Notes under the pieces: model-generated
The model's database searches: none
Seen by the model: the letters and a program-made list of their open reading frames with translations, nothing else
Told to the model about the DNA's origin: nothing
Shown: one piece after another, positions 1-64,000 of the stretch
How the letters are laid out: every line of letters starts with the position of its first letter
How positions within the stretch are numbered: position 1 is the stretch's first letter
Program-made: the position numbers and the translations under genes
Source: Phymorhynchus buccinoides
Taxonomy: Eukaryota > Mollusca > Gastropoda > Neogastropoda > Raphitomidae
Length of the DNA: 64,000 nucleotides
Assembly: GCA_017654935.2 (NCBI GenBank)
Contig: CM065710.1
Location: 13,137,137-13,201,136, forward strand
Reading direction: 5' to 3'

Positions 1-520
1 AATAACAAAGAACAACTTTGGCAGGGACCCAAAACTTGTGTTCCTTATAAGCGGCGTCCTAATAAGCGGAGTGTACTGTATAACAGCTTTTTTCATTGGT
101 GGCGCACGCGCTCGCGAAGCAGTTTTTGACATTCTGATAATTTTCTACTGCTTTTTTTTTTTTGTGGGGGGGGGGATTTTTTTACGAGACCCTCCGGCAT
201 CCCCACGGGGAGAGACTCGTGCAGGGGGCGGGGTCGTCCAGCTCCCCGTATCAGTGGAGGCATAAGGCATCCACCCACTGCCCCTGACTGCTGTAAATAA
301 TTAACACATTCTAGCCCAGACCTCTAGAATAGCAGCCGCCTCCCTTTGCTGTCTGGAGGGCTGTAGTCGGGAATGACACATTAGCATAGTTTTGAAAGCT
401 GAATTTGATTGTGCTATTTTCTATTCTTTTTCTTTTTTATACAGTAGAACCTTCCTCATATATATATATATGACCTTCAAAAATCATGAATGAACCTTTA
501 TATACAAACTTATATACCAT

Positions 521-712
521 GTGGCGGTACCATAGCCGATGAGGTTTAACCGAGGCGTGGTTACCGCTACACCTATCTACATTGTTAAAAACTCGGGACT
601 TTACTGGTGTTGCACTGCCTCCGGGCATTGCAGCCAGATTGTTCCCACCATCTTTGTATTTACAAGTGTCCCATGTGTGTCTATGACCGAGAGGACGTAA
701 AACATCATTTTC
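521..712 (+). mobile_element. Short interspersed repeat J (GTGGCGGTACCATAGCC…GAGGACGTAAAAC)
   Basis: About 190-bp repeat starting GTGGCGGTACCATAGCCGAT and ending GAGAGGACGTAAAACATCA, SINE-like. Copies: 747-868 (-), 11822-11960, 36209-36405, 61634-61830, 38723-38928, 38934-39127 and 63970-64000. Confidence 0.7.
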
Positions 713-746
713 AGCCGAGAATGAACGAGGAATGAAATTCTGTTTA

Positions 747-868
747 ACGTCCTCCGGTCTGGAACAGACACATATGGGACATTAGTAGATGTAAAGATGG
801 TGGGAACGATCCTGGAGGCAATGCCCGGAGCCGGAGGCAGTGCAACATCAGTAAAGTCCCAAACATTT
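747..868 (-). mobile_element. Repeat J, truncated, inverted relative to the neighbouring copy
   Basis: Reverse copy (TTTAACGTCCTCCGGTCTGG … AGTCCC) facing the copy at 521-712 about 35 bp away; both lie inside an interrupted mariner-like MITE (441-1266). Confidence 0.6.
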
Positions 869-1377
869 TAACAATACAGATATATTATTATGTATGAACA
901 AAAATCATCCAAAATGAGGTCTTATATTGGCCACTGCAAAGAACACCTTTTGCAAGAGTGAATGCCCTTGGTGGTTGGGGGAAGATGGTTGAGTGTACTG
1001 ACCAAACAAGGGAATAAATATCGCCAATAACCATATTTCGAGGCCACTGAATGACTGGCTTTTGCAAGAGTTAATGCCCTTTTGGATACTGACCAACAAG
1101 GGCTTAACTCTTGCCATCAAGGGCGTTATATAATAAGCCTAGTTGCAGTGGCCAATAAGGGAGGGGTCTTATAAGGGAGGTGATTTTAATACTTACAAAG
1201 AAGAGCAATGTTTCAGAGAAGTGGGTCTTATGTGGGAGGGAGTCTTTATAAGGGAGGTTCCACTGCATTTAAGCCGGAGATCAGAACTGTGTGTTTCCCT
1301 TAGTTGTTGGAAACTCAGTTTTGGGAATCTTGTTTCCTATTTTTCATTCAGTTCTTCCTTTATATATTGATCTTTGC

Positions 1378-1465
1378 ATGCATTGGGCATGCCTCTGGCT
1401 GCGACGCTCTCTCCAGGTGGGAGCAACCCGAATTTCACAGAGACGCTCCTGTGACTATTAAGTAC
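1378..1465 (+). mobile_element. SINE family T tail fragment
   Basis: GGGCATGCCTCTGGCTGCGA through GGTGGGAGCAACCCGAATTT matches the 3' part of family T. No head is present. Confidence 0.6.
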
Positions 1466-1679
1466 CTGATTATCTCTCTCTCTCTGCCCCCTCTCTCTCT
1501 AATTATTTTCTATTCTACTCTTGAAAGAGAAGCTTGTTCCTTCTCTGTCTTAATAGGAGTCCGATGATTCAATAATTTTTTGTAATCTTCGTTGTTGTTT
1601 TTCAATTAATTTTCCCTGTCTATATATGCATGCGAGCACATATTATAGTATGCACTTGTGCTATGCACACACAATGCAA

Positions 1680-1831
1680 ACACACACGCACACTTACTTG
1701 AATAAGCTTATATATATGTGTGTGTTTGTGTGTTAGTGTTGTTCTTTAATTTTACGTCTTTTCACTAAAAGTGATATTAGACAAGTGTGTGTGTTTGTGT
1801 GTGTGTGCGCGTGTGCGCAAGTGTGTGTGGG

Positions 1832-1868
<37 letters not shown>

Positions 1869-2150
1869 GCGTGTGCGCGTATGTGTGGTGCTCTTGTGGT
1901 TATGTATAGTTTCTCAATTATTTATACTATTTATTATTATTGTTATTATTATTTATGTTATTATTTTGCAAGAGCTTACAGCTTTTTTTTTATTAGATTA
2001 AGCTCAAAAAGAAATGTTCATTATTATTATTATTATTATTATCATTTATTATTATGTTACATGCACACACTTTCGCAAACACACACACACACACTCCAAC
2101 ACACACACACACACACACACACACAGCATACACACACACACAAGTTACTA
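1680..2150. repeat. GT and CA microsatellite cluster
   Basis: (GT)n at 1783-1883 and (CA)n at 2060-2143 with TTATTATT between; the facing tracts could pair as a hairpin. Confidence 0.9.
1742..1785 (-). repeat. LINE/SINE 3' stem-loop tail, reversed
   Basis: Reverse complement of the AAATCACTTTTAGTGAAAAG tail also found at 8928 and 20190. Confidence 0.45.
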
Positions 2151-2159
2151 TGTTCATAT

Positions 2160-2800
2160 CATTTAATAATTTATAAGAATCGCAATAAATCACCAATAGT
2201 CATGAACATGAAGCTATACATATTTATTATAATTTAAAACATTGTAGTCAAATGCTGCAGATATACGATATAAAATTACACAGCAAAAATCATAACTCTA
2301 TGGAATGTTGCATAAAACAATACCAGGTTCTTATTTCAAACATGGAATGTTAGTATTTTGTACACATACACACACAGCACAAATTCAAAATCATACACTC
2401 AAATTTAAAAAAAAAGTACAACTTTGAAGTAACATTAAAAATTATTAAAATGTTTTCAATGTTCATACGATTCAGATTCAATAGAGATGAGCATTTGGTT
2501 TTGGATTAAACCACAACACAAAAACATAAAGTAAGTGTGCATAAGAATATATCACTTCACTCTCTCTCTATTTTATAAAATAATAATTCTTTCTCCTATA
2601 TCTCTCTAACATACACACTTACAAAGTGATTCAAATAATATATTGATGTCTGTGTGTACATGTGTGTGCACGTATGAGTGTGTGTGTGTACGCATACATG
2701 TGTGTGTGTGCGTGTACATGTATGTGTGTGTGCACATGTGTATGTGAGCGAGTACACGACTGTGCGCGTGTGTTTGTTTTTGCTTGTGTGTGTGTGAATG
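2160..2800. other. AT-rich stretch with GT tract, no gene seen
   Basis: AT-rich to 2640, then (GT)-rich 2640-2800. No coding or element ends recognised. Confidence 0.6.
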
Positions 2801-2869
2801 GGTGGACTTCAAAAGCTTAGTTATCAATATTGGTTCATCATACCAGGCAGCAGGACCCTCCATCCCAGC

Positions 2870-3095
2870 TCTTTTCAACTTTTCACTGCCGTGGGATTTT
2901 TACGTGCGTAAAATGCACGGGTCAGACTAGATTTATTAAGTCCCCATCTGAAAGATTTGTCGTTCAGTTCAATTTCCCCCCATCGAACTGGAAAGAAACG
3001 GCGAGGCCGGCTGGCCGGGATTCGTTCCCAAGAAACTCATGCATTGAAATTGGCAGGCGAACGTCTTAACCATGCTACCCAGCTTCCTTCTCATT
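2870..3095 (-). mobile_element. Second tRNA-headed SINE family (U)
   Basis: On the minus strand the head AGCATGGTTAAGACGTTCGC and the B-box-like GGGAACGAATCCCGG give a tRNA-type promoter. The body ends at CACTGCCGTGGGATTTTTAC (plus strand). A copy at 50692-51140 is split by a MITE. Confidence 0.65.
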
Positions 3096-3232
3096 TGTCC
3101 GTGTTTGTTTCTTCAGTTCTCTTTCTTATATGTGCATGTTTATCTTTAAAAAATTATTTAAAAAAAAAGAAAGTTAAAAATAAAAACTGTGCCACATTAT
3201 TGCTATCCTGAGTGTGACTTTTTTCTTTCTTT

Positions 3233-3665
3233 TTCTGTCCCATCTTCTGGGCTGTACAGTGGCGTTGCTCCCACGCCGCTCGTTCCGAATCCCAATTCGC
3301 AGCTACACCCGGGTTTTTTCAAGTCGCAGAAACCAAAGACCAGCAGTCCAAGGGGAGCGAATCAATGTTAGGCCGTCAGGAGGCAACCAACCGAGGAGAC
3401 ACTGCACTTCTGCTGAGTCACTTCGGTGGAGTTCAGTGGAGTCTGTGGAGTCAGTGGAGTCAGTAGCCCCCTACTGACGACACTATTCTCTTAGTCGCGG
3501 AGCCAGCGTGAGTGAGGTCCTCCTCCACGCAGGGCGCCACCACGACCGTCCACCGACAGCTCCCCAGAACACACTGATCCCCATGACATTGACCTGAACG
3601 CACCAAGGCATAGACTGGATTGGAAACCCGAAACTGAGGTCACCATGAGAGCAGGGCATGCAAAG
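3233..3665 (+). repeat. Dispersed repeat K (GCTGTACAGTGGCGTTGCTC …)
   Basis: Starts TGTCCCATCTTCTGGGCTGT, continues through GGCGTTGCTCCCACGCCGCT and AGTCGCGGAGCCAGCGTGAG. Other copies or parts: 31320-31640, 41999-42233 (-), 49310-49440, 34227-34305 (-), 41071-41127 (-), 58512-58872 (-), 59220-59302 (-). Class unknown. Confidence 0.6.
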
Positions 3666-4183
3666 CCACAGAATTTGACATTTTTTAATTTTATGATTGA
3701 TGGAAAATGAGGCCGATGATAACGATCGGTCTGAGACTGCATGGCAGGGCTGTATTCTACGCTTCCTTTCATAATGATATCCCGGCGTCAACCAGGCCCG
3801 AGAACTACAGACACCCGCAGTGTTGGTCTTGCAATTAGAGCAACACTCTCAGAATCGCATCCGTTAAGCGGATGAAACTCGACTGTGTGGTTTCAGTCTT
3901 CCCATTGAGCCCATAGCCACTCACTCTGGGTAGGAGTCGGTCCAGGACCGAAAAAAACATCGCCTCTGAGTGTGACTTTTATCAAGAGAATTACATATTA
4001 ACAGAAAGGTTCTGATTCAAAGATGCTGAAAAAAGACACTTTAAGACGTTTAAAAAAAAATAAAAATCGATCGCATCTTTGATTTACCACCAAGTCATCA
4101 AATCTTCTGGTTATTATTGGTTTTAGTTTATAACATTAACAAAATTAAAACAAACCCCACCAAACCAGAGACAAAAAGAGAGG

Positions 4184-4215
<32 letters not shown>

Positions 4216-4494
4216 GGGGGGGGGGGAGGAGACGAAGAAAAAGAACAACTATAAGAAGAATACATCTACATAAAATATTTTACCATTTTTTAAAAGACTG
4301 AATATAGATTCTAAAAAAACATGAGAAATCAGAAAAGTACAATTTAAAAAACATATGCGTACAAAAAAACCCACCCCACAACAAAACTAACTCACATCAA
4401 CTGTACAAAATATGGGAATGTGAACATGAACGATTGGTTTGGGTTTTTTTCCATCAGAAAAAAAGAATACATTTTATACTTGGGGGGGAAGGAA

Positions 4495-4558
<64 letters not shown>

Positions 4559-4722
4559 AAAAACTATCAAACAAGAAGAGCACATACACAGACACATGCA
4601 TGCAAAAGTCATACTCTCCATAAGATACATGTATTGAATGAGATGAGTTATTTCATTAAAATAATTCATGCTTTTCAAAAAAATAAATAACCACTCAACA
4701 CACACTGGGGTGGTTGGTTGGG

Positions 4723-5623
<901 letters not shown>

Positions 5624-5817
5624 TTATACACATGCGCCTAACATACATTAATTGTCCACAATTTGAAGGTCACATATAATTGTACAATTCATATAAAAAC
5701 ACAAACGATATGTTCATTCAGGCGGATTTTGAGTTCTTAAATTGAAACATTCTTCACGAACTGACACACACAAGAAACATAAATACATAACCATAGCGTT
5801 AACACAGTGAAATAGAA

Positions 5818-6328
5818 CAATCATTTTCATACAATTGTATACAGTTGATATAAAAGCACTATATGATATGTAATGTAATGTCACACACACACACAATCAT
5901 TTTATACCATTGGAAAGTTGATATAATAGCACTATGTGATATGTAATGTAAATTATATCAAATGTAAATCATCCATTGGAGTTTCGTCATAATTAAGTTC
6001 TCAAACACACACACACACACACATGCACACTCAGTCACACACACACATAATCATTTCATACAATTGGAAAGTTGATATAATAGCACTATGTGATATGTAA
6101 TGTAAATGATATCAAATGTAAATCATCCATTAGTGTTTGGTCATAATTAAGTTATCAAACACACACACACATGCACACACACACACACACACAATCATTT
6201 CATACAATTGGAAAGTTGATATAATAGCACTATGTGATATGTAATGAAAATTATATCAAATGTAAAACATCCATTGGAGTTTCGTCATAATTAAGTTATC
6301 AAACACACACACACACATGCACACTCAG

Positions 6329-6366
<38 letters not shown>

Positions 6367-6500
6367 ATTTTATACAATTGGAAAGTTGATATAAAAACAC
6401 TATATGATATGTAATGTAAATGATATCAAATGTAAATCATCCATTGGAGTTTTGCCTTAATTAAGTTCCCAAACAAACACACACACACACACTCAGTCAC
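5818..6500. repeat. Five-unit tandem repeat of ~117 bp with CA-tract linkers
   Basis: Units near 5818 (partial), 5895, 6051, 6194 and 6363 share GATATGTAATGTAAAT and CATCCATTGGAGTTT, each followed by (CA)n of varying length. Confidence 0.85.
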
Positions 6501-6593
6501 ACACACACACACACATGCGCGCGGGCATACACACACATGTGCACACTAAGCCACACACTCAGCCACACACACACACGCACAGACATACATACT

Positions 6594-6839
6594 TTAACCC
6601 TTTCACCGCCAGCCACATTTCAGCCACAATTTTCCATTAAGTTTTCCTGGGAAGAGAACAAAATCCATCTGCAGTATTGGGGATTCTTCTGTGACATATA
6701 TAAAATAAGGTCTATCCTTACTTCCCAAAACTAAGACAATAGGATCTTTGGATAACAGACCCCAATGTGATGCCTTTTAGTGACATGGGTGTTAAATCAC
6801 TGTGGTGCTAAAATGCGACTTTGGCAGTGAAAGGGTTAA
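6594..6839. mobile_element. piggyBac-like MITE (family A)
   Basis: 246 bp with TTAACCCTTTCACCGCCAGC at the left and GGCAGTGAAAGGGTTAA at the right. TTAA target sites and CCCTTT ends are typical of piggyBac-derived MITEs. Copies at 22161-22406, 45913-46162, 49592-49839, nested ones at 34505 and 59508, divergent ones at 26393 and 17189. Confidence 0.75.
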
Positions 6840-6952
6840 TGTCTTCTTATACACAACACAGTGATATGTTTCTTTGTGGAACAGAATTTTCGTTTAAAAA
6901 AGCACCACCCAAATCTCATGGATTTTGCAATGACATGTACAAAACATCAGTT

Positions 6953-7563
6953 ACCGTATGTTTCGGACTATAACGTGATACTTTTCCCCCAGACTCAGAC
7001 CCTTGCGCCTTATAATATGACTAATCAAATATAAACTATGTGATCCAGCACCACGAAAGGGACATTAAGTGTCAAACTGACCATTCTGAGAAAATTATAT
7101 ATTTGAAAACTTCAGACAATCCTCTTTCTATTGATCAAGAACCATTCTTGTATCTTTTTCCGTTCCAGAGTTATGAGCATTTTTAAAGTCAGTAAGGTGA
7201 ACGTCAGCCATTTTGAGAAAACACAGTCTAAAGTCTAGCCTAGCTGAAGAAATTGCATTGACCAACTCATTTTGAAACACTTATCAGACCACTTAGAGGT
7301 CATATTAAAGATTATCCTTTATAAATATGAAAGATAAGATGTTAGAGAACACAAACATGCCCATAACTGAAAATGGACAAAAACTGAGATTTTTGACTTT
7401 GGAAAAGCCTGTTGTGAGAAACTAGCCCAGCGACTTAATGTCCCTTTCGTGGTGCTGGGTGACAAATAACAAAATCTGAAATTTGTTGCATAATTTGAGG
7501 TGTGCGCCTTGTACAAAGGTGCGCCTCACAAAATGGTGCGCCTCACAGTCAAAAAAATACGGA
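6953..7563. mobile_element. MITE family C (CCGTATTTTTCGGACTATAA), split by family B
   Basis: Left end ACCGTATGTTTCGGACTATA and right end CAGTCAAAAAAATACGGA, with CGCCTTATAATATGACT inside. Other copies: 42358-42526, 48431-49003, 21971-23415 (nested), 54665-54796, 32505-32634, 57468-57593, 49451-49556. Confidence 0.65.
7038..7464. mobile_element. MITE family B (long TIR, AGCACCACGAAAGGGACATT)
   Basis: About 427 bp; inverted ends of roughly 30 bp, TGATCCAGCACCACGAAAGG and its reverse. Inserted within a family C element (6953-7563). Another copy at 9660-10081; solo ends near 20310 and 20590. Confidence 0.7.
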
Positions 7564-8029
7564 AAACATGCACAAATAAACATTCTAAATTTCCTATAGA
7601 CTCACTTCACTCGGATATATACACACATTAAAATATGGAAGTCAGGGTCGTCAGCGACGGAGCAAAAGTGATCTGGTTTTGTGCATAAGAACGAGCAAAT
7701 GATGATGAAACAAATTGAATCGCGTACTGTACAAAATAAAGCACGGGTCATTATAATGCAAATATATGCATGAATATAATTATTATGCCACTGTATCGGG
7801 TAAGATTGCCAGTTGCGTTGAACAAACAAACAGGAAAAAAACCAGACAAGCAAACAGAGACAGACAGACAAACAGCACAAGACAAAAGAAACGAACGAAC
7901 AAGCACTAAAAATAAACCATGATACATTTTGCAAATCCATTCCTTGCAATTTGTGAAACCTTTTGTTGAAATCTTCACACATAGGCATACACATACACAC
8001 ACATATATGCATGCATAACACACACATTA
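7564..8029. other. Unassigned intergenic sequence
   Basis: Mixed AT-rich DNA with AAACAGAC-type short repeats (7830-7880); no gene or element recognised. Confidence 0.5.
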
Positions 8030-8330
8030 ATGTCTTCGTTAAGCCATTTTCCAAGAGATATGTTTAGTTTATGTCTTAGACTTAAATATAATTCAAAAAT
8101 GTACAGCAAGATGTATATGGGGGGGGAGAAACTTTTAACATTCCATATACTGTTTCATTGCCCCCTTATGAGACAGTACCTACCCAGTTTTCAATCACCT
8201 GAAAATCCTTCAATCGATGATTTTAAAATCCTAATGTCAACTCACTTATATTTTTGTCTAATGTATCAAAATGTTTACTCCATAGTTCTATTGGTACGTT
8301 AGTATGACATTTTCATTTCTCTTTTTAACC
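8030..8330 (+). mobile_element. Probable LINE ORF2 C-terminal relic
   Basis: The open frame 8030-8302 holds LTFHILFHCPLMRQYLP, similar to the H-x-L-F/E-C-P segment after RNase H in many LINE ORF2 proteins. Only about 60 residues remain and the upstream part is gone. Confidence 0.4.
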
Positions 8331-8927
8331 CAATGACTCCCGACCATTTAAACCGAGAATCGATCCCAGTCCCCGAGACAAGGGCATTAACTACGAACAT
8401 CACACTAAATCTTTTCATGAAAAAAAATCACCCAGAATAAAGTCTAACTCACATTTCATTTCTGAAAGATGCATATTGAATAGCAATGATGATATTATTA
8501 TTCCAAAGCTAACACACTCCGAGCATCGCGCCGAGTCAATACTGCGCACATCACGTGGAAAGAAGGGAACAAATTTGGGGTCACTTCGAAAAATCCGTTC
8601 AAAAAGACTAGTGGGTGCTTTCCCTTGATGTACGAACCAAAAACGGACCAGCGAGACTGAGGTAAAGGAAGCACTAACTTAGTATATTGCATTGTGGGTA
8701 GGGAGAAAGTGAAAGTGAAACTACTAGACCTGCTGTTCAGCGGGCGCTATCGGGCGTTACCGGAACTAGACAACGACCAGGTTTAGGAGGCTCCCGGAGC
8801 TTGGGGGTCTCAGGTGGTTAATTAAACAGGGTTAGATTTGGTTGATCTTGTTAAGTAATTCAAGTTTCATGTTTTAATTCATAACACGATATCAGTGTCA
8901 TTTTATTATCAATCATTTACAATATCA

Positions 8928-8985
8928 TAAGTCGTCTAAAATCACTTTAAGTGAAAAAGACGTGAAATTAAACAAAAAACAACAA
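8928..8985 (+). repeat. LINE/SINE 3' stem-loop tail
   Basis: GTCTAAAATCACTTTAAGTG and following GAAAAAGACGTGAAATT match, with variation, the tail of the LINE fragment at 20190-20240 and, reversed, 1742-1785. A shared 3' tail suggests one reverse transcriptase mobilised all three. Confidence 0.5.
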
Positions 8986-9000
8986 ACAAACAAACACACA

Positions 9001-9659
9001 CACACTCAGACAGCATTTCCATATCAAGCAGTCTCCTCCGAAGACGGAGTGTGGCTGCCCACGTGGCGGGGTAATCCAAAAACGGTCGCACGCTGTACTG
9101 TTCTCATCCTTAGCTGATGCATTTGTACTGGTTGTGGGGATGATGATCCCTGGAATCTTTTAGCCAGAGTACGACAAAAACAACATATCAAGTAAAAAAA
9201 TATTTTTAAATGCTGATTAAATGAAACCAGAACATCAACATGAAAAAAAAATCGAAGTAATTCCACAAGAAATCTTTTGATTACATAACCAACCAATCAT
9301 TACCTCATAAAAATCAGATACCAATTTGATACGCCTTTTTAAAAAAAAATTTAAAGAACAAATTCATCTATCATAGAACAATCACTGAACAGGATTTAAA
9401 CGAAGTAGCTGTTATTGAAATTACATTATTATTATTGTTATAAATACATACTTCATGTTAAGTGACTAAAAAAAGAACTGTTGCAACAAAAATATGTAAA
9501 ATTCAAAATTATAAAATAAATTATGTAGATTTTGAAAACTTCAAAGAAACACATCTCTATAAAGTTGAAAAGTGTGTCAGATTAAAAAGACCAATATTAC
9601 ATTGATAAGTTGCATTAAAAGATAAATGGCTAAAAATAGTTGAAAAAGTGTCTATCATT
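9001..9659. other. Unassigned intergenic sequence
   Basis: Begins with GAAGACGGAGTGTGGCTGCC and GTGGCGGGGTAATCCAAAAA, which looks like part of a dispersed repeat, then AT-rich DNA with no coding. Confidence 0.4.
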
Positions 9660-10081
9660 ATGTGACCCAACACCACGAAAGGGACATTAAGTGTCAAAAC
9701 TGACCATTCTGAGAAAATGATACATTTGAAAACTTCAGACAATTCTCTTTCTAATGATACAAGAACCATTCTTGTATCTTTTTCCGGTCCAGAGTTATGA
9801 GCATTTAAAGTTGGTAGGGTGAGTATCGTCCATGTTAATAAAAGTCTAAAGTCTAGCCTAGCAGAAGAAAATGCATTGACCTACTCATTTTAAAACACTT
9901 ATAAGACCATTTAGAGACCATATTAAAGATTGTCCTTTATGAATATGAAAGATAAGATGTTAGAGAACACGAAAATACCCATAACTCAAAATTGACAAAA
10001 AATGATATTTTTGACTTTCCAAGCCTGTTGTGAGAAACTAGCCCAGCGACTTAATGTCCCTTTCGTGGTGCTGGGTCACAT
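9660..10081. mobile_element. MITE family B
   Basis: Ends ATGTGACCCAACACCACGAA and TTCGTGGTGCTGGGTCACAT; interior same as 7038-7464. Confidence 0.72.
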
Positions 10082-10531
10082 ATAATCTTTTTTTTTTTTA
10101 CTGATAAGCTTGATTTCCCCCCTAATTCTTGTATTTATTAGTTTTAAAAATGTTCTAAAAAGGAGAATTCTTATTGCCAAAAAAAAAAAAAGTTTATTAT
10201 TAACCACATATTAGCCATATTTCTCTGTACACATATATCATACTGATTATCATATAATTACAAGTTTTCTATTTCTGGCTATACAGTATTTACTACTACA
10301 TATACTACTGTATGGCCTACACGTTAAGAAAATAACAATTAAAGAAGGTAAAAAGCTATGTCATATATCATCTCACTATAACAGGTTGTACCATGCATTG
10401 CGTTTTTGGGTGGGGTGAGTGGTAGTGATGGTGGTGATGTGTGTGTGTGTGTGTGTGTGTGCTTGCGTGTGTATGTGTGTGTGTGTGGGGGGGGGGGGGG
10501 GGGGATGTGTGTGTGCATGGGTGCATGCAGC

Positions 10532-11164
10532 AGAGCTGATTCTAGGATTTTGAAAAAGGGGGGGCATTCCCCCCCTATGATTGAAAAAAGGGGGGCAGGT
10601 CCCCCCTTAAGAATGAAAAAAGGGGGGATTGGTGGCAGGTCCACTGGATACAAAGGAAAACGGCCATGACATACACATTTATTTGAAAGCATTCAGGGCA
10701 CTTCTTCAGCCAGTCGTCTTGGAACCGGTGTTCCCTTGCACTGGCGCTGTTATCGGGCTGCTTCTCCGAGTTTTTGGATGTAGTCGCCGTTTCTTCAAGC
10801 TCTTCTCCACACTCTGACTCATCATGTGGCACAGACTGCTTTTTTTTCACTTTGCCTCCGCGAAAGTCAAAATCAAGGAGCGTGGCTACGCGCTTCATTT
10901 TGGAATAAATCCAATATGGCGGCTTAAACTCTCGCAAGTTCTCGTTGGTATTCAAGATGAATGAGATGAACGCGATTGATTGGTTGATCAGTTTGTGTAG
11001 CCTAGGCAACAGGTTTTGCAGACGACGAATGCCATGCCCGCAGCGATCGGTGAAAATAGAGGGCAGTTCTGCAAATTCGCGGGAGTCGGCCCGCATTAAG
11101 ACTCGATTATCGCGGGAAGGAACAGATTTTCGTACCAATCCTGCGCTCTAGAATCAGCTCTGAT
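10532..11164 (-). mobile_element. Non-autonomous hAT-like element with transposase N-terminal relic
   Basis: Ends CAGAGCTGATTCTAG/CTAGAATCAGCTCTG, flanked by ATGCAG on both sides. On the minus strand an open frame (11138-10575) includes MKRVATLLDFDFRGGKVKKK (starting near 10899) and, after an acidic stretch, FQDDWLKKCP. This lysine-rich start followed by F-x-x-x-WL-x-x-x-P resembles the N terminus of hAT/ZMYM-type transposases (from family knowledge). The catalytic part is absent. Confidence 0.5.
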
Positions 11165-11821
11165 GCAGTGACCAAAACTGTTGCCTGAACTTGTCTCGCC
11201 GAAGCCCAATGTACAAAAGAATGATATCACGTTAAAGAGCCCTTTCTTCAGGCACTCAGCTGCCTGAACCTGCATCAAATTGCCTGAATTCAGGCTTCAG
11301 GTCTTTTGCATAAATAGTTCCCCCACCTTCTGGAAGCTATGTGCTTGTAACTTCCTCTTATCTATCACTCTCTTTGACTCTGCCTTTTCCCTTCGCTTAC
11401 TGTCATCTATCTTTCTGCCTTACCGGTCCATTCTCTTGCCTTTTTTTTTCAAAAAGATTTCCTCCAGCTGAAGTCGGACATGCTGGGCCTAACTATATCT
11501 GAGTTAGGCGCATAACGGCAGCATGACGCATCTGCGCTCATAATTGATAGGAAACTGTCTGAGCGATCGAAGAAGAAGAAGAAGAAGAAGGCTTCAGGCA
11601 CACCCACATGCAACCCTGTGTGTATGCCTATTTTCCATGTGTGTGAGCGATTACACGTCTTTGTTGAATTTCTTGCTGTTAACTTTTGTGCTGTTGTTGC
11701 TAAGCGCATAGAGCTCCACCACATTTGGTCGAGGAGTGCGCTATATAAATGCTTCGCTATTATTTTTATTTTTTTACTTTTCAATGTACATACGTCTTTA
11801 ACCTATCGATAATATTAGATG

Positions 11822-11960
11822 TATCGTTAAAAATTCGGGACTTTACGGTAGTTGCACTGCCTCCGGGGCTTTGCCTCCAGGATCGTTCCCACCATCTTTA
11901 TATCTACTAATGTCCCATATGTGTCTGCTTCAGACCGGAGGACGTTAAACGGATTTTCAT
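11822..11960 (+). mobile_element. Repeat J, 5'-truncated
   Basis: AAAATTCGGGACTTTACGGT to GGAGGACGTTAAAC followed by (ATT)n. Lacks the GTGGCGG head. Confidence 0.6.
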
Positions 11961-12115
11961 TATTATTATTATTATTATTAAATATTCTTAGCCTTAAACA
12001 TGGCACAAAAAAAGAAGAAGCTTGGATACCCCCCCGTCAAATTTTCGCATTAAAATTGTTCACTCAGAAGCAGCGTTGATAGGGTTGGGATCAGCCTAGG
12101 GTCATTGGTTATTGC

Positions 12116-12391
12116 ATGGGTGCAAGACTTTTAGTACACAAAATGAAAAATCCTGAAAAGTCGGGGTCCAGGGGTAATGTCCCCCAGCAGCTGAAGCAAA
12201 AACTGATTTATGAAGGTATTTTAGTTTGCTTTTTCCACAATTTATACAAATGCTTATATCACAAAGTGTTTCAAAGATACAGTAGACACACAAAAAAGAT
12301 CTTGTTTGACAAATTAAAAGAAAAGGAATTTCCTATTCTAGTAAAATTCAAAAACAGGAAATCCTTGTAAACCAGGAAAAGTTGCACCCAA
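12116..12391. mobile_element. MITE with CATGGGTGCAA ends
   Basis: CATGGGTGCAAGACTTTT … GGAAAAGTTGCACCCAATG. A second copy spans about 47130-47900, split by the 47579-47878 element. Confidence 0.6.
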
Positions 12392-12587
12392 TGTTATTGT
12401 TATGAAACACAAAGAACCAGACTTTCAGATTGAGAGTCGTAAACGTCCTAAGCTACGACTCAGCTTTAAACAAATGGAATTGAGCAAGCATGCAGCCTCA
12501 TTAGGCAAAGGTTCGCATTGTATCAGTACTTTCGGGAACAAAAACAGAGGCGAAATCGGTACGTTCATCATGTTTGCGAAATTTATA

Positions 12588-13069
12588 ATATCGTCGCTGT
12601 CCGACGTGTATTTACACAATCAGTGATTTTACAGGAGCATCAAAAAACATGTTGTCGCCTGCTACAAAGTCAATCCCCATTTGATATACGCTTGACCCTT
12701 CTTCTTTACCGATGAGTAAACATGTGACACAATAAAAGTTGCATTAACACCCAAAATTTTCGTGATAATTCAGTTACACGGTTAGTCACAAAGTTAGTGC
12801 ATTGTTATCACAATGGGAGATACGACAGCTGCCGGCAGTCACACGATTAGCGTGACCAGTTACACGCTTATCGTGTCAAAACCAGCAACAACCCGCCACA
12901 TACACGATTATTTCCGTGGTATCATGTGACAAATTTGAGCATTTTCATTGGTCGCAGACACAAGATATTTATAGAAGACCTGTGTGAGGTCACTGGAAGG
13001 AGTTTCAGTAAAAAATATATTTTTGTCAAATTTTGTAGATACACGGTTAGCGTCGGACAGCGACGATAT
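12588..13069. mobile_element. Foldback element with 19-bp perfect inverted ends
   Basis: ATATCGTCGCTGTCCGACG at 12588-12606 and its exact reverse complement at 13051-13069. Interior rich in TTACACG and TACACGATTA motifs in both orientations; no coding. Confidence 0.6.
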
Positions 13070-13139
13070 GTTTCAAGCCACAGAGGGGAGTGATGAGCAC
13101 ATGTTAGAATCAATTGTCTTTTCATCAGATGTGAATTCA

Positions 13140-14110
13140 TGGCTTTTTTTCTTCTTCTAAATATCTCAGGCCCAGGATATTTTTCAATCAGTGATTTTCA
13201 CACCCACACTTATAACATATGTACAACTTCCACAAGTGATCCGACTAACATAAAATGAATCCCAAAACAATCGGAATCCAAAGTCAGTTACAAAACCGTC
13301 TTTCTATAACCAGGCATGGGAATTAGAGAAGACAAAAAAGACTGAAAATTTGGGTCTGGAAGCAGGCATAGGAACAAGGCATAAAAAAACCAACAACTGA
13401 AAACGGTGTGTGTTGGGATACAGCCCCCAGAAAATGAAGCTTCTTCTGTTATCTAAGCCTTAAAAACAGTATTAGAGATAAGACTGATATATATTTAGTT
13501 CATTTTGCATTCATTTATAACCAATGACTTAAGTTTTACTCATTGGGCTTCTTTTTTACATCTCATAAATGTCCTCTTGGACCATCAAAAAAGCTGAAAC
13601 TTGTAAAAAAAAGACTGAAGAGGACCATCAAAAAAGCTGAAATCAGCCAAAAGACTGACAATTCCCATGCCTGATAACGTAAAGTTGCAACACTAATTCA
13701 ATAATTGAATGTGCGTCAAAATAGGTGATGTTGAAAAAAACACATAGAAAGTTAGTGTGGGGGGGAGGGGGGTGGAGGTAGGGATAAGGAAGGGGAGGGG
13801 GAGAAGTGGGTTGGGGAACACACACACACAAACACACACATTTGGAATGGCGTAAGAGTGAGATTTGCTGCTGATCAAGATAAGCCCTGAATATCAACAG
13901 TTTTAGTAATTGCGATTGTGCATAGTCCTCCCCTTTTAAAGCGGATAAAGCCTTGTGAAAATGCATCACAGATTTCTTTACCTTTTAGCAAGAAACAGTT
14001 TAGTTGTTGGAATTTTTCATTTTTAAATGTCAACACTATACTGTCTAAACAGATCCATCAACCATTACATTCACTCTTAATTCTATGTCTCTCCGTTTCA
14101 GTCTCCCCCT
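13140..14110. other. Unassigned DNA 3' of the gene
   Basis: No coding. AAAAAAGCTGAAA with GACCATCA is repeated at 13580-13640, and a G-rich patch (13757-13813) is followed by CA repeats. No clear poly(A) signal could be assigned to the fasciclin gene. Confidence 0.4.
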
Positions 14111-14134
14111 TAAAATAAATAACCATTCGTTGCT

Positions 14135-14520
14135 GTATCTCTCTCTCTCTCTCTCTCTCTATAGAAAGGGGCTGTTGGCCTAAATTCAGTAAAACATTCT
14201 GACTTCTGACTCTCTCACTAATGAGGTGACCTTAAAACTAACATTGACATTAATATGTGCTCTCTCTCTCTCTCTCTAGAAAGGGGCTGTTGGCCTAAAT
14301 ACAGTACAATTTCCGACTCTCTCTCTCTCTCTATCTCACTTATGAGGTAGCCTTAAAACTAACACTGATATTTGTACTCTCTCTCTCTAGAAAGGGGCTG
14401 TTGGCCTAAATTCAGTAACATTTCCGACTTCCGACTCTCTCTCTATCTCACTAATGAGGTGGCCTTAAAAACTACCATACATTGATATTTGTAAGCTCTC
14501 TCTCTCTCTCTCTGTCTCCC
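14135..14520. repeat. Tandem repeat with CT tracts (three units)
   Basis: AGAAAGGGGCTGTTGGCCTA recurs at about 14163, 14278 and 14390, each followed by ATGAGGTG/AG-CCTTAAAACTA and a (CT)n tract. Lies about 0.5-0.9 kb 3' of the working stop codon. Confidence 0.8.
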
Positions 14521-14750
14521 TCTTTCTCTCTCCCCCTCTCTCTCTCTCACACTACCTCGTGCCTTGCCTTAGCATAATCAGCTACTTTGGTGTTCCAATA
14601 TTGTAAGTGTATCAACGACAGACGGTAAGAATAGGCTTTGCCTAAAATCTTCATCCTCGGAAATCATTAAAGTTTTTCAGTGTTCAAATATTCTCTCCCC
14701 TATCCCAAACAACCCGACCCCCAACCAATCTCCCCACCTCTTTCTCAGCC

Positions 14751-15003
14751 CTAACCCCAAAGATAATAAGCAACAACAGAGAAGCACAACAGGTGTAAAA
14801 CCGTCATCGTCGGCAAACCAACGGCAACAGCGTCAGACGTTCCTTTAACGTTCCACCCCCACCCCCCAACCAATCCCACCCCCCTCTTTCTCAGCCCTAA
14901 CTCCAAAGATAATAAGCAACAACAGAGAAGCACAACAGGTGTAAAACCGTCATCGTCGGCAAACCAACGGCAACAGCATCAGACGTTCCTTTAACGCTCC
15001 ACC
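14751..15003 (-). pseudogene. Two tandem copies of the GPI-signal end of the terminal exon
   Basis: Unit 2 (about 14897-15003) and unit 3 (about 14751-14858) repeat the coding sequence from the exon's VKGTSDAVAVGLPT through the hydrophobic VLHLLCFSVVA-YYLW segment to a TAG stop. Both are 6 nt shorter in the Thr run (TMTV instead of TTTTTV). They are separated by C-rich spacer. They lie 3' of the working stop, so they would be 3' UTR or flank unless an alternative splice site were used. Keeping frame, tail and stop in both copies is notable. Confidence 0.75.
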
Positions 15004-15058
15004 CCCCCCCCCCAACCAACCCCCCCCCCCCCCCCCCCTCCCCACCTCTTTCTCCGCC

Positions 15059-15300
15059 CTAACTCCAAAGATAATGAGCAACAACAGAAAAGCACAGCAG
15101 GTGTAAAACCGTTGTCGTTGTCGTCGGCAAACCAACGGCGACAGCGTCAGACGTTCCTTTCACGTTCCACCGAAGGTCATCGCGATAGAGGTCCTCAGTG
15201 TCGAACATGACCTTGTCGATGATGTGGACGACCCCGTTCGTCCCGCCCAGGTCCGAGTGCAGGATGCTGGCGATCTTACCCCGGTAAGACACGTAGGCAT
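15059..15300 (-). CDS. FAS1 domain D, terminal exon with stop and predicted GPI-anchor signal
   Basis: Residues 485-564 and the TAG stop (15061-15059). AYVSYRGKIASIL and GTNGVVHIIDKVMF (503-517) close domain D with a strong H-x-I-D motif. After a short acidic linker (DTEDLYRDDLR) come small residues GTSDA (533-537), then Pro-Thr5 and the hydrophobic VLHLLCFSVVAHYLWS at the extreme C terminus. A small-residue cleavage region plus a terminal hydrophobic tail is the pattern of a GPI-attachment signal; the exact omega site is not determined. The acceptor is CTTCTTCAG (15301-15303). The end of the exon is tandemly repeated twice downstream (14751-15003). Confidence 0.87.
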
Positions 15301-15361
15301 CTGAAGAAGATGAAACGACAACAATGAGCACCCCCCTATTTTTCAGACTGTAAGGCGGTAC

Positions 15362-15708
15362 CAGACCTGTTCACTCTACTCTTTTCGAGTAGCATTCTAC
15401 TCAATTTGGACCTCTACTACTCTTCCAAAACTGAAAATAATGCTCTTTAATTCTTATTTATTTATTTATTTAGACAACTTTTACAGCGCCTAATCTTTAA
15501 GCTCTAAGCGCTTTACAGAAATCACTAAAATGAATAGTAAACACAATGAACAAAAAGTATTGCCTCGGAATTCTTGATTACTACTCATTTTCAGTGAACA
15601 TTATTTGATGGTTTAATGAATAAAACTACACATTTGGCACCCAAACTACTCATTTCAGCTATCCAGACTACTCAAGATAAGACGTGTAGGGGGTAAACAG
15701 AGGTTTGC
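15362..15708. mobile_element. Foldback MITE family D (CAGACCTGTTTAC), interrupted
   Basis: CAGACCTGTTCACTCTACTC … GTGTAGGGGGTAAACAGAGG, with an (ATTT)n-headed insert about 15450-15590. Confidence 0.6.
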
Positions 15709-15805
15709 GGTACAGTGGAAACCTCCCTTGTTTGGTAAAATATGTGTGTAAGACACGTAGGCGTCTTCTTCCTCTTCTGCGTTCCCAGGCAATATGGCCA
15801 TAATG

Positions 15806-16013
15806 CAGACCTGTTTACCCCCTACACAAGTCTTGAGTAGTCTGGATAGCTGAAATGAGTAGTTTTGGTGTGAAATGAGTAGTCCTCTTCATTAAACCAT
15901 CAAATAATGTTCACTAAAAATGAGTAATTAGAGCATTATTTTCAATTTTGAAGAGTAGTAGAGGTCCAAATTGAGTAGAATACTACTCGAAAAGAGTAGA
16001 GTAAACAGGTCTG
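15806..16013. mobile_element. Foldback MITE family D with 6-bp target duplication
   Basis: CAGACCTGTTTACCCCCTAC … GAGTAAACAGGTCTG, flanked on both sides by ATAATG (15800-15805 and 16014-16019). Opposite orientation to the copy at 15362. Confidence 0.75.
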
Positions 16014-16498
16014 ATAATGGATAAAGCACATATGTGTCTGGTTTTCAGTTTTCACTGGTCTCCCCGCTGCGTACAGCCGACACATTCTGACTTCGGAGGG
16101 GCTCAAAGGAGAAAAATTATTTGGAAGATTGTTTTTGAAAAAAGGCAGGAGAATGGACTGATAAGTCAGAAAGATAGTAGATGATAGAAAGCAAAGGGAA
16201 AAGGCAGAGTCAAAGAGAGTGGCAGATTAGAGGAAGTTACAAGCACAGAGCATCCAGAAGGTGGGGGAACTATTTTTACGAAAGACCCCCCGGTATCCCC
16301 ACGGGGAGACGTAGGCGTCTGAAGATGAAATGACAACAATGAGCACCCCCTATTTTTCTGACTATAAGGCGATACAGTGAAACCTCCCTTATTTGGTCAA
16401 ATATGTGTGTAAGACAATGTAGGCGTCTTAAGATGAAATGACAACAACAGAGCTGATTCTAGGATTTTGAAAATCTAGGAAAAGTTTGACCGAATGAC

Positions 16499-16550
16499 AA
16501 CTTTTTTCATTGCCACTGGGTTTAACGTGTGCTAAGTGCATGGGCACATG

Positions 16551-16581
<31 letters not shown>

Positions 16582-16708
16582 TCCCACGTTCCGACCAAAA
16601 GGTCTAGTGCAGAGTGAGAGGAAAAATCCCCTTGTAACCCAGGTTCGAACTCGGGTTGACTGTACACGAGGCGAACGTCGAACGCGTTACCTCTGTGCCA
16701 CTCTACCC
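16499..16708 (-). mobile_element. tRNA-headed SINE (family T), head and body
   Basis: Reverse-oriented body and head, with the B-box complement (CAGGTTCGAACTCGGGTTGA) at about 16640. The tail is missing. Confidence 0.7.
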
Positions 16709-16771
16709 CCCCCCCCATTATCAGACTTCCTCCCTTTTAAGACCTACTTCCCTCAGACATTGCTCTTCTGG

Positions 16772-17177
16772 CACAGCTGTTCCGTCCCACACAAAATCAA
16801 GCTATTTAGTTAAAAGCCTGAATCTGGAAATCTTAGATAAAAACTGTACCAAGCTTTTGTCTGTGAAGATATTTTGGCTGTATGCTCTACATAGTATTTC
16901 AAATATATTTCTTCCCTCAGATTTATGGTAAAAACTTATTTTTCTGAGCAGTATCAATCAACATATCTAGTAGAAATAATATACTTAGCATCACAAACAT
17001 AAATAAGATTGCCTATGAGTGAAAATCTAGCAATATCCACTGACTATAAGTAATCTTGTCACATACAACATATTCTCGCCTGTTATTTATGAACATTTAC
17101 TTATAGTTAACTAAAGTTTGCTTGAAAAAAATTCTGAAAATATAGATAAACTAAATCTTCCTCCCGAAACAGCTGTG
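16772..17177. mobile_element. MITE with CACAGCTGTTYCG ends
   Basis: 406 bp, closely similar to 59601-60009 throughout, with AT-rich non-coding interior. Confidence 0.7.
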
Positions 17178-17188
17178 CTTTGTAAGTA

Positions 17189-17399
17189 TTAACCCTTTGA
17201 CTGCCAGAGAAAATTAAAGAAAAACTCATTGGGCAAATCTTGAATCAAAAAGACAACTGATACAGCCAATCTGAAAAAAAATGGTCTGGGGATATTACTC
17301 TCTTGATTATCTTAGAGCAAAAGCCAGTATAGCAAGGTTATTCCTGTTCATCTGATGACATCATCAGGTCAGTACGTTGGTGGCAGTCAAGGGGTTTAA
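17189..17399. mobile_element. MITE with piggyBac-like ends, different interior
   Basis: TTAACCCTTTGACTGCCAG … GGTGGCAGTCAAGGGGTTTAA; ends similar to family A, interior unrelated. Confidence 0.6.
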
Positions 17400-17812
17400 A
17401 TTACCTCCTTTATACAACTCCCTCCCATTCAACTCATTCAAGTCGTTCCGGCCATATATGTCCGGAATTAATAGGTAGCTGTCAATTTGATGCATTTGCT
17501 TCAAGGGAAGTAAATCTGTGTGCACACCATACCTTGGTCATTTCTAAACTTAGACCACACTTTTGCCTCTGACTTTGCTTTTGTAGAGGTTCGTTGTGGG
17601 GTACCGAATCAGTGTAGAGAGTTTGGGTATATAAAGTCTATATTTAAAAAAGTCTGATCTACCACTTCCCTACGTCTAAACCTGAAGCAAAAACCCGTAA
17701 TCTTCTTTCATTTCTCCTTTTGTTTATGTAAGTTTTGTTTGTGTGAATGGCTGGAGTGATTTGTGAGTTTTTTTTAATAATTCAAAATCGTTGCGATGCA
17801 CATGAGCTAAGA

Positions 17813-18960
17813 CCTCACGAAAGTGCTCAGTGTACACGTTTTTTGGCACCCCCCAAAAAACCCAGGGCAGGGTTAGTTAGAACCGGGCCCACTGGTTTAG
17901 ATAAATTAAACAATTCTTTAATATTTCCAAACAACACATATTACAGAAAGCTGGGGTTGGTCTGCTGGGGGCTGCTGACGCAAGGATGGCTTGCGTATCG
18001 CCCCCCTCAGCTGTCCCGCCCCCACATGGTGTGTCGAGACCCTCCGAACCCCCCCTTTTCCCTCTTTTCTTCCCAGAGCATTTAATAAATTACTTTAAAT
18101 ACTTTTTTACTTTTAAAATAATATGTAAATATTGTCCGAGATGTAAATATTTCCCCTGCTGTTTGTTCAGGGAAGCCCTGGGGAGAGAGTTCTCTCCCCC
18201 TGGTAGGACATTTTAAAATTTTGTAATTTTGACAGTTGATATAACACTTAACAGTCAGAAATTGTGTAAATAAACAAAACAAATATTTGTATATACAACT
18301 TTTAAAATATTTTAGGGCCATTATTGGTTTTTAATAATAAAATAAAGTTTTGTTTTGTAAACCTGTAGCCCTTAAATTTTAATCACTACGTTTGTTTCGG
18401 TTTGGGCCAGACGATAAATACAAATTTTATACTATTATACTCCTTTTACATATATATGATACCACGAACCTCGGTTCCCAATCTTTTCGAGGAAGAATTT
18501 TAACTTGCCAATTACAGAATATTCGCACCCCATTTCCATTACATGTGCTGTCTATGTTTCGTCTACGTTCGTTCTGTAAATGTTTTGTCCTTGTTTTTAC
18601 ATATCTAACTATGTCCCATATGTGCATTCCCGGGTCGAGAGAACGTAACACACCAATATTTCTTCTATTACAGAAAGCAAAAGACAGCATCAACTTGCTA
18701 GCGCTTATAGCGTGCTCCTGAAATATCTCATGAAAAAATATTTGGTGAATGACAGACTGTGTAAGTACAATAATACATCATTTATACTTGATAATTGAGC
18801 AAAAGAAAAGGCAAAAAAAAATTCAAAAAAATCAAACACACACAAAGAGCATAATTATGTGCAATCAATTTAGAGACACACAGACAAAAGAGAAAATACG
18901 AAGAAGGAAAAAGCAAAGTATTTGATGAAAAAAGGGAGGAACAGGGAGAAATCTTGACAT
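17813..18960. other. Intron sequence, no exon seen
   Basis: Within the intron between exons 19403 and 15059. Contains a J-like tail at 18609-18650 (GTCCCATATGTGCATTCCCG) and AT-rich DNA. Confidence 0.5.
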
Positions 18961-18961
18961 A

Positions 18962-19409
18962 GTCTACAATACTCAAAACATTGCTCACATCTGGAGTCTA
19001 CAATACTCAAAACATTGCTCACATCTGGAGTCTACAATACTCAAAGCATTGCTCACATCTGGAGTCTACAATACTCAAAACATTGCTCACATCTGGAGTC
19101 TACAATACTCAAAGCATTGCTCACATCTGGAGTCTACAATACTCAAAACATTGCTCACATCTGGAGTCTACAATACTCAAAACATTGCTCACACATCTGG
19201 AGTCTACAATACTCAAAACATTGCTCACACATCTGGAGTCTACAATACTCAAAACATTGCTCACATCTGGAGTCTACAATACTCAACACATTGCTCACAT
19301 CTGGAGTCTACAATACTCAAAACATTGCTCACATCTGGAGTCTACAATACTCAAAACATTGCTCACACATCTGGAGTCTACAATACTCAAAACATTGCTC
19401 ACATCTGGA
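18962..19409. repeat. 13-unit minisatellite (34/36 bp) carrying the splice donor of exon 19403
   Basis: Thirteen head-to-tail units of 34 bp, three of them 36 bp through an extra CA; total 448 bp. Units are nearly identical, with single-base variants (AAAGC, CAACA). On the minus strand each contains CCAGATGTGAGC or CCAGATGTGTGAGC, the same donor context used by the adjacent exon, whose last 7 nt are in the thirteenth unit. There are no unique spacers, so this is not a CRISPR array. Confidence 0.93.
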
Positions 19410-19523
19410 GGTGACTCGGCGGTAGCGAATTTGGTCTCCATTCAGCGCTTTGTAGGTTTTCTCCGTCCGCTCCGATGTCTGATCCAAGTAGATGATGTCG
19501 TGGGTGATGTGACGAGCCAGGAC
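19403..19523 (-). CDS. FAS1 domain D, middle exon
   Basis: Residues 445-484 plus one base. VLARHITHDIIYLDQT (445-460) is the central strand of domain D, with Arg-His at the Tyr-His position. ALNGDQIRYRRVTSR is the following strand pair. The acceptor is CCATCGAACAG (19524-19526); the donor CCAGAT|GTGAGC lies at 19402-19397. Phase 0 in, phase 1 out; T joins AT of exon 15300 to make Tyr485. The last 7 nt of the exon and its donor are inside the last unit of a 13-unit 34-bp minisatellite, so the same donor sequence recurs twelve more times in the downstream intron. Reading through the true donor meets a stop after about two units. Confidence 0.88.
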
Positions 19524-19613
19524 CTGTTCGATGGGAAAAGAAGAACAAAGGAGGATGCTTTTTGTGTGTGTGTGTGTCAAAAATACCTCCAAATTACCTC
19601 CAACTTGTCTTAA

Positions 19614-20138
19614 ATGCTCATAACTCTAAAACGGAACATGTTACAAGAATGGTTATTATGTCATTGTGGACTCTTTTGGAATGAAGTTGCTGATAGAGCT
19701 GCCAAAAGAGGGGCTTTTAATAACTCTAACTTGGTTTCTAATGAGAAACTGGCATTATCAACACATGAAATTTACTGTTTATTGGAAAAATCTACTTACA
19801 TCAACTCATCTGACTTTAGATCTAACATTTTTATGCACAGTAGATCGATAGTTAGTTTAGTGTACAAGATACGACTAAATACTTGGAAACTAACTGTCTT
19901 TGTAGTGATAAATTATCAATTCATCACTTACTATTAGAATGCCCAGTATTGCTCTCTAAATATCGAATGATCAATATGGACTTTTTTTCCGTAAGTATGA
20001 TAATACCAAGGATATTTTAAATGACGCAGAAATTGACATTACTGTAATTGCAAAAGCAATGCTGTCCTCAACTATTGGAAGACTACTGTAGAGGTTTTCT
20101 TTACTTTTTTAATATGTCGTTCTTATGCATGTTATTTT

Positions 20139-20177
<39 letters not shown>

Positions 20178-20240
20178 AAAAAAAGTTTGCATGCTGTCTA
20201 AAATCACGATCTATGTGAAAAGACATTAAATTAAAGATTC
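19614..20240 (+). mobile_element. 3' end of a non-LTR retrotransposon (RNase H and Cys-His tail), frameshifted
   Basis: On the plus strand, LLCHCGLFWNEVADRAAKRG (19670-19730) resembles the end of a LINE-encoded RNase H domain (…GNE.AD..AK). Near 19900 a frame change gives NCLCSDKLSIHHLLLECPVL, a C-x-C…H-H…C tail common after RNase H in LINE ORF2, and the frame closes near 20090. A 39-bp C run and a stem-loop tail (20190-20240, TAAAATCAC…GTGAAAAGAC) follow. It is truncated 5' and not functional. It lies opposite to the fasciclin gene, in its intron. Confidence 0.7.
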
Positions 20241-20736
20241 ATTCATGTTATTTGAAAGAGAATTGTCTGACGTTTCTAACAGTACCATTGTCTCAGAATG
20301 GTCATTTTGACACTTGATGTCCCTTCCGTGGTGCTGAGTCACATATATGAGCAGGGCTGGCAAAACTTTAAAACTTTCAGGAATGAGGGGAAGTCACCCC
20401 GGATGACTAGGCTACAGTCCGCTATCATGGGAACTAACCCACCGCGATAGCCAGGCTAGTAGGCCTAGCTCCGTGGCTGACTTTGTTTATTTTATGTGTT
20501 AAGGTTTAACCCAGGTCGGTTGGTGCGTATGCAATTGTTTTAGGTGTTGGTAGTGTATGGCTAGAATAGATTGGTCATTTTGACACTTGATGTCCTTTCC
20601 GTGGTGCGGGGTCACATATATGAGCAGGGCTGGCAAAACTTTAAAACTTTCACTCGCCCTCCCGGAAAATGTGACTTGCCCAAACACATTTTCATTAGCC
20701 CAAGTAAAACGACAACTGAAATCATATAGTAATAAG

Positions 20737-20741
20737 CCAAC

Positions 20742-20807
<66 letters not shown>

Positions 20808-20810
20808 TGA
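20737..20810. repeat. (GT)n microsatellite
   Basis: About 70 bp of GT next to a GC-rich stretch (20820-21130) with ACTCCGCCGTTT…ACCGAATCGCTTCAAATTT repeated at 20830 and 21088. Confidence 0.9.
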
Positions 20811-21373
20811 AACACGAAACGGGCCTTGTAACTCCGCCGTTTTTCGACCGAATCGCTTCAAATTTGCTGTGAGCCCTAACGGGCCGATGGCAATGGCAAC
20901 CGAGGCGGCCGTGTCATTTGCGCGGTTCGGCAAATGTGCAAAACGCGCATCCGCCGGCCTCTCGGTGCTTGTATCTCCGGTGTTTCTGGACCGATTGCCT
21001 TCCAATTTGGCAGGACGATCACCGGGGACGGTGACTATCCGTGTACCAACCCGGAAGCAAATCGGTTCCAAAACGCGTGCGCTATACGACTCCGCCGTTT
21101 CTTAACCGAATCGCTTCAAATTTGCTGTACTCAGCGTTACCAGTACTTGGCGTTACCGTTACTAGGCGTTACTGGGACTCGGCGTTGCGCTAGTCCTTCA
21201 AGAAACACACACACACATACAGGGGAGAGGGAGGGAGAGAGAGGAATAGAAGAGAAAGGAGATAGGAAAAGAGACCAAAAAAGAACTTGGGAAAGAAAGT
21301 AAGGAGAGAAGCAAAGAGAAACGATGGGGGGGGGGTCGGGGGAGGAGGGAGAGAGAGAGAGAGAGAGAGGTGG

Positions 21374-21735
21374 GTGTACAGTGGCACAGTGGTAACGCGT
21401 TCGCCTCGTGTCAAGTGAACCCGAGTTCGAACCTGGGTACAGGGGATTTTTCCTCTCACTTTGCACTAGGCATTAAGGTCTGAATGTGGAGTCTTTCGGA
21501 TGATCGAGACGATAAACCGAGGTCCTGTGTGCCCATGCACTTAGCACACGTTTAACCCAGTGGCAACGAAAAAGTTGTCAATTGGTCAAAATTTACCCCC
21601 CCTCCCTTCTTTCCTCATCAGTCACAAAAAAATCGCATGCAAATTATTTTTAAAAATTGGGTGGCGCGCCTCTGGTTGCGACGCGCTCTCCAGGTGGGAG
21701 CAACCCGAATTTCACAGAGACGCCTAGCCTAACCT
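21374..21735 (+). mobile_element. tRNA-headed SINE (family T), full length
   Basis: The head GTGGCACAGTGGTAACGCGT (A-box-like) and GAGTTCGAACCTGGGTAC (B-box-like) give a tRNA-type pol III promoter. A conserved body (CTTTCGGATGA…AGACGATAAACCGAGGTCC) and a tail (GCGCTCTCCAGGTGGGAGCA … CAGAGACGCC) follow, ending in CCTAACCT. About 350 bp; the same family occurs at 27490, 44451, 31738, 56753, 16499 and elsewhere. Confidence 0.8.
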
Positions 21736-22160
21736 AAGATTGAGGAGGCTGCCTTTCCTTTCTATTCAGTACCAGTGCTGGCATGTTGTTGTCTTAGCAG
21801 ACAGCTGAGCTTGCTTTGACAGTAGGTTGGAATGGAGAGATGTGGGTAGTAAAAAAACCACCAAAACACAGGGCTGTGCAGTATTGAAATTTACAGTCGC
21901 CCATCGGGCTAGAGACTTTTGAAATCTGATCGCCCACCGATTTTTATACTAGCCTCTGCTAACCGGACTAGTACTGTATTTTACGGATACAAGGCGCACC
22001 TGATTATAAGGCGAACCCCCCAAATTTGTACACATAATTCCGATTTTGTTATTATAGTTTCTTACTATATCAATCAGACCTGTTTACCCCCTACACAAGT
22101 CTTGAGTAGTCTGAATAGCTGAAATGAGTAGTTTTGGTGTGAAATGAGTAGTCATCTTCA

Positions 22161-22406
22161 TTAACCCTTTCACCGCCAAAGTCGCATTTTAACACCACAA
22201 TGACTTAACACCTATGTCACTAAAAGGCGTCAAAATGGGGCCTATTATCCAAAGACACTCTTGTCTTAGTTTTGGGAAGTAAGGACAGACCTTATTTTAT
22301 ATCTGTCACAGAAGAATCCCCAATACTGCAGACGGATTTTGTTCTCTACCCAGGTAATATTGAATGGCAATTTTGGCTGAAATATGGCTGGCGGTGAAAG
22401 GGTTAA
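22161..22406. mobile_element. piggyBac-like MITE (family A), nested
   Basis: Bounded by TTAA on both sides and inserted at the TTAA of a CAGACCTG-type foldback element, splitting it. Confidence 0.75.
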
Positions 22407-23039
22407 ACAATGTTCACTGAAAATGACTAATTAGAGCATTATTTTCAATTGTGAAGAGTAGTAGAGGTCCAAATTGAGTAGAATACAGACAAACCCCTAT
22501 TTTACGACCCTCTGTTAAGCGACCACCTCTCATTTGAGACCGGATTTGTTGGCACGGATGCATTTTACTATGTAAAAGGCCTCTCTTAAACGACTTCCTC
22601 TAAAACGCGACTTACGACCGCCATTTTGTTGGTTTTTACGACCGTTGTTGTCGTCTGCATAGACTTCGAGCAAAGGGAAACAACCACGGTCAAGGGCCTG
22701 AAAGCGGAGTCGCTTCCCTTGTTGTAGAAAAGATGGCGGAAAGCGTAGGAAAAGCACGAAAACCACTGACTTTGAAAAAGAAAACCACTGACTTTGGACA
22801 AGAGTGGAGGTGATTAACAGAAGTCGGCGAAGTGAAACTGTAATACATCGATTGCACAATCCTATGGAGTTGGAAAGACCCAAATCCAGTTTTAATATGT
22901 CATTGTATGTGTGCATGAAGAAGAGAGTATGAACTGTGCTGAACTTTTTCTTTCTACGGCTGCCAGTGAAAACCTCCGTCATACGACCCCTCCAATTTAC
23001 GACCGATTTTTCCGGACATTTTGGAAGTCTTTTTTTTTG

Positions 23040-23234
23040 TTTTTTTGTTTTTGTTTTGTTCTCTCTTACTTTACTTCTACACAAAACACAATACATTGTT
23101 ATCTCTTCTACACAAAACACAATACATTGTTCTCTCACTTCTACACAAAACACAATACATTGTTCTCTCTTACTTTACTTCTACACAAAACACAATACAC
23201 TCTTCTCTCTTACTTTACTTCTACACAAAACACA

Positions 23235-23281
<47 letters not shown>
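23040..23281. repeat. Five-unit minisatellite plus GT tract inside MITE E
   Basis: CTACACAAAACACAATACAT recurs five times with CTCTTACTTTACTT spacers and runs into a 46-bp (GT)n. Other copies of this MITE lack the array. Confidence 0.85.
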
Positions 23282-23282
<1 letters not shown>

Positions 23283-23467
23283 ACATTTTGGAAGTCTTAA
23301 AATAGGGGTTTGTCTGTACTACTCGAAAAGAGTAGAGTAAACAGTGTCTGCATTATAAGGCGCAGGGGTCTCAGTCTAGGAAAAAAAGTATCGCCTTAAT
23401 TATAGTAAAATACGGTAGTTTGGGCCAGTCCTGCATGAGCGCGCGCACGCACACACACACAACTTAC

Positions 23468-23602
23468 ATATCTCCATCGCTCAGCGTTGTTCTGTATGTA
23501 TTTCCCGGCTTCTTGGTTTTCGAAGAAGTCGATGGCTGTGCCGTTTGGGATGAATATGGTGAATTGACAGCGACCGGGGCATACTGACCCGCTGTTTGAT
23601 CC
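23468..23602 (-). CDS. FAS1 domain D, H1-motif exon
   Basis: Residues 400-444, phase 0 to 0, 45 codons. GSNSGSVCPGRC (400-411) is a Cys-containing loop; with Cys376 in the preceding exon it may form a disulfide (inference). QFTIFIPNGTAIDFFEN (412-428) is the FAS1 H1 motif, with Asn-Gly where Thr-Asp/Asn is usual. AGKYIQNNAERWRY follows as helix. The acceptor is GTGTCTCAG (23603-23604), the donor TAT|GTAAGT. A CAGGGTTC-type element begins 36 bp upstream of the acceptor (23639). Confidence 0.87.
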
Positions 23603-23638
23603 CTGAGACACACAACACGCGCACAAACACATAGAATA

Positions 23639-24175
23639 CAGGGTTCATAGCCAAACAGTATCCTAATTTTCCCAAACTTTTTACAAACTTTCAAAGCCCA
23701 ACTTTAGGGTTTTCCCAAAGCGAAGGTTTTTCGGAAAGCGGCACAATATGCTGAGCGCTTGTTGGGTGCATCATTTCGCAGCCATACTTTATATGCAGAA
23801 TTTTCGAGCCAAAGCTCACTGAAGACACATTTGCCCGGCAATTGTGCGCTACGCGTAAGGATCGGATGTCTTTAAAGGGAAGCAACTCGCGTCAATTCCG
23901 GTAAAAAAAATTGAAAGTAAGTCGCACCAATCGTATGCATAAAAATATTCATTTTATTTCATAATTATAATTTTTTTCTTGGCACGATGATTCAAAATTA
24001 AGGTCCTGGGCGATTTGGGGGGCAGATTGATGAAGATTTGACAGTAGCTCAAAATTCACAAACTTTCAAAGACACTACTCTTGGTTTTTCATTTTTCACA
24101 AACTTTTAAGGGCCTTGAAAATGAGGTCTATTTTCCCCAAACCTTCCCAAACTTTCCCAACTGCTGTGAACCCTG
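23639..24175. mobile_element. hAT-like MITE (CAGGGTTC ends) beside exon 23468
   Basis: CAGGGTTCATAGCC … CTGCTGTGAACCCTG; GAATA repeats at the borders. 36 bp upstream of the exon acceptor. Confidence 0.65.
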
Positions 24176-24636
24176 GAATAACGCAACCGCAAAACACACT
24201 AAATACACACAAAAACGGACAGATAGATCACCATGCATGCTTACACACTTGCTAATATTTATCATTGTGCAAAGTTTGCTTGTGCTATTGTTTGTAGCTT
24301 CTGATAAAACTGCTATGTTCAAGTTTTTAATGAGACGTGGACACACACACACACACACCAAAAGTGGATCGGTGGGGTGGTTTCCAGGGTTTCTGGAAAC
24401 CCCCCCCTCTGCCACAAGCATGTACCTCATACAAGGGTAAAAAGTAAGAAAATGACTAAATTTTTGCCTTAATAATCACTAAATCGAAAACATTTCCGGG
24501 GGCTTAGCCCCCTGGACCCCACAAGGCCACTACACCTTAACCCAGGACCTATGTAGCTCCCTGGACTCCCCGCAGACCCCCCCCCCTCCTTACGAATCAC
24601 TTGGTCCACCCCTGTACACACACATACACCAAAGTC

Positions 24637-24709
24637 ATCCGTGATGACGATGATGATGATGATGACGATGACGATGATGATGACAACGATGATGATGATG
24701 ATGATGATT

Positions 24710-24740
<31 letters not shown>

Positions 24741-24810
24741 CAACGATGATGATGATGATGATGATGATGACGATGATGATGGTGATGATGATGATAAGAA
24801 TGAGCATGAT
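24637..24810. repeat. (GAT)n microsatellite
   Basis: About 170 bp of GAT/GAC triplets; the Asp- or Met-rich frames are not genes. Confidence 0.95.
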
Positions 24811-25141
24811 GATTTTTTGGACTTTGCTCGTCAAAAAAGCACTGTATCTACTAACACAGTGAACACTTTGAAGAACAGAATGAAACAGGTGAACTTGGCA
24901 CAATCTTTCTGATAATGATGCTTCGTTTGTCTCACTTTGGCTCTGATCCACTCATTGCTAGATGGTTGGTATCGTAATCAACTTTGGTGGAGGGGAGTTA
25001 ACTAGAAAGAGAGTTTTCCCCCTTTGTTCAATCTCGCTTCAAGAATAGATTGACTTACAGGGGCGAACCAAATAATTCGTAAGGGTGGTGGGTGGTGGTG
25101 GGGGGGTTCTGCAGGGTATACAGGGAACGGCATAGGTCCTG

Positions 25142-25848
25142 GGTTAACTCATTGTACCCCATTTACGAGTATACTCGTAAACTCACGCCAACCATATCTG
25201 CCCGTTTACGAGTTAACTCGTAATACAAACCCATCTTCAAACTGAAGCGTCTAGCTTCGTTCTCATCCTCAAATTGTTCACTTTGGTAGCTTTAGCCTGT
25301 TTACAGACGCTTCCTCTCCGGTCATGCTTAGATTTGATCGATTTTGGAGCCGATTTTTCATATTTTTACTGATTTTTTTCGATGATGGGTTGATACATAT
25401 TATGTCTGAGTAATGTAAAAAAAACCCAGGACCAATGTAGCCCCCTGGTCCCCCCACAAGGCAAGTAAAATTGTGTTTGGATTGATTTAAGACTATTATA
25501 ATGACAAAAATAGCGATTGTATCGAGTTTTTAGCGAATGTAGGTGAAGTAGAAAGCTCTAATTTCGATTATTTCATAAAGAACAAATAGCTTCTATATTA
25601 CTGTTTTGTGTGTGTAAAAGAGTTATTTTTAGAACTACAGGTCGTACTTTAAATTCATGAAACTTTGTAAACTTTTAGAACACGCATTTGACAATAACAC
25701 TTTAAAATTTTAAAGCAATACGGTGAATTGTTTCAAAGTTATAGCAATTTTTCTAAACATTTGCATAGCTATGCTCAGAGCTCTCTGCACAGCTGGGCCA
25801 GGGAAGACAAATGCGGCTGCACGGATGGGGTAGAATGAGCTAACTCAT
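25142..25848. mobile_element. Probable ~700-bp MITE (TTAACTCATTGTACCCCAT ends)
   Basis: TTAACTCATTGTACCCCAT at the left and ATGGGGTAGAATGAGCTAA at the right. Interior AT-rich with no convincing protein. Confidence 0.5.
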
Positions 25849-26326
25849 TCGCATCGCAACAATTTTGAATTATTACAAAAACTCACAAATCACTCCAGCC
25901 ATACACACAAACAAAACAGAGGGCAGGATGAAAAAAAGCCTTGTTAGCTTATTCTTTAACCCTCAATAAAGATCATTTTGACTTGACTTGAACATGCATA
26001 AACAAAAGGAGAAATGAAAGAAGATTACAGGTTTTTACTTCAGGCTTAGACATAGGGAAGTGGTAGATCAGACTTTTTTTTATATATATATAGACTTTAT
26101 ATAGAATAAAACTCTCTACACTGATTGGTTTCCCCACAACAAACCACTACAAAAGCAAAGTCAGAGGCAAAATTGTGGTCTAAGGGGAGCGAAGCGAGTT
26201 TAGAAGTCACCAAGGTATTGTGTGCACCACACATATTTACTTCTCTTGAAGCAAATGCATCAGATTGACAGCTATCTATTAATACCTGACATATATGGCC
26301 GGAACGACTTGAATGAGCTACGGTGT
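25849..26326. mobile_element. Dispersed repeat/MITE (CTCATTCGCATCGCAAC … GGCCGGAACGACTTGAATGA)
   Basis: Copies at 17432-17812 (reverse), 25849-26326 and 28661-29036. Inverted ends built on AACTCATTC/GAATGAG; contains a TATATA run and AGACATAGGGAAGTGGTAGA. No coding. Confidence 0.55.
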
Positions 26327-26392
26327 AGTGGTTTCGTGGGAGGCCCAGGGGGCGAATGAAGCCCGCAGGAAAATTGAGCAAATTAGTGATTA

Positions 26393-26638
26393 TTAACCCT
26401 TCCAGCGCCAATGTCGACTTTTGTCACCACATTGGTTTTACAACCATGTCACTAGAGGGCATCAGGTCAGAGCCTGTTGTCTGGAGACCCTGTTTTCTTG
26501 ATTGGGGGAGGTGGGGATGTGCCTGATGTTACATATGTCACAGAGGAATTCTCAATATTGCAGAGAATTTTTTGTCTCTACCCAGTTAGGTTTAAGGGTA
26601 TTTTTTGGCCGAAAAATGGCTGGCGGCGAAAGGTTTAA
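26393..26638. mobile_element. Divergent piggyBac-like MITE (family A)
   Basis: TTAACCCTTCCAGCGCCA … GGCTGGCGGCGAAAGGTTTAA; interior alignable but diverged. Confidence 0.6.
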
Positions 26639-26751
26639 AGCAAAAATTGAGCCATTTTCTAGCTTGTTTACACCTGCATAAGGTACATTCTTGGAGCAAA
26701 TGGGGGGGTCCGGAAACCCTGGAACACCCCCCACACACACTCAGATCCGCC

Positions 26752-27274
26752 CAGGGTTCGTACGGATATTTCATACCAAAATTCACAAACTTTCAAACCC
26801 ATTTTCAAAGACCCTTTATCCTATTTTCAAAGACCTCTAACGACATACAATCCCAATAAAGTTTATCAACTGAAAACCCCCCACATTCTTTTCTATTTGA
26901 TGACGATTGCTTCGATCACGATCATTCAAGTTGCACCTGTGTAGCCAAAAGACCCAGATATAGCGAAGGGAAGTAACTCTCAACAAATCGAGGTTGTCTG
27001 CTAGACAGAACTATATCGTCGAAAACCGCAGATATCAGAAAATAAACCAAATTAAATGGCTTCTTTCTTAATTTTGGAAGCAAACAAAAAAAGGTTTTAT
27101 GGCATCAATGACTTTCACAAACCATTTCACAATTTTCACAGACCACAGCCAATTTTCAAAGACTTTCAAAGACTTGAAAGTGGCACTCCATTTCTCAAAG
27201 ACTTTCAAAGACTTGAAAATGGCACTCCATTTCTCAAAGACTTTCAAAGACCTTCAAAGACCGTGCGAACCCTG
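26752..27274. mobile_element. hAT-like MITE (CAGGGTTCGTAC ends) beside exon 27291
   Basis: CAGGGTTCGTACGG … CCGTGCGAACCCTG with TCCGCC at both borders; interior has repeated TTTCAAAGACTT. It ends 16 bp from the exon. Related copies at 40254-40685 (flanks TTGTGA) and 23639-24175. Confidence 0.72.
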
Positions 27275-27290
27275 TCCGCCCCTGACTTAC

Positions 27291-27435
27291 GCTGATTCTT
27301 CCGTCAAAGGTGCTGCTGTATACATCAGGACTGGAGCGCACCCCACCCCCTGTCGTGCAAGGAGCCAGCGTCGTCAGTCGAGTGTCTCTCATGTAGTCGT
27401 TCAGGCCAGTAACAGACAGCTGCAGAGACGATTTG
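27291..27435 (-). CDS. FAS1 domain D, N-terminal exon with Cys/Gly-rich insert
   Basis: Residues 351-399. KSSLQLSVTGLNDYMRDTRL (352-371) is the opening helix of domain D, followed by TTLAPCTTGGGVRSSPDVY, a low-complexity insert not usual in FAS1 domains, and STFDGRIS. The acceptor is TTTCTGATTCCACAG (27436-27437), the donor AATCAGC|GTAAGT. The first C completes Ile351; the exon ends in phase 0. Domain D is therefore cut by one more intron than B and C. The first ~63 nt of this exon plus its acceptor are repeated three more times upstream (27844-28250). A hAT-type MITE ends 16 bp beyond the donor at 27274. Confidence 0.85.
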
Positions 27436-27489
27436 CTGTGGAATCAGAAACGCAAACGATGATGACGATGATGATGATGATGATGATGA

Positions 27490-27578
27490 TGCCTCGTGTC
27501 AAGTAAACCCGAGTTTGAACCTGGGTACAGGGGATTTTTCCTCTCATTTTGCACTAGGCCGTGCAGTCTGAACGTGGA

Positions 27579-27612
<34 letters not shown>

Positions 27613-27826
27613 GTGCTCATGCACTTAGCACACATTAAACCCAGTGGCAATGAAAAAGTTCTCATTTGGTCAAAATCTACCCCCTGTCACACAAAAAATC
27701 GCATGCCCAATTTAAAAAAAAAAATTGGGTGGCGCGCCTCTGGCTGCGACGCGCTCTCCAGGTGGGAGCAACCCGAATTTCACAGAGACGCCTCTGTGAC
27801 TATAATGTACCTAACCTAACCTAACA
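27490..27826 (+). mobile_element. tRNA-headed SINE (family T), 5'-truncated
   Basis: Begins inside the head at CCTCGTGTCAAG, directly after a (GAT)n tract, and continues through the B-box to the CCTAACCTAACC tail. It separates the true exon 27291 from the three acceptor copies. Confidence 0.8.
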
Positions 27827-27843
27827 ATGAGCATGATAATTTT

Positions 27844-27934
27844 AGTCGAGTGTCTCTCATGTAGTCGTTCAGTCCAGTGACAGACAGCTGCAGTGACGAT
27901 TTGCTGTGGAATCAGAAACGCAAACGATGATGAC

Positions 27935-27966
<32 letters not shown>

Positions 27967-28250
27967 CAACGATGATGATGATGATGATGACAGTGATGAT
28001 GGTGATGATGATGATAACAATGAACATGATGGTTTTAGTCGAGTGTCTCTCATGTAGTCGTTCAGTCCAGTGACAGATAGATGCAGCGACGATTTGCTGT
28101 GGAATCAGAAACGCAAACGATGATGACGATGATGATGATGATGATGATGATGAGCATGATGATTTTAGTTGAGTGTCTCTCATGTAGTCATTCAGTCCAG
28201 TGACAGACAGCTGCAGCGACGATTTGCTGTGGAATCAGAAACGCAAACAG
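27844..28250 (-). repeat. Three extra copies of the exon 27291 acceptor and 5' part, separated by GAT repeats
   Basis: Copies at about 27844-27930, 28037-28120 and 28167-28250 contain the acceptor tract TTTCTGATTCCACAG followed by ~63 nt matching the start of exon 27291-27435. Acceptor-adjacent C bases are at 27903, 28096 and 28226, against 27435 in the full exon. Each keeps the reading frame for the opening helix, then breaks off after CTCGACT or its equivalent into intron and a (GAT)n tract. Base changes are mostly silent. A tRNA-type SINE separates the first extra copy from the true exon. Confidence 0.9.
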
Positions 28251-29033
28251 TGACAATGATGACGATGATGATGATGATGATGATGACAATGAGCATGATG
28301 ATCCGAAAATCCGCCATATTTGATAGTGAACTTTACTTTCTGACCGATCAACACTTTGAAAAATTCAATACCAACAACTAAAAAAGCAAATGGCGGCTTG
28401 CCGGAAGAGAAAGAAGTAGCCGAGCCTCGTTCTGAAGCTAAAGCAAGGTCGTTTCTATTATTAGTAACAGAAATAAGATCCGCGAAGCATTGGTTTGGGG
28501 GTACCCCTCTCTGGGCGACACAGTGCGCCTGCAGTTGCAGGGGAGAGTATCTGCTCGGCGACACAGTGCGCCTGCAATTAATGTTGGAATTTTTTTCTTT
28601 CTTTTTTTTAATTCATCAAAACTGAATTGTTGCTGGCAGGAGGAACATTTCTTAGATATTAACTCATTCGCATCACAACGATTTTGAGTCATTAAAAAGA
28701 CCCTCACAAATGACTCCAGCCATACACACAAACAAAACATACATAAACAAAAGGAGAAATGAATGAAGATTACAGGTTTTTACTTCAGGTTTAGACATAG
28801 GGAAGTGGTAGATCAGACTTTTTAATATATAGACTTTATATTGAAAAACTCTCCACACTGATTGGTTTCCTCACAACAAAGCACTGCAAAAGCAAAGTCA
28901 GAGGCAAAATTGTGATCTAAGGGAGCGAAGCAAGTTTAGAAGTGACCAAGGTATGGCGTGTACACATATTTACTTCCCTTGAAGCAAATGCATCGAATTG
29001 ACAGCTATCTATTGATTCCGGATATATATATAG

Positions 29034-29036
<3 letters not shown>

Positions 29037-29084
<48 letters not shown>

Positions 29085-29300
29085 GGGGGAGGGAGGGCAA
29101 GAGAGATTAATACATGTATTTTGTATTAACAGTCTCACTTATTTTTAATGTTTATATTTATTGATACTTGTCTTCATGTTGATTATTCTTGGCTTGTCTT
29201 TAATGTGTATGTTTATCTGTATGTTAGTGCTTAGGCCTTTGTTCAGCGCTTTGAGCTCCCTGCAAAGGGAGCTAAGCGCTCTATAAATAACCAGTATTAT
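29037..29300. repeat. (GA)n tract and short hairpin-tail repeat
   Basis: GA tract 29037-29081, then a repeat ending TTTGAGCTCCCTGCAAAGGG and GCGCTCTATAAATAA with ATT repeats. Related tails at 11690-11775, 39325-39405 (-) and 53385-53445. Confidence 0.7.
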
Positions 29301-29336
29301 TATTATTAAAACACACCCTCAATTGAAAATGCATTA

Positions 29337-29898
29337 CAGACAAACCCCTATTTTACGACCCTCTGTTAAGCGACCACCTCTCATTTGAGACCGGATTTGT
29401 TGGCACGGATGCATTTTACTATGTAAACGACCTCTCTTAAACGACTTCCTCTAAAACGTGACTTACGACCGCCATTTTGCTGGTTTTTACGACCGTTGTT
29501 GTCGTCTGCATAGACTTCGAGCAAAGGGAAACAACCACGGTCAAGGGCCTGAAAGCGGAGTCGCTTCCCTTGTTGTAGAAAAGATGGCGGAAAGCGTAGG
29601 AAAAGCACGAAAACCACTGACTTTGAAAAAGAAAACCACTGACTTTGGACGAGAGTGGAGGTGATTAACAGAAGTCGGCGAAGTGAAACTGTAATATCGA
29701 TTGCACAATCCTATGGAGTTGGAAAGACCCAAATCCAGTTTTAATATGTCATTGTATGTGTGCATGAAGAAGAGAGTATGAACTGTGCTGAACTTTTTCT
29801 TTCTACGGCTGCCAGTGAAAACCTCCGTCATACGACCCCTCCAATTTATGACCGATTTTTCCGGGCATTTTGGAAGTCTTAAAATAGAGGTTTGTCTG
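29337..29898. mobile_element. Mariner-like MITE family E (CAGACAAACCCCTATTTTA)
   Basis: 562 bp, CAGACAAACCCCTATTTTAC … TAAAATAGAGGTTTGTCTG, flanked by TA. Other copies: 22486-23316, 51362-51886 (reverse); 3' halves at 37300-37475 and 62724-62899. Confidence 0.75.
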
Positions 29899-30304
29899 TA
29901 CTAGAAAAAGAAGAAGAAAAAAGTGGAAAGATACACACACACACACGCGCGGACAGACTTCAGATATTAAATAATATTCTTTGGCCATTGACCCATGAAC
30001 AGCATTTACACAAACCAAAGATATTCTAAAAGGGTAAGATGGATTACTTAAAAGCTCGGCGAACCGGGCTGATAGAGTTATTGTTAGTGCGGACGTGTAC
30101 ACTATTCACAGTGGAGGCTATCCAAAAACTCGGACTGGAACTTGAACGGAGAATTCAACTGGCCTATCGATGTGTAAAATGTGTCACGCTTCAAAGGGAC
30201 ATAACCAGTGTTTCTGTCCTCACTACTCATATAGGGAAAAGAGACCGGATGTTTATCTTCCCCTGTACAGTCTTTGCACAAACACACACACGAACATAAC
30301 AGAC

Positions 30305-30745
30305 AAACAAGCGCGAAATCGCAATAGTTTGTGGCACGCTGTCTATTTTTACCACTCCAATCATGAGTCACCTCCCCTGGCTTTTCAATAATTTAAATCT
30401 GTAAACCATTTCGTAACTTTTTATATATTTTGGAAAACATTTAAAACTATGTATCCTGCTTATACTCATCAAAAGAAGCACCGCATACTCGTCGTGTCTG
30501 TTGTAGTGTCTGTATTACGTATGTTTATTATTTTGTACGCTTTTAAAATACATCATGTTAAAGAGCGGCCTCAATTTGAAGTGTAGCCTCGATTTGAAGA
30601 TGTCCCATATGTGCCTTCCCGGGTCGAGAGGACGTAAAACACCAAAATTCATTCCTCGATTTTTGTCAAAATGTGCGACAATTTTGGACCGACCGACAGA
30701 CAGACCGACCGACCGACAAAGTGAGTTATAGGTTTGTGGCTCAAA
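30305..30745 (+). repeat. Dispersed repeat M with an inserted J-like tail
   Basis: M sequence interrupted at about 30599-30650 by GATGTCCCATATGTGCCTTC and GAGAGGACGTAAAACACC, the tail of a J-related repeat. Confidence 0.55.
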
Positions 30746-31066
30746 AAGGAAGAAAACAAAAATAAACACACATATACTAACCGCTAAACAAACACAAATA
30801 TTAGAGGAACAATGCACAATAACAAATACAGCATCAACATATGGCGAGCATACATCCACTATGAAAATAATTGAAGATACGCTATGGGATAAAAGATTAC
30901 TGATCCAATAACTGATATGGGAACAAAAATTAACAACATTAACGGCATGAAACAATGCTCACCATAATCAATTTACTAAAGAATACTGTCACCTAGATAT
31001 ATGAACACCACGCGCGGACAGAGAGAGAAAGAGAGACAGACAGACTAAAAAAAAAAGTGGCCTCAC

Positions 31067-31214
31067 ATGAGCCAGTCTTCGCAGAAGATGGTGTTAGGAA
31101 CGTCCCTGTTGGGCGCGCCGGGCACAGCGTCTATGAAGTGAACAAAGCCGTTGGTCACAGCCACGTCCGGTCGGACAACGCGCGCCTTCACGTAGCCAGA
31201 CTCTATCCACGTTT
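31067..31214 (-). CDS. FAS1 domain C, C-terminal exon
   Basis: Residues 302-350 plus two bases. ETWIESGYVKARVV (302-315) and TNGFVHFIDAVPGAP (322-336) are the last strands of domain C. CEDWL (346-350) starts the linker to domain D. Acceptor TTTCTTTTTAG (31215-31217); donor CTCAT|GTGAGG. Reading through the donor gives Met then TGA, which could be taken for the end of the gene. Splicing at GTGAGG instead joins AT to the C of exon 27435, making Ile and keeping the frame, and domain D clearly follows. A second copy lies at 55892-56039 with three synonymous differences. Confidence 0.9.
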
Positions 31215-31319
31215 CTAAAAAGAAACACACACAGAAATCACACCGGTTAGGCTGTGTACAGATTATATGCAGAACTTCTGCACGGAAAATAGGCATGTGC
31301 GTATTTTTTCCTTTGTTTT

Positions 31320-31640
31320 TTTTGTTTTGCTGTCCCATCTTCTGGGCTGTACAGTGGCGTTGCTCCCACGCCGCTCGTTCCAAATCCCAATTCGCAGCTA
31401 CACCCGGGTTTGTTCAAGTCGCAGAAACCGAGACCAGCAGTCCAAGGGGAGCGAATCTATGTTAGGCCGTCAGGAGGCAACCAACCGAGGAGACACTGCA
31501 CTTCTGCTGAGTCACTTTGGTGGAGTTCAGTGGAGCCTGTTCAGGACACCACCTACTAAGCCCCCTACTGACGACTATTCTCTTAGTCGCGGAGCCAGCG
31601 TGAGTGAGGTCCTCCTCCGAGGGCGCCACCACGATCGTCC
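31320..31640 (+). repeat. Repeat K, present only in the left duplicate
   Basis: The right duplicate runs from GCATGTGCATATTTGTTCC straight into TTATTTTTCTTACTTATTTA, without this insert. Confidence 0.65.
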
Positions 31641-31737
31641 ACTTATTTTTCTTACTTATTTACGGGTTTCCACGTGGAAGTTCTGTGTATGTGTGTACGT
31701 GCGCTTACTGCATTTTATGGACTAGGTATTAGACATT

Positions 31738-32008
31738 AGGTGCTATATAGTCACAGAGGCGTCTCTGAAATTCGGGTTGCTCCCACATGGAGAGCACGTC
31801 GCAGCCAGAGGCGCGCCACCCTTTTTTTTGTGTTGCATGTGATTTTTGTGTGACTGATGAAGGAAAGGGAGGGGGGTAAATTTTGACAAATGACAATTTT
31901 TTCGTTGCCACTGCAGGGTTTAACATGGGCACACGGGACGTCGGTTTATCGTCTCATCCGAAAGACTCCATGTTCAGACCGTAAAGCCTAGTGTAAAGTG
32001 AGAGGAAA
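31738..32008 (-). mobile_element. tRNA-headed SINE (family T), head lost
   Basis: Reverse-oriented tail and body, cut where the M-family repeat (32009) begins. The same junction appears at 56953-56964 in the second copy. Confidence 0.7.
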
Positions 32009-32437
32009 AACAAGCGCGAAATCGCAATAGTTTGTGGCACGCGGTCTATTTTTACCACTCCAATCATGAGTCACCTCCCCTGGCTTTTCAATAATTTTAA
32101 TCTGTAAACCAGAATGTTATCTCTGCACCCTTTCGTAACTTTTTATATCTTTTGGAAAACATTTAAAACTATGTATCCTACTTATACTCATCAAAAGAAG
32201 CACCGCATACTCGTCGTGTCTGTTGTAGTGTCTGTATTACGTATGTTTATTATTTTGTACGCTTTTAAAATACATCATTTTAAAGTGCGGCCTCAATTTG
32301 AAGTGTAGCCTCGATTTGAAGTGCGACAATTTTGTCAAAATGTGCGACAATTTTGGACCGACCGACCGACAGACAGACAGACAGACCGACCGACTGACAA
32401 AGTGAGTTATAGGTTTGTGGCTTGAGCCACAAACAAA
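32005..32437 (+). repeat. Dispersed repeat M (AACAAGCGCGAAATCGCAAT … GGACCGACCGACAGAC)
   Basis: About 430 bp, with a (GACC/GACA)n tract near the 3' end and a TTGTGGCTTGAGCCACAAAC hairpin. Copies: 30305-30745, 56964-57395, 41540-41945 (-). No protein. Confidence 0.65.
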
Positions 32438-32442
32438 AACCT

Positions 32443-32512
32443 GTACCCAGGTTCGAACTCGGGTTTACATGACACGAGGCGAACCCGATACCTCTGTGCC
32501 ACTCTACACTAT
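32443..32512 (-). mobile_element. tRNA-headed SINE (family T), head fragment
   Basis: Only the tRNA-like head (B-box complement CCCAGGTTCGAACTCGGGTT and GAGGCGAACCCG) remains. The matching fragment in the right copy is 57402-57470. Confidence 0.65.
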
Positions 32513-33211
32513 AAGGCACACCTGATTATCATCAGACACCCCTCCCAAATGGGAGTCACATTATAAGGAGTGGGGGCTTTCAGTCTCTAGTCAGCGAAAA
32601 AAGAAAACAGCGCCTTATAGTCTGTAAAATACGGGGTAGTTGCCCAGCGCTTTAGCTGGACAAAGGTTTTATAATAAACTGAAGGGCTTTACTCCGAAAC
32701 CGGAATGTGTCGGCTGAGAAGAAGAAGAAAACAAAGCGCTGAAATATTGCTCGTTTTAGGTGACAACTGTTTTTATTTCTTCAAGTCCCCCCCCCAAAAA
32801 AAAAATTAGAAAACTTAAAAACAACTTGAAAACTTAAACTTTATTTTCCAAGGATATAGATTTTTATGCAACGCCTATTCTTCCAAGCTGTCCTGGACAC
32901 ATATATTGACATAGAACATAAACATGGCAAGGCATACTATTACGCATACAGAGCTGAACACAAAGGCAGCAAAGCAGGTGATATTATGTATGATACAAAA
33001 ACAGGTTGAAATATGGATTTATAAAACTTGCATACGCACAAGCATAATTTTTAATACTTGCACAGTATGTACCTGCGTGCAACCATACACGCACGCACAC
33101 ACACACATACACGCACACACACACATACACACACTTGCACGAGCACGCACGCACGCAAGCAGGCATGCACATACACACAGAGACATGTTAAAGCATGTAT
33201 AAAAGAAACAT

Positions 33212-33366
33212 ACAGTGGACTCCGCTTAATCGGCCACTTTTGGGACCAGGAAAAATATGGCCGATAAAGCGAATCGGCCGATAAAACGAACATAGATACT
33301 GTATGACGCAATTATGCAAGTCAAAAGCAATGATGTCAAAATTAAATGTTGCAGTTCAAATTCAAA

Positions 33367-33422
<56 letters not shown>

Positions 33423-33784
33423 ATTAATCCTACAACTTGACAGAAGCACGAGTAAAAGACAATGATTTTGTTTTCTTGAGTGATTTTAACGCCATATGCA
33501 GGGTCTTTCAATTGACAACAGCTCACCTTCCAACTTCACACTCAACCATGTAAACGTCAAAAGCGTGTTGTCAGTTTGTCTGCCTCTGTTGTTCTCCCTC
33601 TCAAAAAAGAGGAAAAATTAGAGAGAGAAAAGTGGCCAATAAAGCGAAATTGAAGATTTCAGCTTTGGCTGTAAAAACGAACAAAATAACACATGCTTAA
33701 GAAGAAAATTCCGTTCTTGAGGAAATTGGCCGATTAAGCGGCTTTGGCCGATTATCCGATGACCAATTAAATGGATTCCACTGT
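33212..33784. mobile_element. Mariner-like MITE (ACAGTGGACTCCGCTTAATC)
   Basis: Starts ACAGTGGACTCCGCTTAATC, ends AATTAAATGGATTCCACTGT, TA-flanked; contains a (GT)n tract (33371-33421). Only in the left duplicate block. Confidence 0.65.
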
Positions 33785-33987
33785 ACATTATAGAACATGG
33801 CAAATACATGCAGCATAGGGTATGAAACTGGTAATAATTTGCATTAAATTGAGGATATTTTCAACATTAATTTGAACATAAATCAGGTACATTGTAGGAG
33901 AATAGTAAACAAATAAAATGAAGTGGATGCATACTAACATCATCATAAGCAATGCAGCGTATCAGGAGATATGACCCACCCAAAAAA

Positions 33988-34305
33988 TAGTTCCCCCACC
34001 TTCTGGAAGTTCTGTGCTTGCAACTTTCCTCTAATCTGCCACTGCCTTTTTTCCAAAACAAATCTTCCAAATAATTTTTCTCCTTTGAGCTCCTCCGAAA
34101 TCAGAATGTGTCGGCTGTACGCAGCGGGGAGACCAGTGAAAACTGAAAAACGGACACATACGTACCTTACCCATTATGGCCTGGGAACGCAGAAGAAGAA
34201 GAAGAAGAACAAGCCAGGGTGTGGCTGTGAGTTGGGACTCGGAATGAGCGGCGTGGGAGCAACAGCAAACTGTACGGCCCAGAAGATGGGACAGCAAAAT
34301 TTTTA
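33988..34305. repeat. Repeat L plus K composite next to exon 34325
   Basis: Repeat L (AGTTCCCCCACCTTCTGGAA … GAACGCAGAAGAAGAAGAAG) is followed by a piece of reverse K ending in GATGGGACAGCAAAA, about 20 bp from the exon donor. The same composite is at 58877-59302 beside exon 59328. Other L copies: 11310-11590, 35600-35915, 61010-61325, 16060-16310 (-), 58200-58500 (-). Confidence 0.55.
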
Positions 34306-34324
34306 ATTTTAAATTCTAACTCAC

Positions 34325-34457
34325 CATTGCCCTGACTGTAGACGTGCACCGGTCGGCGGAAATATTGCGACGTCAGCGACTGTCGCGCTTCGTAATCGCC
34401 GTTCACCGCCGTTAACGAGAACTCCTGTCCCACCTCTAGCAACGATAGCTCAATGAT
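34325..34457 (-). CDS. FAS1 domain C, middle exon
   Basis: Residues 258-301 plus one base. IIELSLLEVGQEFSLTAV (258-275) followed by LTSQYFRRPVHVYSQ form the middle of domain C. The Tyr-His pair of classic FAS1 domains is not present. The acceptor is TTCTTTTTCAG (34458-34460), the donor AATG|GTGAGTT; phase 0 in, phase 1 out, as in domains B and D. A second copy at 59328-59460 differs by one synonymous base. A dispersed-repeat composite ends about 20 bp beyond the donor. Confidence 0.9.
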
Positions 34458-34504
34458 CTGAAAAAGAAAGATGAAGGCAGGACCAGTGAAACTGTTCTCC
34501 CAGT

Positions 34505-35292
34505 TTAACCCTTTCACCGCCAGCCATATTTTAGCCCCCCAAAATACCATTGAACTGAACACGGAAGAAATAAAAAAAGTGTCTGCAGTATTGGGAATAT
34601 CTCTGTGAAATGCAAAGCATCAGGCTAATCAGGGTTCCCACCCTTCAGATCTTTTACAATATAAGGACCTTATAAGCACCATTTCACTTCTCATAAGGAC
34701 GTAAACCGTCTGGAGCCTAAAGAAAATTCTCTAAAAATCTGTGCCCATTGATGCAAAGTGCAGTGATATAGCGCACACAAAACATCGCGCCTTCCTGGGA
34801 TCTTTGTCTGTCGCGGCAACGTTGTTGACCGGTTACTTCTGGTCAGGCTCATTGAGCGAGTTCAGTGATTTACCTCCCTTGTTATGTCATCTGCTCCACT
34901 TCCACTTCATTCTGAACGCGATTGGATGCAAATGCGGTCAAAATCTATGTCATTTTTTAAAGGCTTAAGACTAAATGTGCACACTTCAGATTTTTTTCCG
35001 TCCTTTGCAAAAAAATGATGACTTTTTGTTATTCATAAGGACCTAAGTACTTTCTGTAAGGACCGATAGGTTAAATATAAGCACCTATAAGGCCTTATGA
35101 GGCCCATCCACAAATATAAAAACCTATAAGCACCTGTAAGGACAGTGGGAACCCTGGGCCTATTGATCCTTACCTCCCAAAATTAAGAAAATAGGGTCTT
35201 CCGTTCAGGTAACAGGCCCTGATTTGATGCCTTTTAGTGACATGGGTGTTACCATTGTGGTGCATAAATGCGACATTGGCGGTGAAAGGGAT
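34505..35292. mobile_element. piggyBac-like MITE split by a hAT-like MITE
   Basis: Outer element begins TTTAACCCTTTCACCGCCAG and ends GGCGGTGAAAGGG. The middle (34630-35156) is an element with CAGGGTTCCCAC … GTGGGAACCCTG ends. Short flanks (AGGCTAAT / GGCCTATT) look like a decayed 8-bp target duplication. The right duplicate has the same nest at 59508-60692. Confidence 0.7.
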
Positions 35293-36208
35293 AAGGTAAA
35301 GATCAAAACAAAAGAAAAAAAATCAAAACAATTTATAAATTGTAATGTATGCTTCTGATCTAAATTTCGAATGATCTCTGTTGAATTTAATCAAATAACA
35401 CCAACTGGGGAAATTTGCTAGGGAGTTAACTTTGGACTCTAGGGGCATCATGAGTTTTTTGTGTGTGAAAACATATTCTGTAATCGTGTACGGCAACACT
35501 AGGAAATGAAATGTGTTACCACAACAAAAGTAATTGGGTGACAGCTTTTCGCTACACCTACTTTGTTTTGAAATCCATATGTTATCCTTAAATTCTCCCC
35601 CATGGGGATACCGGGGGGTCTTTCGTAAAAATAGTTCCCCCGCCTTCTGTGTTTGTAATTGCAACTTCCTCTAATCTGCCACTCTATCTGACTCTGCCTT
35701 TTCCCTTTGCTTTCTGTCATCTACTATCTTTCCGACTTAGTGTCCCATTCTCCTGCCTTTTTTCCAAAAAAATCTTCCAAATAATTATTTTTCTCCCTTG
35801 AGCTCCTCCGAAATCGGAATGTGTCGGCTGTGCGCAGCAGGGAGACCAGTGAAAACCGAAAACATACGTACCTTACCCATTATGGCCATATGGCCTGGGA
35901 ACGCAGAAGAAGAAGAAAAAGAATCCTTAAATTAATCAGTTCTCTTTTGACCAGTGATGTTCCTTACCTTCGTGGGTTTTTTTTTATAGAACAATTTTTT
36001 CTCCCATTTTTATAAATTTGGTGAGACACACACATGCACAGAATATAGCGGTGGTTTTAGAAGCAATAATAACTATAATATCAACAGTTATTGGTCACAA
36101 CAACAGCAATAATAAATAATAATAATAATAATAATAATAGGAAGATGATGGTAACAAGAATAACAATAATAACAATAGCAATAATGATGAAGATAATGAT
36201 CATATCAT

Positions 36209-36405
36209 GTGGCGGTACCATAGCCGATGAGGTTTAACCGAGGCGTGGTTACCGCTACACCTATCTATATTGTTAAAAACTCGGGACGTTACTGGTGTTG
36301 CACTGCCTCCGGGCATTGCAGCCAGTATTGTTCCCACCATCTTTGTATTTACAAATGTCCCATATGTGTCTGTGACCGAGAGGACGTAAAACATCATTTT
36401 CACCA
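36209..36405 (+). mobile_element. Repeat J, full length (left duplicate)
   Basis: Complete copy after an AAT-rich tract; the same insertion is at 61634-61830 in the right duplicate, so it predates the duplication or allele split. Confidence 0.7.
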
Positions 36406-36650
36406 TGAAGATAATGATGATGACAACGACAACACAACAACCACAGCAAATAATAATGATAGTAGTAAATAAGTAACAATAATAACAACGGTCATGAAGA
36501 GAACTGAAACGGCGACAGGAAAAAATAGTAGAAAAAAGGAGGCATATTACTCACAATGACAATACCATCATCCTCATCATCACCACCACCACCACCAACA
36601 TCACCAGGGCTGCCTACGCTCTTTTAGAGGTTTCCAGAACAAACTATTAT

Positions 36651-37192
36651 AACCCTCTCTAGGACACAGACGCCAAATTCGACCAAATTTTGTCAACTCA
36701 TGCAGCCCGTATGCGCCGATTGCGCCCGCTGAACGCCAGGTCTAGTACGTTCACTTTCACTTTCTCCCTACCCACAATGCAATATACTAAGTTAGTTCTT
36801 CCTGTTCCTGACTCTCGCTGGTCCGTTTTTGGTTCTTACAGCAAGGGAAAGCACCCACTAGTCTTTTTGAACGGATTTTTCGAAGTGACCCCAAATTATT
36901 TTCTTCTTTCCACGTGACGTGACGCAGTATTGACTCGGTGCGATGCTCGGAGTGCCATTACGGATTTTTTAAATTCCAATTCATGGTTAGTTGTGTGACA
37001 GTGTGTTAGCTTTGGAATAATAATATCATCATTGCTATTCAATATGCATCTTTCAGAAATGAAATGTGAGTTAGACTTTATTCTGGGTGATTTTTTTAAT
37101 GAAAATATTTGGTGTGACGTTCGGAGTTAATTCCCATCTCTCGGGAACTGGGATCGATTCCCGGTTCGAATGGTTGGGAGTCATTGGGTTAA
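36651..37192. mobile_element. MITE with AACCCTCTCTAGGACAC and GTCATTGGGTTAA ends
   Basis: About 540 bp, ending in TTAA. Copies at 62075-62617, 8327-8765 (reverse, partial) and 57753-57899 (reverse, one end with TTAA). No coding. Confidence 0.55.
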
Positions 37193-37606
37193 AAACCAGG
37201 GACAGAGACTTATTTCCAGGGACAAACAACGCAATGCCATGCATCAGAGTCAAAAGGAACCTCAACTTGTAATCCTTTCGTGGTCTGGCAAAATGTCTCC
37301 AACTAAATCCAGTTTTAATATGTCATTGTATGTGTGCATGAAGAAGAGAGTATGAACTGTGCTGAACTTTTTCTTTCTACGGCTGCCAGTGAAAACCTCC
37401 GTCATGCGACCCCTCCAATTTACGACCAATTTTTCCGGACATTTTGGAAGTCTTAAAATAGAGGTATGTCTGTATTTCTAGTCTCCTTGATGCTTGTTGG
37501 TGTCCTTGTGCTTCAAAAGTCAAGATCCTTTGGTGTTCAGTAACCTAAGTGCAACACATCTGTTAGGAAAACTCAGTTGGGTGTTCCTGGGTTCATCGGT
37601 TAAAGG

Positions 37607-38226
37607 TAGAGGTGGGGGGGGGGGGGAACCGGTTTGAACCGAAAAACCGGTGCTAAACTTTCGCGGTTCGAAAAACCGGTTTGAGTTGCTGTGAACCGTT
37701 TTTTTAACTGCAAATAGTGCGTTTGCCACGGGTGTTCGTTCTCTATACTAGACTACTAATTTGCCCGAGCTCGTTCTGCCCGAGTTGCGCTGACCTTTCT
37801 AATTCAACTCTCTAAATTCAACTCAGTGAAATTCAAGGTCACCGGCGCGTGGCAAATGCTCTATTGAAAGTAAGTTTTTTCTTAGAATAACACATTCTTT
37901 TCGAAAAACAGCACTGATTCTTAGCGCAGATTGGGTGTTTGTAAACCAAGAGCAGCTGCTTCTAGTTTGTGGTGGTGTATGGCTTTGACTTTGACAGAGT
38001 GTTGAGTTGAGAGTGTGTGTGTGTCATAAGTCAAAAGTTTCTTTATTGTGTGTGTGTGTGTGTCTATGTGTGCGTGTGTGTGAATATTCTGACAAATAAA
38101 TATGTGCTTGCATAGGTGAATCTAGTGATGCGAGTATTGGTTTAAAAACCGGTTCGGTAAAACCGATTCGAAGAGGGAAAACCGGTTTAAATCCGGTTCG
38201 GATTTTTGAACCGGTTCTCAACTCTA
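37607..38226. mobile_element. hAT-type MITE with perfect 8-bp target duplication (left duplicate)
   Basis: Ends TAGAGGTGG … AACTCTA, flanked by GTTAAAGG at 37599-37606 and 38227-38234. AACCGG-rich subterminal repeats. The same element is at 63031-63478 with the same flanks and an internal deletion. Confidence 0.8.
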
Positions 38227-38722
38227 GTTAAAGGTTAGCTATCAGACAAGTGATTGCTCTACACATTTTTTATTCTACTCAGTTTCCAGGCACGCTTAAG
38301 TCCAAAAAGTGGATTCCAGGGACAGGGTGCCATTTTTAACTGTTTTCAGGGACAAATACCCCTTAGGGGGGATGGTTACGACAGCCCTGCATCACCAACA
38401 GGACCTACCTTGTTGAAATTTGCAAGGGAGTTAATTTTGGGGGCATCATGAGTTTTTTTCTGTGTTACAAAATTTCATGTAATCGGTATGGCAACCACTA
38501 GGAAATGAAATATTTCACACACAAAAAAAAGTAATTGGGTGACAGCTTTTCGCAACACCTACTTTGTTTTTAAATCCATTTGTTATCTTTAAATTAATCA
38601 TTAAATTAATCAGTTATCTTTTGACCAAATGATTTCCCTTTGTAAATCACAGACCTACCTTGTGGTGACTTGGCTTGCTAAAAAAATCAAGAATACTACC
38701 TTTACTATTAAAACAACTACTT

Positions 38723-39127
38723 GTGGCGGTGCCATAGCCGATGAGGTTAAACCGAGGCGTGGTCACCGCTACAGCTATCTGTATTATATATTAAAAAATC
38801 GGGACTTTACTGGTTTCGTACTGCCTCCGGGCATTGCCTCCAGTATTGTTCCAACCATATTTGTATTTACAAATGTCCCATATGTGTCTGATTCAGACCA
38901 AGAGGACGTAAAACTCCATTTTCTCTTTACTTGTGGCGGTGCCATAGCTGATGAGGTTTAACCGAGGCGTGGTCACCGCTACAGCTATCTGTATTAATTT
39001 TTTTTTTAAATCGGGACTTTACTGGTTTCGTACTGCCTCCGGGCATTGCCTCCAGTATTGTTCCCACCATATTTGTATTTACAAATGTCCCATGATTCAG
39101 ACCAAGAGGACGTAAAACACCATTTTC
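38723..39127 (+). mobile_element. Two tandem copies of repeat J beside exon 39151
   Basis: Copies at 38723-38928 and 38934-39127 in the same orientation. The second ends about 24 bp from the donor of exon 39151. Confidence 0.7.
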
Positions 39128-39150
39128 GCTTCGCTCGCTCGCGGACCTAC

Positions 39151-39304
39151 CTTGTTGATCAGAGACTGGTTTCGGTTCAAGTTGTAGAAAGCAGGGAGGT
39201 TAGTGAAGGCGTCATTGATGGGGACGAAGAGAGTTACCCCACTTGGGTTGACGATCATCTGGTTCAACTCGTTACGAGCCTTCTGCAGCAGCTCTTCGAA
39301 AACT
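39151..39304 (-). CDS. FAS1 domain C, first-half exon
   Basis: Residues 206-257. VFEELLQKARNELNQM (207-222) is the opening helix and GVTLFVPINDAFTNLP (228-243) the canonical FAS1 H1 motif, the best match in the window. NQS (251-253) is a potential N-glycosylation site. The acceptor is TTGACAG (39305-39306), preceded by a weak pyrimidine tract; the donor is AACAAG|GTAGGT. The first base completes Arg206 and the exon ends in phase 0. A short-repeat SINE tail with an AAT tract adjoins the acceptor. Degenerate copies of the donor edge lie downstream near 38650 and 38400. Confidence 0.92.
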
Positions 39305-39688
39305 CTGTCAACAGAGTTCGTGATTAAATAATAATAATAATAATAATAGTGAATCATTTATATAGCGCATTCCTCCACCAATGTGGAGCTCTATGCGCTT
39401 AACAACAACAAAAATTAAAAGCAAGAAATTCAACAACAAAACCAAATAATCACTCACGCACATGCAAATAGGCATACACATACACCCCCACCCCCACATA
39501 CACGCACGTACGCACATACACACACACACACGCACACACACACACACACCGTTACCATCACCACCACTCACCCCACCCAAAAACACAATACAAAATACAA
39601 TCAGTTGAATAAAGCATCAACACACACTCTCTCTCTCTCTCTCTCTAATACCCTATTATAATAATCATACAAGGAGGGGGGGCTAGTG

Positions 39689-40174
39689 CAGACCTGTTTA
39701 CACGTCTTGAGTAGTCTTGAGTAGTCTGGACAGCTGAAATGAGTAGTCTTGGTGCAAAATGTGTAGTTTTATCAAAGATTCTAAAAGGGTAAGATGGACT
39801 ACTTAAGAGTTACGGCGAACCGGGCTGATAGAGTTATCGTTAGTGGCGACAGTACATTTTCACAGTGGAGGCTATCTAAAAACTCAGACTGGAATTTGAA
39901 CGGAGAATTCAACTGGCCTATCGACGTGTAAATGTGTACTGTTTTTAAGGGACATAACCAGTGTTTCTGTCCTCACTACTCATATAGGGAAAAGAGACTG
40001 GAAGTTAGTCTTTTCTTTTCAGTGTCTTTGGTTTTATTCATTAAACCATCAAATAATGTTAACTGAAAATGAGTAGTAATCAATAATTAAAGAGCATTAT
40101 TTTCAGTTTTGAAGAGTAGTAGAGGTCCAAATTGAGTAGAATACTACTCGAAAAGAGTAGCGTAAACAGGTCTG
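39689..40174. mobile_element. Foldback MITE family D with an inserted dispersed repeat
   Basis: CAGACCTGTTTACACGTC … GCGTAAACAGGTCTG, flanked by CTAGTG on both sides. An insert at about 39771-40025 matches 30005-30250. Confidence 0.65.
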
Positions 40175-40253
40175 CTAGTGGGAGGAGATCCAAAAACCTG
40201 AAATTATAATTCTTGAAAATCCCAGAAACATGAAATGAAATGAAAGATTGTGA

Positions 40254-40685
40254 CAGGGTTCATACAGACTTTTCATACCAAATTCCACAAACTTTCAAAG
40301 ACCGTGTATCCTATTTTCAAAGACCTCTCACGACATGCAATCTCAATAAAGTTTATAAACTGAAATTTTTTAAATTTTCTATTTGATCATGATCATGATT
40401 TGGTGTAGCCAAAAGACCCGGATATACTCATATACTAATATAGCGAAGCGAAGTAACTTTTGACAAATCGAGGATGTCTGCTAGATGGAACTAGACTGTC
40501 GAACCAGGGATATTGGAAAATAAGTCAAATAGCATTGCTTCTTGATCAATTCTGAAAGCAAACACAAAAATGATTACGACATCAATTGCTTTTTTATGGC
40601 GTCAATGACTTTTTCACAAACCAATTGACGATTCTCACAGACCAAAGCCAGTTTTCAAAGACCTTCAAAGACCGTGCGAACCCTG
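40254..40685. mobile_element. hAT-like MITE (CAGGGTTC ends)
   Basis: CAGGGTTCATACAG … ACCGTGCGAACCCTG flanked by TTGTGA on each side, inside a repeat rich in AAAACCTGAAAT. Confidence 0.7.
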
Positions 40686-41155
40686 TTGTGAGGTCCAAAA
40701 ACCTGAAATTAGAATTCTTGAGAATCTCAAAAACCTGAAATGAAACGAAAGATTGCGAAAACCAAAAACCTGAAATTTACATAAAACATTTCCACTGGAA
40801 TTTTCACAACCATCAAAACTTTTTGTTTAGCAGGACGACCTGACTATCACAAATGGCCCCCCCCCACCTGCGTGCGCATATCGACCCTTCCAACGGAAGT
40901 GTCGCCATCTTAGTCCATATTTGTGTGTAAACAGCATCGATTTGGCATTTTTCAAACAAAGTTACTGACTAAGATGGCGGTCTCCCATAATATGGCGCTC
41001 CTTGTGGCCGGATATGACGACACGTGGGTACAAGCCATTGACTTCCAAATTTAGGAAGCCACAAGTTTTTTAGAATGAGCGGCGTGGGAGCAACACCACT
41101 GTACGGCCCAAGAAGATGGGACAGCAAAAAAAGAAATCCTCTACTTCAGCCTTAC

Positions 41156-41300
41156 CGTGTCAGGGGGCTGATTTCGATCTCCTCCTTGGCGGAATTGTAG
41201 ACATATCCCAGCAGCGTGTCGATCATGTGCACGGCGCCGTTTCGGCACGTGATGTTGCCGTGGGTGATCTGAGCCGTCACCCCGCCGCTGTTCACATACA
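41156..41300 (-). CDS. FAS1 domain B, C-terminal exon
   Basis: Residues 158-205 plus two bases. VYVNSGGVTAQI (158-169) then CRNGAVHMIDTLLGYV (176-191) are the closing strands of domain B, with the H-x-I-D signature at 182-185. NIT (173-175) is a potential N-glycosylation site just before Cys176. The acceptor is GTGTGCAG (41301-41303), the donor ACACG|GTAAGG. The exon starts with two bases (TG completing GTG) and ends in phase 2. A copy of a dispersed repeat (41071-41127) ends about 28 bp from the donor. Confidence 0.88.
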
Positions 41301-41539
41301 CTGCACACGACGACGACACCACCATCATGTCTATAAAGATGAACTTTCTGCCCCCCCCCCCCACACAGAGAGACACAGAGAGAGAGGGGGGGGACGTAGA
41401 TAGACAGCGTTCAGACTTCAGAAACATTTTGTTGGACATGCTATGCACGAAATGCGATGAACACACAAAAAAAAGTATCTCACAAAAGCACCTTTTCTGC
41501 TGACCATTCTCCATTATCAACTGTTGAAGACCTTAGTTT

Positions 41540-41945
41540 TTGTTTGTGGCTCAAGCCACAAACCTATAACTCACTTTGTCGGTCGGTCGGTCCAAAATTG
41601 TCGCACATTTTGACAAAATGTCGCACTTCAAATCGAGGCTACACTTCAAATTGAGGCCGCTCTTTAACATGATGTATTTTAAAAGCGTACAAAATAATAA
41701 ACATATACGTAATACAGACACTACAACAGACACGACGAGTATGCAGTGCTTCTTTTGATGAGTATAAGTAGGATACATAGTTTTAAATGTTTTCCAAAAG
41801 ATATAAAAAGTTACGAAATGGTGCAGAGATAACATTCTGGTTTACAGATTAAAATTATTGAAAAGCCAGGGGAGGTGACTCATGGTTGGAGTGGTAAAAA
41901 TAGACCGCGTGCCACAAACTATTGCGATTTCACGCTTGTTTTAAA
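41540..41945 (-). repeat. Dispersed repeat M, reverse
   Basis: TTTGTGGCTCAAGCCACAAA, GGTCGGTCGGTCC and the reverse of the M body to GCACGCGGTC. Confidence 0.65.
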
Positions 41946-41998
41946 TTTGGGGGGGTGTGCCTCGTAATGAGATGCGCACAATAATACAGTGGAAGGGG

Positions 41999-42233
41999 GT
42001 TTAGTAGGTGGTGTCTTGAACAGGCTCCACTGAACTCCACCGAAGTGACTCAGCAGAAGTGCAGTGTCTCCTCGGTTGGTTGCCTCCTGACGGCCTAACA
42101 TAGATTCGCTCCCCTTGGACTGCTGGTCTCGGTTTCTGCGACTTGAACAAACCGGGGTGTAGCTGCGAATTGGGATTCGGAACGAGCGGCGTGGGAGCAA
42201 CGCCACTGTACGGCCCAGAAGATGGGACAGCAA
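41999..42233 (-). repeat. Repeat K, reverse, 3'-truncated
   Basis: Ends GAAGATGGGACAGCAACA on the plus strand; same body as 31320-31640. Confidence 0.6.
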
Positions 42234-42253
42234 CAACAAAAATTAAAATAATA

Positions 42254-42583
42254 CAGTGGAACCTCCCTTATAAGACCTTCAAAAATCATCCAAAATGAGG
42301 TCTTTAATAAGGAAGGTAATTTTAATCATTACAAAGAAGGGCAATGTCTCAGAGAAGTACTGTGTTTTCCGGACTATAAGGCGATACTTTTTCCCCAGAC
42401 TATATTAGCCTTATAATATGATGACTAAAACAGCAAGAAAATATAATAACTGAATATGAATTTTGTGTCAAATTTGGGGGGTGCGCCTTATAATCAGGTG
42501 CGCCTTATAGCCCGAAAAATACGGAAGGTCTTATGTGGGAGGGAGTCTTTTAATGGGAGGTCTTATAAGGGAGGTTGCACTGT
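42254..42583. mobile_element. Mariner-like MITE (ACAGTGGAACCTCCCTTATA ends) containing a family C MITE
   Basis: ACAGTGGAACCTCCCTTATAA and TTATAAGGGAGGTTGCACTGT (TA-flanked) enclose a complete family C element at 42358-42526. The 441-1266 composite is another copy of the outer element; a left end only is at 52068. Confidence 0.7.
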
Positions 42584-42589
42584 ACTGAT

Positions 42590-43146
42590 AACCTATCGAT
42601 AATAACAGCATGTATGGCGGTCAGTCGTTTCCGACCACGGCTGCCAGATAACAGTAGGGGGCAGATGCTATTCCGGCGGGCTGGGCTAGAATTTGTTTAC
42701 AGTGGAGATCATGCCTTGCCCAGGGTACATCCCCACTCTCTCGACCAAAGGGATTTGAGCACAGCTGGTAATAACAATATCATATTACAATAACATAATA
42801 GATGATCTTCAGGAAAAAATACCTAGGGGAGAGCACTTCATGAAAATGAGAGTTGTTTACCTTTTCTGTCAAATACCATAGCAAAGAACACCAAAAAAAG
42901 ATGGCGTTGACGATTAAAGCGAAGCGAGTGAACGATTTGCAAACATTTTAAATAGAAAGAGGGGTTACAAACTGATCTAACTTGCAAAACGTCGAGAACT
43001 CGCAAAGAAATAAACATTGAGATTGACCCAGATAGCTTGATGGCGAGAAACACAAACCGAGTGTGTCTAAATCTAGATCTACTCAAACGCAGCATGTTCG
43101 GAGGGTGATTGTTACCATCTGGGGGTGGGTGGGTTAGGGTTAGGGG
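42590..43146. other. Intron sequence, no exon seen
   Basis: Between exons 43501 and 41156; unclassified DNA ending in a G-rich patch with two TTAGGG units. Confidence 0.5.
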
Positions 43147-43349
43147 GGGGGGGGGGCAACTGCTATCATACAGTCTTGACATCTGTAGGGCCCCCCCTTA
43201 CCAAAAATGCTTCACAATAAGGGGTACCGTTATAAATCACATATTAATGGACAGAAAGTGACCACTTTCAGATTACTATCATGCATTTTTAGGAAAAGGG
43301 ATGACTCTCCAAATGTCAAAAAATATACATGATAGCAATTGCCCCCCCT
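43147..43349. mobile_element. Short foldback element (GGGGGGCAACTGCTATCAT)
   Basis: GGGGGGCAACTGCTATCAT and ATGATAGCAATTGCCCCCC face each other; the outer flanks GTTACCATCTGGGGG and CCCCTCCGGATGG extend the pairing. Confidence 0.55.
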
Positions 43350-43500
43350 CCGGATGGTTATCATTCCAATTTGGGGGATCTACCTGATGGTAGAGCAACT
43401 TCCCCTGTTTGACCGATTGAATTAGGCAAGATCACTCCCATACACCAAAAGATTACTTTCCTTAATTATTTCCGAACAATTTCTATCTTGCTTAACCCAC

Positions 43501-43624
43501 CTGCTTCTCTGGCGATGTTGGTTCTAAAGATGATCTGGCCTTTGCCCAAGTTGTTGATGCCTTCGTTGTGATAAACGAACGAGGTGTAGATCACCTTGTC
43601 TGGGATGGTGTGCAGCAAGGCAAC
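43501..43624 (-). CDS. FAS1 domain B, middle exon
   Basis: Residues 117-157 plus one base. VALLHTIPDKVIYTSFVY is the central strand of a FAS1 domain: LLHTIP sits where many family members have the Tyr-His pair thought to matter in integrin binding, and here the Tyr is replaced by Leu. KGQIIFRTNIAREA follows as the strand before the N-G turn. The acceptor is GTTGTTCAG (43625-43627), the donor GCAG|GTGGGT, phase 0 to 1. The preceding exon ends in phase 0 and the next begins with two bases, so the frame is continuous. The intron to exon 44221 is only 596 bp, the shortest in the gene. Confidence 0.88.
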
Positions 43625-44220
43625 CTGAACAACGTAATCACGATAACGATTTAATAACCGGCGGTCCAGGATTACGTCATTTTTGAACTTTTTTTTTTTT
43701 TTGCTTCTCTTTTGTTTACATCAGTCACACTTTCACACTTTCTTTCGTCATTTACACTTGCTTGAATCTAAACAAACACAACTTCACAAGGCCTCTTAAA
43801 CGATGTTGAACTTTTGTTTTGGTTTTTATTGACTGACATTCTTTTCTAAACTCAGTTACTTCGTGATACACGTGAGCGTGCACATAAATATGTCTTGAGT
43901 GACACAAGTGACATATTTTCACGCCCCCAAAAAAAGAAAAGAAAAGAAAAAAGAACAAAATCGTGTGAGTTTTAGTCACAAACTATGTGATTTCTCTGAG
44001 AAAAGTGGCTTTAATAAGTGGCGGGGTGGTTTTATTAAGCGGCTTTTTTTAAATACATAACATATAGTGAAAAATCCGGACCGTAAGAAATCGGCTTTAA
44101 TAAGCGGCTGGCTCTATTAACCGCGGTTTTATAAAGCGGCGACCACTGTACTGATGTTGATGATGATGATAATGATGAATTTGGGAAAACCTGAAAACTT
44201 CAACGATCTTAATGACCCAC

Positions 44221-44398
44221 CTCTTTCAATCTCTCGGGGTTGCTCCTGAGCACCTGCATCTTGTCGTTGGGTATTCTGGCGAGGGCCTCTCGCGTGGGAA
44301 TGAAGGTCGTCACCTTCCTGTACGTGTTCAGTGGATCGACCGCAGCCTCGTAGTTACTCCCCAGCAGAAGTTTGAGGATTTCTGTGTAGAACGATGTG
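44221..44398 (-). CDS. FAS1 domain B, first-half exon
   Basis: Residues 57-116. TSFYTEILKLLLGSNYEA (58-75) is the opening amphipathic helix of a FAS1 domain. YRKVTTFIPTREALARIP (83-100) is the characteristic strand-turn-helix, with TTFIPT in place of the more common TLFVPT. The acceptor is AAATTGTAG (44399-44400) after a TTCTTTTTTTT tract; the donor is GAG|GTGGGT. The single C before ACA completes the phase-2 codon left by exon 49018, and the exon ends in phase 0. GC content and codon use are higher than in the AT-rich, repeat-filled introns. A tRNA-type SINE begins about 55 bp upstream in gene orientation. Confidence 0.9.
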
Positions 44399-44450
44399 CT
44401 ACAATTTGAAAAAAAAAGAAGAAAGAAAAAAGAAGTAAAAATGTAATTAG

Positions 44451-44812
44451 GTGTAGAGTGGCACAGAGGTAACCCGTTCGCCTTGTGTCAAGTAAACCCC
44501 AGTTCAAACCTGGGTACCAGGGGATTTTTCCTCTCACTTTGCACTAGGCCTTGCGGTCTGAACGTGGAGTCTTTTGGAGGAGACAATAAACCGAGGTCCC
44601 ATGTGCCCATGCACTTAGCACACGCTAAACCCAGTGGCAACGAAAAAGTTGTCATTTGGTCAAAATTTCCTCCCCCCCCCTTTCCTTCCTCATCAGTCAC
44701 ACACAAATTGCATGCAAAAAAAAAAGAATGGGTGGCGCGCCTCTGGCTGTGACACGCTCTCAAGGTGGGAGCAACCCGAATTTCAGATATGCCTCTGTGA
44801 CTATACAGTACC
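44451..44812 (+). mobile_element. tRNA-headed SINE (family T), full length
   Basis: Head, B-box (CAGTTCAAACCTGGGTACC), body and tail all present; followed by a (CTA)n tract at 44816-44841. Lies about 55 bp from the acceptor of exon 44221. Confidence 0.8.
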
Positions 44813-45007
44813 AACTACTACTACTACTACTACTACTACTAAAATAGTAATTAAGGTGGCACACTGCGTTTTTTTGGGATCACGTTTTGTTCATTCTTGT
44901 TTCTCAGGATCTAATGAAGATATCTACATGAAAGTTTGCACACTGATACAGTACATTACCCTGACCATACATGCCAAATTTGAAGACTGTGTGAAGGCAC
45001 TATGAAG

Positions 45008-45905
45008 GTATGGAGTCCACCTAAAAAACTTTAACACGGAATCTTAGCCCCTTCAACAGCGCTGGATTCAAGCACTACATGGTGATGCTGATCATTTGTC
45101 CACTTTCCTAAACGAGAAGCTAACTGCAGTCTGGACTCCAATTTTCATTGGACGATGTCAGCAAGTGGTGGCCATTTTTTCATTAGTAGGCTATCGTCTG
45201 ATTCTGACTCGTAACGCTGAGCTACTCAACTGGATAATTATACAGCGTGGTTGTGGAGCAGCAGGAAGAAAAATAAAACAAAATGAAAGAAGCAACTGAA
45301 AAGAAATGAACTAAAAATATAGAGATCTCCCCAGCGTTTCACGGCTCCAGCATCTATCGTCTGCTGCAAAGCGATGTTGCAAACTAATGCCGTTCGCGAA
45401 GTAGGCTGGAACTAGACCAGTGGAAAACAATGGGGTTCTTTTGTGCTAGACATCGGCCTTTCTCAGTTTCTGTTGTATCGTTGTGTTATGGGAAGGGTTT
45501 TCTCGACAAGTCAGACTCAGTTACTGACAGTTTAGTCACACTTTGATTTCGGGCTGGAGCGTGGGAGTCAAACTTTGTTACAAGTTACGAAGTTAGCGTA
45601 GGCCTATCGTCCAATGAAAATTGGAGTCCAGACTGCGGTTAGCTTCTCATCTTTCCTAAGACATCAAAGAGTGCGTCATGGTCATAAAATTAGCATGTCT
45701 GAGATGTTAACTCGCGTTCTTTGTCTCCAGTGAGATCCTGTGAATTTGCTTACTATTGTTTGATGAGACAAAGAATGACCATTGCACTCTTTGATGTCTT
45801 AGGAAAGTGGACAAATGATCAGCATCAACATGCAGTGCTTGAATCCAGCGCTGTTGAGGGGCTTAGATTTCGTGTGAATTATTTTTAGGTGGACTCCATA
45901 CTTTC
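45008..45905. mobile_element. Foldback element with long (>140 bp) inverted ends
   Basis: GGTATGGAGTCCACCTAAAA … TTTTTAGGTGGACTCCATAC. The left arm (45008-45155) matches the right arm (45776-45905), and an inner segment around 45135-45165 pairs with 45612-45645. An internal palindrome is built on AGACATCAAAGAGTGC. No coding frame. Confidence 0.7.
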
Positions 45906-45912
45906 AGAGCCT

Positions 45913-46162
45913 TTAACCCTTTCGCCGCCAGCCATTTGTTTTTTAGCAAAAATATATAATTAAGCTGAACAGGGTAGAAATAAAAATGTATCTGCAGTAT
46001 TGGGAATTCCTCTGTGAAATGCATAACATTAGGCCCATCCTTACCTCCCAAAATTAAGAAAATAAGGTCTTCAGATAACAGGCCCTGATTTGATGCCTTT
46101 TAGTGAGATGGGTGTTAAACCTTTGTGGTGCATAAAAGAGACATTGGCGGTGAAAGGGTTAA
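45913..46162. mobile_element. piggyBac-like MITE (family A)
   Basis: TTAACCCTTTCGCCGCCAGC … TTGGCGGTGAAAGGGTTAA with intact TTAA borders. Confidence 0.72.
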
Positions 46163-46489
46163 GCGAGGGAAAAAGTAACAAAATACTGATGCAATACATC
46201 TTCTTCTTCTTCTTCGTCGATCATTCAGACAGGAACCCCAGCGGCACGAACAAAGGCTGCCGTCCGCCGAAGATCCTCCGAAGAGGCGAGACATTCAAGA
46301 CATTATTTCGAAAGTGACTTTCTCCGTGCCTCTCTCCACATACAAATATTTTTTTTCTCTCTCTCTCTCTCTTAGCTGCCTCCTTTGCTATCTGGAAGTC
46401 TAAAGTTGGACAGGACTGGGTGGCACATACACACACACACATATGCAACACACACACATATACACACACAACACATATACACACAGTAG

Positions 46490-46890
46490 CCCAGCCATCA
46501 ATTTTCAGTAGCATGGCAAATTTTTCCGTAGCATCCACAAACAACAGCAATCGATTTGTTCTCTGCCTGAGCCGAAACGCACTGCTTAATATGTTTCGCC
46601 GATTGAATGTGTTGACGGCAATCGTCTCTACCACCATGATTCACAGAGAAGTCCGCATGGCAGAGGTTGCACTGCAGCGAGCATGGTTCGCACCGAGTCA
46701 ACTTCTGACGATGCAAGGCCACTCCTCCGTGTAAGCTATTTTAAAAACTTGTGCGGCAGGCCAATGTTTTTTCTTAGAACAAGATGGTGTGCCAGATGAT
46801 TTTCGTTTTCTGGTTTGGGTTCGTTTTTCTTCGTTTGAAACATCTCCCGAATCGCTACTGCTGCTGGAGTCCGCCATTTTTTCCAGAGAA
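46490..46890 (-). pseudogene. hAT-type transposase N-terminal fragment with zinc finger, frameshifted
   Basis: Minus strand: MADSSSSSDSGDVSNEEK (about 46878) and KHWPAAQVFKIAYTEEWPCI, then, one frame over, CNLCHADFSVNHGGRDDCRQ and HIQSAKH. C-x-x-C…H-x-x-x-x-x-H with HGGRxD is the BED-like finger found at the start of many hAT transposases. The frame change and lack of the rest make it a relic. Its right flank TAGCAGTAGGCAGGTCTG may be the element end. Confidence 0.6.
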
Positions 46891-47578
46891 AGTAATAAGA
46901 ACGCATGCGCAGTCACTTTGATAAAAACGGAAGTGACTAGGTTATCGCGCGTGACACAGCGTCTGCTCTTAGAAACAGACAAAACCGGGAACGGCATAAG
47001 CAAAAATAAAATGCGGCGGCAATTTGTTTTTTCCGTAGCAACGTTAAGGTTGCCGTAGCTCCGTAGCAAAGCTTTATTTTTCGTAGCTGCTACGGCCAAA
47101 TCGTAGCAGTAGGCAGGTCTGACACATACACATGGGTGTAACTACACAAAATTAAAAAACCCTGAAAGGCCGGGAACCAGGGGTAATGCTCCCCTGCAGC
47201 TGAAGCAAAAATTGATTTATGAAGGTATTTTAGTTTTACTTTTTCCACAATTTATACAAACGCTTATCTTTAAAGTGTTTGAAAAATACAGTAGACACAC
47301 AAAAGATCTTGTTTGACAAATTCAGGCATGGTAGTGAGGGCAAAGTGGTTTTCAAGGAAAATGGCTGGGGGTCCAGGGGGGCGAAGAAAATTCAATAAAA
47401 TTCAATAAATGAGAGTGACATTTTCACTTTTTTCATGCCATTTCAATGCATTTTTTTAATAATTTTGTTTCAAACTGTTTTGCGGATTTTCCGCGATTCG
47501 CAGAGGTCTACCATGCCTGTGAAATTTAAAAAACAACAACTTCCTTTTCTGGTAAAATTCAAGAACAGGAAATCCTTG

Positions 47579-47878
47579 TATAGAGGGATCCGGGATAGCG
47601 TCATAATGTCACGTGATTTTGTTGGTAACGAAAGTCGGACGCCATTTTGGCTGGAGCGCCGTTTTGGTTCAGATTACAGAGGTGAGCGTCAGTGAGTTTC
47701 GACAAATCGTCACAATGGTAATAAACTGTGCAGTAGTTAAATGTTCAGGACTAAAAGCAAACATCAGAATACATTGCGTTCCACCGCCAAGTATCTTAGC
47801 AACCCGAATAATCCAGCCGTCATGGCCGACAGAGGTGACATTCTCATTTGCATACATGAACCCGGATCCCTCTATACC
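47579..47878 (+). mobile_element. MITE with possible THAP-domain start
   Basis: Ends TATAGAGGGATCCGGG/CCCGGATCCCTCTATA. Plus-strand frame from 47715 begins MVINCAVVKCSG, like the M-x-x-x-C-x-x-x-x-C start of a THAP zinc finger (P-element/THAP9 type). It is inserted in a copy of the 12116-12391 repeat, whose intact version (CTTGTAAACCAGG) gives the empty site. Confidence 0.5.
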
Positions 47879-47908
47879 AGGAAAAGTTGCACCCAGGCAC
47901 ACACACAT

Positions 47909-48392
47909 TACATAGCTGCCAACTTTTCCCAAACAAACTCCTGGAGGGAGATTGGTGATCTTCGATTGCCGTCCTCCCTTCATACGACACGTTTACTGTG
48001 CAGCGGCAAACTGTGCAAAAAGCACAGTATTTGTCCTGAGGACAGCTGTCGATGAAGTCAAATGCTTTGTATTCTTCTGAAAAGACGGTCTTCCATTTCT
48101 TCGTTTTCTCCTTTGCCTTCGGCATCGTGGCGAGGTTACTTCAATGGCGGCGTGAGACAGGCCTAAAGACCGCCAAACAAAGGATTGCAGGAGGAAGTAG
48201 CCCCCGCTTCCGACATGCGCAGTACGAACTCTGCTCCGCGAGAGCTTCCTGAAACCCAGTTTCAGTTTTCGGGTTTCATAACACTCGTTTCTGAGGTCAT
48301 CTAAGCTGGAAATTTTGAAATCCGGGAGTTTCACATGAATTCCGGGAAGACCGGGAGAGGTGACAAAATTTACCGGGAGGGTTGGCAGGTAT
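47909..48392 (-). mobile_element. Non-autonomous element (CATACCTGCCAAC ends) with zinc-finger relic
   Basis: Ends CATAGCTGCCAAC and GTTGGCAGGTATG. On the minus strand from 48125: MPKAKEKTKKWKTVF, then CAFCTVCRCTVNVSYEGRTA, a BED-like finger of the hAT transposase type, cut after about 60 residues. Confidence 0.55.
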
Positions 48393-48430
48393 GCAATACA
48401 GCATAGTACCATACACCATAACATACTAAG

Positions 48431-49003
48431 TACCGTATTTTTCGGATCATTAGGCGCTGCTGTGCATAAGGCGAATAGGGCATTTTTCAAGAAAAATCTG
48501 AAAAAATTCAAGTAAAAGGCGCCCTCGTTTATAAGGCAAAAGAAAGTTGAAGTTTGAAGCCCGTACACGTCCTGTAAATGCTTACCGACCGCCATTACTG
48601 CTGTCATAAACGAGAGTTGGCTCCCTTCTCAAATAATCGAAACTTCCGTTTTTGCGACTTCCGGTTCTTGTGTTTGGACTTTTCTTCGCGAAAACTTAGT
48701 AGAATTATGGCATTTTAAGCTCTACAACGATGCTTTTTACATCCAATTAAGGGTTATGGCATCTGTTGGATGGTATCTCGGACGATAATAGGGATTTTGA
48801 AGCATTTTAACGTGAGTATTTCGTCGTATCGGCGACTCATTACCACTTTCGATGTTGTGACTCACAGTAGACTGTACTGAGTACGGCAATCGTTGCCCCT
48901 CTCTTCTCACGATTTTGTTCACTAATAGGGCGCCCTCGTTTATTAGGCGCATAGGTCGAAATTGGAGAAAAAAGTATCGCCTTATAATCAAAAAATCACG
49001 GTA
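48431..49003. mobile_element. Long family C element ending at a splice donor
   Basis: TACCGTATTTTTCGGATCAT at the left and ATAATCAAAAAATCACGGTA at the right. The right end is about 12 bp from the donor (49017) of exon 49018. Confidence 0.6.
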
Positions 49004-49017
49004 ACTCAATAACTCAC

Positions 49018-49187
49018 TCTGGCTGCCCCTCCACAGAGATGTAGCCCAGCACACTCTTTTCGCTGGGCACCTCCAGCACCCGGTCGATGACGTGGATCAC
49101 CGCCTGGCCCGCCTGGATGTTGGGCCGAAGCAGCCGGGCTCCGTTGGCGTAGTACTCTGTCGGGCCCGCCAGACCCCCCGCTGTGTT
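49018..49187 (-). CDS. FAS1 domain A, C-terminal exon
   Basis: Encodes residues 1-56 of the model plus two bases of residue 57. YYANGARLLRPNI (12-24) and AVIHVIDRVLEVP (29-41) are the paired final strands of a FAS1 domain, the second carrying the H-x-I-D signature. The linker SVLGYISVEGQP leads to domain B. The acceptor follows CTCCTCAACCAG (49188-49189) and the donor is GTGAGT. The exon ends in phase 2 (CCA GA) and the next exon supplies C, making Asp. An alternative acceptor 7 nt further in (ACAG) would change the incoming phase, so phase 0 is preferred but not certain. A terminal-inverted-repeat element ends about 15 bp beyond the donor at 49003. Confidence 0.85.
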
Positions 49188-49591
49188 CTGGTTGAGGAGA
49201 GATTGGCAGAACCGTGCATGACGAAAATTTAAAGTGAAAAAAACACCCCACAAAAAACAAACCACCATGTTTTAGCCCTTTCCTTTTTTTTTGTTTTGTT
49301 TTTTGTTTTTTGCTGTCCCATCTTCTGGGCCGCTCGTTCCAAATCCCAATTCGCAGCTTAGTCCCCGGTTTGTTCAAGTCACAGAATCGGGCCAAGTCCA
49401 GCAGTCCAAGGGGAGCGAATCTATGCTAGGCCATCACCGCCAGCCAATGCAGATTTTGTCATTATATTTTCTTACTATTTCATCAGTCACATTATAAGGC
49501 GCAGGGGTCTGAGTCTAGGAAAAAAAAGTATCGCCTTATAGTCCGTACAATACGATAGTAATAATAATAGTCTATCATTTTCTATGTTACT

Positions 49592-49839
49592 TTAACCCTT
49601 TCACCGCCAGCCATATTTCAGCCACAAATGTCCATTAGATTTACCTGGGTAGAGAACAAAATCCATCTGCAGTATTGGGGGATTCTTCTGTGACATATAT
49701 AAAAATAAGGTCTATCCTTACTTCCCAAAACTAAGACAATAGGGTCTTTGGATAATAGACCACAGTTTGATGCCTTTTAGTGACATAGGTGTTAAATCAC
49801 TGTGGTGTTGAAATGCGACTTTGGCGGTGAAAGGGTTAA
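49592..49839. mobile_element. piggyBac-like MITE (family A)
   Basis: Complete copy with TTAA borders, just before the donor minisatellite. Confidence 0.75.
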
Positions 49840-50691
49840 TCCCTTCACTGCCAGAGGAAAACGGATAAATTATAAATTTTTACCCCTTCCCTGCGCACTC
49901 TTTTGCTGAGACAGTGCAATACTATGATGGATTACCTACCCCTTCCCTGCGCACCCTTTTGCTGAAACAGTACAATACGATATATGTATACTATGACGGA
50001 TTACCTACCCCTTCCCTGCGCACTCTCTGAAACAGTACAATACGATATATGTATACTATGACGGATTACCTACCCCTTCCCTGGCGCACTCTTTTGCAGT
50101 ACAGTACAATACGATATATGTATACTATGATGGATTACCTACCCCTTCCCTGCGCGCACTCTGCCCCTTTTTAGCGGCCTTCCAAACAGTACAATACGGA
50201 TATATGTATACTATGATGGATTACCTACCCCTTCCCTGCGCACCCTTTTGCTGAAACAGTGCAATACTATGATGGATTACCTACCCCTTCCCTGCATCAC
50301 TCTTTAGCTGAAACAGTGCATTACTATGATGGATTACCTACCCCTTAAATTTCCCTGCACACTCTTTTGCTGAAACAGTGCAATACTATGATGGATTACC
50401 TACCCCTTCCCTGCACGCTCTTTTGCTGAAACAGTGCATTACTATGATGGATTACCTACCCCTTATTTCCCTGCACGCTCTTTTGCTGAGACAGTATTTG
50501 GTATATTCTGGTCACAGAGACATATCTCTGTGAAATACGGGCTGCTCTCCCCCGGAGAGCGCATCACCGCCAAGTGCAGCGCTTACTCTTTTTTTTTAAA
50601 GTGGAGGGTGGGGGCCAGGGTGGAGGAGGTGGGGGGCACACTTGGAAACCTAGCTATCAATTTGGCCATACAGGCAGCGGGATTTCTCACT

Positions 50692-51145
50692 GCGCTGACA
50701 ACTTTCCACTGCCGTGGTATTTACGTGCGGAAAACGCACTGTTCAGACTAGCTTTAAGTCCCCGCATCCGAAGGACTTGACGTTCAGCTTCGTTTCCTGT
50801 AAAACTAGCAAAGAAAAAACGCGGGAGGCCGGATCGAACCCGGGTCACTCCCGCTGCGACAGTCACGTCATTACATTTGGCAGGCGAACGTCTCAGGGCT
50901 CCCAATCGTCCCGCAAACGAGGGGTCCCAATGGACTCCTTCACTTACAGTTATAGGAGGAGCCCTAGAGGCGGGACAGAGGGTCCAGTGCATAGTGGACG
51001 CTAAAATAATTTTTCTAGTGCAATCCCTGGGACCCCCTGTGCATTCTTTTTAGGGTGTCCTGTCAATTTTAGTGATGTCATAGAACCCCCCCCACCCCAA
51101 ATGTTGGTCCCTGGAGCCCTGCGTCTTAACCACTCTGCCACCTTT
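50692..51145 (-). mobile_element. SINE family U copy split by a hAT-like MITE
   Basis: CACTGCCGTGGTATTTACGT to GGCAGGCGAACGTCT matches family U. The head resumes after 51120 (CGTCTTAACCACTCTGCCAC). The break is filled by an element with CAGGGCTCC/GGAGCCCTG ends. Confidence 0.65.
50896..51120. mobile_element. hAT-like MITE (CAGGGCTCC ends) inside a SINE
   Basis: Terminal inverted repeats CAGGGCTCC … GGAGCCCTG, with CGTCT repeated at both borders as the visible part of the target duplication. It sits within SINE family U. Confidence 0.6.
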
Positions 51146-51361
51146 GTCCCTGCTCACAATGCTGCGATGGATCCCTACCCCTTCCCTGCGCACTCTTTTG
51201 CTAACATTACAATACGTATATTTATACTAGATGGATTACCTACCCCTTCCCTGCGCCTCTTTTGCTGAAAACAGTACCATACACTATAGCATACTATGAT
51301 GGAGTACTCCCCTTCCTGGCGCACATCTTTTGCTGAAACAGTACAATACGATATATGTATA

Positions 51362-51886
51362 CAGACAAACCCTATTTTAGACTTCCCAAAATGTCCGGAA
51401 AATCGGTCGTGAATTGGAGGGGTCTTATGACGGAGGTTTTCACTGCAGCCGTATAAAGAAAAAGTTCAGCACAGTTCTAATCTCTTCTTCATGCACACAT
51501 ACAATGACCTATTAAAACTGGATTTGGTCTTTCCCTCCATAGATTGTGCATCGATGTATTACAGTTTCACTTCGCCACTTCTTTAATCACCTCCACTCTC
51601 TCCAAATCATGGTTTTCTTTTTCAAGTCAGTGTTTTCGTGCTTTTCCTACGCTCTCCGCCATCTTTTCCACAACAAGGTGGAAGCGACTCCGGCTTTCCA
51701 GGCCCTGACCGTGGTTTTTATCCCTTGCTCAAGCGTCTATGCAGACAACAGCAACGGTCGTTAAAAACAACAAATGGCGGTCTAAGTCGGTTTTAGAGAG
51801 TCGTTTTACGAGAGGTCGTTTACATAGTAAATGCTCTGTGCCAACAAATCCGGTCTCAATGAGAGGTGGTCGCTTGGGTTTGTCTG
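51362..51886. mobile_element. Mariner-like MITE family E, reversed, inside the donor minisatellite
   Basis: CAGACAAACCCTATTTTAGA … GGGTTTGTCTG with TA at both borders. It lies between the last array unit and exon 51907, and is indel-rich compared with the other copies. Confidence 0.7.
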
Positions 51887-51906
51887 TACTATGATGGATT
51901 ACCTAC

Positions 51907-52013
51907 CCCTTCCTGGCACCTCCTTTTGCTGAGGAAGATGAGGTGCTGTGGGTGGATCGACTCTGCTCTCCGGTTGTTGTCAGGGTAGATGTCGTCCGTA
52001 CCTCTTTAGGGTA
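51907..52013 (-). CDS. FAS1 domain A, internal exon, probably frameshifted by a 1-nt error
   Basis: The acceptor TTTCAG lies at 52017-52014, after a T-rich tract, and the donor GTAGGT at 51906-51901. Read from the acceptor in phase 0 it begins YPKEVR; shifted by one base after that it gives TDDIYPDNNRRAES followed by IHPQHLIFLSKR. The H-L-I segment fits the middle of a FAS1 domain (compare LLH and LARHI in the exons at 43501 and 19403). Neither frame alone is convincing. The length is 107 nt, one short of the 108 expected for a phase 0 to 0 exon feeding the phase-0 exon at 49187. The surrounding 50-55 kb is rich in small indels, so a base-calling deletion is more likely than true loss. The donor end is the template of the minisatellite downstream. 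Confidence 0.5.
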
Positions 52014-52134
52014 CTGAAATTTAAAAAAAACACAAAGAAAAACAAAGAGTAATTATAGAGACATTACAGTAGAACCTCCCTAAGATCAGACCTTCAAAAT
52101 CATCCAAAACGAGCAATCATCTGCGTTAGCTTTG

Positions 52135-53125
52135 TTGCGAGAGCGTCAGACGGAGAGAAAGAGAGAGAGAGAGAGAGAGAGCAGAGGAGAGAGAGAGAGA
52201 GAGAGAGAGCGAGAAGAGGAGACTGAGAGCGAGAGGGAGGGAGGGAGGGAGGGAGGCGGAGAGAGAGAGAGATAGAGAGAGAGAGACAGACAGAGGAGAG
52301 AGTGAGAGCAAGAGGGAGGTAGGGAGGGAGGGAGGGGGGAGGGAAGAGAGAGCGAAGAGATAGAGAGAGAGAGCCAGAGAGAGGAGTGAGAGCGAGAGGG
52401 AGGAGGGAGGGAGGGAGAGAGAGAGAGAGATGAAGAGAGAGAGAGCCGAGAGAGAGCGAGAGCGAGGGAGGGAGAGGAGGGAGAAAGTAGTGGGAAGGGG
52501 AGAAGAGAGTGACAGAGTGACAGCGAGAGATTGAGGAGCGAGAGGGAGTGAGGGGAGGGAGGGAGAGAGAGAGAGAGAGGAGAGAGAGAGAAGAGAGAGT
52601 AGAAGAGAGAGAGAGAGAACAGAGAGAGAGAGAGAGAGAGACGCGAGAGAGTGAGAGAGAGAGTCAGACAGAGAGAAAGAGAGAGAGAGGAGAAGAGAGA
52701 GAGAGAGAGAGAGATAGAGAGAGAGAGAAGAGAGAGAGACAGAGGAGAGAGGAGAGCGAGAGGGAGGGAGGGAGGGAGTGAGGGAGAAGGGAGAGAGAGA
52801 TAGAGAGAGAGACGAGAACAGAGAAGGAGTGAGAGGCAAGAGGGAGGTTGGGGGAGGGGGAGGGGTGAGGGAGGGAGGGAGAGAGAGAGGAGGAGAGAGA
52901 ACCCGAGAGAGGAGAGAGGAGCGAGAGAGAGAGTGACAGACAGAGAGAGAGGGAGTGAGAGAGGCATGGAGGGAGGGAGGGAGGGAGGAGGAGAGAGAGA
53001 GGAGAGAGGAGAGAGAGAGAGAGAGAGTAAGAGAGAGAGATAGAGAGTGATAGCGAGAGGAGGGAGGGAGGAGGAAGGGAGGGAAGAGAGAGAGGAGAGA
53101 GAGAGCAGAGAGAGAGAAGAGAGTT
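52135..53125. repeat. 1-kb degenerate GA/GGGA array
   Basis: Nearly pure purine with recurring blocks of (GA)n then (GGGA)3-4 and a GAGCGAGAGGGAGG motif, period roughly 70-100 bp. The 384-residue Ser/Leu minus-strand frame is a by-product. Confidence 0.9.
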
Positions 53126-53639
53126 GATGCGTTATGCCCACTGATTGCACATGGGTGTATTGTTTGCCTTGGTGGGGTGAGTGGTGGTTGGATGGTAATT
53201 GTGTGTTTTGTGTGTGTGTGTGCCATGTGTGCACGCATGCGCGCGAGAGTAGGTGTTGTGTATGTGGTGCGTACGTGCATGCCTGCGTTCTATGTGTGGT
53301 GTATGCTTATTTGGCATGTGTGTGATCGATTATATTTTTGCTGTTGTTGAATTTCTTGCTTTTTAATTTTTTTTTGGTTTAAGCGCACTTATAGAGCTCC
53401 ACTTTGGTGGAGGATGCTCTATATAAATGATTCACTATTATTATATATATGTACAAAGGAACAGAGTCGAGAGATAGAGAGAGAGAGAGGGATAGATAGA
53501 AGAGAGAGAGAGAGAGAGACGAGAGTGAGAGTGTGTGTGTTAAAATGTCACTGTTTTGACCTTACCTAAGTTACCGACAGAAATAGACATGGAGTTGACA
53601 CAGATTCACTGTTTTCACAGCCCTGACATGGCTCTTAGT

Positions 53640-54640
53640 TGCGACGGGGCTAGATCTTACTCTTAACCCTGTCAAAGCCAAAGTCGCATTTTTTAGTAGC
53701 ACCAATTGATTTAACAAAACCTATCTCACTAAATGCATCAATTGGGGTCTATTGTCCAAAGACCCCATTGTCTTAGTTTTGGGAATTAAGGATAGACCTT
53801 GCCTTTTGTTTGTGGTGTCACAGCCCTCGACATGGCCTTAAGTTGTCGAGGGGCTATAATCTTAATCTTAAACCTTTCACCGCCCAAGTCGCATTTTAGC
53901 ACTCACATTGATTTAACACCATGTCACTAAAAGGCAATCAAATTGGGGTCTATTGTCCAAAGAATTGTTCCAAAAAGACACCCCATGTCTTAGTTTTTGT
54001 TTTGGGAAGTAAGGATAGACCTTGTTTGTTGTGTGTCCACAAGCCCTGACAATGGCCTTCAGTAAGTTGTCGACCGGGGCTATAATCGTTAATCTTAACC
54101 CTTTTTTCACCGCAAAGTCCGCGTTTTAAGCACACATTGATTTATTTGAGATTAACACCTATGTCACTATAAAAAAGGCAATCAAATTGGGGGTCTACAT
54201 TGTCCAAAGACCCCATTGTCCTTAGTTTTTTTGGGAAGTAAAGTATAGACCTTGTTTGTTGGTGTCACACAAAGCCCCCCCCCCCCTTTGACCTGGTCTT
54301 ATCCCCTTAAGTTGTCCGACGGGGCTATAATCTTAATTAATCTTACCCCTTTCAGCATTCACCGCCAAAGTCGCATTTTACAGCCATACATTGATTTAAT
54401 AACACCTATGGTCACTAGAAGAGGCATCAAATTGGGGGTCTATTGTCCAAAGACCGCATGTCTTAGTGTTTTGAAGTAAGGATAAGACGCTTGTTTACAA
54501 ATTGCCACAGAAGAATCCCTACCCAATAACTGCAGATGGATTTTGTTCTCTATTTGTTCCTCTACCCAGGTAAAGGTAAATTTAATGGAATGGAACATTT
54601 TTGTCTGAAAATAAATGTCCTGGCGTGAAAGGTTAAAGTC
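53640..54640. repeat. Four-unit tandem array derived from piggyBac-like MITE A
   Basis: Units of ~225-245 bp near 53640, 53860, 54085 and 54340 each join CACCGCAAAGTCGCATTTTA-type MITE sequence to GGGGCTATAATCTTAATC. Many 1-5 nt indels between units. Confidence 0.75.
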
Positions 54641-54779
54641 CAAGAGAAAATGATAGACTATTTATTACTATCGTATTTGTAACGGACTATAAGGCTATAC
54701 TTTTTTTTTCACTATACTTCTGGACCCCTGCGCCTTATAATGTGACATGATGAAATATAGTAAGAAAATATAAATGACA

Positions 54780-54920
54780 AATTCTGCATTTTCTTTCAGG
54801 CGCCCTTCTGTCTGGAACCCCTACCAATATGAACTTCATTGGTTCTGCTAAATCTTTTTCCAGTCTTTCGAAACCCAGCTCTTAAAACTCACCTCTTCCC
54901 GGCAATACCTCTGATTCTTC
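54780..54920 (+). mobile_element. Short reverse-transcriptase C-terminal relic
   Basis: Plus-strand coding resembles the PSVWNPLP … FRN-ALKTHLF pattern seen at the C terminus of many animal LINE reverse transcriptases (W-N-x-LP … F-K-x-x-LK-THLF). It contains small indels. Length about 45 codons, clearly a fragment. Confidence 0.45.
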
Positions 54921-55112
54921 CTTGTCCTGTTTCCTGCCTTAAAATATGTCCCCCCACATTTGTGGGTGGGTGGGTGCGCGCGTATGTGGGTGTGTGGCGG
55001 GTGCGTGCTTGCGTGCGCGTTGTTTATGGCTGTGTGCATGTTTTGGTGATAGTTGATATTGTAGTAGCTTATTTATGATTTATTGTATTTATTTAAAACA
55101 TAAATAAGTAGA

Positions 55113-55612
55113 NNNNNNNNNNNNNNNNNNNNNNNNNNNNNNNNNNNNNNNNNNNNNNNNNNNNNNNNNNNNNNNNNNNNNNNNNNNNNNNNNNNNNNNN
55201 NNNNNNNNNNNNNNNNNNNNNNNNNNNNNNNNNNNNNNNNNNNNNNNNNNNNNNNNNNNNNNNNNNNNNNNNNNNNNNNNNNNNNNNNNNNNNNNNNNNN
55301 NNNNNNNNNNNNNNNNNNNNNNNNNNNNNNNNNNNNNNNNNNNNNNNNNNNNNNNNNNNNNNNNNNNNNNNNNNNNNNNNNNNNNNNNNNNNNNNNNNNN
55401 NNNNNNNNNNNNNNNNNNNNNNNNNNNNNNNNNNNNNNNNNNNNNNNNNNNNNNNNNNNNNNNNNNNNNNNNNNNNNNNNNNNNNNNNNNNNNNNNNNNN
55501 NNNNNNNNNNNNNNNNNNNNNNNNNNNNNNNNNNNNNNNNNNNNNNNNNNNNNNNNNNNNNNNNNNNNNNNNNNNNNNNNNNNNNNNNNNNNNNNNNNNN
55601 NNNNNNNNNNNN
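55113..55612. other. Assembly gap of exactly 500 N
   Basis: A round 500-N run marks a gap of unknown true size. It may hide the first-half exon of FAS1 domain A, which is missing between 52013 and 55892. Confidence 0.99.
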
Positions 55613-55891
55613 AACAAACACAAATATTAGAGGAACAATGCACAATAACAAATACAGCATCAACATATGGCGAGCATACATCCACTATGAAAATAATTGA
55701 AGATACGCTACGGGATCAAAGATTACTGATCTAATAACTGATATGGGAACAAAAATTAATTAACGGCATGAAACAATGCTCACCATAATCAATTTACTAA
55801 AGAATACTGTCACCTAGATATATGAACACCACGCGTGGACAGAGAGAGAAAGAGAGAGAGACAGACAAAAAAAACCAACATGTGGCCTCAC

Positions 55892-56039
55892 ATGAGCCAG
55901 TCTTCGCAGAAGATGGTGTTAGGGACATCCCTGTTGGGCGCGCCGGGCACAGCGTCTATGAAGTGAACAAAGCCGTTGGTCACAGCCACGTCCGGCCGGA
56001 CAACGCGCGCCTTCACGTAGCCAGACTCTATCCACGTTT
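55892..56039 (-). CDS. Second copy of FAS1 domain C C-terminal exon
   Basis: Same 148-nt exon as 31067-31214, with intact acceptor (TTTCTTTTTAG) and donor (CAT|GTGAGG). Three bases differ, all at third codon positions and synonymous (Arg316, Asp339, Val340). It lies in the right-hand duplicated block just after the 500-N gap. It may be an exon of a duplicated domain upstream in the same gene, of a paralogous gene, or the other allele placed here by scaffolding. The absence of amino-acid change shows selection still acts or that the copy is very young. No compatible phase-2-to-0 exon was found between it and 52013. Confidence 0.8.
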
Positions 56040-56197
56040 CTAAAAAGAAACACACACACACAAAAAAAACCCACCACCGGTTTGGCTGTGTACAGATTAT
56101 ATGCAGAACTTCTGCACGGAAAATAGGCATGTGCATATTTGTTCCTTATTTTTCTTACTTATTTACAGGTTTCCACGTGGAAATTCCGTGTATGTGT

Positions 56198-56699
56198 CAG
56201 GCATGAAAACTACTGTTCCCCCAAAAAGAGGAGATTTTTTCAGCCGAGAAATCCTTCCACCATAGGATTTTCGGCTGACGTCAGAAGTTTTGTTGAGCGG
56301 GAGGGGGGGGGGGACTGGGTGAGGGGGGGTTGAGACTGTTACGAAAAAAATTTTCCGGTACACATAACTAGCGTCAGAACTTTTGTTCAGCGGGGGGAAT
56401 GGAAACAGCGGAGCTGTTTTCATGCCTGATATAATTCCTTCTTCTTTTTCACCCATTCTTCGTGCACAGCTTGCTCTTCAGACGCCATTTTGGAAGTGAT
56501 GACGTCGGGAGGAGGAGAAGGCGCGAAATGATGATCGTGCCATTTAAAGACCCAGCATGCCGAGTTTTTAATTTGATTTTCGATTTTTTTTTTTTTTAGG
56601 TGGAGATTTTTTTTTTTTTTTTAGGCGGAGATTGGTCGATTTCTGGAGAAAAAAAATTAGGTGGAGAAGGCGGAGAAAACGGAGATGTTTTCATGCCTG
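56198..56699. mobile_element. hAT-like MITE (CAGGCATGAAAAC ends), filled/empty site pair
   Basis: Perfect 13-bp ends CAGGCATGAAAAC/GTTTTCATGCCTG; ATGTGT directly repeated at 56192-56197 and 56700-56705. The left duplicate at about 31690 has one ATGTGT and no element, giving the empty site. A second internal CATGCCTG end near 56430 hints at a nested or composite structure. Confidence 0.8.
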
Positions 56700-56752
56700 A
56701 TGTGTGTACGTGTGCTTACTGCATTTTATGGACTAGGTATTAGACATCAGGT

Positions 56753-56963
56753 ACTTTATAGTCACAGAGGCGTCTCTGAAATTTGGGTTGCTCCCACATG
56801 GAGAGCACGTCGCAGCCAGAGGCGCGCAACCCTTTTTTTTTGTGTTGCATGTGATTTTTGTGTGACTGATGAAGGAAATTTGGACCAGGGACGTCGGTTT
56901 ATCGTCTCATCCGAAAGACTCCACGTTCAGACCGTAAGGCCTAGTGTAAAGTGAGAGGAAAAA
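56753..56963 (-). mobile_element. tRNA-headed SINE (family T), with internal deletion
   Basis: Counterpart of 31738-32008 in the right copy, with about 70 bp missing near 56880. Confidence 0.7.
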
Positions 56964-57395
56964 CAAGCGCGAAATCGCAATAGTTTGTGGCACGCGGTCT
57001 ATTTTTACCACTCCAATCATGAGTCACCTCCCCTGGCTTTTCAATCATTTTAATCTGTAAACCAGAATGTTATCTCTGCACCCTTTCGTAACTTTTTATA
57101 TCTTTTGGAAAACATTTAAAACTATGTATCCTACTTATACTCATCGAAAGAAGCACCGCATACTCGCCGTGTCTGTTGTAGTGTCTGTATTACATATGTT
57201 TATTATTTTGTACGCTTTTAAAATACATCATTTTAAAGAGCGGCCTCAATTTGAAGTGTAGCCTCGATTTGAAGTGCGACAATTTTGTCAAAATGTGCGA
57301 CAATTTTGGACTGACCGACCGACAGACAGACAGACAGACAGACCGACCGACCGACAAAGTGAGTTATAGGTTTGTGGCTTGAGCCACAAACAAAA
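56964..57395 (+). repeat. Dispersed repeat M (right duplicate)
   Basis: Counterpart of 32005-32437. Confidence 0.65.
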
Positions 57396-57401
57396 ACTTG
57401 T

Positions 57402-57470
57402 ACCCAGGTTCGAACTCGGGTGTACATGACACGAGGCGAACCCGATACCTCTGTGCCAATGTACACTATA
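57402..57470 (-). mobile_element. tRNA-headed SINE (family T), head fragment, second copy
   Basis: Same fragment as 32443-32512, with small differences. Confidence 0.65.
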
Positions 57471-59327
57471 AGGCACACCTGATTATCATCAGACACCCCT
57501 CCCAAATGTGAGTCACATTATAAGGAGTGGGGGCTTTCAGTCTCAGTCAGCGAAAAAAGAAAACAGCGCCTTATAGTCTGTAAAATATGGGGTAGTTGCC
57601 CAGCACTTTAGCTGGACAAAGGTTTTTATAATAAACTGAAGGGCTTTACTCCGAAACCGGAATGTGTCGGCTGAGAAGAAGAAGAAAAAAAAAGCTGAAA
57701 TATTGCTCGTTTTAAGTGACAACCGTGTTGCTAATGGTAGAGTAACTTCCCCTGTTTGACCGGGTGGGTTTGTGGGTAGGGAGAAAGTGAAAGTGAACGT
57801 ACTAGACCTGGCGTTCAGCGGGCGCAATCGGCGCATACGGGCTGCATGAGTTGACAAAATTTGGTCGAATTTGGCGTCTGTGTCCTAGAGAGGGTTAATG
57901 AATAACAGCCTGTTTCCACAGGCTTTTCTTATATCAAGAAAAAGGACAGAACCTGAATGTTACACTACTTTTTTTTACATCTTCAAATAAATTTGAGTTC
58001 TATTATTTCTTACACTGCAGTAGGAGAAAACTACAGATTTTTTTAATAAAAACGTTCTGACGGTTCTCTGCAACCGCTGCGGCAACTGACTATAGTTGTA
58101 ACAACGGTGACTGGCAAACGAACGGGCTGCAAGATCGCCACCAGCCGCCACAGTGCCCGCTTAGGCTAGAAACAGTTAAAGGAGTTAATTTTTCTTCTTC
58201 ATCATCTCATCATCAATCGCTCAAACAGTTTCCTGTCAATTATGAGCGCAGATGCGTCATGCTGCCGCTATGCGCCTAACTATGAAAATACTTAGGCCCA
58301 GCATGTCCGTATTTGACTGGAGGAATCCTTGTAAGAATGTCTAGAAAAAAGGGCAGGAGAATGGACCCGGTTAAGGCAGAAAGATAGTAGACGACAGTAA
58401 GCAAAGGGAAAAGTTAGAATCAAAGAGAGTGAGAGATTAGATACTTCCAGAAGGTGGGGGAACTATTTGTACAAGCCCCCCCCCCCCAGCATCCCCATGG
58501 GGGAGGGTTAATTCTAACTCACCTGCTCTCATGGTGAACTCAGTTTCGATTACCAATCCAATTTACGCCCCTCAGGTGCGTTCGGGTCAAAGTCATGGGG
58601 ATCGGTATGTTCTGGGGAGCTGTCGGTTTGACGGTCGTGGTGGCGCCCTCGGAGAAGGTCCTCACTCATGCTGGCTCCGCGACTAAAACATCATTGCCGT
58701 CAGTAGGGGGCTTAGTAGGTGGCGTCCTGCATACAGGCTCCGCGCCGAACTCCACCGAAGTGACTCAGCAGCAGGGCAGTGTCTCCTCTGGTGGTTGCCT
58801 CCTGACGGCCTAACACAGACTCGCTCCCCTCGGACTGCCGGTTTCAGATCCTGCGACTTGAACAAACCAGGTCTCCCCGTAGGGATACCGGGGGGGAGGG
58901 GGGTCTTTCGCATAAATAGTTCCCCCACCTTTTGGAAGTTCTGTGCTTGTAACTTTCCTCTAATCTGCCACTCTCTTTGACTCTGCCTTTTCCCTTTGTT
59001 TTCTGTCATCTACTTATCTTTCTGACTTATTGGCCCATTCTCCTGCCTTTTTTCCAAAACAAATCTTCCAAATAATTTTTCTCCTTTGAGCTCCTCCGAA
59101 ATCAGAATGTGTCGGCTGTATGCAGCGGGGAGACCAGTGAAAACTGAAAACCGGACACATACGTACCTTACCCATTATGGCCTGGAACGCAGAAGAAGAA
59201 GAAGAAGAAGAACAAGCCAGGGTGTGGCTGCAAGTTGGGACTCGGAATGAGCGGCGTGGGAGCAACAGCAAACTGTACGGCCCAGAAGATGGGACAGCAA
59301 AAATTGTTTTTTTAAATTCTAACTCAC

Positions 59328-59460
59328 CATTGCCCTGACTGTAGACGTGCACCGGTCGGCGGAAATATTGCGACGTCAGCGACTGTCGCGCTTCGTAATC
59401 GCCGTTCACCGCCGTTAACGAGAACTCCTGGCCCACCTCTAGCAACGATAGCTCAATGAT
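59328..59460 (-). CDS. Second copy of FAS1 domain C middle exon
   Basis: 133 nt, identical to 34325-34457 except for one synonymous change in a Gly codon (GGA/GGC). Acceptor TTCTTTTTCAG and donor AATG|GTGAGTT are intact, and the phase (0 to 1) fits the copy at 55892-56039 (phase 1 in). Flanking intron sequence is also duplicated, with a MITE inserted about 140 bp upstream in gene orientation (59601-60009) that the first copy lacks. Confidence 0.8.
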
Positions 59461-59507
59461 CTGAAAAAGAAAGATGAAGACAGGACCAGTGAAACTGTTC
59501 TCCCAGT

Positions 59508-60692
59508 TTAACCCTTTCGCCACCAGCCATTTTTTTAGCCCCCCAAAATACCATTGAACTGATTACGGTAGAAATACTAAAGTGTCTGCAGTACTGGGAA
59601 CACAGCTGTTCCGTCCCACACAAAATCAAGCTATATAGTTAAAAGCCTGAATCTAGAAATCTTAGATAAAAACTGCACCAAGCTTTTGTCTGTAAAGATA
59701 TTTTGGCTGTATGCTCTACATAGTATTTCAAATATATTTCTTCCCTCAGATTTATGGTAAAAACTTTTGTTGTTGAGCAGTATCAATCAACATATTTAGT
59801 AGAAATAACATACTTAGTATCAGAAACATAAATAAGATTGCCTATGAGTGAAAATCTAGCAATATCCACTGACTATAAGTAATCTAGGCACATACTACAA
59901 CATATTCTCGACTGTTATATATGAAAAGTTACTTATAGTTAACTAAAGTTTGCTTGAAAAAACTTATGAAAATATAGATAAACTAAATGTTCCTCCCGAA
60001 ACAGCTGTGGGAAATGCAAAGCATCAGGCCTAAGGGTTCCCACCCTTCAGATCTTTTACAATATAAGGACCTTAGAAGCACCATTTCACTTCTCATAAGG
60101 ACGTAAACCGTCTGGAGCCTAAAGAAAATTCTCTAAAAATCTGTGCCCATTGATGCAAAGTTCAGTGATATAGCGCACACAAAACATCGCGCCTTCCTGG
60201 GATCTTTGTCTGTCGCGGCAACGTTGTCGACCGGTTACTTCTGGTCAGGCTCATTGAGCGAGTTCAGTGATTTACCTCCCTTGTTATGTCGTCTGCTCCA
60301 CTTCCACTTCATTCTGAACGCGATTGGATGCAAATGCGGTCAAAATCTATGTCATTTTTTAAAGGCTTAAGACTAAATGTGCACACTTCAGATTTGTTTC
60401 CGTCCTTGGCAAAACAATGATGACTTTTTGTTATTCATAAGGACCTAAGTACTTTCTGTAAGGACCGATAGGTTAAATATAAGCACCTATAAGGCCTTAT
60501 GAGGCCCATCCACAAATATAAAAACCTATAAGCACCTGTAAGGACAGTGGGAACCCTGGGCCTATTGATCCTTACCTCCCAAAATTAAGAAAATAGGGTC
60601 TTCCGTTCAGGTAACAGGCCCTGATTTGATGCCTTTTAGTGACATGGGTGTTACCATTGTGGTGCATAAATGCGACATTGGCTGTGAAAGGG
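59508..60692. mobile_element. Nested MITE block, right duplicate, with an additional insertion
   Basis: Counterpart of 34505-35292, but with an extra 409-bp element (59601-60009) between the outer MITE start and the CAGGGTTCCC element (about 60032-60558). Confidence 0.7.
59601..60009. mobile_element. MITE with CACAGCTGTTYCG ends, only in the right duplicate
   Basis: Ends CACAGCTGTTCCG and CGAAACAGCTGTG. The left duplicate lacks it at 34600. A second copy of the family is at 16772-17177. Confidence 0.7.
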
Positions 60693-61633
60693 ATAAGGCA
60701 AAGATCAAAGCAAAAGAAAAAAAATCAAAACAATTTATAAATTGTAATGTATGCTTCTAGATCTAAATTTCGAATGATCTCTGTTGAATTTAATCAAATA
60801 ACACCAACTGGGGAAATTTGCTAGGGAGTTAACTTTGGACTCTAGGGGCATCATGAGTTTTTTGTGTGTGAAAACATATTCTGTAATCGTGTACGGCAAC
60901 ACTAGGAAATGAAATGTGTTACCACAACAAAAGTAATTGGGTGACAGCTTTTCGCTACACCTACTTTGTTTTGAAATCCATATGTTATCCTTAAATTCTC
61001 CCCCATGGGGATACCGGGGGGTCTTTCGTAAAAATAGTTCCCCCGCCTTCTGTGTTTGTAATTGTAACTTCCTCTAATCTGCCACTCTATCTGACTCTGC
61101 CTTTTCCCTTTGCTTTCTATCATCTACTATCTTTCCGACTTATTGTCCCATTCTCCTGCCTTTTTCCAAAAAAAATCTTCCAATTAATTATTTTTCTCCC
61201 TTGAGCTCCTCCGAAATCGGAATGTGTCGGCTGTGCGCAGCAGGGAGACCAGTGAAAACTGAAAACATACGTACCTTACCCATTATGGCCATATGGCCTG
61301 GGAACGCAGAAGAAGAAGAAAAAGAATCCTTAAATTAATCAGTTCTCTTTTGACCAGTGATGTTCCTTTGTAAATCATGGAGTCCCCTACCTTCGTGGGT
61401 TTTTTTTTTATAGAACAATTTTTTCTCCCATTTTTATAAATTTGGTGAGACACACACATGCACAGAATATAGCGGTGGTTTTAGAAGCAATAATAACTAT
61501 AATATCAACAGTTATTGGTCACAACAACAGCAATAATAAATAATAATAATAATAATAATTATAGGATGATGATGGTAACAAGAATAACAATAATAACAAT
61601 AGCAATAATGATGAAGATAATGATCATATCATG

Positions 61634-61830
61634 TGGCGGTACCATAGCCGATGAGGTTTAACCGAGGCGTGGTTACCGCTACACCTATCTATATTGTTAA
61701 AAACTCGGGACGTTACTGGTGTTGCACTGCCTCCGGGCATTGCAGCCAGTATTGTTCCTACCATCTTTGTATTTACAAATGTCCCATATGTGTCTGTGAC
61801 CGAGAGGACGTAAAACATCATTTTCACCAT
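61634..61830 (+). mobile_element. Repeat J, full length (right duplicate)
   Basis: Counterpart of 36209-36405 with single-base differences. Confidence 0.7.
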
Positions 61831-63030
61831 GAAGATAATGATGATGACAACGACAACACAACAACCACAGCAAATAATAATGATAGTAGTAAATAAGTAA
61901 CAATAATAACAACGGTCATGAAGAGAACTGAAACGGCGACAGGAAAAAATAGTAGAAAAAAGGAGGCATATTACTCACAATGACAATACCATCATCCTCA
62001 TCATCACCACCACCACCACCAACATCACCAGGGCTGCCTACGCTCTTTTAGAGGTTTCCAGAACAAACTATTATAACCCTCTCTAGGACACAGACGCCAA
62101 ATTCGACCGAATTTTGTCAACTGATGCAGCCTGTAAGCGCCGATTGCGCCCGCTGAACGCCAGGTCTAGTGCGTTCACTTTCACTTTCTCCCTACCCACA
62201 ATGCAATATACTAAGTTAGTTCTTCCTGTTCCTGACTCTCGCTGGTCCGTTTTTGGTTCTTACAGCAAGGGAAAGCACCCACTAGTCTTTTTGAACGGAT
62301 TTTTCGAAGTGACCCCAAATTATTTTCTTCTTTCCACGTGACGTGACGCAGTATTGACTCGGTGCGATGCTCGGAGTGCCATTACGGATTTTTTTAATTC
62401 CAATTCATGGTTAGTTGTGTGACAGTGTGTTAGCTTTGGAATAATAATATCATCATTGCTATTCAATATGCATCTTTCAGAAATGAAATGTGAGTTAGAC
62501 TTTATTCTGGGTGATTTTTTTAATGAAAATATTTGGTGTGACGTTCGGAGTTAATTCCCATCTCTCGGGAACTGGGATCGATTCCCGGGTCGAATGGTTG
62601 GGAGTCATTGGGTTAAAAACCAGGGACAGAGACTTATTTCCAGGGACAAACAACGCAATGCCATGCATCAGAGTCAAAAGGAACCTCAACTTGTAATCCT
62701 TTCGTGGTCTGGCAAAATGTCTCCAACCAAATCCAGTTTTAATATGTTATTGTATGTGTGCATGAAGAAGAGAGTATGAACTGTGCTGAACTTTTTCTTT
62801 CTACGGCTGCCAGTGAAAACCTCCGTCATGCGACCCCTCCAATTTACGACCAATTTTTCCGGACATTTTGGAAGTCTTAAAATAGAGGTTTGTCTGTATT
62901 TCTAGTCTCCTTGATGCTTGTTGGTGTCCTTGTGCTTCAAAAGTCAAGATCCTTTGGTGTTCAGTAACCTAAGTGCAACACATCTGTTAGGAAAACTCAG
63001 TTGGGTGTTCCTGGGTTCATCGGTTAAAGG

Positions 63031-63478
63031 TAGAGGTGGGGGGGAACCGGTTTGAACCGAAAAACTGGTGCTAAACTTTCGCGGTTCGAAAAACCGGTTT
63101 GAGTTGCTGTGAACCGTTTTTTTAACTGCAAACTGAAAGTAAGTTTTTTTCTTAGAATAACGCATTCTTTTCGAAAAACAGCACTGATTCTCAGCGCAGA
63201 TTGGGTGTTTGTAAACCAAGAGCAGCTGTTTCTAGTTTGTGGTTGTGTATGGCTTTGACTTTGACAGAGTGTTGAGTTGAGAGTGTGTGTGTCATAAGTC
63301 AAAAGTTTCTTTATTGTGTGTGTGTGTGTGTGTCTATGTGTGTGTGTGTGTGAATATTCTGACAAATAAATATGTGCTTGCATAGGTGAATCTAGTGATG
63401 CGAGCATTGGTTTAAAAACCGGTTCGGTAAGACCGGTTCAAAGAGAGAAAACCGGTTTAAATCCGCTTCTCAACTCTA
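63031..63478. mobile_element. hAT-type MITE with 8-bp target duplication (right duplicate)
   Basis: Flanked by GTTAAAGG at 63023-63030 and 63479-63486; about 170 bp shorter than the left copy. Confidence 0.8.
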
Positions 63479-63648
63479 GTTAAAGGTTAGCTATCAGACA
63501 AGTGATTGCTCTACACATTTTTTATTCTACTCAGTTTCCAGGCACGCTTAAGTCCAAAAAGTGGATTCCAGGGACAGGGTGCCATTTTTAACTGTTTTCA
63601 GGGACAAATACCCCTTAGGGGGGACGGTAGACAGCCCTGCATCACCAA

Positions 63649-63680
63649 CAGGACCTACCTTGTTGATCAGCGACTGGCTT
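63649..63680 (-). pseudogene. Remnant of FAS1 domain C exon end and donor
   Basis: The sequence around 63652-63680 matches the last ~25 nt of exon 39151 with its GTAGGTC donor, then breaks into intron sequence. In the first duplicate (38396-38412) the same site keeps only the donor and the last few exon bases. It is a fragment of an exon-edge duplication, too short to code. The full second copy of the exon would be expected shortly beyond 64000. Confidence 0.55.
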
Positions 63681-63969
63681 CGGAAATTTGCAAGGGAGTT
63701 AATTTTGGGGGCATCATGAGTTTTTTTCTGTGTTACAAAATTTCATGTAATCGGTATGGCAACAACTAGGAAATGAAATATTTCACACACACAAAAAAGT
63801 AATTGGGTGACAGCTTTTCGCAACACCTACTTTGTTTTGAAATCCATTTGTTATCTTTAAATTAATCATTAATCAGTTATCTTTTGACCAAATGATTTCC
63901 CTTTGTAAATCACAGACCTACCTTGTGGTGACTTGGCTTGCTAAAAAAATCAAGAATACTACCTTTACT

Positions 63970-64000
63970 TGTGGCGGTGCCATAGCCGATGAGGTTTAAC
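63970..64000 (+). mobile_element. Repeat J, cut by the window end
   Basis: Starts GTGGCGGTGCCATAGCCGAT as at 38723. Confidence 0.65.

Follow-up and report, generated by a model that had tools for sequence, protein, structure and literature searches.

Here we report that exon borders are repeated in tandem at four of five sites named beforehand in a fasciclin-1-like gene of the gastropod Phymorhynchus buccinoides, within the 64,000-nt stretch of DNA analysed here as the window (GCA_017654935.2, contig CM065710.1, positions 13,137,137 to 13,201,136). As a preliminary description of this DNA had proposed, separate arrays with unrelated units span the E52 donor, the E27 acceptor, the E19 donor and the stop-codon end of the gene. 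Its expectation that repeats overlap exon edges beyond chance holds in a sample of other genes, in which border arrays take in 23 of 97 edges where background in the same introns would give 6.1. With a probability of roughly 0.6, we read these arrays as minisatellites of the ‘mirage’ type, in which very active local tandem duplication is favoured around exons, border-crossing units are tolerated and the copied signals are passengers.

The fasciclin-1-like gene

Judged by its predicted translation, the locus is a fasciclin-1-like gene of gastropod type on the minus strand (Table 1). Eleven exons match the gastropod fasciclin-1-like proteins P0001 and P0002 co-linearly in tblastn searches, and the twelfth, E52, was recognised by a by-eye match of its translation, using two other copies of the locus, R2 and R3, in which its reading frame is open rather than broken as in the window. 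The Pfam Fasciclin domain (PF02469) was found on five of the eight gene pieces given, in two of them above its cut-off. The phase at E31/E27 (..AT + C.. = ATC, I) and at E19/E15 (..T + AT.. = TAT, Y) is that of P0001, and the E52 donor (..GGG/gtaggt) yields P0001 residues. Since phase and residues match at the exon-side sites, the exon-side copy is taken to be the working splice site.

Table 1. Predicted exons, border arrays and other features of the window (position 1 is its first nucleotide; a slash marks an exon border)
Feature	Position	Strand	Description
E52	51907..52013	-	residues about 97-131; small indels break frame in window copy; by-eye match to P0001
E49	49018..49187	-	residues 132-188; tblastn
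E44	44221..44398	-	residues 189-248; tblastn; edges by eye
E43	43501..43624	-	residues about 249-288; tblastn; edges by eye
E41	41156..41300	-	residues 288-337; tblastn; edges by eye
E39	39151..39304	-	residues 338-388; tblastn
E34	34325..34457	-	residues 388-432; tblastn; edges by eye
E31	31067..31214	-	residues 433-482; tblastn; edges by eye
E27	27291..27435	-	residues 483-530; tblastn
E23	23468..23602	-	residues 531-577; tblastn; edges by eye
E19	19403..19523	-	residues 577-616; tblastn
E15, last coding exon	15059..15300	-	GPI-type tail (by-eye call), stop codon TAG; tblastn
Array A, E52 donor	49887..51930	-	13 units including exon, usual spacing 56-71 nt
Array B, E27 acceptor	27373..28250	-	4 units including exon, ~130 nt
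Array C, E19 donor	18961..19410	-	13 units of 34-36 nt
Array D, E15 end with stop codon	14751..15171	-	three copies, spacing 145 and 169 nt
Candidate E39 donor-edge remnant	38401..38416	-	16-nt match TCAACAAG/GTAGGTCC, weak
500-N gap	55113..55612		second locus copy (from 30.8 kb on) comes after gap

Border-spanning arrays

Array A repeats about 25 nt of E52 together with the donor GTAGGT and adjoining intron, its units forming clusters with other sequence between them, and GT is retained in 12 of the 13 units of the window copy. A partial unit near 49.9 kb was left out of the count, and unit numbers in this array are approximate, since the frame breaks in E52 make unpolished sequence likely at 49.9-52 kb. 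The unit of array B comprises the acceptor TTCCACAG and about 63 nt of E27, with AG retained in all four units and other sequence separating the exon unit from the next. Array C is built from the last 8 nt of E19, the donor GTGAGC and intron, the end of E19 sitting in the first unit; all 13 units carry CTCCAGAT/GTGAGC, and GTGTGAGC occurs in three of them. Array D, whose copies are 88% identical, repeats the end that bears the stop codon, so splice signals are not required for border repeats.

The fasciclin locus has an inverted copy and two others nearby, these being haplotypes or paralogues. Array A has 13 units in the window copy (L), 20 in R2 and 24 in R3, and the splice dinucleotide is kept in 56 of the 57 units pooled over these three. 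The presence of arrays in other locus copies, one of them with 13, 20 and 24 units, suggests that they are old and change in length. Falsely expanded repeats or mis-joined haplotypes in the assembly might be suspected from the additional locus copies, the 500-N gap and the frame-breaking indels of E52, but we consider such an artefact very unlikely: array B has four units not only in L and R3 but also in R4, which has diverged further, border copies are shared within each of three pairs of related dynein loci, and at least one border array is present in 12 of the 36 sampled genes. The pattern is thus not special to this one gene.

Excess at exon edges in other genes

In the window, outermost units hold 2.0% of donor-like and 2.95% of acceptor-like control positions, against which the fasciclin gene has three edges in arrays where 0.57 would be expected (11 donors and 12 acceptors; hand calculation). 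As this gene was picked for its pattern, the sampled exons of other genes provide the independent test. The sample is drawn from dynein, adaptin and chaperonin families and comprises 52 exons with 97 edges, assigned by hand to 36 genes of one genome. Exons were chosen by hand from family tables, and their edges are predicted rather than transcript-derived; adaptin and chaperonin exons were picked roughly by E-value, with long single-frame matches, near-duplicates and some others skipped under no written rule. Excluded were an incomplete locus (L036), three related duplicates (L028, L031 and L044) and 7 of 104 edges that scored poorly as splice sites.

The excess over outermost units of the same introns is 3.75-fold (0 of 20000 simulations; gene bootstrap of the edge/intron ratio 2.3-5.3) and involves both edge types, with 10 of 48 acceptors and 13 of 49 donors in border arrays. 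It is kept among recent arrays of at least 92% identity (11 of 97 edges against 3.2 expected; 3 of 20000 simulations) and among arrays of at least three units in which the intron copies, too, match one another (12 of 97 edges against 3.05), which limits any bias from exon conservation. GC content as the sole cause was rejected, as matching for it moves the expectation only from 6.1 to 7.5 edges. On the donor side the share in arrays peaks at 31% within the last 50 exon bases, and around acceptors it reaches 20-23% on both sides of the edge; coverage falls to 0-5% at 200-450 bp, beyond which the donor profile climbs again to 4-16%; the acceptor profile does so at 1.1-1.2 kb, where it reaches 13%. 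Of 46 exons, 6 carry arrays at both their acceptor and their donor (Fisher 0.020). Border and intron units are alike in size, with medians of 129 and 141 nt, and thus probably stem from the same process. Only one repeat pair lies entirely within the 52 exons.

Users of these figures should be aware that the control was switched to outermost units, the only ones that an exon edge can occupy, after the first result had been seen. That first test, with strict centred 30-mers, placed 7 of 57 edges in copies, compared with a rate of 15% for intron positions when any copy counts; a word test with the outermost-unit control gave 15 of 97 edges compared with about 5%. The strict result, the finding that local tandem copies of one kind or another cover 23% of the control positions in introns, and the adaptin edges, which taken alone show no excess (3 of 21 against 1.1; 1 of 21 against 0.9 at 85% identity or more), would all suit an explanation without bias, in which common intron copies hit edges by chance and conservation keeps old duplications visible there. 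We regard this explanation as rather doubtful, given that the excess over outermost units persists at high identity and in arrays with mutually matching intron copies.

State of the copied borders

The preliminary description had raised selection for decoy splice sites, which would make the copies decoys or backups that protect or regulate splicing. Retention of the splice dinucleotide in 59 of 65 sampled copies, and its near-constancy in array A, might seem to speak for this, but the remaining dinucleotides of these pairs predict 55.3 of 65; the copied splice dinucleotides are thus kept no more than others, which argues against decoy selection. The exonic part has an indel or stop in 22 of 47 copies, and the stop-codon end is duplicated as well, so that we rate selected decoys as very unlikely.

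Variable sites between copies tend to fall in the third position of codons (34 of 64, P 0.00086), less strongly when one locus is left out (21 of 44, P 0.033). When E27 is compared with the three copies in the window, 12 of 13 differences do so (6 of 7 distinct sites). CpG was considered as a source of this skew and is not seen as one, its share of the variable sites being about 21% at all three positions. Some of the skew can be supplied by synonymous substitution in the exon itself. Coding constraint on copies that serve as alternative exons or exon edges would also produce it, a possibility that we judge very improbable in view of the broken copies, of array B copies with no evident donor by eye, and of P0001-P0003, in which tblastn against these relatives’ proteins revealed no extra residues at array junctions.

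Relation to known systems

The preliminary description named no known mechanism, but minisatellite-like tandem duplications of exon-intron borders are called mirages in the available portions of two papers on lancelets (PMC3087553, PMC3902484), which describe them in Adh3, the globins BflGb6 and BflGb9, TnC and PGBD5 and report RT-PCR evidence that splicing is undisturbed. In arrays A, B and C and at the 23 sampled edges, the copies unite part of the exon with the splice site next to it. As far as those portions go, lancelet and snail arrays alike affect either edge and copy splice signals, and lancelet mirages vary in unit number between haplotypes and are homogenised inside clusters. The snail case differs in concerning a mollusc and many genes of one genome, with an excess measured over intron background; in lancelets normal splicing was demonstrated by RT-PCR, and in the snail phase and the proteins of relatives are consistent with splicing at the exon-side site.

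Internal tandem repeats of variable number across exon-intron boundaries are also described in the accessible text on human genes in segmental duplications (PMC2812944). Those are recent paralogues in which coding sequence is altered or new introns are formed, whereas the snail genes are conserved and, so far as can be judged from phase, have retained their structure. Tandem duplication that gives rise to introns likewise copies splice signals, according to the parts available (PMC4974935; the Rogers model via PMC3087553). Such systems make new introns, whereas the snail arrays enlarge an existing intron, with no new intron shown. Within the available portions of the open-access literature covered, which included PMC3087553, PMC3902484, PMC7931591, PMC12783039, PMC3862624, PMC2812944 and PMC4039745, border arrays are reported for the lancelet and human cases, with no molluscan example and no excess at borders relative to introns.

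Proposed mechanism

We propose that short local tandem duplications, with units lying across an exon border, would arise in a genome in which such duplication is very active, and would start or last more often in or near exons than elsewhere in introns. Any that lie entirely within an exon would be purged by selection. One that crosses the border would leave the edge next to the exon intact, and so might be tolerated and free to expand into the intron. Splicing would continue at the exon-side site, the copied signals being passengers. If array and edge swap sequence while selection fixes the exon, exon-like (synonymous) variants would appear among the copies. Two possibilities raised earlier, that repeats are retained only outside the frame and that there is a bias in where they can grow, are each compatible with the data and probably operate jointly. 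No cause of more duplication at exons was found in this analysis, GC accounting for little. Exon conservation, which by our reasoning may as much as double the detectable lifetime of exon-copy pairs, could by itself be worth up to a twofold excess; twice the GC-matched expectation is 15 edges, against 23 observed. Overall, the interpretation first given to the locus is partly supported: the arrays and the excess stand; the structure already has a name, the pattern extends to other genes, decoy selection is not supported, and the fifth site is mostly a dispersed element with a decayed remnant.

If the mirage-type reading is correct, border minisatellites known from single lancelet genes would be frequent genome-wide far from lancelets and biased to exon borders, part of the question of how new splice sites and introns originate would become countable, and gene annotators would be warned of false exon edges. 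More tentatively, exon borders may be master copies re-minted into introns from an exon-linked hot spot, carrying past synonymous alleles and pushing the intron outward, a possible lasting nursery in which introns grow and new splice sites and introns originate. Were that so, the habit shared by lancelet and snail would have arisen twice, or be widespread and overlooked. A ‘conveyor belt’ order, with the youngest copies nearest the exon, was assessed by rank correlation, which is negative in six of seven arrays (-0.89 to +0.32).

Further repeats at the locus

A 39-nt intronic array lies about 30 nt past the E27 donor (27152..27259, minus strand), the edge itself not being spanned. The fifth site, described beforehand as decayed donor edges at 38.4-39.2 kb near E39, is at best a decayed border remnant, the match in the window being 16 nt long. 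Most of the site is a 212-nt pair at 38718-39131, which was rejected as a border copy and taken for a dispersed element because similar sequence occurs elsewhere in the region. In R2 there is a 33-nt copy of the E39 edge, 31 of 33 positions identical, consisting of 25 exon nucleotides and GTAGGTCC.

Exon borders against the intron background

The preliminary description held that tandem repeats prefer exon borders, and a sample of exons from other genes in this genome supports that claim: at ≥75% identity, 23 of 97 edges lay in border arrays (10/48 acceptors and 13/49 donors) against 6.1 expected, a count reached in 0/20000 simulations, with detection bias able to explain up to a factor of two of the excess. 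The sample, whose exon edges are predicted and all come from one genome, comprised the best 30 of 127 matches for dynein AAA_6, together with 12 of 47 for adaptin and 14 of 54 for chaperonin, the latter two picked by hand, roughly by E-value; one truncated and three related loci were dropped, leaving 52 exons. Local repeat pairs had to measure at least 35 nt, reach at least 75% identity and fall within 1 kb, with low-complexity sequence filtered out, and an edge was counted when it sat 5 nt or more inside the pair's exon-side-most unit. Introns at the same loci supplied the positions from which expected values were taken, and this control was altered after a first test.

The excess persisted at ≥85% identity (15/97 edges versus 4.7 expected; 2/20000) and at ≥92% (11/97 versus 3.2; 3/20000), and when two intron copies were required to match each other (12/97 versus 3.05, 2/20000; at ≥85%, 7 edges versus 1.96). 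Matching for GC raised the expectation to 7.5 edges, one exon per gene gave 15/67 edges versus 3.6, and the observed/expected ratio was 3.7 (2.3-5.3) by gene bootstrap, rising to 4.6 with stricter splice scores. At least one border array was present in 12 of 36 genes. By family at ≥75% identity, the counts were 10/27 edges versus 1.4 expected for chaperonin and 10/49 versus 3.6 for dynein, and the adaptin count (3/21 versus 1.1) was not significant. The fasciclin gene itself gave 3/23 versus a hand-computed 0.57. One adaptin exon (L055) adjoins an array of ∼744 nt in 38-nt steps that reaches the acceptor and enters the exon by 2 nt, not deep enough to be scored as spanning.

Coverage by the outermost unit was 31% across the final 50 exon bases preceding a donor and, on both sides of acceptors, 20-23%. 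It fell to 0-5% at 200-450 bp and climbed again farther away, reaching up to 16% on the far side of donors and up to 13% on that of acceptors. Unit size was alike at borders (129 nt) and in introns (141 nt), and one repeat pair lay wholly within an exon. The family tables, a coarser view taken by eye, gave the same pattern of partial second matches adjoining an exon. These appear several times among the 127 dynein rows, at two related exons among the 47 adaptin rows, and a single time in both the 54 chaperonin rows and the 68 myosin rows. In 6/46 exons (Fisher 0.020) both borders carried arrays, as if certain neighbourhoods were hot for them; four of the 14 sampled chaperonin exons (L060, L062, L064 and L065) were of this kind, L065 carrying 8 donor-side copies at 119-nt spacing.

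The fasciclin locus and its arrays

In this 2.1 Gb genome, nine joined exon pieces found gastropod fasciclin-1-like proteins, including P0001 and, from Nucella lapillus, P0002, as their best protein matches, which make a caenogastropod the likely source. Eleven exons found by tblastn cover P0001 from residue 132 to its end, and a twelfth, E52, was placed by eye at about residues 97-131 through its open copies in R2 and R3; no 5′ portion of the gene was seen within the window. The small indels that break the E52 frame in the window look like unpolished sequence. Since junction phase restores P0001 residues across E31/E27, E19/E15 and E52/E49, the copy on the exon side of arrays A, B and C is treated as the putative working splice edge.

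Features of the fasciclin locus (positions in the window)
Feature	Position	Location	Repeat structure
Eleven exons	49187 to 15059	minus strand	
Exon E52	51907-52013	twelfth exon	
Array A		donor of E52	13 units counted; GT kept in 12
Array B		acceptor and ∼63 nt of exon E27	4 units
Array C		donor of E19	13 units, 34-36 nt
Array D		stop-codon end of E15	three times
212-nt element	38718-39131	directly after E39	two tandem copies
Tandem array	5880-6515	outside exons found	144-170 nt units
GA-rich simple-repeat tracts	52153-53123; 4865-5623		∼0.8-1 kb
500-N gap	55113-55612		

Three additional copies of the locus (R2, R3 and R4; L011-L020) follow the gap, all within 95 kb of it and extending past the end of the window, and could be either mis-placed haplotypes or real duplicates. 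Long stretches of R2, the second copy of the locus, are 95-98% identical, those of the inverted R3 are 96-98% identical to the window copy (L), and R4 is diverged, with exons at 94-95%. Array A has 13 units in L, 20 in R2 and 24 in R3; array B has 4 in each of L, R3 and R4, and AG is missing from the outermost unit of R4. The E39 edge has just a 16-nt match in the window, and R2 holds a 33-nt copy made up of 25 exon nt and the donor. Sequence similar to the 212-nt element occurs ∼4 kb ahead of the window and also close to the other copies of the locus.

Character and origin of the copies

Selection for decoy splice sites, one explanation offered in the preliminary description, left no sign in 65 copies, as the splice dinucleotide was retained in 59 of them against 55.3 expected. 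In a codon-by-codon comparison, 22/47 copies had their exonic part interrupted by an indel or a stop. That description also knew of no named mechanism. A name does exist, since tandem duplications of exon-intron borders in lancelets are called mirages (PMC3087553 and PMC3902484), and the two defining features that we tested are present in the snail arrays; the mechanism is termed unclear in PMC3087553 too. Searches of an open-access library brought up no description of mirages in any mollusc, nor a measured border excess over introns.

At L027 and L065, one script gave 97-99% identity between exon unit and copies for intronic parts and 0.69-0.89 for exonic parts, a contrast that is not secure because a second script gave 0.86 and 0.93-1.00 for the latter. 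Variable sites among copies fell at third codon positions in 34/64 cases (P 0.00086), or 21/44 (P 0.033) without locus L030. This lean suggests, short of proof, that the copies were minted from, or exchanged with, an exon under coding constraint. For E27 and its window copies, 12/13 differences (6/7 distinct sites) were at third positions; the R4 copies of E27 were more mixed, the outermost, decayed one having 2/7 differences there.
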